From the NCBI GenBank assembly GCA_945901155.1, contig CAMDKO010000005.1, forward strand, positions 1 to 60,395: a stretch of DNA of 60,395 nt. Direction: 5' to 3'. Positions 1 through 60,395 of the stretch are shown here, in pieces. Made by a program: the position numbers and the translations under genes. How positions within the stretch are numbered: the first letter of the stretch is position 1; each line of letters opens with the position of its first letter. This DNA comes from Pedobacter schmidteae (GTDB lineage Bacteria > Bacteroidota > Bacteroidia > Sphingobacteriales > Sphingobacteriaceae). The notes below the pieces were generated by a model. The model saw only the letters and a list, made by a program, of their open reading frames with translations. It was not told where the DNA came from and did not search any database.

Positions 1-769
1 AGGGGCGAATTGAATTGATAAATTCAGGAATTCGCTGCAAGGCATTTTCAGTATCCAAAAATTTTACAAAAGCACTACCAACAATAGCTCCGCGGGTATA
101 TTCAGCAGCTTTATTAAAACTTTTCTGATCTGAAATACCAAATCCAATCATCGTTGGATTCTTGAGGTTCATTTCACGGATTCTGGAGAAATAAGCATCT
201 GCCTCATTTGAAACAGTTAAATTCTTGCCTGTTGTAGAAGATGAGGAAAGGAGGTAAATAAAGCCATTACTTAAATCATCAATTTTCCGGATACGTTCTT
301 CTGATGTCTGAGGAGTAACTAAAAAAATATTACTAATCGAATTATCAATAAAATAACCCTTGTAAAATTCCTCATACTCAACCATCGGGAGATCAGGAAC
401 AATCACTCCATCTACACCTACTGCAGCACATGAATCACAGAAATTCTTAACTCCATATTGTAATACCGGGTTAACATATCCCATTAATAATACAGGAATA
501 GAAACACGCTTACGAAGTTCTTTTAACTGGTCAAAAAGAATAGCTAAATTCATTCCATTTTGAAGTGCCTTTTGTGAGCTATTCTGAATAACAGGTCCAT
601 CTGCCAATGGATCGGAGTAAGGAAAACCAATCTCCATGAAATCAGCACCAGCTTTTTCAATGGCTTCAGCAATATCGAGCGTACTATTCAAATCGGGATA
701 TCCTGCTGTAAAATAAATGGATAAAAGCGGTTTTTTCTTATTTTGGAATAATTCGTTAAGTCTGTTCAT
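1..769 (-). CDS. trpA: Tryptophan synthase alpha subunit, partial at the 3' end
   Basis: Splits indole-3-glycerol phosphate into indole and glyceraldehyde 3-phosphate, passing indole to TrpB in the alpha2-beta2 complex. The reading frame opens at an ATG at 769 and encodes 256 residues before the window edge, close to the usual length of about 260, so only the last few codons are missing. Visible family signatures are the early FTAGYPD segment, the MEIGFPYSDPLADGP stretch with the catalytic Glu, and the VDGVIVPDLP segment with the catalytic Asp. It lies 47 bp after trpB on the same strand and is the fourth gene of the trp operon. Confidence 0.95.
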   Translation of the reverse strand, partial: MNRLNELFQNKKKPLLSIYFTAGYPDLNSTLDIAEAIEKAGADFMEIGFPYSDPLADGPVIQNSSQKALQNGMNLAILFDQLKELRKRVSIPVLLMGYVNPVLQYGVKNFCDSCAAVGVDGVIVPDLPMVEYEEFYKGYFIDNSISNIFLVTPQTSEERIRKIDDLSNGFIYLLSSSSTTGKNLTVSNEADAYFSRIREMNLKNPTMIGFGISDQKSFNKAAEYTRGAIVGSAFVKFLDTENALQRIPEFINSIRP

Positions 770-816
770 AGTAGTGCAGGTATCAATTGCTTGATGATTA
801 CATCAAATTAGTATTA

Positions 817-2025
817 TTATAAATTAAAATAATTCATATAGGTGTCTAAATCTTTGTCGCCACGCCCTGAAAGGCAGATCACAACTGATTCCTTACCTGT
901 AAATATCATTTTCTCGAGGTGTGCAAGGGCATGTGCTGTTTCAATAGCAGGAATTATACCCTCCAGTTCAGAACATAATCTACCAGCTTGCATGGCTTCA
1001 TCATCAGTAATACTTACATATTCGGCACGGTCTTGTTTAAATAAATGAGCGTGCTGAGGGCCAATACCAGGATAATCAAGCCCAGCAGAGATCGAATAGG
1101 GTTCAATAACCTGACCATCATCGCTTTGCATCAAAATAGAGCGGCTACCATGTAATACGCCTTCTCTACCCAACAAGGTAGTAGCGGCCGATTCTCCACT
1201 ATTTACACCTAAACCAGCTGCTTCTACAGCGATCAGCCTAACATCCTGGTCATCCAGAAAATGATAAAACATACCCATAGCATTACTTCCACCACCAACA
1301 CATGCCATGACAATATCCGGATTTTCAGAACCTGTTTGCTCAAAAAGCTGTTTCTTGGTCTCTTCCGAAATGATGGATTGAAAACGTGCAACCATATCCG
1401 GATAAGGATGTGGCCCAACAACAGAACCGATAATATAATGAGTATCTATTGGATTATTGATCCAGTCTCTCATCGCTTCATTTGTTGCATCTTTCAAGGT
1501 TTTGCTACCCGAAACTGCCGGAACAACCTTTGCTCCCATCATTTTCATTCTGGCTACGTTTGGCGCTTGTCTTTCAATATCAACTTCGCCCATGTAAATA
1601 ATACATTCCAAGCCCTTGAGTGCACAAACTGTTGCTGTGGCAACGCCATGCTGCCCCGCTCCTGTCTCAGCAATGATTCGCTTCTTTCCCAATCGCTCTG
1701 CAAGCAAAATCTGACCTACAGTATTATTGATCTTATGGGCTCCGGTATGATTCAGATCCTCTCTTTTAAGATAAATTGTGGTACCATATCTTGCAGATAA
1801 ACGTTCTGCATGAAATAAAGGAGAAGGCCTGCCCACATAATCTTTCAACAAATTATGGTACTCTTCCTGAAAACCAGGTTCATAAATAATCTTAAGATAT
1901 TGCTGACGAAGTTGCTCTACGTTAGGATATAACATTTCTGGAATATATGCTCCCCCAAAATCGCCAAAATACCCCTTAGGGTTTACTCCCCATTTAACCG
2001 AACTGCTTATAAATTCTCTGTTCAT
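817..2025 (-). CDS. trpB: Tryptophan synthase beta subunit
   Basis: Condenses indole with L-serine in the last step of tryptophan synthesis, using pyridoxal phosphate. The 402-residue length is normal for the family. The PLP lysine is K98 in HTGAHKINN, and the glycine-rich phosphate loop VGGGSNAMGMF is present. The N-terminal FGDFGGAYIPE is typical of TrpB1 (trpA-partnered) rather than TrpB2. It starts 30 bp after trpF and belongs to the D-F-B-A operon. Confidence 0.97.
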   Translation of the reverse strand: MNREFISSSVKWGVNPKGYFGDFGGAYIPEMLYPNVEQLRQQYLKIIYEPGFQEEYHNLLKDYVGRPSPLFHAERLSARYGTTIYLKREDLNHTGAHKINNTVGQILLAERLGKKRIIAETGAGQHGVATATVCALKGLECIIYMGEVDIERQAPNVARMKMMGAKVVPAVSGSKTLKDATNEAMRDWINNPIDTHYIIGSVVGPHPYPDMVARFQSIISEETKKQLFEQTGSENPDIVMACVGGGSNAMGMFYHFLDDQDVRLIAVEAAGLGVNSGESAATTLLGREGVLHGSRSILMQSDDGQVIEPYSISAGLDYPGIGPQHAHLFKQDRAEYVSITDDEAMQAGRLCSELEGIIPAIETAHALAHLEKMIFTGKESVVICLSGRGDKDLDTYMNYFNL

Positions 2026-2055
2026 ATACTATATTTTTGTCTTTTCAGACTAGTT

Positions 2056-2700
2056 TTATTTACCAATTAATTCAAATACTGATTTAAGACTACTGATATC
2101 TTTAAGCCCTGGCTCCAATTCAAATTTACTATTCAGATCTATACCGTATAACTTTTCAGGCACTAAATTACTGATCTCAGAGATATTTTCAGGACTTAAA
2201 CCACCACTCAGAAAGTAAGGTTTTAGTCCGCTATAGTGATCCAATATTTTCCAATCGAAGGCTATGCCTGATCCCCCATGTTCGGCAGTTTTAGTATCAA
2301 ACAAAAAGTAATCAACCACATCGTTAAATTGTGTAAGCTGATTGAAATCAAAACCAGGAAAAATTCCAAATGCTTTAATGATTTCAAGCTTTCTGAATGG
2401 CAACCTAACACGGAGTAGTTCTTTTAACTGCTGGCAATAGATCACCGATTCTGAACCATGCAGCTGAACTGCATTTAAATCATATTCATCAATTATACTT
2501 ATTATTGCTTCGATTGTTTCATTAACAAAAACTCCTGTTAACTTGATAGAATCAGGCAATGAGCTTAATATATCTTTATCCAGATTTGCAGCAAATCGTT
2601 TAGACCGAGAATAAAAAATCAATCCAAGGTAATCAGGCCTCAATTGAGCAAGATCAATGATATTACCCGAATCTTTCATTCCGCAAACCTTGATTTTCAT
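2056..2700 (-). CDS. trpF: Phosphoribosylanthranilate isomerase
   Basis: Converts phosphoribosylanthranilate to carboxyphenylaminodeoxyribulose phosphate, a (beta/alpha)8 barrel enzyme. It has 214 residues, as is usual. The KVCGMKD start carries the catalytic Cys, VQLHGSE and the FLFDTKT segment the catalytic Asp, and FLSGGLSPENI the phosphate-binding loop. The start codon overlaps the trpD stop by 4 bp (ATGA), indicating translational coupling. No trpC lies between trpD and trpF, where many Bacteroidota carry it. Confidence 0.95.
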   Translation of the reverse strand: MKIKVCGMKDSGNIIDLAQLRPDYLGLIFYSRSKRFAANLDKDILSSLPDSIKLTGVFVNETIEAIISIIDEYDLNAVQLHGSESVIYCQQLKELLRVRLPFRKLEIIKAFGIFPGFDFNQLTQFNDVVDYFLFDTKTAEHGGSGIAFDWKILDHYSGLKPYFLSGGLSPENISEISNLVPEKLYGIDLNSKFELEPGLKDISSLKSVFELIGK

Positions 2701-3683
2701 GATAACATTTTCTTAAAGCTATTCAGGGCTTTCTTACTTTTCAATGATTCTTCTGCTTCATAAAAACAGTCGGCAAATGACAGTTCAGGTTTAATTGTAT
2801 GAATAGCAACTGCTGCATTACAAACCACAACATTGTTTTGCTCGGTAGTTCCCACACCTTCCAAAACGGCTTTAAAAATATCTGCTGAATCTTTAACTGT
2901 ACTACCTCCACCAATTTTTTCAGGATCAATTTTGTCAAATCCTAACTCTGCTATTGAATGAATATGTTCACCAGATGCCGAAAAAGTTTTAAAATCACAG
3001 GTTAAAGATATTTCATCATATCCTTCAAGTGCATGAACAATAGTATACTTCGTATCAGATTTTTGATACAGATAAGCATACAAACGTGCTAGCTCAAGGC
3101 TAAATACCCCTACCATTTGATATTTAGGTCTTGCAGGATTAACAAGTGGCCCCAACATATTAAAAAAAGTTTTCACGCCCAACTCCTTTCTAATGGGTGC
3201 TACAGTTTTCATTGCCGCATGAAATAATGGCGCATGTAAAAAGCAAATTCCAGCATTATCCAAAGATCTTTTTAAGTGATCCGTGTCATTTGAAAAAGTA
3301 TAACCAAGATATTCCATCACATTTGATGAACCGCATCCCGAAGAAACACCGTAATTTCCATGCTTTGAAACCTTATAACCAGCACCAGCAACTATAAATG
3401 AAGCAAGAGTTGAAATATTAAAAGTATCCTTACCATCGCCGCCTGTTCCGCAAAGATCAATCAATTCATATTCATGCAGATCAGCCTTCAAACATAATTC
3501 CAGCATCCCATCTCTGAAACCCTCAAGTTCTTCAACAGTAATATTACGCATACAATAAGCAGCCATAAACGCTGCCATTTGTGAGGCATTGTATTTTCCC
3601 AGAGTGATATTTGTCAAAATCTCTTTCGATTCATATCTTCCAAAGGTCTTTTGCTCAAAAAGGTGATTCAATATTTTTTTCAT
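2697..3683 (-). CDS. trpD: Anthranilate phosphoribosyltransferase
   Basis: Transfers phosphoribose from PRPP to anthranilate. It has 328 residues with the family motifs CGTGGDGKDTFNISTLAS (PRPP/anthranilate site) and KHGNYGVSSGCGSSNVMEYLG. It is the first structural gene of the operon; trpE and trpG are not upstream, where the heme A synthase gene lies instead. Between it and that gene are a promoter, a Trp-rich leader peptide and a terminator hairpin, so the operon appears controlled by attenuation. Confidence 0.96.
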   Translation of the reverse strand: MKKILNHLFEQKTFGRYESKEILTNITLGKYNASQMAAFMAAYCMRNITVEELEGFRDGMLELCLKADLHEYELIDLCGTGGDGKDTFNISTLASFIVAGAGYKVSKHGNYGVSSGCGSSNVMEYLGYTFSNDTDHLKRSLDNAGICFLHAPLFHAAMKTVAPIRKELGVKTFFNMLGPLVNPARPKYQMVGVFSLELARLYAYLYQKSDTKYTIVHALEGYDEISLTCDFKTFSASGEHIHSIAELGFDKIDPEKIGGGSTVKDSADIFKAVLEGVGTTEQNNVVVCNAAVAIHTIKPELSFADCFYEAEESLKSKKALNSFKKMLS

Positions 3684-3763
3684 ACCATTTTATATTTCAG
3701 GCTTTCTAGTCAGATATCTTATACCTAGAGATTTGCACTGATTTTAACTCAAATTTATTTTTT

Positions 3764-3795
3764 AATAAAAAAGGGTTGCTCTTTGAGCAACCCTT
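3764..3795 (-). terminator. trp operon attenuator (intrinsic terminator)
   Basis: A perfect 11-bp inverted repeat (arms 3771-3781 and 3785-3795, loop of 3 nt) is followed on the minus strand by six T residues. It lies after the leader peptide stop and about 80 nt before the trpD start, the position of an attenuator. The leader bases at 3833-3840 (GCAATTAG) can pair with 3787-3797 (CTAA and TTGC separated by a GGG bulge), which would disrupt the terminator stem; that pairing is my inference by eye. Confidence 0.85.
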
Positions 3796-3828
3796 AGTAT
3801 TATTTTTTTTATACAGAAAAATATATAC

Positions 3829-3894
3829 CTAGCTAATTGCCGAATGTTTGAACATTTGCCACCACCAGATCGTATATATTTGCTTTAGCTTCAT
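3829..3894 (-). CDS. trpL: trp operon leader peptide with Trp-Trp-Trp
   Basis: A 21-codon ORF beginning MKLKQIYTI, followed by three consecutive TGG codons (3859-3867), then QMFKHSAIS and a TAG stop. Tandem Trp codons are rare by chance and are the hallmark of leader peptides that sense charged tRNA-Trp. A promoter lies 8 nt upstream and a strong terminator 33 nt downstream of the stop. The bases encoding residues 5-8 (AAATATATAC) are exactly complementary to the ten bases after the stop (3819-3828), giving a possible helix across the Trp codons. The ORF is too short for ordinary gene finders. Confidence 0.85.
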   Translation of the reverse strand: MKLKQIYTIWWWQMFKHSAIS

Positions 3895-3902
3895 AGTTTA
3901 AG

Positions 3903-3933
3903 CAAATATGAATAAAATTTCATTAGCTGCAAA
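3903..3933 (-). promoter_or_regulatory. Promoter of the trp leader/operon
   Basis: TTTG at 3930-3933 and CATATTTG at 3903-3910 are separated by 19 nt, matching the Bacteroidota -33/-7 consensus TTTG-N19-TAnnTTTG except for the first base of the -7 box. The leader peptide ATG begins 8 nt further on, so its transcript would have almost no 5' untranslated region. Confidence 0.7.
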
Positions 3934-4012
3934 CCATTTTCCGAATTTTTAAAAATATGAGTATCAGCAGACAATTCAAAAGAATAATTAAGCCAAGACC
4001 GCTGCAAAAAAA

Positions 4013-5062
4013 TCAACGAAATCTGGAAAGTTTTCCTCTACTCAAAAACAAAGTATACACCAATGAAAGCAGGAATAACATTCCTACAAATTGGTGCAGA
4101 ATAGCATAAATCAATGGAATTTCTGAATTAGTATTTAATACAGTGAGCACACCTAAAAGTATTTGAACGACTAAAAACAGTACAGGTAAAAACCTGAAGT
4201 TATACAATAAGGTTCCTGCAGCTAATTTTTGAGCCTTTAAAAACCAAATTATTACTGGAATACAAATAATATAAGCAAGCCCCCTGTGAATGAATTGCAC
4301 TGTGATCAGATTATGTGTTATATCTTCCAGGAAACCTCCTTGGCTAAACATACCTGTGGGCCAAAGCATTCCGTTGATATCAGGCCAAGTAATTGCAGCA
4401 AATGCGGCATGCAATCCGGCCATAAACGCTCCATATATCAACTGAAATGTAAGTAATATCAATAACAAAACATTGATTTTTTTTAGTTCAGGGACATGCA
4501 GAACCTGATTTTCAGAAATACTCAGCTTTAGTGCGAACCAAAACACATAACATAAAAGTATCAGTGCTGAAATAAAGTGAATAGCCAGACGAATGTGACT
4601 AACATATAAATTTTCATCGTTTAGTCCACTTTTAACCATAATCCATCCTATTGCTCCTTGTAAACCACCAAGTAGAAATAGCATGATCATTGGTTTAACC
4701 ATATTCTGCTGAATTTTCTTACTAATAAGAAAGTAAATGAATGGAAAAATGAATACCAATCCCATAAGCCTTGCCCAGTCACGATGAAGCCATTCCCAAA
4801 AGAATATAAACTTAAAATCACTTAAAGAGAAGTGACTATTGAGATGTTTAAACTGAGCAATCTCTTTATACTTATTAAAAGCATCTAGCCATGCTTGTTC
4901 ATTCATTGGCGGGAAGGCCCCTAAAATGGGCTTCCACTCGGTTATAGACAAGCCTGATCCTGTTAAGCGGGTAATGCCCCCAATAACAACTTGTATCATG
5001 ATCATAACTAAACCAACATACAACCAAATGACTACAGAACGATTATTATTGGGCAAACCCAT
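4013..5062 (-). CDS. ctaA: Heme A synthase (COX15/CtaA family)
   Basis: Oxidises the C8 methyl of heme O to a formyl group to make heme A for aa3-type cytochrome oxidase. The 349-residue membrane protein has about eight predicted transmembrane helices. Family marks are GGITRLTGSGLSITEWKP near residue 30, the EWLHRDWARLMG segment with an axial His, a second His in HIRLAIHFISA, and HRGLAY and HQFVGM in the C-terminal half. The WKPILGAFPP spacing is that of the long COX15 form. No ctaB or oxidase genes are adjacent. Its presence implies aerobic respiration. Confidence 0.92.
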   Translation of the reverse strand: MGLPNNNRSVVIWLYVGLVMIMIQVVIGGITRLTGSGLSITEWKPILGAFPPMNEQAWLDAFNKYKEIAQFKHLNSHFSLSDFKFIFFWEWLHRDWARLMGLVFIFPFIYFLISKKIQQNMVKPMIMLFLLGGLQGAIGWIMVKSGLNDENLYVSHIRLAIHFISALILLCYVFWFALKLSISENQVLHVPELKKINVLLLILLTFQLIYGAFMAGLHAAFAAITWPDINGMLWPTGMFSQGGFLEDITHNLITVQFIHRGLAYIICIPVIIWFLKAQKLAAGTLLYNFRFLPVLFLVVQILLGVLTVLNTNSEIPLIYAILHQFVGMLFLLSLVYTLFLSRGKLSRFR

Positions 5063-5597
5063 GGTCAGTATTTAAAAATAAGGGAACTGTGATAATGGAT
5101 TCAAATATCTGTATTAAAAAATTATTGTCATGAAAATTTAAACAAGTGAATGTCAAAATTGAAAAAATCATGCATTTTATTTTACTAATTAAAATGCTTC
5201 CACTGAGATATTTTAAAACTCAATATTACATTTATCAAATTGGTGTTTTTATTTTTACCCATCCCTTTAGCAGACATTTTTTTAACATTTTTAATATTGA
5301 GAGTCAAAAAAATGTCAAATAAAAATCAAATAAATAATAAGACAAAATTTAATAATATATTATTTATAATAATAAAATATTAATAATCAACTACTTATAA
5401 TATATTAATTTATTATAACCCAAAAATAAACTTATATTTTTCGTGTGATATTTAATCCAATTAAGGTCGAAATCAAAAATAATAACTGTTAGGTTGCTTT
5501 ATTCAGATAAATACCAGGAAACCTGAGTAAATTTATGATACCAATTATATTCTTAGGTGTAAAGCCTGTGAATAAAAAATACGCTAATTCCTTTTGT
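5063..5597. other. AT-rich intergenic region between divergent genes
   Basis: No gene is supported here. It must hold the promoters of the leftward heme A synthase and the rightward secreted protein. Two inverted repeats are visible: GCATTTTA/TAAAATGC (5172-5179 and 5190-5197), and an 11-bp pair, GACATTTTTTT/AAAAAAATGTC (5273-5283 and 5306-5316). The rest is long runs of A and T. No clear TAnnTTTG box was found; GATATTTG lies upstream of the heme A synthase gene on the minus strand. Confidence 0.5.
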
Positions 5598-6884
5598 ATG
5601 AAAAAACAGACAAACTCAGTCTTGAAGGCAATAAGGACAATGTCTTTATTCCTATTATTTATTGGATCAAACACAGAAAACCTGATTGCATCAGGAATGC
5701 AGTCAAACTTACGTGATTCGATCACCTTTACTCAATATAAAGGAAAGGTTGCTGATAGCCAAAACAGAAGGGAATTAAGTTTTGCAAGCATATCATTATT
5801 GGGGACTAATATTTCAACTGTAACTAATAGTGAAGGTGAATTTTCCATTAAAATTCCTATCGGTAAGATTAATGGTGAATTGATGCTTAGCTATATAGGC
5901 TATAAAAACAAAGTAATCAACCTGAAAGAACTAAAGACAGAAAACAATCTAATAAGTCTTGATCCTTATAATATTGCACTTAGCGAGGTAATAGTAAGTA
6001 CAAATGATGCAGAATTACTTTTGAAAAAAGTATTGCAAAATAGAGAAATGAATTATAGTGAAGATCAAAACCTAATGACTGGCTTTTACAGGGAGACAAT
6101 TAAAAAACGCAAAACCTATGTTTCACTTTCTGAATCTGTAGTAGAAATTGAAAAACAACCATATATCAGCAATACAAATGATTTAATCCAATTATTCAAG
6201 GGGAGAAAAAATACAGATTACACCAAACTTGACACGCTGACCTTTAAACTTCAGGGCGGACCATACAACACCATTTTTCTGGACATTATGAAATATCCTG
6301 ATATTATTTTCACTGAAAATCCATTAGCTAACTACACGTTTTCACTTGAAAACAACACACAGATAGATAATAGAAAGGTTTATGTTTTATCTTTCAAACA
6401 GCGCCCTCAGATCACCGAACCACTTTATTTCGGAAAATTATACATTGATACCGAGAGTCTGGCAGTGATTAGTGCCACTTTCAACCTCAATGTTGAAAAC
6501 AGAAAAGCAGTAAGTAATATGGTAACCCAGAAAAAACCTGTTGGTGCAGACGTCTATCCAACAATAGCAACTTACCAAATTAACTACCGTGAGAGCAATG
6601 GAAAGTGGGTTTTTGGATATTCCCGTGGCGATATTATTTTCAGAGTAAACTGGGATAGAAAACTATTTAATACAACTTATGAATCAACCATAGAACTAGC
6701 TGTAACAGATTGGAAAAAAGGATTTAATGACCCAAAAAAGTCTACCGAAAAACTCAGACAAAATGTGATCATGATCGATAAAGTATCAAATTTTGCTGAT
6801 TCTGAATTCTGGGGCGAATTCAATATCATTGAACCGGAAAAATCAATTGAAACTGCAATTAAGAAAATACAAAAAAAGATGTAG
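5598..6884 (+). CDS. Secreted protein with carboxypeptidase-like regulatory domain
   Basis: A 428-residue protein of unknown function. I chose the ATG at 5598 because it begins a good signal peptide (MKKQTN, then a hydrophobic run around SLFLLFIGS); an in-frame ATG at 5535 would add 21 residues before it. Residues about 45-125 form a CarboxypepD_reg-like beta-sandwich (a KGKV strand, then SFASISLLGTNISTVTNSEG), as found at the start of many Bacteroidota surface proteins. The remaining 300 residues are beta-rich and not recognised. It is probably periplasmic or outer-membrane associated, and stands alone. Confidence 0.75.
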   Translation: MKKQTNSVLKAIRTMSLFLLFIGSNTENLIASGMQSNLRDSITFTQYKGKVADSQNRRELSFASISLLGTNISTVTNSEGEFSIKIPIGKINGELMLSYIGYKNKVINLKELKTENNLISLDPYNIALSEVIVSTNDAELLLKKVLQNREMNYSEDQNLMTGFYRETIKKRKTYVSLSESVVEIEKQPYISNTNDLIQLFKGRKNTDYTKLDTLTFKLQGGPYNTIFLDIMKYPDIIFTENPLANYTFSLENNTQIDNRKVYVLSFKQRPQITEPLYFGKLYIDTESLAVISATFNLNVENRKAVSNMVTQKKPVGADVYPTIATYQINYRESNGKWVFGYSRGDIIFRVNWDRKLFNTTYESTIELAVTDWKKGFNDPKKSTEKLRQNVIMIDKVSNFADSEFWGEFNIIEPEKSIETAIKKIQKKM

Positions 6885-6930
6885 ATTTCGTTTTTTGAAA
6901 GTATTTAAACGATCAGTTAAGAAAAAATTA

Positions 6931-7227
6931 TTAACGGATCTCCTGCTTTGAGAACAATTTCTTATCGGCATAAAACGTACCAAAAGGAATTAATGATGCA
7001 ATAAAGCCCATGGTTAATTTCCAGAATGACCATTTATACAAATAGCTAACCTGGACTAGTAAGATTATATAAAGAATAAAAAGTAATCCGTGAACCATAC
7101 CTACCACATAATTGGGGCCTGGCATATCATACCTATATTTAAGTATCATGGTAAATCCGATCAATAGGAATGAACAACCTTCAACAAATGCAATGAAACG
7201 GAATCTATCTAATGGAGTTTTAAACAT
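6931..7227 (-). CDS. DUF3817 family small membrane protein
   Basis: 98 residues with about three transmembrane helices. The N-terminal FRFIAFVEGCSFLLIGFTM and the central VGMVHGLLFILYII are the typical DUF3817 (YdzA-like) pattern. The function of the family is unknown. The gene is convergent with the upstream secreted protein gene and has its own short leader region. Confidence 0.85.
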   Translation of the reverse strand: MFKTPLDRFRFIAFVEGCSFLLIGFTMILKYRYDMPGPNYVVGMVHGLLFILYIILLVQVSYLYKWSFWKLTMGFIASLIPFGTFYADKKLFSKQEIR

Positions 7228-7324
7228 GTTACTAAAGATTTAAATTTTTCTCGAAAATATAGATAATCAGGAAAAGTAAAATCAGATGAAAGTAAATCCT
7301 TCAATTACTCGCAAAAAAAATACA

Positions 7325-8167
7325 TCAACGATACTTATTCATAAAGGTCAAGATCATACTATACATTTGATTGTTCCGAAAAATCATTTGCGCGATCATT
7401 GCTTTATGCTTTTTTCTTTTTATGATATTAATTTCTGTTGGTTTATTTGCCTCAGTTAGTACTTTATAAAGGCGATCTGACTGAAGTTTAATAGCAGGAT
7501 AAGTTCGCTCACCAACAAAGATCAGAAATGGGTTTTGTACATTTTCAAGGTAAAACATAGGCGAACCTATTTTCCACTGATTCTGATCAGTTGAAAAAGT
7601 AGTTAAAAAGCTTTCTGTTTGCTTATTTTTCTCTACTGCATTCAGATATTCTAACATATCAAGTCCAAATCCATCATTCAGGATCACTCCCTTTATTGGA
7701 TTTATAATCCCGGCCTTCTTAAAAAATCTTGGATCATTATTAATCAATGCAGCCAGATGCCCTCCTGCAGAATGCCCCATTACAAAAATTCTGTCTGGAC
7801 TTCCGCCATAGGTTGCAATGCTATCTTTTACCCACTTCAGGGCCTCAGAACAGTCATAAGCCATTTCTTCATATTGCGATTTGGGGCTTAAACTATAATT
7901 TATGATTACTGAGATAACATTTTTGCTAGCCAAATTTTTGCCTAGCCACCAATAGGTTTCTTTTTTTCCACTGTCCCAGGATCCTCCGTGAATAAAAACC
8001 AAAACATCTTTAGGAGTGTCTTTATTTTTTGGATAATATACATCTAAAAAATTTCTGACATTTTGCGATTGACCTCTGTATGAGATATCTCGTTTTATCC
8101 CAATACCCCCAAAAGCAATTGAAATTTGAGAAAGCAAAAAAAGCATTAGAAATAAGTATAGTTTCAT
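7325..8167 (-). CDS. Secreted alpha/beta hydrolase (esterase-like)
   Basis: 280 residues with a signal peptide (first 20 residues, ending near SIAFG). Oxyanion motif HGGSWDSG and nucleophile elbow GHSAGGHLA identify the BD-FAE/hormone-sensitive-lipase type of carboxylesterase; an HKAM segment near the end may hold the catalytic His. The substrate cannot be told. It overlaps the SDR gene by 4 bp and is co-transcribed with it. Confidence 0.85.
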   Translation of the reverse strand: MKLYLFLMLFLLSQISIAFGGIGIKRDISYRGQSQNVRNFLDVYYPKNKDTPKDVLVFIHGGSWDSGKKETYWWLGKNLASKNVISVIINYSLSPKSQYEEMAYDCSEALKWVKDSIATYGGSPDRIFVMGHSAGGHLAALINNDPRFFKKAGIINPIKGVILNDGFGLDMLEYLNAVEKNKQTESFLTTFSTDQNQWKIGSPMFYLENVQNPFLIFVGERTYPAIKLQSDRLYKVLTEANKPTEINIIKRKKHKAMIAQMIFRNNQMYSMILTFMNKYR

Positions 8168-8979
8168 TTAATTAGCGGATTTTTTTCTTTTGTAAAATGA
8201 TTATAAACCAAGCCATCTAACCAAGAAGGCCATATTTTATTGAGGAATACAGTAAGTTTTCCTTGCGAGGTCATGATCAGTGAACGCTTACGCTGTTCAA
8301 TTCCTTTGACAATGATTGCTGCTACTTCATCAGAACTCATCATTTTGTCTTCGTCCATACTGGTTTCACCCTGTGAGGTTCCATCTTTTGCAAGTGCAAC
8401 ATTTCGAATATTAGATGATGTAAATCCGGGAGATGCGATCATTACATGTAAACCGGTTTTTAAGTTTTCAACCCGCAATGATTCCAGGAAGCCATTTAAA
8501 GCAAATTTTGAAGCAGAGTAACCGGTTCTTCCTGGAAGACCGCGGTATCCAGCTATCGATGAAACTCCAACAACAGAACCCTTATTTTTAATTAATTCAG
8601 GCAAGGCATATTTGGTACAATAAACAGCACCCCAAAAATTAACATCCATCAAATTACGTAAAACAAGCAAATCAAGATCCTTAAATAAGGCACGCATAGA
8701 GATACCTGCATTATTTATAAGTACATCAATTCGATTAAAAGTAGTTTTTGCCTGATTGATTAACTCCATACAATCTAACTCTTTTGAAACATCACACTGA
8801 ACAGCAATAGCCTTAATTCCAAAACGTTTTTCAAGATCTTGGGCTATTTCACAAAGCGTAACATATTGACGTGCACCAAGCACCAGATTGGCCCCTCTTT
8901 TTGCAAACTGCTCTGCACAGGATTTACCTATTCCTGATGATGCGCCGGTTATTACAACCGTTTTATTTTTGAGATCCAT
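8164..8979 (-). CDS. Short-chain dehydrogenase/reductase
   Basis: A classical SDR of 271 residues. The cofactor motif is TGASSGIG near residue 13, followed by NNAG, a catalytic Ser in VSSIAGY and the YSASK catalytic Tyr/Lys. The ATG at 8979 is preferred; a TTG two codons upstream also opens the frame. NADP preference is likely from GARQ after strand beta2. A hydrophobic/basic C-terminal tail (about the last 35 residues) resembles membrane-associated SDRs acting on lipids. Substrate unknown. Confidence 0.88.
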   Translation of the reverse strand: MDLKNKTVVITGASSGIGKSCAEQFAKRGANLVLGARQYVTLCEIAQDLEKRFGIKAIAVQCDVSKELDCMELINQAKTTFNRIDVLINNAGISMRALFKDLDLLVLRNLMDVNFWGAVYCTKYALPELIKNKGSVVGVSSIAGYRGLPGRTGYSASKFALNGFLESLRVENLKTGLHVMIASPGFTSSNIRNVALAKDGTSQGETSMDEDKMMSSDEVAAIIVKGIEQRKRSLIMTSQGKLTVFLNKIWPSWLDGLVYNHFTKEKNPLIK

Positions 8980-9025
8980 TGTCAAGGATTAAAATTTATT
9001 TAAATCAAAATGATTGGCACCAAAA

Positions 9026-9643
9026 TCATCTGGCAAGAGAATTTTCATAAGGAATGCGCGTTGCAATTGATCTACCCAAAGTAATTTCATCTACATATTC
9101 TAATTCTCCACCAAAAGCTATGCCACGGGCAATGGTACTGATTTGAATTCCTGAATCTTTAAGCTTCTTATACAGATAAAAAATAGTGGTATCACCCTCC
9201 ATTGTTGCACTTATGGCAAGAATAACTTCATTTATCCCTCCTAAATTAACACGTTCAACGAGTCCATCTATGGTAAGATCTGATGGCCCAATACCATCCA
9301 TTGGAGAAATTAAACCACCTAACACATGATAAACTCCCTGAAAAGTACCGGTATTTTCAATGGCCATCACATCACGAGTATCTTCAACTACACAAACTAA
9401 TGATTTGTCGCGTTTTACTGAACTACAAATCTGACAGATAGGATGATCAGAAATATTATAGCATAATTCACAGAATCGAATATCCCTTTTTAAAATAGTA
9501 AGGGCATTACTAAACTTCTCAACCTCAGCATTTGGCCTATTAAGCAGATGCAATACTAAGCGTAAGGCTGTTTTCTGACCAATTCCAGGCAATGCAGAAA
9601 ATTCATTGACTGCGTTTTCTAACAGTTTAGAAGAAAAATTCAT
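9026..9643 (-). CDS. recR: Recombination mediator protein RecR
   Basis: Works with RecO and RecF to load RecA on single-stranded gaps. Of normal length, 205 residues. It shows the helix-hairpin-helix [17 protein letters not shown], a four-cysteine zinc finger between CELCYN and CQICSS, and a Toprim domain starting at [14 protein letters not shown]. Its TAnnTTTG promoter box ends four bases before the ATG. Confidence 0.97.
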
Positions 9644-9647
9644 TCTG

Positions 9648-9655
9648 CAAATTTA
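9648..9655 (-). promoter_or_regulatory. Candidate -7 element of recR
   Basis: TAAATTTG on the minus strand is an exact match to TAnnTTTG. It ends 4 nt before the recR ATG, so a transcript from it would be leaderless or nearly so. No clear -33 TTTG is present at 19 nt. Confidence 0.5.
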
Positions 9656-9792
9656 AATTTAAAACTTAATCTTTACACATCTTGTTGAAGGATAAATTCA
9701 GACACTAATCTTTATGCCGAATTGTACCAATACGTTAAATGAATTAAGAACTTAATTGTTAATTTAGCTTAGTATCAAAACAAATAAATTTT

Positions 9793-11301
9793 ATGGCTCC
9801 AGGAATTTTACTTAGTTTTTTAATTGGATATTTTCTGATCTTATTAGGAATATCATATTTCACTTCAAAAAAATCATCTGATAACTCTACTTTTTTTACA
9901 GCAAATAGAAATTCTAAATGGTACCTGGTTGCTTTTGGAATGATCGGAACAGCATTGTCTGGAGTAACCTTTATCTCTGTTCCAGGCGAAGTAGGTAATC
10001 CGGCAGGGAATGAATTCAAATACTTTCAGTTCGTAATTGGAAATGCAATTGGCTTTATCCTGATAGCAGCATTCTTACTACCACTGTACTACCGAATGAA
10101 CCTAACTTCTATCTATACGTATATTGAAGAGCGACTTGGTACATACAGCTATAAAACTGCTGCGAGTATTTTTCTTTTAAGCCGTACCATTGGATCTTCA
10201 TTCAGACTGTATTTAGTGGTGATTGTATTGCAGCGATTCATTTTTGATTCGTATGGAATACCATTCTGGGCCACCGTTTTGATTTCTCTTGGCCTAATCT
10301 GGTCATATACGTTTAAGGGGGGCTTAAAAACAATCATCATAACAGATACGCTACAAACAGTATTTCTTGTATCCTCAGTAATATTAACCATATTCTTTAT
10401 CTGTAACAGCTTAGACCTGAACATATTTCAGGCCTTTGAAACGATAAAGAACAGTGGTTATTCCAAAGTATTTTTCTATGAAGATTTCATGACCAGTAAA
10501 TTTCATGTAAGTAAGCAATTACTGGGAGGAATTTTTGTAACCATTACAATGGTAGGTCTAGATCAGGATATGATGCAGAAAAATTTGAGTTGTAAGAATA
10601 TTGGTGAAGCACAAAAAAACATGTTTACATTCACCGCAGTATTTGTGATAATTAACATCTTCTTCTTAAGTGTTGGAGCATTACTTTATGTTTACGCCAA
10701 TAAGTATGGAATTGCGATTCCATTAGATAGCATAACTGGAAAACCACGAACCGATTTTCTATTTCCTGAAATTGCATTTAACCATTTGTCGGCAATTCCA
10801 GCAATTGTTTTTATGTTGGGTCTTACAGCCGCAACCTTTGCAACTACAGATTCAGCATTAACAGCTTTAACCACTTCGTTTTGTGTTGATTTTTTAAGTT
10901 TCTCAAAAAAAGCGGATATTAACTCAGCTTCATCCATTCGAAACCGCCATCTTGTACATGTAGGTTTTTCCTTACTCATGTTCCTTGTTGTTGTTCTATT
11001 TAATATTGTGAACAATGCTGCTGTTGTAAGTGCAATTTTCACGGTAGCATCATATACCTACGGGCCATTACTTGGTCTTTATGGATTTGGCCTGTTTTTA
11101 AAGAGTAGAGGTGTAAGAGATAAACTGGTACCATTCATCTGTATATTATCTCCGGCAATTTGCTTTTTCATCAATGCAAATTCAAAAATAGTAATGGGTG
11201 GATATGTATTTGATAATGAACTAATCGTTGTCAATGGATTTATAACATTCATTGGCTTATTAATAATCAGCAAACCACAAAGCACAAATACCCAATTTTA
11301 A
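9793..11301 (+). CDS. Sodium:solute symporter family protein
   Basis: A 502-residue protein with about 13 transmembrane helices, of the SSS (solute:sodium symporter) fold. The N-terminal region WYLVAFGMIGTALSGVTFIS and the TM5 signature with VTMVGLDQDMMQKNLSC correspond to the conserved sodium- and substrate-site helices. Which solute it carries (sugar, proline, pantothenate or other) cannot be read from sequence. It is followed after 16 bp by a LOG-family gene and may be co-transcribed with it. Confidence 0.88.
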   Translation: MAPGILLSFLIGYFLILLGISYFTSKKSSDNSTFFTANRNSKWYLVAFGMIGTALSGVTFISVPGEVGNPAGNEFKYFQFVIGNAIGFILIAAFLLPLYYRMNLTSIYTYIEERLGTYSYKTAASIFLLSRTIGSSFRLYLVVIVLQRFIFDSYGIPFWATVLISLGLIWSYTFKGGLKTIIITDTLQTVFLVSSVILTIFFICNSLDLNIFQAFETIKNSGYSKVFFYEDFMTSKFHVSKQLLGGIFVTITMVGLDQDMMQKNLSCKNIGEAQKNMFTFTAVFVIINIFFLSVGALLYVYANKYGIAIPLDSITGKPRTDFLFPEIAFNHLSAIPAIVFMLGLTAATFATTDSALTALTTSFCVDFLSFSKKADINSASSIRNRHLVHVGFSLLMFLVVVLFNIVNNAAVVSAIFTVASYTYGPLLGLYGFGLFLKSRGVRDKLVPFICILSPAICFFINANSKIVMGGYVFDNELIVVNGFITFIGLLIISKPQSTNTQF

Positions 11302-11317
11302 TTCGATAAATTACACA

Positions 11318-12025
11318 ATGACTATAGACGATAAACTAAGAAATGCATTTGAGAATAAAAATTGGCAAGAAATAAAAGTTACTGACTCTTGGCAAATATT
11401 TAAAATCATGTCTGAATTTGTGGATGGTTTTGAAAAGCTTGCTAAAATAGGGCCATGTGTTTCCATTTTCGGATCTGCAAGAACAGCACAAGAAAATAAA
11501 TACTATAAAATAGCTGAGGATTGTGCCCGCATTCTAACTGAACGTGGCTATGGTGTGATTTCAGGAGGTGGCCCTGGTATTATGGAGGCAGCCAATAAAG
11601 GAGCTTTTGAGGCAGGTGGAAAATCTGTAGGTTTAAATATCGACCTTCCTTTTGAACAATTTCATAATAAATATATTGATCGCGACAAGATTTTAGAATT
11701 TGATTACTTCTTTGTTAGAAAAGTAATGTTCATGAAATATTCACAAGGGTTTATAGTATTGCCTGGAGGATTTGGAACAATGGATGAACTGTTTGAAGCA
11801 TTGACCTTAATTCAAACCGGAAAAGTAGCACGATTCCCAATTGTACTTGTGGGTAAAAACTACTGGTCAGGTTTAATGGACTGGGTAAAGAACACCATGT
11901 TAAACGAAGAGAATAATATAAAAGAGGATGATCTTAATCTGTATCGACTGGTTGATACGGCAGAGGAAGCCACAGAACATATCTTCAGATTCTACGATAA
12001 ATATGTTTTAAAACCGAATTTTTGA
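11318..12025 (+). CDS. LOG-family protein (TIGR00730), putative nucleotide phosphoribohydrolase
   Basis: 235 residues with a Rossmann-type fold. The family motifs GGGPGIMEA and PGGFGTMDE are both present, as in cytokinin riboside 5'-monophosphate phosphoribohydrolases and the AMP nucleosidase-like PpnN group. It is longer at the N-terminus than the second copy at 13205-13789 and only distantly similar to it. Its substrate in this bacterium is unknown. Confidence 0.88.
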   Translation: MTIDDKLRNAFENKNWQEIKVTDSWQIFKIMSEFVDGFEKLAKIGPCVSIFGSARTAQENKYYKIAEDCARILTERGYGVISGGGPGIMEAANKGAFEAGGKSVGLNIDLPFEQFHNKYIDRDKILEFDYFFVRKVMFMKYSQGFIVLPGGFGTMDELFEALTLIQTGKVARFPIVLVGKNYWSGLMDWVKNTMLNEENNIKEDDLNLYRLVDTAEEATEHIFRFYDKYVLKPNF

Positions 12026-12093
12026 TGCCATTCAAGAAATAGTAGCAGCAAATCTAATATGGGAAACTCTGAAAAGTATAAAGGCTATAAATA

Positions 12094-12123
12094 AAAAAAT
12101 CGGGCTTAGGCCCGATTTTTTTT
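12094..12123. terminator. Bidirectional intrinsic terminator
   Basis: A hairpin with stem AATCGGGC/GCCCGATT is flanked by A- and T-tracts on both sides, so it can end the rightward LOG gene and the leftward rpoD. Confidence 0.9.
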
Positions 12124-12143
12124 CAATCCTATATAAAGTTAGA

Positions 12144-13004
12144 TTATCCCAGATATGATTTTAATATCTTACTTCTAGAAGTATGGCGTAAACGCTGCAA
12201 GGCTTTGTCTTTAATTTGACGAACACGCTCACGAGTCAGGTTGAATTTTTCACCGATTTCTTCAAGAGAAAGCGGATGATTTGTACTTAGACCAAAGAAT
12301 AAGACAATTATTTCACGCTCTCTTTCAGTTAGTGTTGACAATGAACGTTTAATCTCTTCAGATAACGATTCATTGATCAAATTACTATCTGTATTGGGAT
12401 CACTATTCTCAAGAACATCTAGTAATGTATTTTCTTCTCCCTGTACAAAAGGTGCATCCATTGAAACATGGCGCCCGGAGTTACTTAATGTGTCAGAAAT
12501 TTTTTCAACTGTCGTTTCAAGATTCTCAGCTAATTCTTCAGGAGATGGCTCACGCTCAAACTCTTGCTCAAGCCTTGAAAAAGCTTTACTTATTTTACTC
12601 AGTGAACCCACTTGATTCAAGGGCAAACGAACAATTCGGGATTGCTCTGCAATAGCCTGTAAAATTGACTGACGAATCCACCAAACAGCATACGAAATAA
12701 ACTTGAATCCTTTAGTTTCATCAAAACGTTTTGCTGCTTTGATCAGTCCAAGATTTCCTTCATTTATCAAATCACCCAAGGTAAGACCTTGATTCTGATA
12801 TTGCTTTGCCACTGAAACTACAAAACGCAGATTAGTTTTTGTTAAACGCTCCAGAGCTGCCTGATCGCCCTCTCTAATTTTTTGGGCAAGAATTACTTCT
12901 TCTTCGGCTGTAATTAGATCTACCTTACCAATTTCGTGCAAATACTTGTCGAGTGACTGAGATTCACGATTGGTAATCGATTGGGTTATTTTGAGTTGTC
13001 TCAT
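12144..13004 (-). CDS. rpoD: Primary RNA polymerase sigma factor (short Bacteroidota type)
   Basis: Housekeeping sigma-70 of 286 residues. Region 1.1 is absent, as is normal in Bacteroidota. Region 1.2 is [14 protein letters not shown]; region 2 shows [29 protein letters not shown] (-7 box contact and melting, split here only for description); region 3 is [12 protein letters not shown]; region 4 has the helix-turn-helix [20 protein letters not shown]. This form reads the TAnnTTTG promoters listed here. Confidence 0.96.
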
Positions 13005-13034
13005 TTATGAATAAATACGCTGTATTAAAGTGTG

Positions 13035-13042
13035 CAAATTTA
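13035..13042 (-). promoter_or_regulatory. Candidate -7 element of rpoD
   Basis: TAAATTTG on the minus strand matches TAnnTTTG exactly and lies 30 nt before the rpoD ATG. TTTG occurs 15 nt further upstream, shorter than the preferred 19-nt spacing, so the -33 element is uncertain. Confidence 0.5.
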
Positions 13043-13204
13043 ATTAAAATCTGCAAGCAAAGCGATTTTTTTTATCGAAAAATAACTGATTTTAAAGAAT
13101 TTACCAATTATTATTGGAATTTCAAACCCCGCAAAAATCATTCCACAGATTATAATATTGATATAATAAACAAAATTTATTTTATCAGATTTTAATAGAT
13201 ACGG

Positions 13205-13789
13205 CTATGTCAAATTTCTGTCTCTAAACCAGACATCATCAGGTGTCGAATTATACTTCTCCATTAACGCAACAAGACTTCCTGGATTATCATGGGATAA
13301 AACTAATTCACGGTTAATTGGCTTCAGGAATTTCTGATCAACCATCCTATCCATCTGCAAAAGTAATGGATCGTAAAAACCTCCAACATTTAATAATCCG
13401 ATGGGGTTATTATGAAGGCCTAACTGCAACCAAGTAAGCACCTCGAAAAACTCTTCCATGGTTCCAAATCCTCCAGGCAAGGTTATTATGCCATCCGAAA
13501 TATCAGCCATTTTCTGTTTTCGCTGATGCATATTTTCGGTAATAATCAGTTCTGTAAGTCCGGTATGACCAACCTCCTTATCCATCAAAAACTGTGGAAT
13601 TACTCCAATAGCTCTTCCACCACGAACCAACATTGCATCTGCAATAAGGCCCATTATACCAACCCTACCTCCGCCAAACACTAAGGAGATATCTTTCTGT
13701 ACAAAAACATCAGCCAAATCTTCTATTGCCTTAAGCAACACAGGATCCCCATTAAAATTTGCACCACAGAAAACGGAAATTGATTTCAT
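13205..13789 (-). CDS. LOG-family protein (TIGR00730), putative cytokinin-type phosphoribohydrolase
   Basis: 194 residues, the usual length of the LOG core family. Motifs are the N-terminal VFCGAN, FGGGRVGIMG and PGGFGTMEE, the last being the Lonely-Guy nucleotide-binding signature. It releases a base from a nucleoside 5'-monophosphate in characterised members; bacterial targets are often unclear. Downstream of guaB, with a repeat array between the two. Confidence 0.9.
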   Translation of the reverse strand: MKSISVFCGANFNGDPVLLKAIEDLADVFVQKDISLVFGGGRVGIMGLIADAMLVRGGRAIGVIPQFLMDKEVGHTGLTELIITENMHQRKQKMADISDGIITLPGGFGTMEEFFEVLTWLQLGLHNNPIGLLNVGGFYDPLLLQMDRMVDQKFLKPINRELVLSHDNPGSLVALMEKYNSTPDDVWFRDRNLT

Positions 13790-13799
13790 AGATTAATGG

Positions 13800-13937
13800 T
13801 TAGTAATTAGTAGTTAGTAATTAGTAGTTAGTATAGATTTGTATTAATAATTCAACTTTTAGCTTTCAACTTATAACTTACAACTTTCACCTTTTAACTT
13901 AATACTTATAACCTATAACTTATAACTTAAAACTTAC
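13800..13937. repeat. Heptameric short-word arrays after guaB
   Basis: Two blocks. Units TTAGTAA, TTAGTAG and TTAGTAT make five in-phase heptamers at 13800-13834. Twelve in-phase heptamers fill 13854-13937 (consensus AACTTAT, variants such as AACTTAA and TACTTAT), and the last one contains the guaB stop codon. No terminator hairpin is seen after guaB. Confidence 0.9.
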
Positions 13938-15403
13938 CTACTATAGTTAGGCGCTTCTTTAGTAATTGTAATATCATGAGGATGGCTTTCGCGCATTCCA
14001 GCTGCCGTGATTTTAACAAATCTTGCATTTTGAAGATCATCGATTGTTACCGCACCGCAATAGCCCATACTCGCTCTTAGACCACCAATAAGCTGATACA
14101 TTACCTCTGCAAGTGATCCTTTGAAAGGCACTCGGCCCACAATGCCTTCGGGAACCAATTTTTTAATATCATCTTCAACATCCTGAAAATAACGATCTTT
14201 TGAACCTTGCTCCATAGCTTCAATAGAACCCATTCCGCGGTATGATTTAAACTTCCTGCTCTCGTAAATAATAGTCTCGCCTGGCGATTCTTCAACTCCA
14301 GCAAATAAAGATCCTGCCATGATCGTACTGGCACCTGCAGCAATTGCTTTTGCAATATCACCAGTTTGTTTTATTCCTCCATCGGCAATCACTGGCACTC
14401 CCCTTCCCTTAAGTGCTTTTGCGCATTCATATACCGCATATAATTGCGGAACACCAACACCTGCAATAATTCTGGTTGTACAAATAGAACCAGGTCCAAT
14501 CCCAACCTTAACAGCATCAGCACCCGCATCGGCCAATGCAATAGCAGCCTCGCCGGTTGCAATATTTCCAACAACCACCTGAAGATCAGGATATTTTGCT
14601 TTTACATCTTTCAATTTTTGAATAACCCCCTTAGAATGTCCGTGTGCCGTATCAATAGTGATCACATCCACTCCGGCTTTAACCAAAGCATCTACTCGCT
14701 CAATAGTATCTGGGGTAACTCCAACTGCTGCACCAACTCTCAATCGTCCATGCTCATCTTTACACGCATTTGGAAAATTTTTGAATTTCTGAATATCCTT
14801 AAACGTAATCAAACCGGTTAAATAACCTTGTTTATCTACAACTGGAAGTTTCTCAATTTTATAATCTTGCAGAATTTCTTCTGCCTGCTTCAAGGTCGTG
14901 CCCTCTGGTGCCGTGATCAGATTTTCACTGGTCATCACATCCTTTACAGGACGTTTCATATCTTTTTGAAAACGAAGATCACGGTTAGTAATAATCCCAA
15001 CCAATTTTCGGTCTGATGAGATAACCGGAATTCCACCAATCTTATAATCTTTCATAATCAGAAAGGCATCTGAAACCAAAGCATTTACATCAAGGGTTAC
15101 CGGATCCTGAATAATTCCACTTTCAGAACGCTTTACCTTACGAACCTCTTCTGCCTGCTGCGCAATACTCATATTTTTATGAAGCATGCCTATTCCACCG
15201 GCCTGAGCAATTGCAATTGCAAGACCCGATTCTGTAACGGTATCCATAGCAGCCGAAACAATAGGAATATTCAGTTTTATTTTACGAGTAAAATAAGTGC
15301 TGGTATCGACATCACGTGGTAAAACTTCGGAATAAGCTGGGATTAATAGTACGTCGTCATAGGTTAGGCCTTCTGCGACGAATTTTTCTGGATCTAGATG
15401 CAT
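13934..15403 (-). CDS. guaB: IMP dehydrogenase
   Basis: Oxidises IMP to XMP with NAD, the committed step of GTP synthesis. The 489-residue length is standard. The barrel is interrupted by a pair of CBS domains at about residues 97-205. The catalytic loop GPGSICTTR carries Cys308, with the IMP-phosphate segment [19 protein letters not shown] and the mobile flap [11 protein letters not shown]. The end of the gene runs straight into a heptamer array. Confidence 0.97.
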
Positions 15404-15540
15404 AGCAAATAATTGAGGGGTTATTACTTGCCAGGCAAATATAGAAATAAATATTGAAAATCCGAATTAGGATTTGAACTAGAAGGTATACTATCTAATT
15501 CGAAGCTTATAACATGCAAATCGAATCAGATAGTTTATCA

Positions 15541-16815
15541 TCATTTCTTTCCAACAATCACTTTTTCAAAAGAATTGAAATTTAAATATTGATTAGCAAG
15601 TGCTTGTAATTCTTCAGGGCCAATATTTCTTACTGTATTGATATAATTCTTATAATAATCATAGTCGAGGCCTGAGAAATAAACATTTTTAAATTTATCT
15701 GCATGAGATAGTGCATTTTCCAAACTTCCTAGCATTGAACCCAGCATATAATTCCTTACCAGTGCCAATTCACCTTCAGTTACAGGCTGCTCTTTTAATA
15801 GTGTGATCTCTTTTTCGATCTCAGTTAATGTAGCGGAACAGACCTCTGCGCCTACCTCTGATGCAATAAAAAAGTATCCCGTATTTTTTAATGAAACCAA
15901 TGCAGAACCAATACCATAGGTAAATCCCTTATCTTCACGAATATTGGCCATTAATCTGGAACCAAAATATCCACCAAGAATTGTATTTAAAACCTGTAGC
16001 CCAGGAAAATCAGCATGTTTCCGATTAATTGATACTTGTCCAATTCGGATGGCAGATTGCAAGGCATCCGCCCTTTCCAGAAAATGCTCTTGGCCAGAAC
16101 CCATAGTAAATTTGAATTCATTCTGCTTTATATCAATTGAATTATCCCAATCGGTTCCAAAGTACTTGTCTATAAGTGTAATCGTATCCTCATTAACCTT
16201 CCCTGAAATGATAACTGTGCAATTTTTAGGCTGGTATGCCAACTTAAAATAGGTGTTTAATTGATCTCTACTCAACTTGTCATAATCGGTAGCTGCAATA
16301 TCATAGCCATACAGCGTATCACCAAACAAAACATGGCTAAATGTTTTACGGCTCAGAAAATCGTTTTTTTCTAAACTTACACTCAGCTTTTGCTTTTGAT
16401 TGCGTATCAGGGTATCGAGTTCAACTTGCGGAAAAATCGAATCTGAAATAATAGCCTTTACAATGGGTAAGGTATTTGCTAGATGCTTATTTAACGTAAA
16501 TAAGATTACCGTTGAATGATCATTGGCATATTCAGTTTGAAGAAATGCACCATAGTAATCAATTTTATCAGCAATTTGGGTTGAACTAAGCTCTGAAGTA
16601 CCATCATTCAACATGGTATTGGTAGCGAATGTTTGTAGTGGTTTAGCAGAATCGTAATTAGTATTAGAGAAGATAAATTCTATGCGAACAAGATCTTGCT
16701 CTCCCCCATCAATACTGAATAGTTTTAATCCATTAGCCAGTACCAGAGGTTTGGCCCTGATCAGCTCTATATTCTCAACTTCACCATAAACCGGCGCAAC
16801 TGCTCTATCAATCAT
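15541..16815 (-). CDS. M16 family peptidase-like protein, non-catalytic partner
   Basis: 424 residues with two M16 (pitrilysin/insulinase) domains. The zinc motif HxxEH is missing: the equivalent place reads TFATNTMLNDGTSELS. The substrate-binding ANIREDKGFTYGIGS segment, typical of the second subunit of M16B heterodimers, is retained. It starts one base after the catalytic partner's stop and is certainly co-expressed with it. It lacks an obvious signal peptide. Confidence 0.88.
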   Translation of the reverse strand: MIDRAVAPVYGEVENIELIRAKPLVLANGLKLFSIDGGEQDLVRIEFIFSNTNYDSAKPLQTFATNTMLNDGTSELSSTQIADKIDYYGAFLQTEYANDHSTVILFTLNKHLANTLPIVKAIISDSIFPQVELDTLIRNQKQKLSVSLEKNDFLSRKTFSHVLFGDTLYGYDIAATDYDKLSRDQLNTYFKLAYQPKNCTVIISGKVNEDTITLIDKYFGTDWDNSIDIKQNEFKFTMGSGQEHFLERADALQSAIRIGQVSINRKHADFPGLQVLNTILGGYFGSRLMANIREDKGFTYGIGSALVSLKNTGYFFIASEVGAEVCSATLTEIEKEITLLKEQPVTEGELALVRNYMLGSMLGSLENALSHADKFKNVYFSGLDYDYYKNYINTVRNIGPEELQALANQYLNFNSFEKVIVGKK

Positions 16816-16816
16816 A

Positions 16817-18052
16817 TTAATTAGCTAAATAGTATAAAGTAGATGAATTTTCTTTCCGGAATATCTGTTTTGCCTGCGAACGAATTTCTTCAGAATTTAC
16901 ATCTAGATACTTTTGCGTTTCTAAATTCAATTCATTGGCATCTCCAAGAAGTTCGAAATAGGCAAGGTTCATTGCTTTGTCAAGCAGGCTCATTTCAGAA
17001 AAGACCATGGTCGATTCCATTTTGTTTTTAACCTTAGTCAGCTCTGCATCTGGAACTAATTCGGTACTGATCCGATCCAACTCCTCCCATATTGCTGCTT
17101 CAGCAACATCCATAGATACTCCCGGCAGGGGCTTTCCTTCAACAACAAATAATCCAGCATCTAAACTACCCGTGAGATAAGCATTTATATCACTAAATAA
17201 CTTCTTGTCTTTTAATAAATTACGAAACAATCTGGACGAGTTACCTCTTGAAAGAATATCTGAAATCAGATCAACCGCGTAATAACCCTGTTCAGTTCGT
17301 GCAGGCATATGAAACACCTTATATAGTGCATTTAAAGGCACATTCGCTTGCACAGTTTCTTTTCTTTCGTCGGTCTGAACACCTTCTTTAGGCAATAATC
17401 GGGGTATTTTCTTGCCGGCAGGAATAGTTCCAAACCATTTTTCAGAAAGCCTTTTTACTTCTTCAAGTTTCACATCCCCACCCACTACCATAATGGCATT
17501 TGAAGGGTTATAGTGACGGTTAAAAAAGGCTTTAACATCATTAATATTTGCATTTTCTATATGATCAAGCGACTTGCCAATGGTTGCCCATTGATAAGGA
17601 TGCTGCTTATAGGCCATCGGACGCAATTTGAGCCAAACATCACCATAAGGTTGATTGAGGTAACGCTGTTTGAACTCTTCACAAACCACATTGCGCTGTA
17701 CCAACAGGCTTTTCTCAGAAAAGGCAAGACTTAGCATGCGGTCACTTTCTAGCCAAAAGGCAGTTTCAAGGTTTACAGAAGGAAGCGTAATGTAATAATT
17801 GGTAATGTCATTGCTTGTGAAGGCATTATTCTCACCTCCTACTCGCTGTAAAGGTTCATCATAGGATGGAATATTGACAGAGCCTCCAAACATAAGATGT
17901 TCAAACAAATGGGCAAAGCCGGTTTGATCAGGATGTTCATCGCGGGCACCCACATCATACAGAATATTTAAAACCGCCATTGGGGTTGTGGGGTCTTCAT
18001 GTACCAGTACTTTAAGACCATTTGCAAGCGTAAAGCGTTTGAAAGAAACCAT
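16817..18052 (-). CDS. M16 family zinc metallopeptidase, catalytic subunit
   Basis: 411 residues, M16B type. The inverted zinc motif HLFEH is at residues 48-52 (His48, Glu51, His52), followed by a distal Glu in the VCEEFKQRYLNQPYG region. With the next gene it should form the clam-shell heterodimer that degrades unfolded peptides. No secretion signal is visible, so it is probably cytoplasmic or periplasmic by an unrecognised route. Confidence 0.92.
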   Translation of the reverse strand: MVSFKRFTLANGLKVLVHEDPTTPMAVLNILYDVGARDEHPDQTGFAHLFEHLMFGGSVNIPSYDEPLQRVGGENNAFTSNDITNYYITLPSVNLETAFWLESDRMLSLAFSEKSLLVQRNVVCEEFKQRYLNQPYGDVWLKLRPMAYKQHPYQWATIGKSLDHIENANINDVKAFFNRHYNPSNAIMVVGGDVKLEEVKRLSEKWFGTIPAGKKIPRLLPKEGVQTDERKETVQANVPLNALYKVFHMPARTEQGYYAVDLISDILSRGNSSRLFRNLLKDKKLFSDINAYLTGSLDAGLFVVEGKPLPGVSMDVAEAAIWEELDRISTELVPDAELTKVKNKMESTMVFSEMSLLDKAMNLAYFELLGDANELNLETQKYLDVNSEEIRSQAKQIFRKENSSTLYYLAN

Positions 18053-18148
18053 AAATTGGATCGGATTGAGATTGCGAATTTAGGGAAAAATATGAAGAGG
18101 AATTGGCTAATTCTCTCCTTTAATAATTTACCAATTGTCAAATTCCTC

Positions 18149-18166
18149 ACCCGATAGCTATCGGGT
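18149..18166. repeat. 18-bp perfect palindrome in a divergent promoter region
   Basis: ACCCGATAGCTATCGGGT lies between the M16 peptidase gene and mqnC. It has no T-tract and is not placed as a terminator. It could be a regulator site or a dispersed palindromic repeat. Confidence 0.6.
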
Positions 18167-18201
18167 TGCTAATTATCATTCCCGAAGTTACTAATTCTCC
18201 C

Positions 18202-18209
18202 TATCTTTG
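18202..18209 (+). promoter_or_regulatory. Candidate -7 element of mqnC
   Basis: TATCTTTG, an exact TAnnTTTG match, ends 3 nt before the ATG at 18213, so a transcript would start about at the start codon. Confidence 0.5.
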
Positions 18210-18212
18210 TTT

Positions 18213-19337
18213 ATGCTTATTTCCGATCTGCTTGCCCGGGCTCTAAATTTCGAATTTCTTTCTGCCGAAGAAGGATTATTCCTGTTCAAACATGCGGCAA
18301 CATCCGAACTGATGTACACGGCCAATGAGCTGCGTAAAAAGCAGGTACCCCATAACAAAGTAACCTGGATCATTGACCGTAATGTCAATACAACCAATGT
18401 GTGTATTGCCAATTGTAAATTCTGCAATTTTTTTAGAAGGCCAGGTCATGATGAAAGCTATATCACTGATATTGAAACTTATAAAATCAAGATCGAAGAA
18501 ACCTTCCGTTTTGGAGGCGATCAGCTTTTATTACAGGGTGGGCATCATCCTGACCTGGGTTTATCTTTCTATGTGGATCTGTTCAAACAACTCAAGCAAT
18601 TATATCCTACCTTAAAATTACACTCTCTTGGTCCGCCGGAAATAGCCCATATCTCCAAACTCGAAGGCATGAGCCATACCGAAGTCCTCAAAGCCTTAAT
18701 GGCCGCCGGGCTCGATTCCTTACCCGGTGCCGGGGCAGAAATATTAAACGACCGGGTTCGCCGGTTGATCTCAAAAGGCAAATGTGGCGGGCAAGAATGG
18801 CTGGATGTGATGCGTGCGGCGCATCAATTGGAATTGACCACTTCGGCCACCATGATGTTTGGGCATGTAGAAACACTGGAAGAACGTTTTGAGCATTTGG
18901 TTTGGCTGCGCGAAGTGCAAGCAGAAAAACCAGCCGATGCAAAAGGATTTATAGCCTTTATTCCATGGCCTTTTCAGGATGATGGAACGCTGCTTAAGAA
19001 AGTAAGAGGCATTACCAATCAAGTAACTTCTGACGAATACATCCGAATGATTGCCTTGAGCCGTATCATGCTACCCAATGTAAAAAATATTCAGGCATCT
19101 TGGTTAACGGTTGGGAAGCAGGTTGCTCAGATTTGTTTGCATGCCGGCGCCAATGATTTTGGCTCAATAATGATCGAAGAAAATGTAGTTTCAGCCGCTG
19201 GTGCCCCACACCGCTTTACCTCGCAAGGCATCCAAGATTCGATACGCGAAGCAGGATTTGAACCTCAGCTCAGAACACAGCAATACCAGTTCAGAGATTT
19301 GCCGAAAATGACTGAACAGCAGGTGATTGAGTACTGA
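18213..19337 (+). CDS. mqnC: Cyclic dehypoxanthinyl futalosine synthase
   Basis: Radical-SAM cyclisation enzyme of the futalosine pathway to menaquinone. 374 residues from the ATG at 18213 (an in-frame TTG at 18207 lies inside the promoter box). The iron-sulfur motif is CIANCKFC (CX3CX2C). MqnC rather than MqnE is indicated by FIPWPFQ, SLPGAGAEIL and GANDFGSIMIEENVVSAAG. The middle of the gene (about 18.65-18.95 kb) is clearly GC-richer than its neighbours. No other mqn gene is nearby. Confidence 0.88.
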   Translation: MLISDLLARALNFEFLSAEEGLFLFKHAATSELMYTANELRKKQVPHNKVTWIIDRNVNTTNVCIANCKFCNFFRRPGHDESYITDIETYKIKIEETFRFGGDQLLLQGGHHPDLGLSFYVDLFKQLKQLYPTLKLHSLGPPEIAHISKLEGMSHTEVLKALMAAGLDSLPGAGAEILNDRVRRLISKGKCGGQEWLDVMRAAHQLELTTSATMMFGHVETLEERFEHLVWLREVQAEKPADAKGFIAFIPWPFQDDGTLLKKVRGITNQVTSDEYIRMIALSRIMLPNVKNIQASWLTVGKQVAQICLHAGANDFGSIMIEENVVSAAGAPHRFTSQGIQDSIREAGFEPQLRTQQYQFRDLPKMTEQQVIEY

Positions 19338-19425
19338 TACTCAAAAAAATATACCGTTCACTCATTTTTATTGGATTTATGTTTTAATTACAAATATTTT
19401 AGTAAGTATACGTAATCATTATAAC

Positions 19426-20208
19426 ATGTCAATAAACGCACTTATAGTTGACGATGAAGAAATTTCACGTCAATGCCTATATTTCATCATAAGCGAGCAT
19501 TTCCCTGAAGTCAAAATCAAAGGCATAGCACAATCAGTTGCCGAAGCAAGAAAAATGCTAAAATCGGGTGAAATTGATTTGGTTTTTCTTGACATAGCTA
19601 TGCCAATTGAAGATGGATTTAATCTATTACCAGACCTGCAAAAAGCAAACTCAGTTGTAATTTTTACAACTGCCTATGATCAATATGCATTAGTAGCATT
19701 AAAGGCAAGTGCAATTGATTATTTATTAAAGCCCATTAATATTAACGAACTAAAGAATGCAGTATTAAAAGTTATTAAATTAAAAACCCGAAATGGGAAC
19801 GACAAAGTAATTTCTGATAATATCAAAGCACAACTCAACAGTCTTGAAGAAAATCTTAGCGATATCAAAAAGATCACTAAGATCAACCTTTCACATTCAA
19901 ATGGGTTTCAAATTCTCAATATCAATGAAATTATTTATGTTTTAGCAGATAGTAATTATTCAATTTTTCATCTTGAAAACAATCATAGCATCATTGCATC
20001 AAGACATCTTAAAGAATATGAAGAAATACTTAAGAATTCGGGTTTCAGTAGGATACATAAATCAACTATCATTAATTTGAAACATCTGAGTGACTATACC
20101 AATAAAAACGGTTTGATAGTAAAATTATCAGATAATTCAGAGCATGTGGTTTCCAGAAGAAGATCTTCCAAATTCCTTGAAACCGTCAAGAATTATTTTA
20201 AACATTAA
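19426..20208 (+). CDS. LytTR-family response regulator
   Basis: 260 residues. The receiver domain has acidic residues in VDDEE, phospho-acceptor Asp in FLDIAMP and Lys in LLKP; after a linker comes a LytTR DNA-binding domain with ILNINEIIYVLADSNYS and SGFSRIHKSTIIN. The start is the ATG at 19426. No histidine kinase lies beside it, so it is an orphan; Bacteroidota often pair such regulators with a distant LytS-like kinase. Confidence 0.92.
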   Translation: MSINALIVDDEEISRQCLYFIISEHFPEVKIKGIAQSVAEARKMLKSGEIDLVFLDIAMPIEDGFNLLPDLQKANSVVIFTTAYDQYALVALKASAIDYLLKPININELKNAVLKVIKLKTRNGNDKVISDNIKAQLNSLEENLSDIKKITKINLSHSNGFQILNINEIIYVLADSNYSIFHLENNHSIIASRHLKEYEEILKNSGFSRIHKSTIINLKHLSDYTNKNGLIVKLSDNSEHVVSRRRSSKFLETVKNYFKH

Positions 20209-20941
20209 TGCATTTAAAACGAGACATTTCTAAAATACCTACCGTTAACAAAATTAAATATACCGTATACTCATTTTAAAAAATTTTCGAACCAAATTGA
20301 TATACTATTGATTTAAAATAACCCGAAAAAAATTATTCTATTAAAGATGTAAATTATCGCATAGGGGTAATATTGGTTATTAAAAGGCGGTTGAAACGTT
20401 TGGGGCGTTTCACCGCCTTTATTACTTATTAAAAAACATATTTATATTTTAATATTAGTTCAATTGTTTATTCAATTTCATTTAATTTTTCTTTGAATCT
20501 GATTTAAAACTTGCGAAGTTGAAAAACAAAGTCTTGATTACTGCCTCCTCAATCAAATTGCTTCTAGTTATATTTTTTTCTTTTTATTTATTCAAACCCA
20601 CAATTTTATACAAAAAGTCTTTTGAAGATGTTTTCAGGACATTTAAAGGGATACCAGTATTAGAAAAATTCAAACAGGCAAATCTGGTAATGAAATTGTA
20701 ATTCAGATACCTGTATAAAAGCAGGGAGCACCTCTGCTCCAAATCATTATACCTTAACCACTATAAAATCAGGATTGATTTTATAAATGATTCAAATTAT
20801 ATCTAGAAATATTATAACTCTGGGACAAACAGTGCTATAAATATCTTTTTATATCACCGAATAATATTGGTTATTTTAAATTTCAATTCAATATTTTTAA
20901 ATCATTTTTTAGGAATATAATCCAATGTATTATGTTTGTCT
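20209..20941. other. Intergenic region with a strong hairpin
   Basis: No gene is supported in these 733 bp. A hairpin at 20383-20420 pairs AAAGGCGG...GAAACG with CGTTTC...CCGCCTTT (one bulged base), followed by ATTACTTATT. It is 174 nt after the LytTR stop and could be its terminator or the 3' end of a small RNA. A second small stem, GGAGCA/TGCTCC, is at 20725-20740. A 60-codon frame with a TTG start at 20519 has no recognisable similarity. Confidence 0.5.
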
Positions 20942-21508
20942 ATGAGCCTTGATAAACCAACAAACCTAATCGAAGCATTAATCTTCGCTTCCGAAAAGAG
21001 CATTACCGCAGAAGAAATTTATCAGGTTTTAACTGAACTGCTAGAAGAACCTATAGAAATTAAATTCATTCTTGAAAAGATTGAACAGATTCAGGCAAAA
21101 TATCTGGACTTGGACCTTGCCATAGAGCTTGTTCACTTGAATGCTGGCTATCAGTTTTTAACCAAAAAAGAATACTATGGGGCAATCAATCAATTACAAA
21201 TACAACGATCCAAGAAAAAATTAAGTCAAGCGGCACTTGAAACCCTATCAATTATTGCCTATAAACAACCAATCACAAAACTTGAAATTGAACAAATAAG
21301 GGGGGTTAATTGTGATTATACGATTCAAAAGCTTTTAGAAAAAGAGTTGATCAGTATTAGTGGAAAGGCCGAAACTATTGGGAAACCCCTTCTTTATACC
21401 ACTAGCGGTTTATTTATGGATTATTTTGGGATTAATTCAACAAATGACCTGCCACAAATTAATGAGCTGATCACCGAAAATAATACGATTGGAGAACAGG
21501 CAGAATAA
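20942..21508 (+). CDS. scpB: Segregation and condensation protein B
   Basis: Non-SMC (kleisin-associated) subunit of the SMC-ScpAB condensin. 188 residues from the ATG at 20942, the usual length; a TTG two codons upstream also opens the frame. Two winged-helix domains are visible, the second with ALETLSIIAYKQPITKLEIEQIRGVN and KPLLYTTS. scpA is not adjacent. It has an acidic small protein gene 108 bp downstream. Confidence 0.94.
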   Translation: MSLDKPTNLIEALIFASEKSITAEEIYQVLTELLEEPIEIKFILEKIEQIQAKYLDLDLAIELVHLNAGYQFLTKKEYYGAINQLQIQRSKKKLSQAALETLSIIAYKQPITKLEIEQIRGVNCDYTIQKLLEKELISISGKAETIGKPLLYTTSGLFMDYFGINSTNDLPQINELITENNTIGEQAE

Positions 21509-21616
21509 GAGATTGTTTTGTGAAATAAAAAATAAAAAAAGAAGAGCTGAAAATTCAAAATCTTATTAATTTTATATTCAATAAAAACACCATAAATAAA
21601 GCGTAATTTTCTACAG

Positions 21617-21817
21617 ATGAAGTCGCCAAAAAAAACAACCACAAGCGAAGGGTCAGGCAAGAAAGCTGCTAAAGGCCCGGTGAAGAAGCAAACTAATTTG
21701 ACTGATCCAAAGGATTTATCACGTCCAGTGTTGGATGATGAAGATGACTTTGACTTACAACTAGATGATGACATTCAAGATTTCGATAATTTCGATGATG
21801 AGGACGACGATTTTTAA
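21617..21817 (+). CDS. Small protein with basic N-terminus and acidic C-terminus
   Basis: 66 residues and not recognised. The first half is Lys/Ser/Thr-rich and the last 27 residues are almost all Asp, Glu, Phe and Leu (DDEDDFDLQLDDD and a DDEDDDF end). Likely disordered. The charge split resembles small nucleic-acid or ribosome-associated proteins, but no function can be assigned. A strong terminator follows its stop, so it ends a transcript. Confidence 0.7.
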   Translation: MKSPKKTTTSEGSGKKAAKGPVKKQTNLTDPKDLSRPVLDDEDDFDLQLDDDIQDFDNFDDEDDDF

Positions 21818-21844
21818 TGAGATAAGTCCTAATCAAATATTCAG

Positions 21845-21871
21845 GCATTCAGTTCTCTGAATGCTTTTTTT
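21845..21871 (+). terminator. Intrinsic terminator after the acidic small protein gene
   Basis: An 8-bp stem GCATTCAG/CTGAATGC with a 4-nt loop and a run of seven T. The next reading frame can open only 6 nt after the T-run. Confidence 0.9.
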
Positions 21872-21891
21872 ATTTAATGCCATTAAACCTT

Positions 21892-23010
21892 ATGATTTTA
21901 AAAGAAGTTGATCATCCACAAACGGCTACCGAATTTTTAGATGTAGCACGTGAGCTTTACAGAAATGATAAGTTCTGGGTTTGTCCCCTTGATAAAGATA
22001 TTAAAGCAATTTTTGATCCAAAACTGAATAACTTTAATAGCCATGGATCATGCACCAGATGGGTATTAAAATCTGATGATGGAAAACTAATTGGTCGAAT
22101 TGCTGCGTTCATCAATGAAAAAAAAGCCTATCAGCCTAAACAAGCAACTGGAGGCATAGGTTTTTTTGAATGTATTGACAATACAGAAGCCGCAACATTA
22201 TTATTTGATACCGCACAACACTGGCTCGCTTCAAGGGGGATGAAAGCTATGGATGGGCCCATCAACTTTGGTGAGAATGACAGCTTCTGGGGGCTATTAA
22301 TTGAGGGGTTCACTATTCCCTCTTATGGCATGAACTATCATCACGCCTACTATAAAAAACTATTTGAAGATTATGGATTCACTGTTCTTTATGAGCAGAT
22401 CACGAATCATTTGGATGCAAAAAAGCCATTCCCAGAGCGTTTCACAAAAATTACTCAATGGGTTGCCAATAAACCAGGCTATACTTTTAAGCATTTAGAA
22501 GTTGGGAAACTGGAACAATTTGCAAAAGACTTTGCAGAAATCTATAATGATGCCTGGCAGGATTTCGAAAATTTTGTACCTCTTGAAACTAAAGGTGTTC
22601 TAGAAATTTTCAATAAAATGAAAACGGTCATGGATGAAAAACTAATTTGGTTTGCTTACATCAATGAAGAACCCGCATCAGTAATTGTCATTATTCCGGA
22701 TGCAAATCAAATGATCAAAAGTTTTAATGGAAAACTTGGTCTGATTGAAAAATTAAAATTTCTATACTACCGGTGGAAAGGAGTAAGCAGAATGCGCGCG
22801 GTAGTGATGGGTACTAAAAAGGCATTTCAAAAATTTGGCTTAGAATCTGTCCTATTTATCAAAATTAAAGAATATGTTGTTCCATTGAATCAATACGAAG
22901 AAATGGAATTATCCTGGGTAGGTGATTTTAATGACAAAATGTTATCTATCCATGAAGCAACAGGTGCAACACTCGGGAAAAAACATGTTACACTAAGAAA
23001 AATATTCTAA
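21892..23010 (+). CDS. GNAT-superfamily-like protein of unknown function
   Basis: 372 residues from the ATG at 21892. An in-frame ATG at 21877 adds five residues but sits against the terminator T-run. The N-terminal part (MILKEVDHPQTATEFLDVARELYRND split here for description) and AMDGPINFGENDSFWGLLIEGF match a widespread bacterial family annotated N-acetyltransferase/hypothetical. C-terminal half contains a beta-strand/alpha pattern of a second GNAT-like fold. Substrate unknown. Confidence 0.78.
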   Translation: MILKEVDHPQTATEFLDVARELYRNDKFWVCPLDKDIKAIFDPKLNNFNSHGSCTRWVLKSDDGKLIGRIAAFINEKKAYQPKQATGGIGFFECIDNTEAATLLFDTAQHWLASRGMKAMDGPINFGENDSFWGLLIEGFTIPSYGMNYHHAYYKKLFEDYGFTVLYEQITNHLDAKKPFPERFTKITQWVANKPGYTFKHLEVGKLEQFAKDFAEIYNDAWQDFENFVPLETKGVLEIFNKMKTVMDEKLIWFAYINEEPASVIVIIPDANQMIKSFNGKLGLIEKLKFLYYRWKGVSRMRAVVMGTKKAFQKFGLESVLFIKIKEYVVPLNQYEEMELSWVGDFNDKMLSIHEATGATLGKKHVTLRKIF

Positions 23011-23011
23011 T

Positions 23012-23046
23012 AAAAAAGGGCTTTCCAATTTGAAAGCCATTTTTTA
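23012..23046. terminator. Bidirectional intrinsic terminator
   Basis: Stem GGCTTTC/GAAAGCC with A-tract on the left and T-tract on the right, between the convergent GNAT-like and XRE genes. Confidence 0.85.
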
Positions 23047-23370
23047 TTATTTTCTAACCTCATACAACTCGATGACCTTTTTCTGTAAATCAATAATTTC
23101 TACTTCACGTTCATGAAGTTTCTGGTTAAGCGTAACAACTTCCATATTATAGTTTTCTTGATCTTCAGCCCCATGGGTGTTAAGCAATTGAACTACAGTT
23201 AGTTCAAACAATTTCGCTATCTGCTCTAATCTGGACAAGTTGATATCGGTAATTCCAGTTTCAATTTTTGAAAATGCCGGAATAGAAATTCCTAGCTGTT
23301 TAGATACGTCTTCCTGACTCCAACTTTTTTGATGTCTAAGCAGGCGGATCTTTTTTCCTAATGTTTGCAT
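23047..23370 (-). CDS. XRE-family DNA-binding regulator with a coiled-coil tail
   Basis: 107 residues from the ATG at 23370; a TTG at 23412 would add 14 residues. Residues about 5-60 form a helix-turn-helix: GKKIRLLRHQKSWSQEDVSK, then LGISIPAFSKIE. The last 40 residues (heptad-like VVTLNQKLHEREVEIIDLQKK) are a predicted coiled coil for dimerisation. An inverted repeat at 23419-23455 just upstream is a candidate autoregulatory operator. Confidence 0.85.
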   Translation of the reverse strand: MQTLGKKIRLLRHQKSWSQEDVSKQLGISIPAFSKIETGITDINLSRLEQIAKLFELTVVQLLNTHGAEDQENYNMEVVTLNQKLHEREVEIIDLQKKVIELYEVRK

Positions 23371-23418
23371 GGGCTTTATTTTTCGTAATAGATGTTTGTA
23401 TAGATTTTTCAATATAAT

Positions 23419-23455
23419 ATAAATTAACTAAAATATAAAAAAAAAGTTAATTTAT
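23419..23455. promoter_or_regulatory. Inverted repeat upstream of the XRE regulator, candidate operator
   Basis: Arms ATAAATTAAC (23419-23428) and GTTAATTTAT (23446-23455) are perfect complements, with 17 bp between. Arm spacing of about two helical turns and the place next to the XRE start suggest autoregulation. Inferred only. Confidence 0.45.
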
Positions 23456-23756
23456 CAGGTATACAGATAATTTATTTTCTTTAAAAAAAAATAAATTGTG
23501 TTTTCTACTTTATATATCTAGGTTTTAAAATCACTCCATTTTGTATCTTAACTATGATTAAACAAGACTTTTTGTGTGAATTCATAACAGAAAAAATAAT
23601 TATTTTACTTTATATTAATTTTATTTCATATAAATTAATATAAACAGTAAAATAGTTTTAAAATAACAAAAAAATGAAATAAAAATAAGAAATAAGAAAT
23701 TTAATTACAGAAATTATCATAATCTGATTTTTTTATAAAAAATCAAGAAAATAAAT
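23456..23756. other. AT-rich intergenic region
   Basis: Nothing with coding or structural support is seen here. It separates two leftward transcription units (prmA end and the XRE start) and consists of A/T-rich sequence with no clear promoter consensus. Confidence 0.6.
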
Positions 23757-24599
23757 TTAAACAAGAAACCTAAACTTGGCAGAAACCCAGTTATTAAGCG
23801 CTATATGTTGTTTAAAAATAAATCCTATTGAAAAACATTTTTCTTTAATTATGTTTAGATCAGGCTCTTCATAAAAGCCACTAAGAAAAAGTATGGTGCC
23901 GGGTTTTGCAAGCTCAGCATAACGGTTTAATTGATCAAGCAAAATATTACGATTTATATTAGCCAGAATAGTATCAAATTTCTGATCAGGAATCACTTCT
24001 TTTGATCCGCATAAAACCCGGATATTATTAATTCCGTTGATTTCCGAGTTTTCAATTGTACTCTCAAAACAAATTTCATCAAAATCAATAGCTAAAACTT
24101 CTTTTGCACCCATTTTTGAAGCCAATATTGCAAGAATTCCGGTACCGCAACCCATATCCAGAACGTTTTGTCCTTTGAAGTTTTCGCCAAGCATGAATTC
24201 CATCATCAGGGCAGTAGTTTGATGATGGCCCGTCCCAAATGCCATCTTTGGGTCAATCACTATCTCATATTCATACTCTGGATGAGGTACGTGGAAGGTT
24301 GCACGAATATAACAGCGATCAGCAACCTGAAGAGGCTCAAAATTACTTTCCCATATTTGATTCCAATTTTGATGAGGAATAATTGTAGCAGCGAATGTAA
24401 AGGAGAACATATCACCATATACCATCTTCAATTGTTCAATTGCATCTGCATTGAGTTCTGATAATGGAATATAAGCTTTAAAACCGATTTCAAAATCTTC
24501 AAAAGTATCGAAGCCAATATCGGATAAGGCATTGATCAATAAATCTTTATGAAAATCTTCTGTAGTTGAAAGATTAAATATTACTTCACTGTAAACCAT
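23757..24599 (-). CDS. prmA: Ribosomal protein L11 methyltransferase
   Basis: S-adenosylmethionine-dependent enzyme trimethylating L11. 280 residues. The SAM site is DMGCGTGILAILASKMGA and the catalytic-motif region is ILANINRNILLDQL. N-terminal domain folds as the PrmA recognition domain. It lies 3 bp after tpiA in the same transcript. Confidence 0.95.
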   Translation of the reverse strand: MVYSEVIFNLSTTEDFHKDLLINALSDIGFDTFEDFEIGFKAYIPLSELNADAIEQLKMVYGDMFSFTFAATIIPHQNWNQIWESNFEPLQVADRCYIRATFHVPHPEYEYEIVIDPKMAFGTGHHQTTALMMEFMLGENFKGQNVLDMGCGTGILAILASKMGAKEVLAIDFDEICFESTIENSEINGINNIRVLCGSKEVIPDQKFDTILANINRNILLDQLNRYAELAKPGTILFLSGFYEEPDLNIIKEKCFSIGFIFKQHIALNNWVSAKFRFLV

Positions 24600-24602
24600 T
24601 AT

Positions 24603-25367
24603 TTAATTCAGAGCTTTGATGATATCCACAAAATCACGTGCTTTTAATGAAGCACCCCCAATCAATCCACCATCGATATCTGATTTTGCAAAAAGCTCTG
24701 AAGCATTTTTGGGGTTACAACTTCCTCCATATAGAATTGTCATATTGTTAGCCAAATCCTGATCGTATTTATCGGCCAGTAGGTTTCTTATAAAAGAATG
24801 GATTTCCTGCGCTTGCTCAGGACTTGCAGTTAAGCCAGTTCCAATAGCCCAAACAGGCTCATAAGCAAGAATTAGTTTACTATAATCTGTTGCTTGAAGA
24901 TGAAAGGAAGCTTCAGTAATTTGTTCTTTTATCACTTCAAAATAGGTCTCATTATTTCTTTGCTCTAGGGTTTCACCTATGCAAAATATCGGAGCCATGC
25001 CATTTTCTAGAACAGAATCAAGCTTTTGAGCCAACAAAGAATTAGACTCGGAAAAATATAACCTGCGTTCTGAATGCCCAATTATGACATATGATGCACC
25101 AGTTGAAGCAATAATTGAAGCTGAAACTTCACCTGTAAATGCTCCGCTATCTGCTTGATGACAATTTTGTGCCCCAATTGATAAGTTAGTACCAGAGTCT
25201 ACTAATTGTGATAAGCTACTCAAATGAATATAAGGCGGACAAATAATTACCTCCTGATTGCCTTTAACTTCCTCCTTGATAAGTTGTTGAATTTCATTAA
25301 AAATAAGAAGTCCTTTTTCAAGGTCCATATTCATTTTCCAGTTACCGGCAACAATGTTTTTTCTCAT
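24603..25367 (-). CDS. tpiA: Triosephosphate isomerase
   Basis: Interconverts dihydroxyacetone phosphate and glyceraldehyde 3-phosphate. 254 residues. Catalytic His in IIGHSERR, Glu in AYEPVWAIGTG, and the phosphate-binding YGGSCNPKN. Within the glmU-like/tpiA/prmA operon, 20 bp after the first gene. Confidence 0.97.
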   Translation of the reverse strand: MRKNIVAGNWKMNMDLEKGLLIFNEIQQLIKEEVKGNQEVIICPPYIHLSSLSQLVDSGTNLSIGAQNCHQADSGAFTGEVSASIIASTGASYVIIGHSERRLYFSESNSLLAQKLDSVLENGMAPIFCIGETLEQRNNETYFEVIKEQITEASFHLQATDYSKLILAYEPVWAIGTGLTASPEQAQEIHSFIRNLLADKYDQDLANNMTILYGGSCNPKNASELFAKSDIDGGLIGGASLKARDFVDIIKALN

Positions 25368-25387
25368 TCTATATTTTTCTCAATAAA

Positions 25388-26572
25388 TTAAAATCTTCTG
25401 TATTGTTCTGTTAGTTGAAAAATATGAATTAAAATTTTCTGCTCCATTTCATTAAAATCAATATTTCTTCGTGCATATACCTTCATGACAGTTTCAAACA
25501 TATTTTTTAATGAATAAACCTCACGGCCCTGACTCCCACCCCAAGAAAAATCAGGAACAAAATTTCTAGGGAAACCAGATCCAAAAACATTTGCACCAAC
25601 ACCCACAACAGTACCTGTATTGAACATGGTATTTATCGAGCATTTAGCATGGTCGGCCATAATTAAACCGCAAAACTGAAATCCGGTTTTTCTAAAGTTT
25701 TCATTTGAATAATCCCATAGACGTACTTCGGAATAATTATTCTTCAAATTCGAATTATTGCTATCGGCACCAATATTACACCATTCACCTAAAACTGAGT
25801 TTCCTAGATATCCTTCATGACCTTTAGCCGAATTTGCAAAGATGACTGAATTATTGATCTCGCCACCAGCTTTTGAGTGCGGACCAATTGTTGTCATTCC
25901 ATAAATCTTGGCTCCCATTTTTAATATCGAAGCTTCACACAAAGCAAATGAACCGCGAATATGACAGCCTTCCATAACAATTGAATCTTTCCCTAAATAA
26001 ATTAGTCCCGTTCTGGAATTAAATGTTGAACATTCGGCATCAACACCCTCCTCAACAAAAATCTGATCGCCCAAAATAATATTTGTATTACTCAGGCTGG
26101 CAGATGTACGCCCATTAGTCAATAGCTCAAAATCTTTGTGAAGTTCATGATCATTCAAGGAAAAAATATGTTCAGGATAGGCAATCCTGGTAATAGCATT
26201 AAGGTATTCAACTCGCCTGTAAGCAGAAAGCTTATTGATATTAAATTCTTTTGCAGCTGTTTCATTCAATTGAACAGCAATCAATAACTGATCATGAAAA
26301 AGGGCTTCGCCTTCTCTGATTTTAGTTATAGCATCTAATAAATCCTTATCGGGGCAAATAGCAGAATTGATGAGTAGATTTTCAGCATCAATTATTAGAG
26401 GGTATTTTTCCTGAAGGTAGCCTTCAGTCAGGTAGGAGATCTCCGAATTTAAATAACGTTTCCACTTATCTGAAATAGTCAATATACCTACTCTGAATTC
26501 AGAAACAGGCCTTGTAAATGACAAGGGTAATAAATTATTACGAAACTGATCGTCAAAAAGAATTATACCCAT
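25388..26572 (-). CDS. Alternative GlmU-family protein (sugar nucleotidyltransferase / acetyltransferase)
   Basis: 394 residues. Matches the Bacteroidota GlmU-like family (bacterial alternative glmU): an N-terminal nucleotidyl-transferase-like half beginning IILFDDQFRNNLLPLSFTRP, and a left-handed beta-helix with hexapeptide repeats from about residue 200. It is likely to make UDP-GlcNAc or a similar sugar nucleotide, although the nucleotide site lacks the canonical GlmU GxGxRM loop. First gene of the operon with tpiA and prmA. Confidence 0.82.
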   Translation of the reverse strand: MGIILFDDQFRNNLLPLSFTRPVSEFRVGILTISDKWKRYLNSEISYLTEGYLQEKYPLIIDAENLLINSAICPDKDLLDAITKIREGEALFHDQLLIAVQLNETAAKEFNINKLSAYRRVEYLNAITRIAYPEHIFSLNDHELHKDFELLTNGRTSASLSNTNIILGDQIFVEEGVDAECSTFNSRTGLIYLGKDSIVMEGCHIRGSFALCEASILKMGAKIYGMTTIGPHSKAGGEINNSVIFANSAKGHEGYLGNSVLGEWCNIGADSNNSNLKNNYSEVRLWDYSNENFRKTGFQFCGLIMADHAKCSINTMFNTGTVVGVGANVFGSGFPRNFVPDFSWGGSQGREVYSLKNMFETVMKVYARRNIDFNEMEQKILIHIFQLTEQYRRF

Positions 26573-26582
26573 ATAACAAAAA

Positions 26583-26615
26583 TAAAAAAAGTCCCGACTT
26601 AATGAGTCGGGACTT
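26583..26615 (-). terminator. Terminator of rpmE2
   Basis: Perfect 11-bp stem AAGTCCCGACT/AGTCGGGACTT with a 5-nt loop. On the minus strand it is followed by a T-run. It ends just 11 nt before the ATG of the GlmU-like gene. Confidence 0.9.
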
Positions 26616-26637
26616 ATAATTATTATTTAAAATAAAA

Positions 26638-26886
26638 TTATTTTTTTTCGTAACGGGTACGGAATTTATCAATCCGACCAGCGGTATCAACCAATTTCAT
26701 TTTACCTGTGTAGAATGGGTGTGAGGTGTGTGAAATCTCTAATTTAATTAGTGGATATTCATTACCATCTTCCCATTTAATACTTTCTTTAGTATCAATA
26801 CATGACTTAGTTAAGAAAGAATATTCGTTAGACATGTCCTTGAACACAACTAATCTGTAATTTTTGGGATGCAATTCAGCTTTCAT
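26638..26886 (-). CDS. rpmE2: 50S ribosomal protein L31 type B
   Basis: 82 residues from the ATG at 26886 (a TTG two codons upstream also opens the frame). [27 protein letters not shown] and [10 protein letters not shown] are the family motifs. The CxxC zinc ribbon of type A is missing, so this is the zinc-independent type B. Monocistronic, with its own promoter box and terminator. Confidence 0.96.
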
Positions 26887-26908
26887 CTTCAATACTTTTT
26901 AAGAGGTG

Positions 26909-26916
26909 CAAATATA
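26909..26916 (-). promoter_or_regulatory. Candidate -7 element of rpmE2
   Basis: TATATTTG on the minus strand matches TAnnTTTG exactly, 22 nt before the ATG. No clear -33 element at the expected spacing. Confidence 0.5.
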
Positions 26917-27032
26917 GGAAAAAATACAATTAGTAAAAAGTAATTTTTGAAATTATGTTGATCATCTGTTTTATATTTTGTCAAAACCCATTGAGAATAA
27001 GCCTAGATGGTCTGTTTGCATTAAATACGAGT

Positions 27033-27434
27033 TTATTTAATTTCCTGGCAAAGCTCTATCAACACCCCGTGTGATGATTTTGGATGTACAAAACAAACCA
27101 ATTTATTATCTGCCCCTATCCTGGGATGATCGCTCAGTAGTTGAAAACCATCGCTTTTAAGTCTGGCCATTTCTTCGACAATATCATCAACTGCAAAGGC
27201 AATATGATGTATACCTTCGCCTCTCTTTTGAATAAACCCATGAATAGAACTTTCATCAGAAATTGCTTCAAGCAGTTCGATCTTACTTTCACCTACTTTA
27301 AAGAATTCTGTGATCACCTGTTCAGAATCAACTTCTTCTGTTTTATAACTTTTACAACCCAATAGCCGTTCATACAAAGGTGAGGCATATATCAAGCTTT
27401 TAACGGCAATTCCAATGTGTTCTATCTTATTCAT
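27033..27434 (-). CDS. mce: Methylmalonyl-CoA epimerase
   Basis: 133 residues of the VOC/glyoxalase fold. Motifs KIEHIGIAVKSL, GIHHIAFAVDDI and the C-terminal ELCQE segment carry the metal-binding His/Glu set (the first and last typical of MCE). Epimerises methylmalonyl-CoA between propionyl-CoA carboxylase and methylmalonyl-CoA mutase. The mutase is not nearby. Confidence 0.88.
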   Translation of the reverse strand: MNKIEHIGIAVKSLIYASPLYERLLGCKSYKTEEVDSEQVITEFFKVGESKIELLEAISDESSIHGFIQKRGEGIHHIAFAVDDIVEEMARLKSDGFQLLSDHPRIGADNKLVCFVHPKSSHGVLIELCQEIK

Positions 27435-27517
27435 GGCTGTATTAATATGTCATAAAAATGACCATTTTATCTATACCTACATAGACAAAATTGATAATTA
27501 GTGAAAAATATATTTCG

Positions 27518-27525
27518 TATCTTTG
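27518..27525 (+). promoter_or_regulatory. Candidate -7 element of iscS
   Basis: TATCTTTG, exact TAnnTTTG, 33 nt before the iscS ATG at 27559. The alternative TTG start at 27523 lies inside this box, which argues for the ATG. Confidence 0.5.
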
Positions 27526-27558
27526 AATCAAATTAAACGAGACAATAAAATATTCAAA

Positions 27559-28770
27559 ATGGATTTGCCTATATACTTAGATAATAATGCTACAACACCA
27601 ATGGATCCACGGGTTCTTGATGCCATGTTACCTTATTTCAATGCAAAATTTGGGAACGCTGCCAGCAGGAATCATGCTTTTGGATGGGCTGCAGAAGAAG
27701 GTGTTGATTACGCACGTGAGCAGGTTGCAAAGTTGATTGGAGCAAATGAAAAGGAAATAATTTTCACATCAGGAGCTACTGAATCAGATAATCTTGCTAT
27801 CAAGGGTGTATTTGAGATGTATAAAGATAAAGGAAATCATATTATTACCTGCGTTACTGAACACAAAGCAGTAATAGATGCATGTAAACATGTCGAAAAA
27901 CTAGGAGGTGAAGTAACATACCTTGGAGTTAAATCTGACGGACTAATTGACCTTGCCGATCTGGAAGCTGCAATGACTGAAAAAACCATTCTTGTAGCAA
28001 TCATGTACGGTAATAATGAGATCGGAGTTATTCAGCCAATTAGAGAGATTTCTGCAATTGCACATAAACATGGAGCTCTGTTCATGACAGATGCTGTTCA
28101 GGCAGTTGGTAAAATTCCTGTTGATGTAAATGCTGATGGAATAGACCTGATGGCATTTACAGGCCATAAAATGTATGGACCAAAAGGCGTTGGTGCATTA
28201 TATGTTCGCCGTAAAAACCCAAGGGTTAAAGTTACTGCACAAATGGACGGTGGAGGTCACGAAAGAGGCATGCGTTCAGGAACTTTAAATGTGCCTGGAA
28301 TTGTAGGTCTAGGAAAAGCAGCTGAAATTTGCCGGCTTGAAATGGATGAAGAAGCAAAACGTCTCTCTAAATTACGCGATAAATTACAGGTTGAACTTAC
28401 TGTTTTAGAGGAAAGTTATGTAAACGGAAATACAGATCATCGTTTACCTCATGTTGCAAATATTTCGTTCAAATATGTTGAAGGTGAAGGGTTAATGATG
28501 GCCATGAAAGATCTGGCAGTTTCTTCAGGTTCTGCTTGTACATCTGCATCATTAGAGCCCTCATATGTATTGAAAAGCCTTGGTCTATCTGATGATCTGG
28601 CACATTCTTCTATACGTTTCGGCTTGGGCCGATTCACAACAGATGAAGAAGTTGACTTCGCGATTAAACAAACTCTGAAGGCAGTTAATCACCTACGCGA
28701 TCTATCACCACTTTGGGAAATGTTCAAAGAGGGCATTGACCTAGATAAAATTGAATGGGCTGAACATTAG
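27559..28770 (+). CDS. iscS: Cysteine desulfurase
   Basis: Transfers sulfur from cysteine to IscU. 403 residues from the ATG at 27559. PLP lysine is in FTGHKMYG and the persulfide Cys in the [17 protein letters not shown] loop, typical of the IscS (group I) type. First gene of iscS-iscU-iscA. The stop codon is followed directly by a heptamer array, which separates it from iscU. IscR, HscBA and ferredoxin are not in the cluster. Confidence 0.96.
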
Positions 28771-28896
28771 TAAGTACTAAGTAATAAGTAATAAGTAGTA
28801 AGTTAGCTTCATTTCATAATAGCTCTTCATACTTCATACTTCATGCCTCAGATAACAGATAACAGATAACAGATAACTTACAAAAGACAACAGACA
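28771..28896. repeat. Heptameric short-word array after iscS
   Basis: Eighteen heptamers in constant phase from the base after the iscS stop codon. The word changes along the array: TAAGTAA-like, then TCATACT-like, then ACAGATA-like units (three identical copies at 28855-28875). It lies between iscS and iscU, within what would otherwise be an operon. Confidence 0.88.
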
Positions 28897-28912
28897 CTAA
28901 ATATCAAAAATT

Positions 28913-29326
28913 ATGGCATACTCAGAAAAAGTAATCGATCATTACACTCACCCACGCAACGTTGGGACTCTTGATAAAAGCAGTACTAAAGTTGGAACAG
29001 GCTTAGTTGGTGCTCCAGAATGTGGTGACGTGATGCGCTTGCAGATTGAAGTTGATGAAAATCATATGATCACTGATGCAAAATTCAAAACATTTGGATG
29101 CGGATCAGCAATTGCATCTTCTTCTCTTGCAACCGAATGGCTGAAAGGTAAATCTATAGATGATGCAATGAAGATTGACAACATGGATATTGTAGAAGAA
29201 CTTGCTCTTCCGCCCGTTAAAATACATTGTTCAGTTTTAGCTGAAGATGCAATCAAAGCCGCAATCAATGACTACCGTGTAAAAAATGGTTTGGAAGCCT
29301 TAGAATCGGCTAAATCTCACCACTAA
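28913..29326 (+). CDS. iscU: Iron-sulfur cluster scaffold protein
   Basis: 137 residues. The three cluster cysteines are in GAPECGDVM, FGCGSAIASSS and KIHCSVLAE, and the N-terminus YSEKVIDHYTHPRNVG is the IscU type. Receives sulfur from the upstream IscS. The LPPVK sequence for the chaperone HscA is present although HscA is not encoded here. Confidence 0.97.
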   Translation: MAYSEKVIDHYTHPRNVGTLDKSSTKVGTGLVGAPECGDVMRLQIEVDENHMITDAKFKTFGCGSAIASSSLATEWLKGKSIDDAMKIDNMDIVEELALPPVKIHCSVLAEDAIKAAINDYRVKNGLEALESAKSHH

Positions 29327-29373
29327 GAATCATCATGGCTGAAAACAGCTTTGAATCTTAAGTAAAACTAAAA

Positions 29374-29700
29374 ATGGTAACAGTTACAGATAAAGCAAAA
29401 AATAAGGTTGAACAATTAATGTCTGAAAACGAACTCGATAAGAGTTATTTTTTACGTGTTTCTGTTCAGGGTGGCGGTTGTTCTGGCTTATCTTACAAAA
29501 TGGATTTCGATAATGAAGAGAAAACCGGAGATCAATTTTTTGAAGATCAGGGTATTCGACTTGCACTTGATATGAAATCATTTCTCTACCTCGCTGGTAC
29601 AGAACTTGACTTTTCAGATGGATTAAATGGCAAAGGCTTCAATTTCATCAATCCAAATGCATCCCGAACTTGCGGATGTGGTGAAAGTTTTTCGGTATAA
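29374..29700 (+). CDS. iscA: HesB/IscA-type iron-sulfur carrier
   Basis: 108 residues. The conserved cysteines are in GGGCSGLSY and the C-terminal CGCGESF. It delivers assembled clusters to apo-proteins. It is the third gene after iscU, 47 bp downstream, and ends before a strong terminator. Confidence 0.93.
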   Translation: MVTVTDKAKNKVEQLMSENELDKSYFLRVSVQGGGCSGLSYKMDFDNEEKTGDQFFEDQGIRLALDMKSFLYLAGTELDFSDGLNGKGFNFINPNASRTCGCGESFSV

Positions 29701-29744
29701 AATATTGATAATCAATCTCTAAGGTTCTTTTAAAGAAGAAAAAT

Positions 29745-29780
29745 AAAAGCAAAAGGCTCATTCATGAGCCTTTTGCTTTT
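29745..29780 (+). terminator. Intrinsic terminator of the isc cluster
   Basis: A perfect 16-bp inverted repeat (29745-29760 and 29765-29780) with TTCA loop and T-tract in the 3' arm. Confidence 0.93.
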
Positions 29781-29831
29781 ATACAGGTAATCTGTTATAC
29801 TTGTTTATTATAAATTTCATATTCTCTCACA

Positions 29832-31745
29832 ATGAATCAAATTACAAAGTCTACTACAATACCTAATTTACTTAGGAATGTAGTCGGGTACGTTCACGAT
29901 GAAAATACAACCTTTTTACTTCATAAAGTAAAGGAGAACTGGGTAGAGATCAGTTATAAGCATGTATTAGACAATGCAGATGCTATTTCAAGTTATTTTC
30001 TTGAGATGGGAATTTCTAAGGGCGATCGTCTGGCTCTGATTATCGAAAATTCGGTCGACTGGATTTATTATGATCAAGGCCTTCAACAGATTGGTGGAGT
30101 GAATGTTTCTATCTATCCCACCCTTTCAGAAACTGAAATAGAATATATTTTGAACGATTCAGGAGCCAAGACATTACTTGCAGGAAGTCCATTCCTGTTC
30201 AGAAAAATATTAAAAATTGCTAATAATTGCCCCAATCTTCAGAGAATTATCCCTGTATTTGATGATTACCAAAAATATCTTCCCGATTCAGAACTTAATG
30301 CAGGAGTAATTAGTTTGAAAAACTTAATCCAGGAAGGTGAAAAAACTTTAAACCAATATCAAAAGAAAATAGAAAGTGCAAGAGAGGCCATCCTTCCAAG
30401 CGATCTAACATCCCTTATTTATACCTCTGGAACAACCGGAACACCAAAAGGAGTGATGTTAACCCATTCCAATTTTGTGCAAAATGTTAAAGTTTGTCTA
30501 GAACAAATACCAGTCATAAATAAAGATGATCTTTTCCTTTCCTTTCTTCCTTTATCTCATGTATTTGAGCGTACAGCAACCTATCATGTATGTTGCGCGG
30601 TAGGCAGTAAAATAGCTTTTGCACAAAGCCTCGAGCTACTTGCAAAAAATATGGCAGAAGTTAAACCTACTGTTATGAGTTGTGTTCCTCGTTTACTTGA
30701 GCGAATTCATGATAAAGCAATGAAAAATGGCACATCGGCAGGCGGAATTAAAGCAAAGATCTTTTTATCTTCAATTGAAACAGGAAAAGAGTTCCGGGAA
30801 GTACATGAAGCCGGCAAAAAGCCAAGTTTAATATTAGGTATCAAGAAATCTATAGCAGAAAAGCTAGTTTTCAGTAAGATCAAGGAAAAAACTGGTGGTC
30901 GTTTGAAATTCATGCTTTCTGGAGGTGCTGCATTACCTAAAAATGTGGGAGAGTTTTTCGGAAATCTTGGAATAAAGGTTTTGGAAGGATTCGGACTAAC
31001 AGAAACCTCTCCAGTTATGGCGGTCACGGAATATCACCGCCAAGTTTACGGAACTGTTGGCCGCATTATCCCAGGCATTGAAGTTGCCATTCAGGATGTA
31101 GAAAGTAAAAATATCATCGCTATCCAAACAAATGAAAGCTTTGACGAGAACTTTGAATGTATTGAAGGTGAAATAATTGTGAAAGGGCATTGTGTGATGA
31201 AAGGATATTGGAATAAGCCTTTAGAAACTGCCGAAGTAATTGATAAAGATGGCTGGTTCCATACAGGTGATATTGGAAGATACTATAAAGGCAATTTGCA
31301 AATCACAGATAGAATCAAGAATATGCTGGTAAATGCCTATGGTAAAAACATTTATCCTACTCCTGTTGAAAACACCTACTTAAAGAGTCCTAAAATCGAG
31401 CAAATATTTTTAATCGGAGATAAAAGAGAATATGTAACTGCCATTGTTGTTCCTTCAAAAGAAGTTCTTCAGGAAACTTTTAACTTAAAAGAAGAGTTCT
31501 TTCAGGAGCAAGATTCATTCATAAGGGATCAAAATATACTGGAATGGTTAAATGCTGACATTCGTAAATATTCAAATGAGCTTGCTAAGTTTGAACGCTT
31601 AAAATCATTTTTGGTGAAGCGCAACCCCTTTAGCATTGAAGAAGGAGAGATCACTCCTACTTTAAAGGCAAAAAGAAAAGTGATTGAGAATAAATATTCT
31701 GAGGATATTAATGATATGTATTTGCAGGAGACTGAAGCAGATTAG
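29832..31745 (+). CDS. Long-chain acyl-CoA synthetase (AMP-forming)
   Basis: 637 residues, FadD15/Faa-like. Motifs in order: the P-loop YTSGTTGTPKGVMLTH at about residue 197, GFGLTETSP, and TGDIGRYYKGNLQITDRIKN. Activates fatty acids with ATP and CoA. N-terminal region is of the long-chain type rather than acetate. The stop codon is followed directly by a heptamer array. Confidence 0.93.
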   Translation: MNQITKSTTIPNLLRNVVGYVHDENTTFLLHKVKENWVEISYKHVLDNADAISSYFLEMGISKGDRLALIIENSVDWIYYDQGLQQIGGVNVSIYPTLSETEIEYILNDSGAKTLLAGSPFLFRKILKIANNCPNLQRIIPVFDDYQKYLPDSELNAGVISLKNLIQEGEKTLNQYQKKIESAREAILPSDLTSLIYTSGTTGTPKGVMLTHSNFVQNVKVCLEQIPVINKDDLFLSFLPLSHVFERTATYHVCCAVGSKIAFAQSLELLAKNMAEVKPTVMSCVPRLLERIHDKAMKNGTSAGGIKAKIFLSSIETGKEFREVHEAGKKPSLILGIKKSIAEKLVFSKIKEKTGGRLKFMLSGGAALPKNVGEFFGNLGIKVLEGFGLTETSPVMAVTEYHRQVYGTVGRIIPGIEVAIQDVESKNIIAIQTNESFDENFECIEGEIIVKGHCVMKGYWNKPLETAEVIDKDGWFHTGDIGRYYKGNLQITDRIKNMLVNAYGKNIYPTPVENTYLKSPKIEQIFLIGDKREYVTAIVVPSKEVLQETFNLKEEFFQEQDSFIRDQNILEWLNADIRKYSNELAKFERLKSFLVKRNPFSIEEGEITPTLKAKRKVIENKYSEDINDMYLQETEAD

Positions 31746-31836
31746 AAGGGGAAAGCTTAAAGGGGAAAGCTGAAAGCTGAAAGGGGAAAGCTAAAAGCTG
31801 AAAGGGGAAAGATGAAAGCTTAAAGGGGAAAGATGA
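31746..31836. repeat. Heptameric short-word array after the acyl-CoA synthetase gene
   Basis: Thirteen in-phase heptamers starting at the base after the stop codon, mixing AAGGGGA, AAGCTGA, AAGCTTA and AAGATGA. All units begin AAG. It lies between the acyl-CoA synthetase gene and lysS. Confidence 0.9.
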
Positions 31837-31926
31837 AAGTGATTTAATATTCATTGGAAAATTGCGGTTTTTTGTTCTTTCTTTTATGGGAGCTAAGCTT
31901 TCTTAACATTATTACGTCGAAAACCC

Positions 31927-31934
31927 TATTTTTG
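31927..31934 (+). promoter_or_regulatory. Candidate -7 element of lysS
   Basis: TATTTTTG, exact TAnnTTTG, 16 nt before the lysS ATG. No -33 TTTG at the usual distance. Confidence 0.5.
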
Positions 31935-31950
31935 CAGAAATTTTAAATCA

Positions 31951-33672
31951 ATGAGCATCGGATTATCTGAATTAGAGATTATACGCCGTGAGGCCTTAGG
32001 TGAATTACGTAAACTGGGAATTGACCCTTATCCACCTGAAGCCTTCGAAGTAAATGTTAACGCACAGGATATATTAAACAATTACGAGCGGGATAAAACC
32101 TCGTATAAGAATGTCCATTTTGCAGGTAGGATAATGAGCCGTCGCATTATGGGAAGTGCTTCATTTGCAGAGCTTCAAGACTCTACTGGTAGAATTCAAG
32201 CCTATATTAATCGCGACGAGATCTGTCCGGGCGAAGACAAAACTCTTTACAATACTGTATTTAAGAAACTTTTAGATATCGGCGACTTTGTTGGGGTCAG
32301 TGGATATGTTTTCACTACTAAAACCGGAGAGATTTCTATTCATGTTAGTGAAATAAAGATCCTTTCTAAATCATTAAAACCACTCCCAGTGGTAAAACGC
32401 GATGACGAAGGCAATATTTACGATGGGTTTACGGATCCTGAAATGCGTTACAGACAACGATATGTAGATCTGACAGTTAATCCGGAATTTAAGCAGATCT
32501 TCATCAAACGTTCAAAGGTGATCAATACCATGCGATCCTATTTTGAAGATCAGGGATGGATGGAAGTAGAAACTCCGATCCTCCAGCCCATACATGGCGG
32601 TGCGGCAGCAAGACCATTTAATACGCATCATAATGCTTTGGATATGCCGCTTTATTTGCGGATTGCTAATGAATTATACCTTAAACGACTGATTGTTGCG
32701 GGCTTTGACGGAGTATTTGAGTTTGGAAAAATGTTCAGGAATGAAGGTATGGATCGTACCCATAATCCTGAATTCACATCCATGGAAATTTATGTAGCCT
32801 ATAAAGATTATATCTGGATGATGGCAATGGTTGAACAATGTCTGGAAAAGGTAGCACTTGCCATTCACGGTCAATCAAGCGTGAAATCGGGTGAACATAT
32901 GATCGAATTTGCTGGACCGTATGAAAAACTATCCATGTATGATTCCATCAAAAAATACACCGGCATTGATGTGTCAGCAATGGATGAAGAATCTTTGCGC
33001 AGAACTTGCAAACAACTGAATATAGAAATAGACCCAACCATGGGAAGAGGTAAGCTTATAGATGAAATATTCAGTGAAAAAGTGGAAGAGTTTCTAATTC
33101 AGCCAACCTATATAACTGACTATCCAATTGAAATGACCCCTCTAGCTAAAAAACACCGCAGTCAAGAAGGGCTTGTAGAGCGTTTTGAACTATTTGTAAT
33201 GGGCAAGGAAATAGCAAATGCCTATACAGAACTAAATGATCCTATTGATCAGCGTGAACGCCTAGAGGAGCAGCTACTACTTGCAGGACGAGGTGATGAA
33301 GAAGCAATGGCTATGGATGAAGATTTTCTGAGAGCTTTAGAGTATGGAATGCCCCCAACATCGGGACTGGGAATTGGAATCGATCGTTTAGTGATGCTGA
33401 TGACTGATCAAAGTACTATTCAGGAAGTCTTGTTCTTCCCTCAAATGAGACCGGAAAAGAAGACTATGCAGTTTAGCGATGAAGATTTTATTGCTTTAGG
33501 AATTCCGGCAGAATGGGTTCCTGTATTGAAAAAAATGGGATTCAAAACTGTGGAAGAGCTAAAAGCAGGAAACCCAAATAAAGTCTTCAATGACCTTGGC
33601 GGGATGCGTAAAAAAATGAAACTAGAAATTGCAATGCCTTCTAAAGAAGCAGTTCTAGAATGGTTTAGTTAA
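31951..33672 (+). CDS. lysS: Lysyl-tRNA synthetase, class II
   Basis: 573 residues. The N-terminal OB-fold binds the tRNA anticodon; class II motif 2 (FRNEGMDRTHNPEF) and motif 3 (GLGIGIDRLVML) are clear. After the core an extra C-terminal segment of about 70 residues (from about residue 505, ending SKEAVLEWFS) with a helix-hairpin-like pattern is present, a known trait of Bacteroidota LysRS; not needed for the class II core. Confidence 0.96.
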   Translation: MSIGLSELEIIRREALGELRKLGIDPYPPEAFEVNVNAQDILNNYERDKTSYKNVHFAGRIMSRRIMGSASFAELQDSTGRIQAYINRDEICPGEDKTLYNTVFKKLLDIGDFVGVSGYVFTTKTGEISIHVSEIKILSKSLKPLPVVKRDDEGNIYDGFTDPEMRYRQRYVDLTVNPEFKQIFIKRSKVINTMRSYFEDQGWMEVETPILQPIHGGAAARPFNTHHNALDMPLYLRIANELYLKRLIVAGFDGVFEFGKMFRNEGMDRTHNPEFTSMEIYVAYKDYIWMMAMVEQCLEKVALAIHGQSSVKSGEHMIEFAGPYEKLSMYDSIKKYTGIDVSAMDEESLRRTCKQLNIEIDPTMGRGKLIDEIFSEKVEEFLIQPTYITDYPIEMTPLAKKHRSQEGLVERFELFVMGKEIANAYTELNDPIDQRERLEEQLLLAGRGDEEAMAMDEDFLRALEYGMPPTSGLGIGIDRLVMLMTDQSTIQEVLFFPQMRPEKKTMQFSDEDFIALGIPAEWVPVLKKMGFKTVEELKAGNPNKVFNDLGGMRKKMKLEIAMPSKEAVLEWFS

Positions 33673-33692
33673 CAAAAGGATAATATATTGAT

Positions 33693-33729
33693 AAAGGCCG
33701 TTATACTTTTAAGTATGCGGCTTTTTTTA
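33693..33729 (+). terminator. Terminator of lysS
   Basis: Hairpin with outer stem AAAG-GCCG/CGGC-TTT (one bulge) and inner stem ATACTT/AAGTAT, followed by seven T. Confidence 0.85.
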
Positions 33730-33752
33730 TTTTTGAATAAATAAAAAACACA

Positions 33753-33968
33753 ATGAAAGATTCAAGTATTGAAATTTCTGATCAGGAATATCTGATCAAA
33801 CTGAATAAAGACGATTTTGACCTTACCTTTATTAAGAATCTATTGAAGAGAATAAAAGAGGAACACTATTATTCTTCAATAAATGGGGCTTATGAAATTG
33901 AGGGTCTTAAATTTTGTCAATTGAATTATGAAACCTCAAGCCGTTTCGATAGTTTAAGAGATAAGTAA
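33753..33968 (+). CDS. Small protein of unknown function
   Basis: 71 residues, MKDSSIEISDQEY at the start and RFDSLRDK at the end. Charged, with a likely helix around residues 20-37 and no signal peptide. Not recognised. Lies between lysS and a convergent membrane protein gene, 4 bp from its end. Confidence 0.6.
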   Translation: MKDSSIEISDQEYLIKLNKDDFDLTFIKNLLKRIKEEHYYSSINGAYEIEGLKFCQLNYETSSRFDSLRDK

Positions 33969-33972
33969 TAAC

Positions 33973-34521
33973 TTAAAATTGACGGTAATTTCGCTGCTGA
34001 ACTGTTCTATCCATCTGCCCCATCTGCTCCTTCATCATTTTTATCTGATCAGCCAATAATTTATTTTTATCGGCTTTTTTTGCCTCCTGTAGATACAAGG
34101 TAGCTTCCCTCTTATTTCTTTTTGCCATGGCGATTCCAGCAAGACTTAATTTAGCAAGTGCTATATTATGGTCCATGGTCATCCCTAAACTAATGGCTCT
34201 TTTAAAATACTTCTCAGACTGCAATGGAGCCTTACGTGATTCAATCAAACCAATCAAAAGATTATAATAACCATGCTGTCCGCTAAATAACTGCGTTTCG
34301 TAATTTTTAATTCGGTTCAACCAAACTCCAGCCTGATCCATATTATCTTTCCGCATATAATATTGCGCAATGAGCATATATTCGTTATAAAAGAACGTTA
34401 CAGTGATAAGAATGACTATAAAAACAGAAAGTATTCCCCATCCCCAAAATCCGAAAACCATTAAAGTTATTGCTGCACCCAACACTATAGCTGCAAGTAT
34501 CAATCTGATGTAATTAGGCAT
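33973..34521 (-). CDS. Membrane protein with TPR-like repeats
   Basis: 182 residues: two transmembrane helices in the first 50 residues, then about 120 residues of alternating helices resembling tetratricopeptide repeats (MRKDNMDQAGVWLNRIKNYE, GLIESRKAPLQSEKYFKRAISLG). The last 20 residues are Gln- and Met-rich. Function unknown; likely a membrane-anchored protein interaction module. Confidence 0.72.
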   Translation of the reverse strand: MPNYIRLILAAIVLGAAITLMVFGFWGWGILSVFIVILITVTFFYNEYMLIAQYYMRKDNMDQAGVWLNRIKNYETQLFSGQHGYYNLLIGLIESRKAPLQSEKYFKRAISLGMTMDHNIALAKLSLAGIAMAKRNKREATLYLQEAKKADKNKLLADQIKMMKEQMGQMDRTVQQRNYRQF

Positions 34522-34594
34522 TATCTTTTATCTTTTAAATTTGTTTCAAATATCCGTTTATTTGAGCGTTTAACCAATATCAATCTAAGAAAAT

Positions 34595-35272
34595 ATGTCT
34601 ATTCAATTTGAAAATAGCTGGCAGGAAATTCTGAAAGAAGAATTAGACAAAAATTACATGTTAAATTTACACTCTTTTATTGAAATCCGTCGTAAAGAAG
34701 GGCATACCATATTTCCATCAAACAATTTAATATTCAACGCTTTCAATCATACACCCTTTGATCAAGTCAAGGTGGTAATAATTGGTCAAGATCCTTACCA
34801 TGGCCAAAACCAGGCACATGGATTAGCATTTTCAGTCCAGAAAGGAATGCAAATCCCACCCTCACTTCAAAACATTTTTAAAGAGCTGCAGTCAGAATAT
34901 AATGACTTTCAAATTCCTAAACATGGCGACTTAAGTTCTTGGGCAGACCAGGGAGTATTGTTACTGAATGCAACCTTAACCGTTGAAGCTTCGAAGGCCG
35001 GCTCTCATCAAAATCAGGGATGGGAAATATTTACCGATCGGATAATTCAAATTATTTCGGAGAAAAGAAATAGAATTGTTTTTCTATTATGGGGTAAACA
35101 TGCACAAGCTAAAGCCGGATTGATTGACCATAATAAACATCTGATATTGACAGCGGCACATCCTTCACCTTTTTCAGCTTATCATGGATTCTTTGGCTGC
35201 AATCACTTTATTGTAACTAATGAATACCTGGAGAAGAATGGGGAGAGGGGGATTGATTGGAAGGTAGAGTAG
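34595..35272 (+). CDS. ung: Uracil-DNA glycosylase
   Basis: Removes uracil from DNA. 225 residues, family 1. Motif GQDPYHGQNQAHGLAFSV (catalytic Asp66) and HPSPFSAYHGFFGCNHF (His). The stop codon is followed two bases later by an octamer array. Confidence 0.97.
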   Translation: MSIQFENSWQEILKEELDKNYMLNLHSFIEIRRKEGHTIFPSNNLIFNAFNHTPFDQVKVVIIGQDPYHGQNQAHGLAFSVQKGMQIPPSLQNIFKELQSEYNDFQIPKHGDLSSWADQGVLLLNATLTVEASKAGSHQNQGWEIFTDRIIQIISEKRNRIVFLLWGKHAQAKAGLIDHNKHLILTAAHPSPFSAYHGFFGCNHFIVTNEYLEKNGERGIDWKVE

Positions 35273-35274
35273 GA

Positions 35275-35391
35275 ATTTGCTGATTTGTCAATTTGTTGAT
35301 TTGTCCATGACAATTATTTTTAATTGTTAAATGGTATTCCTATTGACAAATAGACAAATTGAATAATGGACAAATTAAATAAAAGACAAAT
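35275..35391. repeat. Octameric short-word arrays after both ung and lrp
   Basis: Right after ung, four in-phase octamers of type ATTTGTCN at 35275-35306 on the plus strand. On the other side, right after lrp, six in-phase octamers on the minus strand (35344-35391), of which four are ATTTGTC plus one base; the first begins with the last base of the lrp stop codon. The two blocks are therefore an imperfect inverted repeat. Confidence 0.88.
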
Positions 35392-35861
35392 TAGTACTCC
35401 AAAGGAACTGCAGGCTCCTTTTTATTCGTTGACATGATCATCATGGTTTGGAAGGTTTTAACAACCGAGATCTTACTGATCTTATCCATGATTAAACGTT
35501 CATATGATTTAATATCTTTCACATAAGCTTTTAATAGAAAATCACATTGCCCAGTAACATGATGGCATTCAGTAATTTCCTTTATCAATTCAATTTCTTC
35601 CAAAAATACCTGTATCGTATTATTTTTATGAAAATCAAGCTGAATCTGAATGAAAGTTTTTATTCCTAAACCAAGTAATTCTTCATCAACAAGAGCATGA
35701 TAGCTTTTAATATAATGGGCTTGTTCAAGTTTCCTGACTCGCTCAAGGGTAGGTGCCGGAGACAGACCTACTTCATGTGACAGTTGAAGATTAGTAATCC
35801 TTCCATTCTCCTGTAGAATCTTTAAAATTCTAAAATCGATTTTATCCAGTTCTATAGCCAT
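35391..35861 (-). CDS. Lrp/AsnC-family transcriptional regulator
   Basis: 156 residues. A winged-helix of DNA binding at about residues 5-65 (DFRILKILQENGRITNLQLS, then LSPAPTLERVRKLE) is followed by the AsnC ligand-binding RAM domain. Probably senses amino acids; its regulon cannot be told from the sequence. Confidence 0.93.
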   Translation of the reverse strand: MAIELDKIDFRILKILQENGRITNLQLSHEVGLSPAPTLERVRKLEQAHYIKSYHALVDEELLGLGIKTFIQIQLDFHKNNTIQVFLEEIELIKEITECHHVTGQCDFLLKAYVKDIKSYERLIMDKISKISVVKTFQTMMIMSTNKKEPAVPLEY

Positions 35862-35949
35862 ACGTTATCAAAAATAAAAGTTTTAAAAGGAATTGCCAAA
35901 TTTTATTTTAAAATATAGAGATAAAATTGGCAGATATTTTTTTTATATT

Positions 35950-35971
35950 TTTTTTAGATTAATCTAAAAAA
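35950..35971. promoter_or_regulatory. 22-bp perfect palindrome, candidate MntR/DtxR operator
   Basis: TTTTTTAGATTAATCTAAAAAA (22 bp), positions 35950-35971, is a perfect palindrome centred between 35960 and 35961, and it occupies the -33 region of the regulator promoter. The TTTAGATTAATCTAAA core resembles DtxR/MntR-type boxes. Inference: metal-loaded regulator represses its own operon here. Confidence 0.7.
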
Positions 35972-35976
35972 TAAAT

Positions 35977-35984
35977 TAGATTTG
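35977..35984 (+). promoter_or_regulatory. Candidate -7 element of the mntR-nramp operon
   Basis: TAGATTTG matches TAnnTTTG exactly and ends 7 nt before the ATG. No free -33 element: this place is covered by the operator palindrome. Confidence 0.6.
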
Positions 35985-35991
35985 CTTAATC

Positions 35992-36657
35992 ATGTCGACT
36001 ATTCATTCCTTTACCGAAGAAAATTATCTGAAAGCTATTTACCATTTAAGCACTGGGAATAATTCTGTTGTTAGCACCAACCAAATTGCTGAAATAACCA
36101 ATACTAAAGCAGCTTCTGTTACTGATATGTTAAAGAAGCTTGCCGAAAAAAAGCTGATCAATTACATTAAATATCAGGGAGTCACTTTAACTGAAGCTGG
36201 AAAAAATGCGGCTGTAAACATTGTCAGAAAACATCGTTTATGGGAGGTTTTTCTGGTCGAAAAGTTAGGCTTTAAATGGGATGAGGTACATGATATTGCC
36301 GAAGAGCTTGAACATATTAATTCAGAATCGCTAATTAACCGACTTGATGATTTTTTGGGGAATCCAGCAGCAGATCCTCATGGAGACCCCATCCCTGACC
36401 GTTCAGGAACCATACATCAAAAAAAACTGGTACGGATTTCTGACATGCAACAAGATCAAAACGGAACAATTTCAGGGGTTAGCGAGCATTCATCTGTTTT
36501 TCTCAAATTACTTGAAAAAATGGGGCTAACTCTTGGCACCAAAATTAGGGTCTCTGAGCTTATTGAGTTTGATGGATCCATTATACTTATAGTAAATGAC
36601 CATGCCGACAGAACTATCAGCCGTGAGGTTGCAAAAAATATCTTAGTAATGCTATGA
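35992..36657 (+). CDS. DtxR/MntR-family metal-dependent repressor
   Basis: 221 residues. N-terminal winged helix (EENYLKAIYHLSTGNNSVV, then VTDMLKKLAEKKLINYIKY), dimerisation helices with metal ligands in the HRLWE and HDIAEELEHI segments, and a C-terminal FeoA/SH3-like domain from about residue 145. Its start is preceded by its own operator, and its last 4 bp overlap the Nramp gene, so repressor and importer form one operon. Mn2+ or Fe2+ is the expected effector. Confidence 0.92.
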   Translation: MSTIHSFTEENYLKAIYHLSTGNNSVVSTNQIAEITNTKAASVTDMLKKLAEKKLINYIKYQGVTLTEAGKNAAVNIVRKHRLWEVFLVEKLGFKWDEVHDIAEELEHINSESLINRLDDFLGNPAADPHGDPIPDRSGTIHQKKLVRISDMQQDQNGTISGVSEHSSVFLKLLEKMGLTLGTKIRVSELIEFDGSIILIVNDHADRTISREVAKNILVML

Positions 36658-38528
36658 ATACCAAGAATGACGACTCATTAAGTGAGGTACATGGTTCTAT
36701 AAATACCGGCGGAAAAACCGGATGGAGAAAGCTTTTTGCATTCATAGGACCAGCATACCTTGTCAGCGTTGGTTATATGGATCCTGGAAACTGGGCAACA
36801 GATATAGCAGGCGGTAGTCAGTTTGGGTATAAATTGATATGGGTATTACTCATGTCAAACCTGATGGCTTTATTGCTTCAATCTTTGAGTGCCCGCTTGG
36901 GAATAGTCCGCGGTCTAGATCTGGCGCAAGCATCACGAAATTCCTATCCAGCATACATCAATTATCCTTTATATGTTTTGGCACAAATTGCCATTATTGC
37001 CTGCGACCTTGCAGAGATTATTGGAATGGCAATCGGACTTAACCTATTATTTGGATTGCCACTCATCTGGGGAATTTCTATAACCATTCTTGATACATTC
37101 CTCCTGCTTTTTTTAATGAACAAGGGAATGAGAATAATGGAAGTATTTATTGTTTCGATGGTGTTTATTGTTGGGATCTCTTTCCTTACAGAAATGCTCA
37201 TTGTAAAACCATTATTGGGAGAGGTGATTTCAGGATTCAAACCATCAATTTTAACTGGAAATGCACTTTATATTGCTATAGGAATCATTGGTGCTACAGT
37301 TATGCCACATAATTTATACCTACATTCCTCATTGGTTCAAACAAGAAAGATTGAGCGAACTCCAAAAGGAATCAGGGAATCATTAAAGTATAATTTTATT
37401 GATACTACTATTGCGCTGAACCTGGCATTCTTTGTAAATGCCGCCATACTCATACTGGCTGCCACTGCATTCTATAAAAACGGCCTATTTGAAGTAGCAG
37501 AAATTCAGGATGCATACAAATTACTTGATCATATATTTGGATCAGTAGCACCAACCCTATTTGCCATTGCCCTCATTGCATCGGGACAAAGCTCTACCAT
37601 AACGGGAACTTTAGCTGGTCAAATCGTGATGGAAGGCCATTTAAAGCTAAGAATACAGCCCTGGATCAGACGCCTTTTAACCAGGATGATGGCAATAATT
37701 CCTGCATTTTATACTATTCTGTATTTTGGTGAAGGTGCACTTGGCGGGCTTTTAGTTTTGAGCCAGGTTGTATTGAGTTTACAATTAGGATTTGCAGTAA
37801 TCCCACTAATACATTTTAACTCTGATAAAGCAAAAATGAAAGAATATGCCATACAGACCTGGGTAAAAATACTTGCCTGGTTAACGGCATTGATCATTGT
37901 AAGTTTAAATGTTCAGCTCGTTATAGAAGAGATTGGTGGTTGGATAAAAGATACAACCGTCAATATTTGGTGGATCTATCTACTGGTTATACCTGTAGTT
38001 GTCATGATTTTTGCATTGCTTGTTTATGTATTTATCATGCCATTTTTTAAAAAATCTGAACTTGATTCATCCAATGTACCTCATGGTGAAGCATTAGAGA
38101 TCGGAGAAATTCAACCCATAAAATACCATAAAGTGGGCATTTCGGTTGATTTCTCAAAAAACGACCGGAATACTTTACGGCATGCACTTCTGCAAGGTGG
38201 AAAAGATGCTGAGTATCATTTGATACATATTGTTGAAACAGCAGGCGCCAGATTCCACGGCGAAAAAGTATTGGATCATGAAACGCAGAGTGATACTGAC
38301 AATCTGGAGAAGTATAAATTAAATCTGGAAGAACTTGGATATAAGATCACTATTGCTATCGGATATGGAACAGCTGCCAAAGCAATTTCAGAAATTGTAA
38401 AAGAAAGGGAACTTGACCTACTGGTAATGGGCGCACATGGACATTCTGGCCTAAGTGATCTGATTTTTGGAACTACTGTTGAAAAGGTTCGTCATAATGT
38501 AAATATTCCAATTATGATTGTTAAATGA
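36654..38528 (+). CDS. Nramp-family divalent metal transporter fused to a UspA domain
   Basis: 624 residues. Residues about 25-450 are an Nramp transporter with the TM1 motif DPGNWATD and TM6 MPHNLYLHSSLVQTR. Residues about 475-624 form a universal stress protein domain with the GAHGHSGLSDLIFGTTVEKV nucleotide-binding signature. Imports Mn2+ or Fe2+; the UspA part probably regulates activity through ATP/AMP. The stop codon is the start of a heptamer array. Confidence 0.94.
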   Translation: MNTKNDDSLSEVHGSINTGGKTGWRKLFAFIGPAYLVSVGYMDPGNWATDIAGGSQFGYKLIWVLLMSNLMALLLQSLSARLGIVRGLDLAQASRNSYPAYINYPLYVLAQIAIIACDLAEIIGMAIGLNLLFGLPLIWGISITILDTFLLLFLMNKGMRIMEVFIVSMVFIVGISFLTEMLIVKPLLGEVISGFKPSILTGNALYIAIGIIGATVMPHNLYLHSSLVQTRKIERTPKGIRESLKYNFIDTTIALNLAFFVNAAILILAATAFYKNGLFEVAEIQDAYKLLDHIFGSVAPTLFAIALIASGQSSTITGTLAGQIVMEGHLKLRIQPWIRRLLTRMMAIIPAFYTILYFGEGALGGLLVLSQVVLSLQLGFAVIPLIHFNSDKAKMKEYAIQTWVKILAWLTALIIVSLNVQLVIEEIGGWIKDTTVNIWWIYLLVIPVVVMIFALLVYVFIMPFFKKSELDSSNVPHGEALEIGEIQPIKYHKVGISVDFSKNDRNTLRHALLQGGKDAEYHLIHIVETAGARFHGEKVLDHETQSDTDNLEKYKLNLEELGYKITIAIGYGTAAKAISEIVKERELDLLVMGAHGHSGLSDLIFGTTVEKVRHNVNIPIMIVK

Positions 38529-38581
38529 GATGTGAGATGAAGTCTGAGGGCTGAAGTCTGAAGTATGAGGTATGAGATATG
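38526..38581. repeat. Heptameric short-word array after the Nramp gene
   Basis: Eight in-phase heptamers (TGAGATG, AAGTCTG, AAGTATG and similar). The first unit includes the TGA stop codon. Confidence 0.88.
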
Positions 38582-38616
38582 AGAAAGAGGATATTGTCAG
38601 AAAAAAAATATAACCC

Positions 38617-39072
38617 TTAGTTTTTTGATACTTTTTCGAGGATAGAGAACATAGCACGAGGTGATAGGAATCCAGCATGCTGGTAGATTATCTCATTCTT
38701 AACATTAAGAACAGTAATTGTGGGATAGGAAACCTGACCATTTATTGTACCCAGTTCTTTTGCCAGTTCATGCAGTCCGGCTTTATGTTTAAAGTTTCTA
38801 CCTGCAAAAATTATATCATTCTTATCCTCCGGATTAAGAAATAAAGTATAAAATTTCTCTTTTAATAGTTCGGACACATTTTTATCCTTAGTCATCGTGT
38901 TTTTCATCGCATGACAGTATTTGCACCAGCTTGTCATGATCAGCACTACCATTGGTTTAGGTGTCTTTTGATTCAAAACTTTGATTTCTTCAAACTTAAC
39001 AATGCGATTCTGTGCCGGCAGATCTGAAACCATGATCAGGATAAGTATGAATACAATCAATATTTTTCGCAT
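38617..39072 (-). CDS. Secreted thioredoxin-like protein
   Basis: 151 residues with signal peptide (hydrophobic residues 3-20, cleavage near DLPAQ). Thioredoxin fold with active site SWCKYCHAMK (CxxC). Periplasmic. Encoded one base after the TonB receptor stop (TGAGATG), so co-translated with it. A possible job is reducing disulfides of the receptor plug. Confidence 0.88.
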   Translation of the reverse strand: MRKILIVFILILIMVSDLPAQNRIVKFEEIKVLNQKTPKPMVVLIMTSWCKYCHAMKNTMTKDKNVSELLKEKFYTLFLNPEDKNDIIFAGRNFKHKAGLHELAKELGTINGQVSYPTITVLNVKNEIIYQHAGFLSPRAMFSILEKVSKN

Positions 39073-39073
39073 C

Positions 39074-41359
39074 TCATTTGATTATTAAACGTACACCCAT
39101 AAAGCCCCTGATTCCTTGATTGGGGGCATAAACATATCCCGGGTCAAAGGTTAATGCATATGGGTTAGCCGGACTGGGAACTACATTTCCGGATGGATCA
39201 GTTTGAACATTCCTATCAAAAGGGTCATTACCGCGTGCAATTAAAAATGGCTCATTTTTACCTGGTGTCCAGTTCAGTAAATTTTTTATACCTCCGTAAA
39301 GTTCAATCTTTTTCAAGCCTGTATAGGTGAATTGTATATTTTGGAGGCTCCATACCGGTGATTCTTTACTTCGGGGATCTAATTCGCCTAAAAGTGGCAA
39401 GAGCATGGGCCCATAAATATTCCCTGTATAATCAAGTCCAAGATTCAAATTCTCAAGCTTATACGAAATCCCCCAGGTACCAGACCACTTTTCATTGAGA
39501 AATGGTCTGATCTTTTTATCTAAGCTTTCATTTTTTGAAAATACTTCCAGCAGGGAAGTCCCGGCTATAACCTTAAGTCCGTTTGCAAATGTCAAATCAA
39601 AGTTGGCGCTTAATCCGCGTGAAACTGCATAACCTTGTAAATTACTATAAATAATCTGGTTGGGATTGCTAAAATAATCAGGTATGATCTGGTTATTAAA
39701 ATGTGTATACCAGGCAGAGGCATCAACACCTATAAAAGTGCCGCTATCAAAATAGATTTTCTTAATAAAATTAAGATTAGCGTTATAGCTTCTTTCAGGT
39801 TTAAGCTGTTCTGTGATCACAACCTCCCTTGAGCCCGTCAGAGCTGCATGTTCTTCGGTAAACAAACTGACCACTCTAAAACCAGTACCTGCATTTAAGC
39901 GAAGAATATTATTCTCATTGAATATCCATTTGTATGCAAATCTTGGAGTTAGAATATTTCCGTGATTGGAGTTATAGTCGTATCGTATTCCCAGCAAAAG
40001 TTTATGTTTTTCGGCAAGGGCAATTTCATCTTGCACAAAAATTCCCGGAAGCCATACCCGCTCTGTATTATTTAGTCCGTTGGGCATAGCTGTTGCCGGA
40101 GTATTATCGTCATAAAAGGTATACCTCAGGGCCGAACCAAAAAGCAAATCATGATTTTTTATTTTTTTATCCCAACTTAACTGTCCGAATGCAACTTTTT
40201 GCCTTGCTTTATAAATAGTATTTCCATAAACCGAATTCTGATCATGGTCATTCAAAGACCAGGAAAACATGACAGGTTCTTTTATAGGAAGCTGATAAGT
40301 TCCAAGCATTTCCCATCTGTTGGTGTAGATACTCTCTCCATAACGTTCAGTACCACCACGGTAAGACTTGTCCCATGTGACATCACCACCCCAGCGGTCC
40401 TCATAATTATAACGTGCCGCCAGACTAAACTGTCGGTTTTCCTTTCTGTTAAAATTCCATTTCTGAAACACTGAAATCCTGTCCTGAAGGGTTACATCAG
40501 TAAAAAGATCCTTGTTATTATCAATCCGGTTTCCATATTTAAAATAATTAACGCCCGTCAATACTTCAGCAGCTTTACCAGCCTTGAACTTAAATCCCAG
40601 GTCAGTATTTAATTCCCCCCAGGAAGTTGAGAAAATATCTCCGGAAAATACCGCTGCATTCTGAGGTTTTTTAGTGATTATATTTATTAAACCACCAACC
40701 GCTTCAGAGCCATAAAGCGATGAAGCAGGTCCTTTAACAATCTCTACACGCTCAATCAAAGCATTGGGTATACCAGAAAGACCGTAAACAGATGAAAGTC
40801 CGCTGACTATTGGCATACCATCGATCAGAATCATCGTATAGGGCCCCTCCAAGCCATTGATATGAATATCACCGGTATTGCAAATATTACAGTTTAGCTG
40901 GGGCCTGACTCCATTTATATTCTGTAAGGCATCAAAAATTGAGGGTGTTGGATTCTTTCTGAAAAATGCCGGGCTATATACTTCAACAGGAACCGGGCTA
41001 GCGAGTCGGCTCACCTCCTTCATGGTCCCGGTGACTACAAATTCTTCGATAGCTGCCCCAGTCTCCTTCAGATCAACATTCAAATTAAGATTTTCATTTT
41101 CACGGATAAAAATCTCAGCCTTGTAAGAAATATAACCTAATGCAGTAAAACTTATATTATACTTACCCGGTTTAAGTCCGGTGATGGTATATTTACCTAA
41201 TGAGTCGCTTTTAGAACCAATTTTAGTATCAATAATTTTCACTGAAGCATATTCAACGGCATTCAGACCTGAACTAACTACTCCGCTAAGTGCTGAATTC
41301 TGTGCATTTGCATTTAAAATAAATGCACAGAGGAAAAATAACATGGTAAGTAGTCTCAT
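39074..41359 (-). CDS. TonB-dependent outer-membrane receptor
   Basis: 761 residues. Signal peptide, a CarboxypepD_reg-like N-terminal domain (residues about 22-105), a plug with ALQNINGVRPQLNCNICNTGD, YTMILIDGMPIVSG and GSEAVGGLINIITKK, then a 22-strand barrel-like region ending in an aromatic-rich C-terminus. The plug carries two Cys in CNIC. Ligand unknown; the neighbouring Nramp and thioredoxin suggest a metal or metal complex, without proof. Confidence 0.93.
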   Translation of the reverse strand: MRLLTMLFFLCAFILNANAQNSALSGVVSSGLNAVEYASVKIIDTKIGSKSDSLGKYTITGLKPGKYNISFTALGYISYKAEIFIRENENLNLNVDLKETGAAIEEFVVTGTMKEVSRLASPVPVEVYSPAFFRKNPTPSIFDALQNINGVRPQLNCNICNTGDIHINGLEGPYTMILIDGMPIVSGLSSVYGLSGIPNALIERVEIVKGPASSLYGSEAVGGLINIITKKPQNAAVFSGDIFSTSWGELNTDLGFKFKAGKAAEVLTGVNYFKYGNRIDNNKDLFTDVTLQDRISVFQKWNFNRKENRQFSLAARYNYEDRWGGDVTWDKSYRGGTERYGESIYTNRWEMLGTYQLPIKEPVMFSWSLNDHDQNSVYGNTIYKARQKVAFGQLSWDKKIKNHDLLFGSALRYTFYDDNTPATAMPNGLNNTERVWLPGIFVQDEIALAEKHKLLLGIRYDYNSNHGNILTPRFAYKWIFNENNILRLNAGTGFRVVSLFTEEHAALTGSREVVITEQLKPERSYNANLNFIKKIYFDSGTFIGVDASAWYTHFNNQIIPDYFSNPNQIIYSNLQGYAVSRGLSANFDLTFANGLKVIAGTSLLEVFSKNESLDKKIRPFLNEKWSGTWGISYKLENLNLGLDYTGNIYGPMLLPLLGELDPRSKESPVWSLQNIQFTYTGLKKIELYGGIKNLLNWTPGKNEPFLIARGNDPFDRNVQTDPSGNVVPSPANPYALTFDPGYVYAPNQGIRGFMGVRLIIK

Positions 41360-41488
41360 TATTCAATTTTAGCGGGCGAAAATACAATTTTAAATATTTA
41401 ATAAAATAAAACTTTTTCAATCTTAATTAGAATTGATGAAAATATGATAATTCCGGTTATGGATTATCTTTCAGATATTTGCAAAGAT

Positions 41489-41938
41489 ATGGCAAGTGGA
41501 ATTAGTATAAAGAACAAGAGAGCTTATTTTGAGTATCATATACTCGATACGTATACAGCCGGAATTAAACTTCTTGGAACTGAAATTAAATCAATACGTG
41601 AAGCAAAAGCCGATATCAATGATGCATTCTGCACTTTTATTGACGGACAGTTATATGTACGAAATATGCAGATCGCAGAATACTCTCATGGTTCGTTCTA
41701 TAATCATGAAGCAAAGCGCGACAGAATCCTGCTTTTGAATAAAAAAGAATTAGCCAAACTAAGGATCAATATTGAAGAAAAAGGTTTTACCATTATCCCA
41801 TTAAAGATATTCACATCAGAAAGAGGGTTTGCGAAACTGGAAATCGGACTCGCACAGGGTAAGAAAATTTATGACAAACGCGAAACGCTCAAGGATCGGG
41901 ATGCAAAATTGGAAATGAGCAGGGCGATGAAGAGGTAG
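41489..41938 (+). CDS. smpB: SsrA-binding protein
   Basis: Binds tmRNA to rescue stalled ribosomes. 149 residues from the ATG at 41489, which gives the family's usual start before ISIKNKRAYFEYHIL; in-frame ATGs at 41444 and 41459 would add 15 or 10 residues. Motifs LGTEIKSIREAKA and the basic C-terminus KKIYDKRETLKDRD are the RNA-binding parts. Its stop is followed by a heptamer array. Confidence 0.93.
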   Translation: MASGISIKNKRAYFEYHILDTYTAGIKLLGTEIKSIREAKADINDAFCTFIDGQLYVRNMQIAEYSHGSFYNHEAKRDRILLLNKKELAKLRINIEEKGFTIIPLKIFTSERGFAKLEIGLAQGKKIYDKRETLKDRDAKLEMSRAMKR

Positions 41939-41941
41939 GGT

Positions 41942-42116
41942 TACGAATTACGAATTACGAATTATTAATTACGGAGTACGGAGTACGAATTACGAATTAC
42001 GAATTACGGAGTACGGAGTACAAATTACGAATTATTAATTACGAATTACGGAGTAACAAATACGAATTCTGCATTCTTAATTTTTAATTCTTAATTTTTA
42101 ATTCTTTATTAACTAC
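41942..42116. repeat. 25 consecutive heptamers between smpB and pcm
   Basis: The complete gap from three bases after the smpB stop to the pcm stop is 25 heptamers in one phase (175 bp). Dominant words are TACGAAT and TACGGAG, then TCTTAAT and TTTTAAT near pcm. The unit sequence drifts, the period never does. Confidence 0.93.
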
Positions 42117-42769
42117 CAAGCCTTCTCCCCCACCAGCGGTACAAAACGAAAGGTATCAAGTACAAAGCGTTCAAAATCATTTTCAGATACTCTTAAAACA
42201 GTGATCATCTTTTGTGACTCTTCGTCACCTACTGGAATCACCAGGATACCTCCAATTTTAAGTTGTTTCAATAAAATTTCAGGAACCAGAGGTGCACCGG
42301 CTGTTACAATGATCTTATCATAAGGGGCATGTTTGGCTATTCCCTTAGAACCATCTCCAAAAAAGAATTCGGCCTGATACCCTATGTGAGGCAATACCTG
42401 TTTAGTCCGATTATATAGATTTTCCTGCCTCTCGATTGTATAAACCTGAGCACCAAGTTCCACAAGAATACAAGTTTGATAACCGGAGCCCGTTCCAATT
42501 TCGAGCACCTTATCTCCTATTTTGATGTGTAAGAGTTCTGTTTGATAAGCAACAGTATAAGGCTGCGAAATGGTTTGACCATCCCCAATAGGAAATGCGA
42601 TATCCTTATATGCTTGTTTCCAGAAAGTTTCGTCAAAAAAATAATGACGGGGTACTTTTCCAATGGCCTTTAAAACATTTTCATCAGCAATACCACGCTC
42701 CTGCAGCAATTGAACCAACTTTTTTCGTGCGCCCTTTTCCCGATAACTATCAACTAATTTATGTGCCAT
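42113..42769 (-). CDS. pcm: Protein-L-isoaspartate O-methyltransferase
   Basis: 218 residues. The SAM site is VLEIGTGSGYQTCILVELGA, with N-terminal VPRHYFFDE and IGDGQTISQPYTVA typical of PCMT. Repairs isomerised aspartate in proteins. The stop codon overlaps the last heptamer of the array after smpB. Confidence 0.95.
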   Translation of the reverse strand: MAHKLVDSYREKGARKKLVQLLQERGIADENVLKAIGKVPRHYFFDETFWKQAYKDIAFPIGDGQTISQPYTVAYQTELLHIKIGDKVLEIGTGSGYQTCILVELGAQVYTIERQENLYNRTKQVLPHIGYQAEFFFGDGSKGIAKHAPYDKIIVTAGAPLVPEILLKQLKIGGILVIPVGDEESQKMITVLRVSENDFERFVLDTFRFVPLVGEKAW

Positions 42770-42840
42770 TTAATTTCAAAAATAGTCTTATGTAGGCATT
42801 ATCAGAAAATAATATGAATATAAAATCAGAGTGATAATTT

Positions 42841-45324
42841 TCAATAGGGATCTACATCAATATGCATATAAACACCCTTATTTGCCGGAAGGCTATTAAA
42901 ATTTATGAGGATTTGTTGCAGAGCTTCCTTGATCTTTTGAACAGACACTCCTTCACGCTCAACTTTAATGAGTATGGTCTGGATATAATAATTTCTAATC
43001 CTGCTGATCATTGGAGCTTCAGGACCAAGTACTCTGTCGCCAAACTGAGATCTCAAAATCTTAGCTAATGAAGAAGCAATCAGGAGCAGCTTAGTTATAT
43101 CCTTATGTTTAACATTGATCTGAATGAGGCGATAAAGTGGCGGATAATGAAAATTTCTGCGCTCTAGTATTTCAGTATCGAACATTCCTTCGTAATCATT
43201 CTTTACCACCTGGTTAATAATGCGGTGAGAGGTATCATAAGCTTGAATAATGACCTTTCCTTGTTTTGCGCGTCGTCCTGCACGGCCTGATACCTGAGAA
43301 AGCATCTGATAGCTTCGTTCAAAGGCACGAAAATCAGGATAGTTCAGCATACTGTCGGCGCTAATGATCCCTATTGTAGTTACATTCCCAAAATCGAGAC
43401 CCTTGGCAACCATTTGTGTACCTACCAGAATATCAATCCTCCCCTCTTCAAAATCATTCAGGAGAACCTGAAAACTATTCCTTGTTCTGGTAGAATCAAG
43501 ATCCATCCGGGCTATCCTGGCATCTTCAAAGATTCGCTGCAATTCATCTTCAATTTTTTCAGTGCCAAATCCTTTCTGTTCAATTCGGGTTGAACCACAG
43601 GCAGGGCAAACACTTACAATGTCTTGTTTGTATCCACAATAATGGCAATGAAGCTTTGCGCTGCTTTTATGAAAGGTTAAACTAACATCACAGTTTACAC
43701 ATTTTGGAGTATATCCACAGGTAGTACAGAGTAATATCGGTGTATAACCACGTCTGTTCTGAAACAAAATAACTTGTTCTTTACGTGATAAAGCCCCTTT
43801 TATCTCATTCAATAATACAGAGGTAAAATGCGATTGCATCGTTTTTCGTTTAGTTTCATCAGCAATACTAACTACTTCAATAATTGGCGACTTAACACCT
43901 CCAAAACGACCCTTTAATGTCACCAGGCCATATTTTTTAACCTTCGTATTGTAAAAACTTTCTAAACTGGGTGTAGCTGATCCCAAAACGATCTGAGCCT
44001 TATGTAATTGCGCCAAATATATGGCGGTATCTCTTGCATGATACCGCGGTGCTGGATCGTATTGTTTATAGGAAGATTCGTGTTCTTCATCTACGATCAC
44101 TAGGCCAAGGTCATTAAATGGAAGAAAAATTGATGAACGTGCACCCAAAACTAATTTATATTCACCTTTGAGCACTTTTTGCCAAACCTCTGCGCGTTCA
44201 TTATCATTGAATTTTGAATGATAAACTCCAATCTGACCACCAAAATGTTCTTTTAACCTCTCAATTACTTGTGTAGTAAGTGCAATTTCAGGTAAAAGAT
44301 AAAGCGTTTGCTTTTCCTGTAACAGCATTTGCTCGATCAAGCGGATATAAATCTGAGTCTTTCCAGACGATGTTTCACCATAAAGCAAGACTACACCCTT
44401 CTGATCAAGCTGTTCTTTAGTTTCTTGCAGTGCATTTACCTGCGCCTCATTTAATTCAAAATCATGAATATCTTCAAGCTCGCCAAAGTTTAAGCGACTA
44501 ACAACCTTGTCTTGCTGAATAAATATCTCTTTGTTTAACAATGCTTTTAAAACTGCCGCAGAACTTCCTGACGCTTCAATCAGATCAGTCTTTGCGATCT
44601 CAGCCTGTTGCTTTTCAAGTTTAAAGTATGCTAGTAAGATCTCCAATTGCTTGGGTGAACGTTCCAGCACTTCAAATAAAGCTTTTCTATTTTCAGGCTC
44701 ATTATATTGGGAATTCAGGACAATAAAGGCCTTTTTCCGGGGTTTGAATTTCTCTGTTATTTCTTCAGAAATTACAATAATGTTCTTTTCAAACAATGCT
44801 CTCAACAGAGGAAAAACCGTCTTTTGGCCAAGAAGTTTACTGATATCGCTCACACTTAGTTCAGGATGAAGTTCGAGTGCATCAACGATAAGAAATTCTT
44901 TATCAGACAATAAGCTTTTATCGATATCCTCAAAAGTGTTCAACACAATTTTTGTTTCACTGGCAAGTTTTAAGGCTGAAGGCAATGCTGCCTGCATTAC
45001 TTCACCTAAATTACAGATGTAATAATCAGACATCCACTGCCATAATTTAAGCTGAAATTCATTGACAATGGGTTCAGCATCAAGAACATCAATAATATAC
45101 TTGGCTTCGTAAAGTGCCGGAGGAGTTTCAGAGATCAAACAAATTATTGCTGTATAAATTTTGCTCTTCCCAAATTGAACCACCACGCGCTTTCCAATGG
45201 CCACATCTGCGACCATTTCTAGTGGCACCCTGTAGGTATAGGTTTTGGAAATAGCGAGTGGAAGAATTACCTCGATGAAAATAGTCTTCCGAACAATGCC
45301 TTCAGTTTCATTGAATTCAAGCAT
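42841..45324 (-). CDS. priA: Primosomal replication helicase PriA
   Basis: 827 residues. N-terminal DNA-binding domain, Walker A GETSSGKT, DEEH box (VIVDEEHESSYKQ) and two zinc-binding Cys clusters (CTTCGYTPKCVNC and CHYCGYKQDIVSVCPAC). Reloads the replisome at forks. It starts by a TAATG overlap with the DUF423 gene stop. Confidence 0.97.
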   Translation of the reverse strand: MLEFNETEGIVRKTIFIEVILPLAISKTYTYRVPLEMVADVAIGKRVVVQFGKSKIYTAIICLISETPPALYEAKYIIDVLDAEPIVNEFQLKLWQWMSDYYICNLGEVMQAALPSALKLASETKIVLNTFEDIDKSLLSDKEFLIVDALELHPELSVSDISKLLGQKTVFPLLRALFEKNIIVISEEITEKFKPRKKAFIVLNSQYNEPENRKALFEVLERSPKQLEILLAYFKLEKQQAEIAKTDLIEASGSSAAVLKALLNKEIFIQQDKVVSRLNFGELEDIHDFELNEAQVNALQETKEQLDQKGVVLLYGETSSGKTQIYIRLIEQMLLQEKQTLYLLPEIALTTQVIERLKEHFGGQIGVYHSKFNDNERAEVWQKVLKGEYKLVLGARSSIFLPFNDLGLVIVDEEHESSYKQYDPAPRYHARDTAIYLAQLHKAQIVLGSATPSLESFYNTKVKKYGLVTLKGRFGGVKSPIIEVVSIADETKRKTMQSHFTSVLLNEIKGALSRKEQVILFQNRRGYTPILLCTTCGYTPKCVNCDVSLTFHKSSAKLHCHYCGYKQDIVSVCPACGSTRIEQKGFGTEKIEDELQRIFEDARIARMDLDSTRTRNSFQVLLNDFEEGRIDILVGTQMVAKGLDFGNVTTIGIISADSMLNYPDFRAFERSYQMLSQVSGRAGRRAKQGKVIIQAYDTSHRIINQVVKNDYEGMFDTEILERRNFHYPPLYRLIQINVKHKDITKLLLIASSLAKILRSQFGDRVLGPEAPMISRIRNYYIQTILIKVEREGVSVQKIKEALQQILINFNSLPANKGVYMHIDVDPY

Positions 45325-45710
45325 TATTTATTATTTATAATAGCAATAAGCAAACTGATCCAGCCCATGATAAAAAATAATCCACCGATGGGTGTAATAG
45401 GCCCGATAACAGAAATCTGACTTATATTCAAGATTTCTTTCGCTGAAATCAAATATAAGGATCCCGAAAAAAGGATGATCCCCAAACTAAAAAACCAAGA
45501 AGCTAACTTGATTCCACGACTATTGAATCGTGAAAAAGTAGAAAGGAATAGCAGGGCAAAAGTATGATAGAACTGGTAATCAACGGCAGTTTTCCATACC
45601 TCCAGCTCAGAAGTAGTGAGTCGAGCTTTTAATGCATGAGCTCCAAAAGCCCCTAAAATAACAGCAAGTATTCCAAACACTGAAGCGATAATAATGATGC
45701 GTTTGTTCAT
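45324..45710 (-). CDS. DUF423 family membrane protein
   Basis: 128 residues with four transmembrane helices. The GILAVILGAFGAHALKARL N-terminus is the family signature (YgdD-like). Function unknown. It is translationally coupled to priA by a one-base overlap. Confidence 0.92.
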   Translation of the reverse strand: MNKRIIIIASVFGILAVILGAFGAHALKARLTTSELEVWKTAVDYQFYHTFALLFLSTFSRFNSRGIKLASWFFSLGIILFSGSLYLISAKEILNISQISVIGPITPIGGLFFIMGWISLLIAIINNK

Positions 45711-45775
45711 ATTGTTAGATTAGATTGCTAATTTAACAAACATGTTTGCAATTCTACTTTGAAGACATAAAAATA

Positions 45776-45783
45776 TAAATTTG
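45776..45783 (+). promoter_or_regulatory. Candidate -7 element for the DUF3352-like gene
   Basis: TAAATTTG, an exact TAnnTTTG match, 16 nt before the ATG at 45800. Confidence 0.45.
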
Positions 45784-45799
45784 TTTAAAGTAAATTTTA

Positions 45800-47416
45800 A
45801 TGAAAACAATAATTGGGATCACTGCAGCCTTATTAATCACTGTACTGTCTGTAGCTTACCTATACTTTTCAAATCTCAATATTACAAACCGTAGTAATAA
45901 TCAGATTTTATCAGAAATACCGTTGGATGCATCAGTAGTTTTTCAGCATCAAAACGACCAAAGCCTTTACGATATTTTTGAAGATTACACAATTTTTGAT
46001 ACCATTGCTGGGCCTCAAAAAAAAGAAGATATCCATTGGCTAAGCAACTTTATACTGAGCAATGCTGCTCTAAAACCCTCAATATCAGGTCAGAAGGTAT
46101 TTTTATCATTCCATCCATCTCAAACTGACAGTGTTCATTTTCTTTGGTCAATGCAACTAAAAGAATCACTTAATGCAGAAAACATAAGGAAAATTAGTGC
46201 AAGTGACCCTTCAAATCAGATCCTTACATTTCAGGAAAATGGGCAAAATATATTTCTGATAAAAAATAAAACACTTAATCGATCTTTTTATTTTGCTATT
46301 GACAAGGGAATTGCTAGAGGCAGTTTCAACAAGGACATTCTTTTTCGGAGTTTGGATAAAAACTCAGAGAAGATTGATCCTGAATTCATTAAAATCATTA
46401 ATGAAGGAGTTAGAAAAGACGAAAATGCATTGGTAAACCTGTTTATCAATTATAAGAAACCAGGATTTCTCAAACCCTTTTTCAGGAATAACCTGAGTGG
46501 CAACTTTGAGATTTTGCAGAGTTTTTCGGGTTTTTCAAGCTTAGGCCTTAATTACAAAAATGACGATCTTATATTTAATGGGCTCACGAGTATTTCAGAT
46601 AAAAAGAATAATTATACCAGGCTATTCTTAAAGCAGACACCTGTAAAAAATACAATTAAACGGATACTGCCTTATAACACATCTAATTCATTAGTTTATG
46701 GTCTATCGAGCTACACAACTTTTCATGATGAGTTAATTAGTTTATTTAAAGAAAGAAAAGAACTTGACACGCTTATCAAGCAAATAGATAAAATAATCTC
46801 TGAAACCGGGATCAATCCTGACCGTGACATCAAGAAATTATGGGGCAATGAGCTATCCACGATTCAACTTTCGACCTATGAAAACCTGTCGATTATTAAA
46901 ATTACGAATGGAACACAGATGCAATTTTTCCTTGAGCCATTAAGCTCAACTTATTCTGAAACGATCAGAAAGATTAATTTCGAGAGCTTATTTTATAATT
47001 ATTGGGGTGATCCTCTAAAAAAATACGCTAAGCCATTTTATATCATTACAGATAATTTGCTCATCCTATCTAATTCACCTGGCACCTTGCAGCGATATCT
47101 TAAAGACTATAATTCGGAAAGATTCCTCTTAAAAACGGAGGCATTCACACAATTTGATCAACTTGTTGGTGATCAAAGTAATATTTCATTCATTCTGCAT
47201 TTTAATAATTCGGCAAGTATTCTTAAAAATTTATTAAAAAGAAATTATGCAGATAACTTTGGGAACAATAAATATGGTATAAATGACCTGTACGCTTTCT
47301 CTTATCAACTTGCGAGCAATAAAGATCATTTTTTTACCAATTTTTATACAGGTTATAAAAAATCAGCTGCAACTCTAGATGATGTTTTAACCGTAGATAG
47401 TATTAATAAGCAATAA
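45800..47416 (+). CDS. Membrane-anchored or secreted protein of unknown function (DUF3352-like)
   Basis: 538 residues. Starts with a single hydrophobic helix (residues 3-28). The first segment NNQILSEIPLDASVVFQ and the general layout resemble DUF3352-type proteins of Bacteroidota. No catalytic motif is seen. It is followed 7 bp later by a DUF5723 gene, a frequent Bacteroidota pairing as far as I recall. Confidence 0.6.
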   Translation: MKTIIGITAALLITVLSVAYLYFSNLNITNRSNNQILSEIPLDASVVFQHQNDQSLYDIFEDYTIFDTIAGPQKKEDIHWLSNFILSNAALKPSISGQKVFLSFHPSQTDSVHFLWSMQLKESLNAENIRKISASDPSNQILTFQENGQNIFLIKNKTLNRSFYFAIDKGIARGSFNKDILFRSLDKNSEKIDPEFIKIINEGVRKDENALVNLFINYKKPGFLKPFFRNNLSGNFEILQSFSGFSSLGLNYKNDDLIFNGLTSISDKKNNYTRLFLKQTPVKNTIKRILPYNTSNSLVYGLSSYTTFHDELISLFKERKELDTLIKQIDKIISETGINPDRDIKKLWGNELSTIQLSTYENLSIIKITNGTQMQFFLEPLSSTYSETIRKINFESLFYNYWGDPLKKYAKPFYIITDNLLILSNSPGTLQRYLKDYNSERFLLKTEAFTQFDQLVGDQSNISFILHFNNSASILKNLLKRNYADNFGNNKYGINDLYAFSYQLASNKDHFFTNFYTGYKKSAATLDDVLTVDSINKQ

Positions 47417-47423
47417 TTAAAGA

Positions 47424-48863
47424 ATGATCATAACCTGGAGAAAGAGCAACTATTTATTCAAAATATTCGTTTGGACAATCATCATAATAGGCACAAACAG
47501 CAGAACTTTTGCTCAACAATTTTCGCTTTATAATAGTCGTACTCTATACGACAGTTTTGAGAATCCATCTCAAAGAGCTTACCAGGTAGATACCAGCAAA
47601 CGTTTTGCTTTTAATTTTTTTATACCAACGATTAGCATAAACGGCTCTTTTTCCGGACCTGCACAAGCTGCGTTCAAAACACTGCTTTATAATGGGGAGT
47701 TTAATGGCAGTAATATTACGATTGGAGGAAATAAGCAAAATAGTCTCACCTTTCATTCAAATAATTATGTGGCGATGCTTAGGATGTTAAAGTCTGTCAA
47801 GAAATACAAGGAAATAGGGCTATCCTGGCAGATCAGAAACGATGGTAGAGCTGAAGTAAGCAATGAAATTTTTGCGGTATTCGACGATTACAGAATCTTT
47901 AACTCTAGCTCATTACAGGAGATTTTTAATTTAAATGTTTATAATCAATCGTTTCATCAGTTTAGTTTTACCTACAGGCAGAACTATACTAAGCGTTTAG
48001 CCATTGGGGCTAAATTAAGTCTGCTCAGCGGCATTAGTTATACTAAGATAAAGGTTCGCCAGTCTGAAATAAATATGGACAAAGCTGCAGATGTAATAGA
48101 CATTTCTCTTCAAGGTACCATGCGATCGAGTTTCAAGTTTGATAATTTCCAAAGAGAGATGGTCAATCCAAATTTCAAAAATCCTGGCTTTTCTGTTAGT
48201 GCAAGTGCTAGTTATAAATTACCTGATGGCTGGTTTGTTTTAGGTAATTTAAAAGATTTTGGATTAATCAAATGGAACAAGGATTCGTACGAGTATAACT
48301 TTAATACTGACAAGATCTTCATTGATAATGCATCCAATCAAAGTGCCGATAACAGACTTGCAGACAGTCTTGATAAGAATATAAGTTCAACTTCTATAAA
48401 CAAATCGTATGTAAGTGTACTAAACGGCAAAGCAGAGATCCTGATCAATAAAAATTTTGGGAATTACCGTCCCAATCTAATTTTATCAAAAAGCATTTAT
48501 TACAAAGGAGGAGATATTGCCTTAGTTAATAACTTTCATTATAAAAATTATGTATTCACCTATATGACTGATTACAACACCAATGGTTTTTTACAGTTAG
48601 GTGGACAGTTGATGATTAAAACTCCAAATGTTGAATTCTACATGGGAAGTGATCATCTTATTAAGTCGTTGGAAATATTGAAGTCTTATAATAAAAATGA
48701 AATTATCTATCCCAATGGATATACCGGGGTTTCATTTTATATGGGCTTTGCGTTGAAATTTGGCAAGATATTGGAACATCCTTTAAATGCCACACAGATA
48801 CCTGGCTTTATCAAAGACCCTAAGAAAGGATTTATCAAACGACTATCCGGAAAAAAGAACTAG
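47424..48863 (+). CDS. DUF5723 family outer-membrane beta-barrel-like protein
   Basis: 479 residues with a signal peptide (hydrophobic stretch to about residue 28, then AQQFSLYNSRTLYDSFENPS). That N-terminus and the alternating beta pattern are those of the DUF5723/PorV-like proteins. Likely an outer-membrane beta-barrel. It ends convergent with tsaB and overlaps it by 4 bp. Confidence 0.72.
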   Translation: MIITWRKSNYLFKIFVWTIIIIGTNSRTFAQQFSLYNSRTLYDSFENPSQRAYQVDTSKRFAFNFFIPTISINGSFSGPAQAAFKTLLYNGEFNGSNITIGGNKQNSLTFHSNNYVAMLRMLKSVKKYKEIGLSWQIRNDGRAEVSNEIFAVFDDYRIFNSSSLQEIFNLNVYNQSFHQFSFTYRQNYTKRLAIGAKLSLLSGISYTKIKVRQSEINMDKAADVIDISLQGTMRSSFKFDNFQREMVNPNFKNPGFSVSASASYKLPDGWFVLGNLKDFGLIKWNKDSYEYNFNTDKIFIDNASNQSADNRLADSLDKNISSTSINKSYVSVLNGKAEILINKNFGNYRPNLILSKSIYYKGGDIALVNNFHYKNYVFTYMTDYNTNGFLQLGGQLMIKTPNVEFYMGSDHLIKSLEILKSYNKNEIIYPNGYTGVSFYMGFALKFGKILEHPLNATQIPGFIKDPKKGFIKRLSGKKN

Positions 48864-49555
48864 AGAAGTTCTTTTTTTGATGTTGTAAGTAGAAAGTCCT
48901 TCAAATAAAATGGTTCGAAATAAGCCAGATTTTCAAAATCTAAATCCCGGAATTTTTTCAAAGCCAGAATATTTAAATGACAGGCAGATGTAGCAAAATC
49001 ACTAAAATTAATGTGAGGATGATCTGCAAAAAGTGCTCTGAATTTATCAGCACCATCACCAAAAAGGAATAGCGACTGATCATTATATTCATTAAATGAG
49101 TCTTTATCAACAATTTTTGCGCAAACTGATTCAACAATACTCAAATCTTTCTGGTATATCCCAGTATAAACCTCCATACGCCTAGCATCAAGCATTGGTA
49201 TAAGTAATGAAGAATCAGGGATGTTACAAGATTCCCTAAAACCAGAGGCCATTGCTTCTATAGTATCAATTCCAATTAAGGGAATATCAAGAGCATAGCA
49301 TAAGCCTTTAGCTGTTGAAACTCCAATTCTTAATCCCGTGTATGAACCAGGTCCTTTACTTATTGCAATTGCCTGAAGATCAGAATACTTCTTGTTAGCA
49401 GCAAACATCACCTCTTCAATAAACAAGGTTATATGGCTGGCATGAATATTACGCTCGTTCACCTCTTTTAATGCAATGATATTACCATTATGAGCCAAGG
49501 CTACAGAACAAGTTGTTGTTGCAGTTTCAAGAAGTAAAATCAATTGATCTTTCAT
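48860..49555 (-). CDS. tsaB: tRNA threonylcarbamoyladenosine biosynthesis protein TsaB
   Basis: 231 residues, ASKHA fold. Motif LLETATTTCSVALAHNGNI at the start and KGPGSYTGLRIGVSTAKGL mark it. Partner of TsaD and TsaE for the t6A tRNA modification. Confidence 0.95.
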   Translation of the reverse strand: MKDQLILLLETATTTCSVALAHNGNIIALKEVNERNIHASHITLFIEEVMFAANKKYSDLQAIAISKGPGSYTGLRIGVSTAKGLCYALDIPLIGIDTIEAMASGFRESCNIPDSSLLIPMLDARRMEVYTGIYQKDLSIVESVCAKIVDKDSFNEYNDQSLFLFGDGADKFRALFADHPHINFSDFATSACHLNILALKKFRDLDFENLAYFEPFYLKDFLLTTSKKELL

Positions 49556-49593
49556 GGATACAAAGGAGCAAAATTAATTACAAATTATAAAGC

Positions 49594-49830
49594 TTAAGGT
49601 ACTGGATCATGACCATGCCCACCCCAGGGGTGGCAGCGACCAATACGTTTTAAGGTAAGCCAGCCACCTTTAAACGGACCATATTTATTTATAGCTTCAA
49701 GCCCATAATGAGAACATGTTGGAGTAAAACGGCATGATTTTCCAAGAATAGGTGAAATTAAATACTGATAGATTTTTATCAGAAGTAAAAACAGGGTAGA
49801 AAATGCCTTTTTTATAAGCTTTTTGAACAT
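49594..49830 (-). CDS. yidD: Membrane protein insertion efficiency factor YidD
   Basis: 78 residues. [34 protein letters not shown] contains the three conserved Cys (split here only for description) and the [18 protein letters not shown] tail is the hallmark. Overlaps the 3' end of rnpA by 19 bp. Probably helps YidC insert inner-membrane proteins. Confidence 0.95.
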
Positions 49831-50216
49831 GTTTGCTCGGATATGTTCTTTTTTAATCGCAGCATTACAGTATTAAATTTCTTTGCCATTGAAGCATATT
49901 CAGCAATTTCATTCCCGATATAATTAATAGCAAGTACTATTTTTTCGGAACGTTCATTAAGAAAAGGAAAAAGGTCTTCAGACTTTTGAAGTCGGTAGAT
50001 TTCACGAATTCTGCGCTTTAGCAAATTTCTATCTACAGCACGTTTAAACTTTTTTTTGGGAATACTAATTAGCACCTGAACAGGAAATTCTGAATTCGCT
50101 TCAGAGGAGAGCCAAATTATACGAAAGGGATAAACTAAAAAAGAAGAACCGTTATGATAAAGCTTTTCTATAAGCTGAATATTACATAACCGTTCTTCCT
50201 TTTTAAAACTGTTCAT
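49812..50216 (-). CDS. rnpA: Ribonuclease P protein component
   Basis: 134 residues. [28 protein letters not shown] (shown in part: [18 protein letters not shown]) is the RNase P protein signature. It follows rpmH by 79 bp and yidD by overlap, the usual rpmH-rnpA-yidD order. Confidence 0.94.
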
Positions 50217-50295
50217 TTTGATTGTTATTTAGCCTGACTGACAAGCAGAAATTGATCTGCAAAATCGTAAAAGGCTACGAAAATACAATCAAAAA

Positions 50296-50454
50296 TTATG
50301 CTTTATGGCGACGCTCGTCAGATACAGATAGTCTCTTTCTACCTTTAGCTCTTCTAGAAGCTAATACTCTTCTTCCGTTTGCACTGCTCATACGCTCTCT
50401 AAACCCGTGCTTATTTCTTCTTTTTCTTTGAGAAGGCTGGAATGTTCTTTTCAT
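50296..50454 (-). CDS. rpmH: 50S ribosomal protein L34
   Basis: 52 residues, [18 protein letters not shown] at the start and RRHKA at the end. It is the usual Bacteroidota length, and its small size keeps it below ordinary gene-length cut-offs. Perfect TTTG-N19-TATATTTG promoter upstream. Start of the rpmH-rnpA-yidD unit. Confidence 0.97.
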
Positions 50455-50492
50455 GACTCTTTAATCTATTATTACTCTAAAAAACAAGAGTG

Positions 50493-50523
50493 CAAATATA
50501 AGCTTGATTTTTCACAATTCAAA
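50493..50523 (-). promoter_or_regulatory. Promoter of rpmH
   Basis: TTTG (50520-50523) and TATATTTG (50493-50500) on the minus strand, separated by exactly 19 nt: a full consensus match. It starts transcription about 38 nt before the rpmH ATG. Confidence 0.8.
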
Positions 50524-50581
50524 CAGTTGATTAAAAATATCCTTATCTTTCTTGAGAAACGAATTTCCCACACTCAGATTT

Positions 50582-50810
50582 ATGAAATTTAACCCTCTGT
50601 ATTTGCTTATATTATTTTCAAATATAGCCTTTGCACAGCTTAAAACCGAAAATTATAAAATTTATAATACCCAGTCAAAAAGTATATGCTCATTAGATGA
50701 ATGAATATTTACAAAACATGATCCGCGAAAAGAATTTCATTAAAGAAGCCAGGGAATGGAATAAATACACTGATTATAAACCGATAATAGAATTTACAAA
50801 GGAAAAAGAC
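50582..50810 (+). pseudogene. Decayed ChaN-like (Tiki/DUF399) secreted protein gene
   Basis: Begins with an intact signal peptide (MKFNPLYLLILFSNIAFAQ), then YKIYNTQSKS, typical of the ChaN family start, and stops at TGA 50704 after 40 codons. A direct TGAA duplication at 50702-50705 shifts the frame; ignoring it, reading continues as DEYLQNMIREKNF, then KEAREWNKYTDYKP, as in the middle of ChaN proteins, up to GAC at 50810. Most of the N-terminal catalytic half and everything after this point are missing, the latter replaced by the mscL end. Pseudogene call is by eye; family assignment is moderate. Confidence 0.55.
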
Positions 50811-50817
50811 CTTTTAC

Positions 50818-51231
50818 TTATTTATTTTGTTGTTTTAACAGATCCCTAATCTCCATTAATAATGCTTCCTCAGGGCTTGGTGCTAGCTGGGCTACAGGCG
50901 TTTCCTCTTCTTTACGCTTAAGAGCATTCATGGTTTTTATCACGGCGAAAATACAAAAGGAAACAATCAGGAACTGAATTACAGCATTAATGAAATTTCC
51001 ATAACGTATAGCCACTTCTTCTACTTTAAAGATAGCATCAGCAGAAATTAAAACTAGCTTCTTTGAAGAGAAGTCAACACCACCCATTATAAATCCCAAA
51101 GGTGGCATCAGAATATCATCAACCAATGAAGTGATGATCTTTCCAAAGGCAGCGCCGATGATCACACCGACAGCTAGATCAACCACATTTCCTTTAGATA
51201 TAAATTCTTTAAACTCCTTAATAATCGCCAT
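50818..51231 (-). CDS. mscL: Large-conductance mechanosensitive channel
   Basis: 137 residues. [20 protein letters not shown] is the N-terminal signature, with a second transmembrane helix around residues 75-100 and a charged C-terminal helix. Releases solutes on osmotic down-shock. Confidence 0.96.
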
Positions 51232-51376
51232 ATAATTTCTAAATTTTAAAAACTTACTAAATATGATTAGTTTTTAACTAAATCAAAAATATTTTTACAT
51301 TAAATCGAATACAAAATTTACATTAATAATGCACCAAACACCAATATTTGTGTAATTTTACGTGATAATTCAAATC

Positions 51377-52846
51377 ATGTTAAGACAAAATCTTCAGCAA
51401 AAGCTTCTTCAAAAACTATCTCCTCAACAAATTCAATTTATTAAGTTATTACAGGTACCAACTGTATCGCTTGATACCCGAATTAAAGAAGAGTTGGAAG
51501 ATAATCCAGCACTTGAAGATCTTAGTCTTGCTAACATGAATGAACCAGCAGAGGAATATCCAGATAGGGATCCAGACGATAATTTCAATTCAGAAGATAG
51601 CCAGGAAAGTTCAGATGAATTTAATGTTGATGACTATTTGCAGGACGACAACATCAACGACTTCGGTTCCAAATATGAGCAGAACGGAGATGAGGATGAG
51701 GAGCGAAAAGAAATTCCTATTGCTGTGCAAAATTCATTTTTTGAAAGCCTTCAAATACAGCTCCATCTGGTACCCTTATCCGATAAAAATTTCAGAATTG
51801 GGCAACAAATAATTGGAAGTCTTGATGATGATGGCTACTTACGTCGTCAAATTACTTCGCTGATCGATGATCTTGCTTTTTCGCAGAACGTATATGCAGA
51901 GGAAGAGGAGGTGCTTGAGATGCTTAAAGTAATTCAATCATTCGATCCCGCAGGAGTTAGTGCAAGAGATCTTCAAGAATGTTTATTAATTCAACTTAGA
52001 AAAAAAAATCAAAATCCAATTGTTAGAAAAGCCACTAGAGTAGTAGAACAATTTCTAGAGGAATTTACTAAAAAACATTACGACAAACTTGAACGTTCCC
52101 TAAACATGGATTCAGAGGAACTTAAAGAGGTTGTAAATGAGATACTCAAGCTTAACCCAAAACCTGGCGATTCGAATGCTGTCACAACCAAGCAACTCCA
52201 AATCATCCCCGATTTTCATATCAGTAATAACGACGGTATTTTATTTTTGACCTTAAACTCAAAAAATGCTCCTGAACTGCGTGTCAGTCGTTCGTATCAG
52301 GACATGTTTGAACATTACGATAAAACTGCTCAAAAGGATAAAAAACTAAAAGAAGCAGTACAATTTGTAAAACAAAAACTTGATTCAGCGAAATGGTTCA
52401 TCGATGCAATTAAACAGCGTCAGCAAACTTTGCTTAAAACTATGAATGCTATCATGCATTATCAGTATGAATATTTTTTGACCGGCGACGATAAGAATCT
52501 GAAACCCATGATCCTTAAAGATATTGCTGATCGTATTGGCATGGATATCTCAACCGTTTCAAGGGTAGCTAATTCTAAATATGTGCAAACAGAATTTGGA
52601 ACCTTTTTATTGAAATCATTTTTTTCTGAAGCCATTCAGATGGAAAGTGGAGAGGAAGTATCCAATAAAGAGGTTAAAAAAATTCTTGAGGAATGCATTG
52701 GCAAAGAAGATAAAAGACGACCACTTGCAGATGAAAAACTGACTGAAATCCTCAAAGAACAAGGCTATAATATTGCTAGAAGAACTGTGGCCAAATATAG
52801 GGAAGCGATGAATATACCGGTAGCGAGATTAAGGAAAGAGCTTTAA
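51377..52846 (+). CDS. rpoN: RNA polymerase sigma-54 factor
   Basis: 489 residues from the ATG at 51377 (a GTG five codons upstream also opens the frame). Region I (Gln/Leu-rich, QQKLLQKLSPQQIQF), an acidic region II, the core-binding region III and the C-terminal RpoN box ARRTVAKYREAMNIP are all present. No sigma-54 activator is nearby. Array after its stop. Confidence 0.95.
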   Translation: MLRQNLQQKLLQKLSPQQIQFIKLLQVPTVSLDTRIKEELEDNPALEDLSLANMNEPAEEYPDRDPDDNFNSEDSQESSDEFNVDDYLQDDNINDFGSKYEQNGDEDEERKEIPIAVQNSFFESLQIQLHLVPLSDKNFRIGQQIIGSLDDDGYLRRQITSLIDDLAFSQNVYAEEEEVLEMLKVIQSFDPAGVSARDLQECLLIQLRKKNQNPIVRKATRVVEQFLEEFTKKHYDKLERSLNMDSEELKEVVNEILKLNPKPGDSNAVTTKQLQIIPDFHISNNDGILFLTLNSKNAPELRVSRSYQDMFEHYDKTAQKDKKLKEAVQFVKQKLDSAKWFIDAIKQRQQTLLKTMNAIMHYQYEYFLTGDDKNLKPMILKDIADRIGMDISTVSRVANSKYVQTEFGTFLLKSFFSEAIQMESGEEVSNKEVKKILEECIGKEDKRRPLADEKLTEILKEQGYNIARRTVAKYREAMNIPVARLRKEL

Positions 52847-52853
52847 GGAGAGT

Positions 52854-53096
52854 TGTCTGTTATCTGTTGTGTGTTATCTGTTGTCTGTTATCAGTTGGTT
52901 AGTTATTAGTTAGTTAGGTGGTTAGTTAGTTAGTACTCAATACTAAATACTAAAAAAGATGTTGTCTGTTGTCAGTTATCTGTTGTCTGAGGTAGGAGGT
53001 CTGAAAGAAGCAGAAAATCTGAAATTAGCACTACACAGTCTTGGTTCTTGGCTCTGTGTTTCTGTTGTCTGATAACTGTTAACTGTTAACAGACGT
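52854..53096. repeat. Heptameric short-word arrays between rpoN and porP
   Basis: Eight in-phase heptamers (TGTCTGT, TATCTGT and similar) at 52854-52909, a four-unit block at 52963-52990, and five on the minus strand (TTAACAG-like, 53062-53096) abutting the porP stop. The first block starts 7 nt after the rpoN stop. Between them lie further TTAGTTAG-like words without a clean phase. Confidence 0.85.
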
Positions 53097-54116
53097 CTAC
53101 CAGCTTTTCTGCGGACATGTTACTTTGTACCTGTTATTCAAGAAAATGCCCAGCACAATTTCATGAGATCCATTACTCACAGTATTCAAGCCAGAGGTAG
53201 TAACATCATATGAGTAGCCTATATTCATGAATGAGCCAAGGTTGAAACCAGCCATTCCTGCGAATGCATCATCTTTACGATAACTTCCGCCCAGCCAGAA
53301 ACGGTCTTTATAAGCTAGTTTAAGATTTACATCCACTGACATGGGCACCGGAGAAACTACCTTCAATAATACTGAGGGAATAACAGCAAAATCATCTCCG
53401 AGATAAACTTTATAACCAAAAGTTGCGAATAAATGCGAAACTTTTCTGCCCTGATCATAGGTTACAGGATCATCGCTAAATCCAATTGGACTTTTCAAAA
53501 GCTGCTGTGCAGATAGCCCGGCAAAATATCTTGGTCCGTATAACCAAATGCCCGCACTAAGATCAGGTCTTAACTGGTTAAAATTACCCGTACCAATAGC
53601 CTGGTCGGTTGGGTTTTCAAGAACTAATTTCGAACGATCAAGAAATATCTTTGAAACACCGGCGGCAACACCTAATGAGACGTTTAACTGTTCAGTGATC
53701 CCAATATGATAGGCGTAATTCAAATTAACATCTGTTGTTGAAATGGGTCCTGTTTTATCTGAAACTGCTATAAACCCTATCCCATGATGAGGTTCAGATG
53801 CCATATAGTTTTGCAAATAGCTGCGATTATTGGGATTTGAGCCTCCCCCTTCGGTTACAGATGTAGAGGTTCCATAGCGGAAATTATTTCCGATAGGAGC
53901 ATGAATCGAAATATAGGAAGTTTCAGGCGCCCCACTTAAACCCTGCCATTGGCGTCTATAGCCGGCCTTTACATCAATGTAATTCTCAATGCCGGATATG
54001 GCAGGATTCAATATAAAATTATTTAAAATATATTGGGTATACTGTGGCCTCTGCTGAGCAGCAACAGCATGACCTAAACAGATAAAAACTAGTAAAAACA
54101 CCGCTTTCTTAATCAT
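53097..54116 (-). CDS. PorP/SprF-family type IX secretion membrane protein
   Basis: 339 residues from the ATG at 54116, chosen since it begins a signal peptide (MIKKAVFLLVFICLGHAVAAQ); an ATG 19 codons upstream is less plausible. RPQYTQYILNNFILNPAISG is the family start, followed by a beta-barrel. It anchors or exports the product of the gene at 54235-56946, as in PorP/CHU_C pairs of gliding Bacteroidota. Confidence 0.92.
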   Translation of the reverse strand: MIKKAVFLLVFICLGHAVAAQQRPQYTQYILNNFILNPAISGIENYIDVKAGYRRQWQGLSGAPETSYISIHAPIGNNFRYGTSTSVTEGGGSNPNNRSYLQNYMASEPHHGIGFIAVSDKTGPISTTDVNLNYAYHIGITEQLNVSLGVAAGVSKIFLDRSKLVLENPTDQAIGTGNFNQLRPDLSAGIWLYGPRYFAGLSAQQLLKSPIGFSDDPVTYDQGRKVSHLFATFGYKVYLGDDFAVIPSVLLKVVSPVPMSVDVNLKLAYKDRFWLGGSYRKDDAFAGMAGFNLGSFMNIGYSYDVTTSGLNTVSNGSHEIVLGIFLNNRYKVTCPQKSW

Positions 54117-54234
54117 TCCATTATATTTTGAGCCTATCACTTTTTCAATTAAATTAATCAAAAACGGCTTCAATTTTCGGTTATTAATATAGTAAATAAT
54201 GTTTCAATTACCACTTTATTGTCATAAACCTGAA

Positions 54235-56946
54235 CTATCGAATAACCGTAACCCAACCTTTAAAAACTGGCAACGCAATTCTGGGATCAATCACATAATA
54301 ATAGGTCCCAACCGGAACTGCCTGCCCCTTATACATCCCATTCCAAGGTTCAATATAACCAATAGAGACATATACCCTAACTCCATAACGGTTAAAAACA
54401 TTAACAGTTACATTGGGATAGCTATCCAGATATTCAATTTTCCATATATCATTTACACCATCACCATTCGGAGTAAACGTATTTGGGATTAGAGGTTTTT
54501 CCAACACCTTTACCAGAATATCATCTTGTAAAACACAACCCTCATCAGAAGTAATAGTTACAGAATATCGGGTATCCTCCGTTGGCGATGCCAGCGGATT
54601 TTGAACATCATCGCGATCAAGTCCGATAGAAGGGCTCCATTTATATTTTAAATTAGTCCCAGTTGCTCTTACGTTAAACCTGACCCCTCCTCCCCTCAAA
54701 ATTATGGTATCCGAACCCGCATTTAAAAAAGGAGTTGTAATATTCAACTGACGATTTACAGTACGATCGCAGCCAAACTCATTGGTTACTTTTAAACTAA
54801 CCGTATAGCTGCCTCCTGAGGTATACTGATGTAAAAAAGTAGCGCCATTCGTATACTCGGCAACAGTTCCGTCGCCCAGATCCCAATTCCATTTTACAAT
54901 TTTGCCTAGAAATGGAATAGATAGATCAGTAAAGGTAATCCCTGAATTATTACAACCTGGAAGGCTCATTGCAAAATCAGCTTTGGGTACAGACATGATC
55001 TTCAGATCCTTGCTTAATTCAATTGCATTACAGTTAGTAGAATTTTGCACCTTTAAAATGACTTTAAATAAACCCGCATTCGTATATATATGTTTTGGAT
55101 TTTGCTCGGTTGATGTTTGTCCATCACCAAAATTCCATAGCCATGAAGTAATGGCATTACCATTATCCTTACTCTGATCTGTAAAAACTATTTCATTATT
55201 CACACAGAAATTGAGAGAGTTTTTGAATAAAGCCTCTGGAGGATCAAAAACATCAAATGTATAGTCTATTTGCTGCTCATTTAGCGTACAACCTACTGCT
55301 GATGTATAGGTTGCAATTACCTTGACCATTTTTTCTCCAGGAAGTCTATATCCAGCATTTCTCGGAAATATATATTCGTAATAAACAATACCGTTGCGTG
55401 TAACAGGGGTAGCAATCGGATTATTTTGCAGTATTAGAGGGTCAGCTATATCTAACTGCCAGGTTAAGCGCGTGGCCGGAGATGTTAATGTTAATACAAA
55501 GTCCAAATCCTGATTGGTACAAGCATTTTTAATTTCTTCAAGCGTGATTTTATTGATTGCTTTTACAGATTGGCTTGAAGCTAGATTCGTACCTGCAGAA
55601 TAGGCATAAGATTCTACATCACCAAAACCGTAAGCAATTGCATTAAACCCATCAGAAGCTGATAAATTAAAGATCTGAGTGGAATATTGATTCAAATTTA
55701 GCTGCATATATGAAAGACCCGGAAAGGTTGGCAAAGGTGCAAATGTTCCATTGGGTACACGACCATTAATTCTGAATGAAGCTGCTGCATCTGTTTTTAT
55801 TAGAATATTAACGTAGTTCTCACTAATATCTTCCTTATTGGAAGAATAAACGGTTATGTTTTTAATATTGTATTCGATCGGATTTAAAATTACCATATCC
55901 GGATCTCCGAGCCCTCCGCCTGCACAGGTTTGAGTAAGTGAATATTGAGCTACAGCTATAACCTTGTTTGCGGTTATATAGGCAGGCTGATTGACAGGTA
56001 ATGGAGTTTGATAAAACTGACCAGCATTAAGTGTGACTATTAGATTGCCGTTATATAGAACTTCTGTGTTGTCATCTTTTGCCAGGATACGAACATAGTT
56101 ACCATTAGTTCTGGTTGGCGCCCCTGCTCTTGTACGAGTACTGAAAGGAATAAAACCATAGGATTTACCCCAGCTTTCAACAGGATAATTTTGTTGATAA
56201 AGTGGATCTGAAGATACACGTCCTACACATCCGCTAGGAATAGTTATAGCAGAATTCGTGGTCCCAGAAAACATTGCAAATTGCTTACAGCCAGATGTTA
56301 CTGGATCAACAAATACGCTAGTACCAGTCAAATCAATAGTTGAAAGATATTCATACACATCCCCAACATTTTGAAGAAATAGGCCACCGGGAACCAGATC
56401 TACACCATTTCGTCTGATAAATATTTTGGTATCTGGTTCACTTGCAACCAAAACAATATGATTTTGACCACCATCCAGCGTATTGCCTGTTAAATAGTTC
56501 ATACTAAAATACTGTTGTCCAAGCGCCTCTTTAGGAAGTATCAGCGAAGCTGCAGAACGTGCTCCTGCAAAAATATGCCCATAAACTACTACCTTAGATT
56601 TTCCGGCATCAACTTGCACTCTAATTGCCCTATTGGAAAGCACCCTTCCTGCTTCTGCTTCATCAATATAGGCCTGGGCTCTGGGAATCTGAACCTCGAT
56701 AACAGAATTTGCCTGCGGTAAAACAAAGCTGGTCCGGAATGTACCAACTGTAACTATTCCTGATGAAGCTTGTTTTCCAGTAATAAAGATTGAATAATTT
56801 GCCAACGGCCTGACCCCATTGAGATTTGCTGCTACATGCGAAGGAAATACTGCCCAAAAATCTGTGCCTTCGTTCGAGGTACTTTGGGCCTTGAGTTGCT
56901 GAATACCCAAAAACAGAATAAATAATAAAACAAATCGGTTCAGCAT
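54235..56946 (-). CDS. Secreted IgGFc-binding/PKD/CHU_C (T9SS type B) surface protein
   Basis: 903 residues. A signal peptide (to about residue 20) is followed by an IgGFc-binding-like N-terminal domain (TDFWAVFPSHVAANL and so on), unassigned beta-rich segments, two PKD domains (each with FGDG or LGDG and a later VILKV/VSLKV), and a C-terminal gliding-motility CHU_C domain with TPNGDGVNDIWKI and VFNRYGVRV. The CHU_C domain is a type B signal for the type IX secretion system. It is probably a cell-surface adhesin. Encoded just upstream of the PorP gene. Confidence 0.9.
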   Translation of the reverse strand: MLNRFVLLFILFLGIQQLKAQSTSNEGTDFWAVFPSHVAANLNGVRPLANYSIFITGKQASSGIVTVGTFRTSFVLPQANSVIEVQIPRAQAYIDEAEAGRVLSNRAIRVQVDAGKSKVVVYGHIFAGARSAASLILPKEALGQQYFSMNYLTGNTLDGGQNHIVLVASEPDTKIFIRRNGVDLVPGGLFLQNVGDVYEYLSTIDLTGTSVFVDPVTSGCKQFAMFSGTTNSAITIPSGCVGRVSSDPLYQQNYPVESWGKSYGFIPFSTRTRAGAPTRTNGNYVRILAKDDNTEVLYNGNLIVTLNAGQFYQTPLPVNQPAYITANKVIAVAQYSLTQTCAGGGLGDPDMVILNPIEYNIKNITVYSSNKEDISENYVNILIKTDAAASFRINGRVPNGTFAPLPTFPGLSYMQLNLNQYSTQIFNLSASDGFNAIAYGFGDVESYAYSAGTNLASSQSVKAINKITLEEIKNACTNQDLDFVLTLTSPATRLTWQLDIADPLILQNNPIATPVTRNGIVYYEYIFPRNAGYRLPGEKMVKVIATYTSAVGCTLNEQQIDYTFDVFDPPEALFKNSLNFCVNNEIVFTDQSKDNGNAITSWLWNFGDGQTSTEQNPKHIYTNAGLFKVILKVQNSTNCNAIELSKDLKIMSVPKADFAMSLPGCNNSGITFTDLSIPFLGKIVKWNWDLGDGTVAEYTNGATFLHQYTSGGSYTVSLKVTNEFGCDRTVNRQLNITTPFLNAGSDTIILRGGGVRFNVRATGTNLKYKWSPSIGLDRDDVQNPLASPTEDTRYSVTITSDEGCVLQDDILVKVLEKPLIPNTFTPNGDGVNDIWKIEYLDSYPNVTVNVFNRYGVRVYVSIGYIEPWNGMYKGQAVPVGTYYYVIDPRIALPVFKGWVTVIR

Positions 56947-57127
56947 TCTTTGAGTTAAGTGAATATGAGCATAATTATCACGTCATTATTTTTAGATACG
57001 TACAAAACTTCAAATTCAGTTTTAAAATTAATAAATAGAAAACAAGTATTCCTTATTAGAAACAAAATGATAGTAGTTCATCAAAAATTTTAAATCCTAG
57101 CGTGTAATTTTCGGCGGCTTAGATTTA

Positions 57128-57162
57128 GCAAAAAAAATGCCTGAAGAATTCTTCAGGCATTT
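57128..57162 (-). terminator. Terminator of eda
   Basis: Perfect palindromic hairpin AAATGCCTGAAG/CTTCAGGCATTT (57135-57162) with an AATT loop; on the minus strand a T-run follows. Confidence 0.9.
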
Positions 57163-57181
57163 AATTAAGGTTAGATAACTC

Positions 57182-57844
57182 CTATTTTCTAAGAGATTTA
57201 ATAATCTCTAAAGCTTCTTTTGTTGAGTGAATTAGCTCTGCATACTTTTTATTTTCCATTACCTCTTTACTCACCAGTTTGCTGCCCATTCCTACTGCAC
57301 AAACACCTGATTTAAACCAGCCTTCAATATTAGCTTTATCAAGTTCAACACCACCTGTCGGCATAAATAAAAGATTAGGAAACAACTCTTTTATAGCAGA
57401 CATGAAACCTGGACCAAGAATATTCCCCGGGAACAATTTAACCATCTTAGCACCTAAAGTCTCGGCTTTAATAATTTCACTAGGAGTCATACAACCTGGT
57501 ACCCATAACAAATCATGTTTATCGGCTACCTCAGCAACACGCTCTACAAGACCTGGGCAAATAATATAGTCAGCGCCAGCATCAATAAATGTTTGCGCCA
57601 TATTTCCGTCTTTGATCGTACCAATTCCAAGATACATTCCTTCTAATTCCGAATCTACAACCTTGCGCATTGCTTTAAAATTATTCAAGGCTGCTTCTCC
57701 ACGGTTTGTATATTCTACTGCACGAATGCCGGCAGAATATAAAGATCTCAACAGTTGAACACTGGTCTCTTCGTCTTTATTGAAATATAATGGTAATATA
57801 CCCTGCTCGGGTATTAACTTTAGAAGTTCGGATTTTTTACTCAT
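57182..57844 (-). CDS. eda: KDPG/4-hydroxy-2-oxoglutarate aldolase
   Basis: 220 residues. Cleaves 2-keto-3-deoxy-6-phosphogluconate to pyruvate and glyceraldehyde 3-phosphate. The Schiff-base Lys is in GAKMVKLFPGN; Glu lies in the RAVEYTNRG segment; GGVELDK is the phosphate loop. Divergent from KDG kinase at 58068, whose product is its substrate. Confidence 0.93.
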   Translation of the reverse strand: MSKKSELLKLIPEQGILPLYFNKDEETSVQLLRSLYSAGIRAVEYTNRGEAALNNFKAMRKVVDSELEGMYLGIGTIKDGNMAQTFIDAGADYIICPGLVERVAEVADKHDLLWVPGCMTPSEIIKAETLGAKMVKLFPGNILGPGFMSAIKELFPNLLFMPTGGVELDKANIEGWFKSGVCAVGMGSKLVSKEVMENKKYAELIHSTKEALEIIKSLRK

Positions 57845-58004
57845 TGTTATATTTATTAGATTAAAACTGAGCTACTAATTTAGATAATTAATGAATAAAT
57901 CAGTCAACCTAAACGAAATTCAACGTATTTATCTGGTTAGGTAACATTTTACATTAATTAATTGATAAAACATGGATAAAGCTTTTAATTATCGGCCATT
58001 AATG

Positions 58005-58012
58005 TATTTTTG
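58005..58012 (+). promoter_or_regulatory. Candidate -7 element of kdgK
   Basis: TATTTTTG, exact TAnnTTTG, 55 nt before the ATG. Flanked by GGATAAA (57973-57979) and TTTATCC (58013-58019), an inverted repeat that could bind a regulator. Confidence 0.45.
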
Positions 58013-58067
58013 TTTATCCTAATAGGAATATTTAACAAACATCTTTCAAATAAATTACAAAATAACC

Positions 58068-59093
58068 ATGGCTAAAAAAGTCGTAACACTTGGAGAGATA
58101 ATGATGAGATTATCAACTCCTGATTTCAAGAGATTTGTACAAAGTGATAGTTTTGATGTTACCTATGGTGGCGGTGAAGCAAACGTTGCAGCTGCATTAT
58201 GTAACTACGGACTAAATGGAACATTTGTTTCTAAAGTTCCGAATAATCCATTAGGACAATCTGCTATTAATCATTTACGCCGATATGGTGTTGATACTCA
58301 GTTTGTTGCAAGAGGAGGAAACAGATTAGGAATCTATTTCCTTGAAACTGGAGCATCGATGAGAGCATCTCAGGTTGTATATGACCGAGCTGATGCTTCT
58401 ATTTCAGATGTTGATGCTTCTGAATTTGATTTTGATAAGATCTTTGAAGGAGCAGACTGGTTCCATACAACAGGAATTACTCCTGCACTGAGTGACAAAG
58501 CTGCTGCTCTGACTGAAGCTGCTTTGAAAGCTGCAAAAGCTAAAGGCATTACTACCAGTATTGACCTTAACTACCGTAAAAAATTATGGAGTAAGGAAAA
58601 AGCGAGAGAGGTTATGACCAGGCTTTGCCAATATGTGGATGTTTGTATCGGCAATGAAGAAGATGCCGATACTACCCTTGGCTTTACAAGTAAAGGAACA
58701 GATGTGACTAAAGGAGAGCTTAATCTTGATGGATACAAGGATGTATTCCAGCAAATGAAGGCGAAATTTGGGTTCAAATACATTGCATCCACACTAAGAG
58801 AAAGCCATAGCGCTTCTGATAATGGCTGGTCTGCATTAGTATATGATGGAACTGAATTCTATCATACCAAGTCATATGAAGTAAGAATTGTGGACCGTGT
58901 TGGTAGTGGTGATTCATTTGCAAGCGGATTCATATATGGTTTGGTAACCAACATGAAAATGAGTGATGCCGCTGAGTTTGGTGTTGCCGCTTCTGCTATT
59001 AAACATACAATACCTGGCGATTTAAATCATGCCACATTAGCTGAGGTTAAAGACCTTGTTGGTGGCGATGGTTCAGGACGTGTACAACGATAA
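58068..59093 (+). CDS. kdgK: 2-keto-3-deoxygluconate kinase
   Basis: 341 residues, PfkB family. Motif 1 in YGGGEANVAAALCNYGL and motif 2 DRVGSGDSFASGFIYG, with the catalytic Asp. Phosphorylates KDG to KDPG for the divergently coded aldolase, a uronate or alginate breakdown route. Confidence 0.92.
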   Translation: MAKKVVTLGEIMMRLSTPDFKRFVQSDSFDVTYGGGEANVAAALCNYGLNGTFVSKVPNNPLGQSAINHLRRYGVDTQFVARGGNRLGIYFLETGASMRASQVVYDRADASISDVDASEFDFDKIFEGADWFHTTGITPALSDKAAALTEAALKAAKAKGITTSIDLNYRKKLWSKEKAREVMTRLCQYVDVCIGNEEDADTTLGFTSKGTDVTKGELNLDGYKDVFQQMKAKFGFKYIASTLRESHSASDNGWSALVYDGTEFYHTKSYEVRIVDRVGSGDSFASGFIYGLVTNMKMSDAAEFGVAASAIKHTIPGDLNHATLAEVKDLVGGDGSGRVQR

Positions 59094-59159
59094 ATAAATT
59101 ACAGATTTTAAAAATCGCCTAAATTCAAGCAAATTTTAAAATCGTTTTAAATAAACCAT

Positions 59160-59609
59160 ATGATCATAGATAGTTTAGAGAATGCAGGAAGGTATACCAG
59201 CATTCATCCGCTTTTCGCAGAGGCATTTGAGTATATCAAAACACTCGATCTTAAAAATGCTGAGATTGGTAAAACTGACCTTAGCGACGGATTAAAGATT
59301 ATTGTTGCTGAAAAAGTTGGAATGAAGCAGGAAGAGTCTGTGGCAAAATTTGAATGTCACAATCAAAATATTGATATCCAGCTTTGCATTAGTGGTAAAG
59401 AACAAATTGGCTGGAAACCACGACAGTCTTGCAGCTCAGCAAAGGGAGAATATAATGCAGAAAAGGATGTTTTGTTTTATAACGATGCTCCAGATATGTT
59501 TTTTGAATTAACAGATAATCAATTCGCTATTTTCTTTCCTGAAGATGTGCATGCTCCAATGATTGGTGATGATGTTATCAAGAAATTGATCGTTAAAGTA
59601 AAGATCTGA
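59160..59609 (+). CDS. YhcH/YjgK/YiaL family protein (DUF386)
   Basis: 149 residues with a cupin-like fold. The start MIIDSLENAGRYTSIHP, ECHNQNIDIQLCISGKEQIGW and FPEDVHAPMIG are the family signature; His residues in the last form the metal site. Members act on sugar acids/sialic-acid degradation products. It lies 66 bp after kdgK, so probably the same pathway. Confidence 0.88.
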   Translation: MIIDSLENAGRYTSIHPLFAEAFEYIKTLDLKNAEIGKTDLSDGLKIIVAEKVGMKQEESVAKFECHNQNIDIQLCISGKEQIGWKPRQSCSSAKGEYNAEKDVLFYNDAPDMFFELTDNQFAIFFPEDVHAPMIGDDVIKKLIVKVKI

Positions 59610-59622
59610 TCAGCATTAAGAT

Positions 59623-59672
59623 CAAACAAAAAGGGATAGTCTGAATTCAATCAAGCTATCCCTTTTTGTTTG
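59623..59672. terminator. Bidirectional intrinsic terminator
   Basis: Perfect 17-bp inverted repeat (arms 59623-59639 and 59656-59672) with A- and T-tracts in the arms, between two convergent genes. Confidence 0.92.
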
Positions 59673-59684
59673 GAACAGGTTCTC

Positions 59685-60395
59685 TCAAGAACCGTAAATC
59701 ATTCCGTTATATTTTTCTGCAAGAGCTCTGGTTACAGCACCTGGCCTTCCATCACCTAAAAATTTTCCATCTACCTGAACTACCGGCAATATATTTTTAG
59801 TTGTACTGGTTATAAAAGCTTCTTTAGCATTTCTGAGTTCATCCAGCGTTACATCTCTGGTCTCGGTATGGTAAGTAACTGCAGAAATTTCCAATACCTG
59901 CTTCCTACTAACTCCTTTTAACATATCAAATTCGGGGGTTAATACCTGATCATCTTTTGTAACTATAAAAAAGTTTGCCCTTGGACATTCCCGAATCAGT
60001 CCATTGCTATGATACAAAACATCATCTACTTTCTTTTCCTTTAAAACAGGCTGAAGCCAAATAGCTTGTAAATAATCCAGTGTTTTTGCATTGGCAAATT
60101 GACGCTGATATTCATGAGTAATCACGCTTACCCCATGCTCTTGCATTGTTCTGGGAATCTGAAAACTCTGCTGAGTAATAATCAAGTTAGGCGCTGCTAT
60201 ATTGAATCCATCCTCCGAAAATCCGCCTGTCAGTATGATCTTTATACCAGAATCACTCAAATTGTTTTTTTTAATAAGCTGATTTATCCTACTTTTAACT
60301 TCATCTCTACTCATTTTAATATCAAGTCGCATCAATACAGCGGAGCGAAAGAAACGATCGAGATGATCTTCAAGGAACACTGGTTGACCATCAAT
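59685..60395 (-). CDS. Class IV PLP-dependent aminotransferase, partial at the 5' end
   Basis: Reads through the right edge of the window: the codons before the in-frame GTG at 60380 continue as IDGQP, so the start is outside. Fold type IV (branched-chain/D-amino acid aminotransferase or aminodeoxychorismate lyase). Catalytic Lys is at the NAKTLDYLQ position, with SNGLIRECPRANFF and TSTTKNILPVVQVDGK typical of the family. Exact substrate cannot be told. Confidence 0.85.
   Translation of the reverse strand: MDGQPVFLEDHLDRFFRSAVLMRLDIKMSRDEVKSRINQLIKKNNLSDSGIKIILTGGFSEDGFNIAAPNLIITQQSFQIPRTMQEHGVSVITHEYQRQFANAKTLDYLQAIWLQPVLKEKKVDDVLYHSNGLIRECPRANFFIVTKDDQVLTPEFDMLKGVSRKQVLEISAVTYHTETRDVTLDELRNAKEAFITSTTKNILPVVQVDGKFLGDGRPGAVTRALAEKYNGMIYGS

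What the first reader, a model, noticed from the sequence alone, without database searches (positions are those of the whole stretch)
13800..53096. Strictly 7-nt-period arrays seeded at stop codons of ten genes
Arrays with a constant 7-nt period (8-nt in one case) start at or within seven bases of the stop codon of guaB, iscS, the acyl-CoA synthetase gene, ung, lrp, nramp, smpB, pcm, rpoN and porP. Each array has its own word that drifts by substitution, yet the phase never breaks inside a block. They resemble the heptameric STRR sequences of cyanobacteria, here in Bacteroidota and tied to gene 3' ends. The units often contain stop codons, and a 7-nt period moves these through all frames, so a back-up translation stop or a 3'-end processing role is possible.
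Basis: partly seen in the sequence, partly recalled or inferred. Interest (0 to 1): 0.8.

Follow-up and report, generated by a model that had tools for sequence, protein, structure and literature searches.

The report
Spreading seven-base repeats between genes
The gaps between genes in this bacterium hold many short repeats that are nearly always seven bases long, a known but unexplained kind of bacterial repeat, here apparently copied in part from gap to gap as ready-made blocks and often running right up to the stop codon of a gene.

Summary
In 400 kb of the same genome outside the window there are 43 intergenic period-7 arrays (0.05 expected), one genic, and few of other periods. The ten genes bound seven intergenic regions; ung/lrp is a period-8/16 hairpin instead. 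The tie to stop codons is a bias: 40 of 81 three-prime ends of array regions have an array within 7 nt (22.6 expected); arrays also lie at gene starts. Back-up stops are not supported: the TAACTGA-like family lies stop-free at 9 of 10 gene ends. Hairpins are not the rule.

These are heptanucleotide satellites of a kind reported in cyanobacteria, Xanthomonas, Beggiatoaceae and a few Bacteroidetes. Likeliest mechanism: unit duplication plus copying between loci, with selection setting the edges. Apparently new: within one genus the step stays at seven while words change by species; three word families form an ordered composite around a 36-nt core, one copy lying between rpoN and porP; genes beside arrays in this clade end in TAG unusually often. 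What fixes the step at seven is open.

The parts
13851..13936 (-). period-7 array running into the stop codon of guaB; sense word TAAGTTA, then AAAGTTG
13792..13833 (-). second period-7 array of the same region (TTAGTAA), 2 nt from the called start codon of the downstream TIGR00730 gene; a 33-nt block recurs in contig C32
28771..28803 (+). period-7 array directly at the iscS stop codon (TAAGTAA)
28825..28844 (+). period-7 array, word CTTCATA (family B)
28849..28877 (+). period-7 array, word CAGATAA (family A), joined to family B by the junction CCTCAGATAACAGA at 28846-28859
31746..31839 (+). period-7/21 array directly at the acyl-CoA synthetase stop codon (AAAGCTG/AAAGGGG); related word at the same place in G009
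35274..35393 (.). period-8/16 arms (35274-35305 and 35345-35393) in inverted orientation between ung and lrp; folds as a hairpin, z -4.9 on the + strand; not a period-7 array
38537..38584 (+). period-7 array between nramp and the convergent thioredoxin-like gene (TGAAGTC/TGAGGTA); same word family at the orthologous place in G009
41941..42110 (+). period-7/35/42 array filling the smpB-pcm region (TACGAAT, then AATTCTT kind); the region holds arrays in 8 of 18 genus members and is 6-11 nt long without an array in G003, G018 and G012
52852..52897 (+). period-7/14 array 5 nt after the rpoN stop codon (GTTATCT/GTTGTCT, family A, stop-free orientation)
53003..53040 (-). copy of the core of the dispersed composite, between family G words (AACCAAG) and family B/A words
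53069..53090 (-). period-7 array 6 nt from the porP stop codon

Best explanation
These are intergenic heptanucleotide satellites (long simple sequence repeats, the kind called STRR in cyanobacteria). Shown: the unit is seven bases with many different words; neighbouring units are more alike than distant ones and longer periods are multiples of seven; ordered blocks of several words, in part around a non-repetitive 36-nt core, recur in unlinked intergenic regions; arrays occupy the same place in some related species while words and copy number change. Inferred: new units arise by strand slippage or unequal exchange during DNA synthesis, whose geometry favours a seven-base step; blocks are copied between loci by recombination or template switching; arrays fill intergenic DNA that selection tolerates, so their edges fall at stop codons and just before start codons because insertions beyond would damage genes. 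They are commonest between convergent genes, where no promoter lies. On this reading the arrays have no conserved role in translation stop or RNA 3'-end formation.
For: Period 7, 43 against 0.05 expected, with 14 and 21 as multiples. Period-7 arrays in all 11 genus members sampled (1 to 87 each), with other words in some: CAACTTT in G003, ACCTAAT in G018. Unit identity falls from 0.795 at one unit to about 0.59 at 12 units. Higher-order units of 14, 21, 28, 35 and 42 nt in the window. Exact 22-mers shared by 57 of 1081 pairs of array regions, 0 of 1081 control pairs. Order B to A 17 against 2, A to G 8 against 0. Junction CCTCAGAYAACWGA 37 times in G000, 35 in G002, 21 in G016, reversed control 0 in all 16 genomes. 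Core GTTTAGTRCTAATTKRA 10 in G000, 14 in G002; of 35 hits of its 10-nt heart in the two samples, 20 have family G words on the left and the core's second half on the right, 19 of these with family B words beyond. smpB-pcm region: arrays in 8 of 18 genus members, 6-11 nt without array in three. Convergent 19 of 113, divergent 8 of 137 regions.
Against: Several results are not explained by a neutral view. (1) The strand that reads outward from a gene is richer in G than C in 76 of 99 half-regions (p = 8.5e-8; 3' 39:15, 5' 37:8); array-free regions give 220:217 at 3' ends and 310:224 at 5' ends. (2) TAG stops are enriched beside arrays, beside abutting ones most, but in G002 also beside arrays further away (6 of 15, p = 0.02; own 8 of 31, p = 0.07). 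(3) Array-free regions show little lag-7 residue (z 1.7), so no clear tail of decaying arrays, although lag 21 (z 7.5) and lag 6 (z 6.5) are raised there for reasons unknown. (4) Arrays are unevenly spread: C1, C6 and C9 had none in the first sample. In word classing 403 of 1085 units fitted no family, and C/B order ran both ways (15 and 12) with 14 strand switches. The copying agent is unknown and boundaries were not tested.
Confidence: 0.6

Rival explanations
1. Back-up translation stops: the seven-base step carries stop codons through all three frames, so the arrays catch ribosomes that read through.
For: 60% of 35 abutting arrays have stops in both other frames within 24 nt, against 22% of 479 controls, and 80% an in-frame second stop against 49%; stops recur in register at +7, +14, +21 and +28.
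Against: Any sense stop within 28 nt is not raised (30 of 35 against 93%), and 23% have no stop in either other frame, as in controls (22%). Family A within 30 nt of a stop lies stop-free 9 of 10 times. Arrays also lie at gene starts.
Confidence: 0.05
2. Transcription terminators or 3'-end processing structures built from repeats.
For: Tandem regions with arrays fold better than array-free ones (median z -2.34, n 36, against -0.89, n 95). Some regions have a word and its complement, by inspection. The period-8 ung/lrp element is a clear hairpin.
Against: Convergent regions with arrays fold worse than array-free ones (-0.46 against -2.16, 16 each). Left and right halves of one region are no more complementary than halves of different regions (0.091 against a null mean of 0.101, 66 regions) (regions over 400 nt were not folded and controls are a random 150). 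Window arrays at iscS, acyl-CoA synthetase and smpB have z 0.2, -0.5 and -1.1.
Confidence: 0.12
3. Binding sites for a repeat-reading RNA- or DNA-binding protein (S1, cold-shock or similar), the role MacGregor proposed for TAACTGA before start codons.
For: Related words occur in several phyla. Family A within 30 nt of a start codon lies in the TAACTGA sense 10 of 10 times, six genomes pooled. Cold-shock proteins can bind one heptamer each (passage in PMC4679880).
Against: Words differ between species of one genus while the step stays, and between orthologous places, which a strict sequence reader would not allow. Family A lies as often near stops as near starts (10 and 10).
Confidence: 0.1
4. 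Part of the arrays is a small mobile repeat (the B-A-G composite with its core) moved by an unseen enzyme, and other arrays are its expanded or decayed remains.
For: Fixed order, core in unlinked places, six core hits in a row at G002:C2.
Against: No core in 11 of 15 genomes searched, while period-7 arrays are in all 11 members sampled. Families C, D and E have no fixed place in the composite. No match of the rpoN-porP region in plasmids or of one exact 19-base core in viral contigs.
Confidence: 0.13

Closest known systems
TAACTGA heptamer repeats of marine Beggiatoaceae, cyanobacteria and five Bacteroidetes (MacGregor 2015, PMC4679880; abstract, passages, introduction and Bacteroidetes section seen)
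   Same: Intergenic heptamer direct repeats; the same word (family A here is its reverse complement kind); other heptamer words beside it in Gramella and Aequorivita; forward sense before starts, and in Flexibacter one set in reverse sense right after a stop, which is the orientation rule found here.
   Different: There one word was searched and in BOGUAY lies mostly before start codons; here about seven word families, edges at stop codons too, and a composite with a core.
G-rich heptamers GGGAATC of Xanthomonas and GGGGA(C/T)T of Nostoc (Rehm 2015, PMC4692102; passages and two sections seen)
   Different: Words here are mostly AT-rich without runs of G (AAAGGGG arrays excepted); several words per genome; no stop codon association in what I saw of that paper.
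STRR heptamers of Calothrix (known here through PMC4692102; the name STRR is recalled, the original not read)
   Same: Tandem heptanucleotides, several words in one genome.
   Different: Not compared.
Bacterial satellites derived from heptamers, e.g. (GATAGRA)n of Chloroflexus (PMC6749651, passages seen)
   Same: Heptamer-derived arrays at many places in one genome.
   Different: One word in that species; no ordered composite in the passages seen.

Membership tests
heptanucleotide long simple sequence repeats (LSSR) | tandem units of seven bases beyond chance | tested here: met
   43 against 0.05
heptanucleotide long simple sequence repeats (LSSR) | intergenic, avoided in coding sequence | tested here: met
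   43 in 33.8 kb intergenic, 1 in 366 kb coding
heptanucleotide long simple sequence repeats (LSSR) | copy number varies between strains | tested here: inconclusive
   varies between species at orthologous places; no close strains were available
TAACTGA repeats (MacGregor) | direct repeats of TAACTGA | tested here: met
   AACTGAT class among exact adjacent repeats of the own genome; AACWGAY pattern 158 overlapping hits in G000
TAACTGA repeats (MacGregor) | mostly directly before start codons (BOGUAY) | tested here: not met
   of 51 family A arrays in six genomes 10 lie within 30 nt of a called start and 10 within 30 nt of a stop
G-rich heptamers (Rehm) | G-rich strand reads outward from the gene at both ends | tested here: met
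   76 of 99 half-regions; cyanobacterial loci 3' 41:11, 5' 25:14 and Bacteroidota loci 12:6, 8:1 with pattern-matching arrays excluded; other phyla 5:4, 4:3
G-rich heptamers (Rehm) | four G-tracts able to form a G-quadruplex | tested here: inconclusive
   by inspection of the word list most words have no G run; the acyl-CoA synthetase array has five GGGG runs with long loops
intrinsic terminator | stable hairpin | tested here: not met
   as a rule; tandem array regions do fold better than controls, and the period-8 ung/lrp element is a hairpin
mobile element | constant boundaries and target-site duplication | not tested
   no close empty sites were available for the composite

The most novel reading that the evidence does not exclude
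A dedicated or default end-extension process makes these arrays: broken or nicked ends in intergenic DNA are extended on the 3' strand by copying the last seven bases again and again with errors, and then rejoined. That would give one fixed step for any word, phase-locked drift, a G-richer strand pointing outward from genes in unrelated groups (Bacteroidota and cyanobacteria here, Xanthomonas in print), arrays that start at the last tolerable base, and perhaps the shift of the stop codon to TAG. It would be a telomerase-like outcome without a fixed template.
Probability: 0.07. Interest if true: 0.85.

Novelty: new variant of a known kind. Interest (0 to 1): 0.52.

Why it matters
Why seven? Heptamers were reported in 2007 as the commonest class of longer repeat in most genomes rich in them, with a guess at polymerase contact (as cited in PMC4679880 and PMC4692102); a later survey found longer units mostly normally represented (PMC4060949, passages). 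A genus in which the step stays at seven while species use other words separates step from sequence and makes the question testable. The ordered composite points to copying between loci, not only local slippage.

Tried and rejected
Loss of Ku (end joining) as the cause: Ku is present in 6 of 19 genus members searched, all six without the family A pattern; of 13 without Ku, 11 have it. But Ku-bearing G003 (11 arrays in 140 kb), G018 (5 in 100 kb), G012 (3 in 120 kb) and G015 (1 in 100 kb) carry period-7 arrays of other words, and Ku-bearing species are all among the more distant ones by SmpB identity; rejected.

General hairpins: rejected as a rule. Rho-site spacing (YC every seven bases, recalled) was considered and dropped without a count. 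Viral or plasmid origin of the composite: no match (one pattern, one query). Rfam at gathering scores: nothing in the window.

TAG enrichment as a general rule: not seen in 113 named loci (abutting against none: Bacteroidota 6 of 16 and 24 of 96, cyanobacteria 6 of 30 and 41 of 140, others 1 of 7 and 27 of 90) nor in four more distant species (1 of 9 against 53 of 230). TAG as simple overwriting of the third base by the array: doubtful, since in 12 of 20 TAG cases that base differs from the one seven further on.

Full report
WHAT IS THERE. The window is the whole of contig C5 of a 2.74-Mb draft genome in 191 contigs. Tandem Repeats Finder and my own scan find period-7 arrays in six of the seven regions concerned; the seventh, between ung and lrp, has period 8/16 with two inverted arms that fold as a hairpin (z -4.9 and -3.9 on the two strands) and is a different thing.

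IS IT MORE THAN CHANCE. Among periods 4 to 25, intergenic DNA holds 43 arrays of period 7 (shuffles 0.05), 33 of period 14, 24 of period 21, and 10 of all other periods together. Coding DNA, eleven times larger, holds one of period 7. Over 854 kb of the own genome and 531 kb of a close relative (G002) there are 87 and 54 intergenic arrays; 3 and 6 more fall inside called ORFs and are left out.

WHERE. Regions of 20 nt or more with arrays: convergent 19 of 113, tandem 43 of 547, divergent 8 of 137. Among the 70 array-bearing regions an array edge lies within 7 nt of the stop codon at 40 of 81 three-prime ends (22.6 expected if the same blocks are placed at random) and within 7 nt of the called start at 18 of 59 (12.1 expected). 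So the tie to stop codons is a real bias, not a rule. Of 35 arrays that abut a stop, a good part have the stop codon as part of the repeated word, e.g. TAGGTTA, TAATTCG, TAAGTAA; stop trinucleotides recur at +14 and at +28 in 13 of 35 each.

POLARITY. The strand that reads outward from a gene is richer in G than C in 76 of 99 half-regions, at both 3' and 5' ends; array-free regions show nothing at 3' ends and a weaker bias at 5' ends. For family A the rule is nearly strict: GTTRTC on the sense strand at 9 of 10 stops, GAYAAC at 10 of 10 starts, six genomes pooled. In array regions of named loci, after removing arrays that match my search pattern, it is clear at 3' ends of cyanobacteria (41:11), present but weaker elsewhere (cyanobacterial starts 25:14; Bacteroidota 12:6 and 8:1) and not visible in other phyla (5:4 and 4:3). 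The same rule was reported for G-rich heptamers of Xanthomonas and Nostoc (PMC4692102, sections seen).

STOP CODON USE. Genes whose array abuts the stop end in TAG in 15 of 26 cases in the own genome, against 89 of 654 without an array (p = 4e-7), and in 5 of 11 against 57 of 379 in G002 (p = 0.02). Arrays further off also show some excess: 8 of 31 (p = 0.07) and 6 of 15 (p = 0.02). Pooled over five further relatives: 6 of 8 against 51 of 315 (p = 5e-4). Over four more distant species: 1 of 9 against 53 of 230. At smpB the 8 genus members with arrays have TAG 6, TAA 2; the 10 without have TAG 0, TAA 9, TGA 1. In ortholog pairs where one member has an array, TAG with array and TAA without occurs 13 times, the reverse 0, of 30 discordant pairs; many come from smpB and pcm. 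Not seen in 113 named loci of other groups. I have no firm explanation.

WORDS, ORDER, COPYING. The own genome uses a limited vocabulary: 29 rotation-and-strand classes of exactly repeated heptamers in 460 kb, which I grouped by eye into about seven families; 403 of 1085 units of the own genome and G002 fit none of my patterns. The same blocks recur in unlinked regions: 57 of 1081 pairs of array regions share an exact 22-mer, 0 of 1081 pairs of length-matched array-free regions. Three families stand mostly in one order and orientation (B to A 17 against 2, A to G 8 against 0), while C and B follow each other both ways (15 and 12) and 14 strand switches occur. B, A and G words surround a non-repetitive core of about 36 nt (GACTGTTTAGTGCTAATTGAAATTTTCTGCTTTTTT, consensus by eye). 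The junction is found in 6 of 16 and the core in 4 of 15 genomes searched, common only in G000, G002 and, for the junction, G016. The window copy of the core is at 53003-53040, minus strand, between rpoN and porP; the orthologous region in G001 is 13 nt long and has no array.

ACROSS SPECIES. At smpB-pcm 8 of 18 genus members have arrays with related or other words, and G003, G018 and G012 have only 10, 6 and 11 nt. Among orthologous adjacent gene pairs (own array and other array / own only / other only / neither): G002 2/0/2/69 (one of the two 'other only' is a poor ortholog), G001 2/2/0/22, G009 4/1/1/35, G003 1/3/0/23, G012 0/4/1/13; part of these stretches was chosen around smpB. Arrays of the same word family stay at the same place in own and G009 at nramp and smpB, where flanking proteins are 76-93% identical. 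More distant members have other words, such as CAACTTT in G003 and ACCTAAT in G018; numbers are small in G004, G015, G012 and G134 (1, 1, 3 and 4 arrays). In 400 kb from 11 other families of the class, 6 intergenic arrays of period 7 were found, in four of the 11; one (G019) has period 8 instead. A named scan with a degenerate three-unit word stopped at its limit with 113 loci: 54 cyanobacterial, 32 Bacteroidota, 27 others by my reading of the titles. The organism itself could not be named.

MECHANISM. Unit identity falls with distance (0.795 at one unit to about 0.59 at 12), and longer periods are multiples of seven: local duplication of one or several units. Shared ordered blocks suggest copying between loci as well. 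Array-free regions have little lag-7 residue (z 1.7), but lag 21 (z 7.5) and lag 6 (z 6.5) are raised for reasons unknown. The simplest account is a satellite that grows by slippage or exchange with a step of seven, is copied between loci by recombination or template switching, and is trimmed by selection at genes. That polymerase contact sets the step is Mrazek's proposal, known to me here only through PMC4679880 and PMC4692102. Selection as boundary keeper is inferred from avoidance of coding DNA and divergent regions.

FUNCTIONAL READINGS. Back-up stops, terminators and protein-binding sites are weighed under rivals; the first two have direct tests against them. RNA data were not available.

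PRINT. Searches and 81 of an open-access library brought up heptamer repeats described in Beggiatoaceae, cyanobacteria, five Bacteroidetes, Xanthomonas and Chloroflexus; in the listings, passages and sections seen there was no ordered heptamer composite with a core and no stop codon association. The library lacks most subscription journals.

Noticed in passing
35273-35390: Between ung and lrp two sets of 8-nt units (GATTTGTC and GACAAAT kinds) lie in inverted orientation and fold as a long hairpin, z -4.9: a repeat-built structure between convergent genes unlike the period-7 arrays.
   Followed up: partly
window region after 18052: Parts of a palindrome (CCCGATAGCTATCGGG and its flanks) are shared by up to 14 intergenic regions of the own genome and G002 sample, one of them this region.
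   Followed up: no
own genome contigs C1, C6, C9: 60, 40 and 40 kb in the first sample carry no intergenic period-7 arrays while C2, C3, C4, C8 and the window are rich: uneven distribution.
   Followed up: no
L256 (G018): In G018 several arrays are ACCTAAT/ACCTAAC, i.e. TTAGGTA on the other strand, a telomere-like word in a bacterium.
   Followed up: no
L293-L294 (G019): A genome of another family of the class has intergenic arrays of period 8 (8, 16, 24) and none of period 7, with period 7 inside called coding sequence.
   Followed up: no
L084 (G002 C2 80700-82010): Six core hits of the composite in a 1.3-kb divergent region, followed by a long stretch of CTAACCA/ACTAACC-like words.
   Followed up: partly
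own genome 854-kb sample: Array-free intergenic regions show raised lag-6 and lag-21 self-match (z 6.5 and 7.5) without a lag-7 signal.
   Followed up: no
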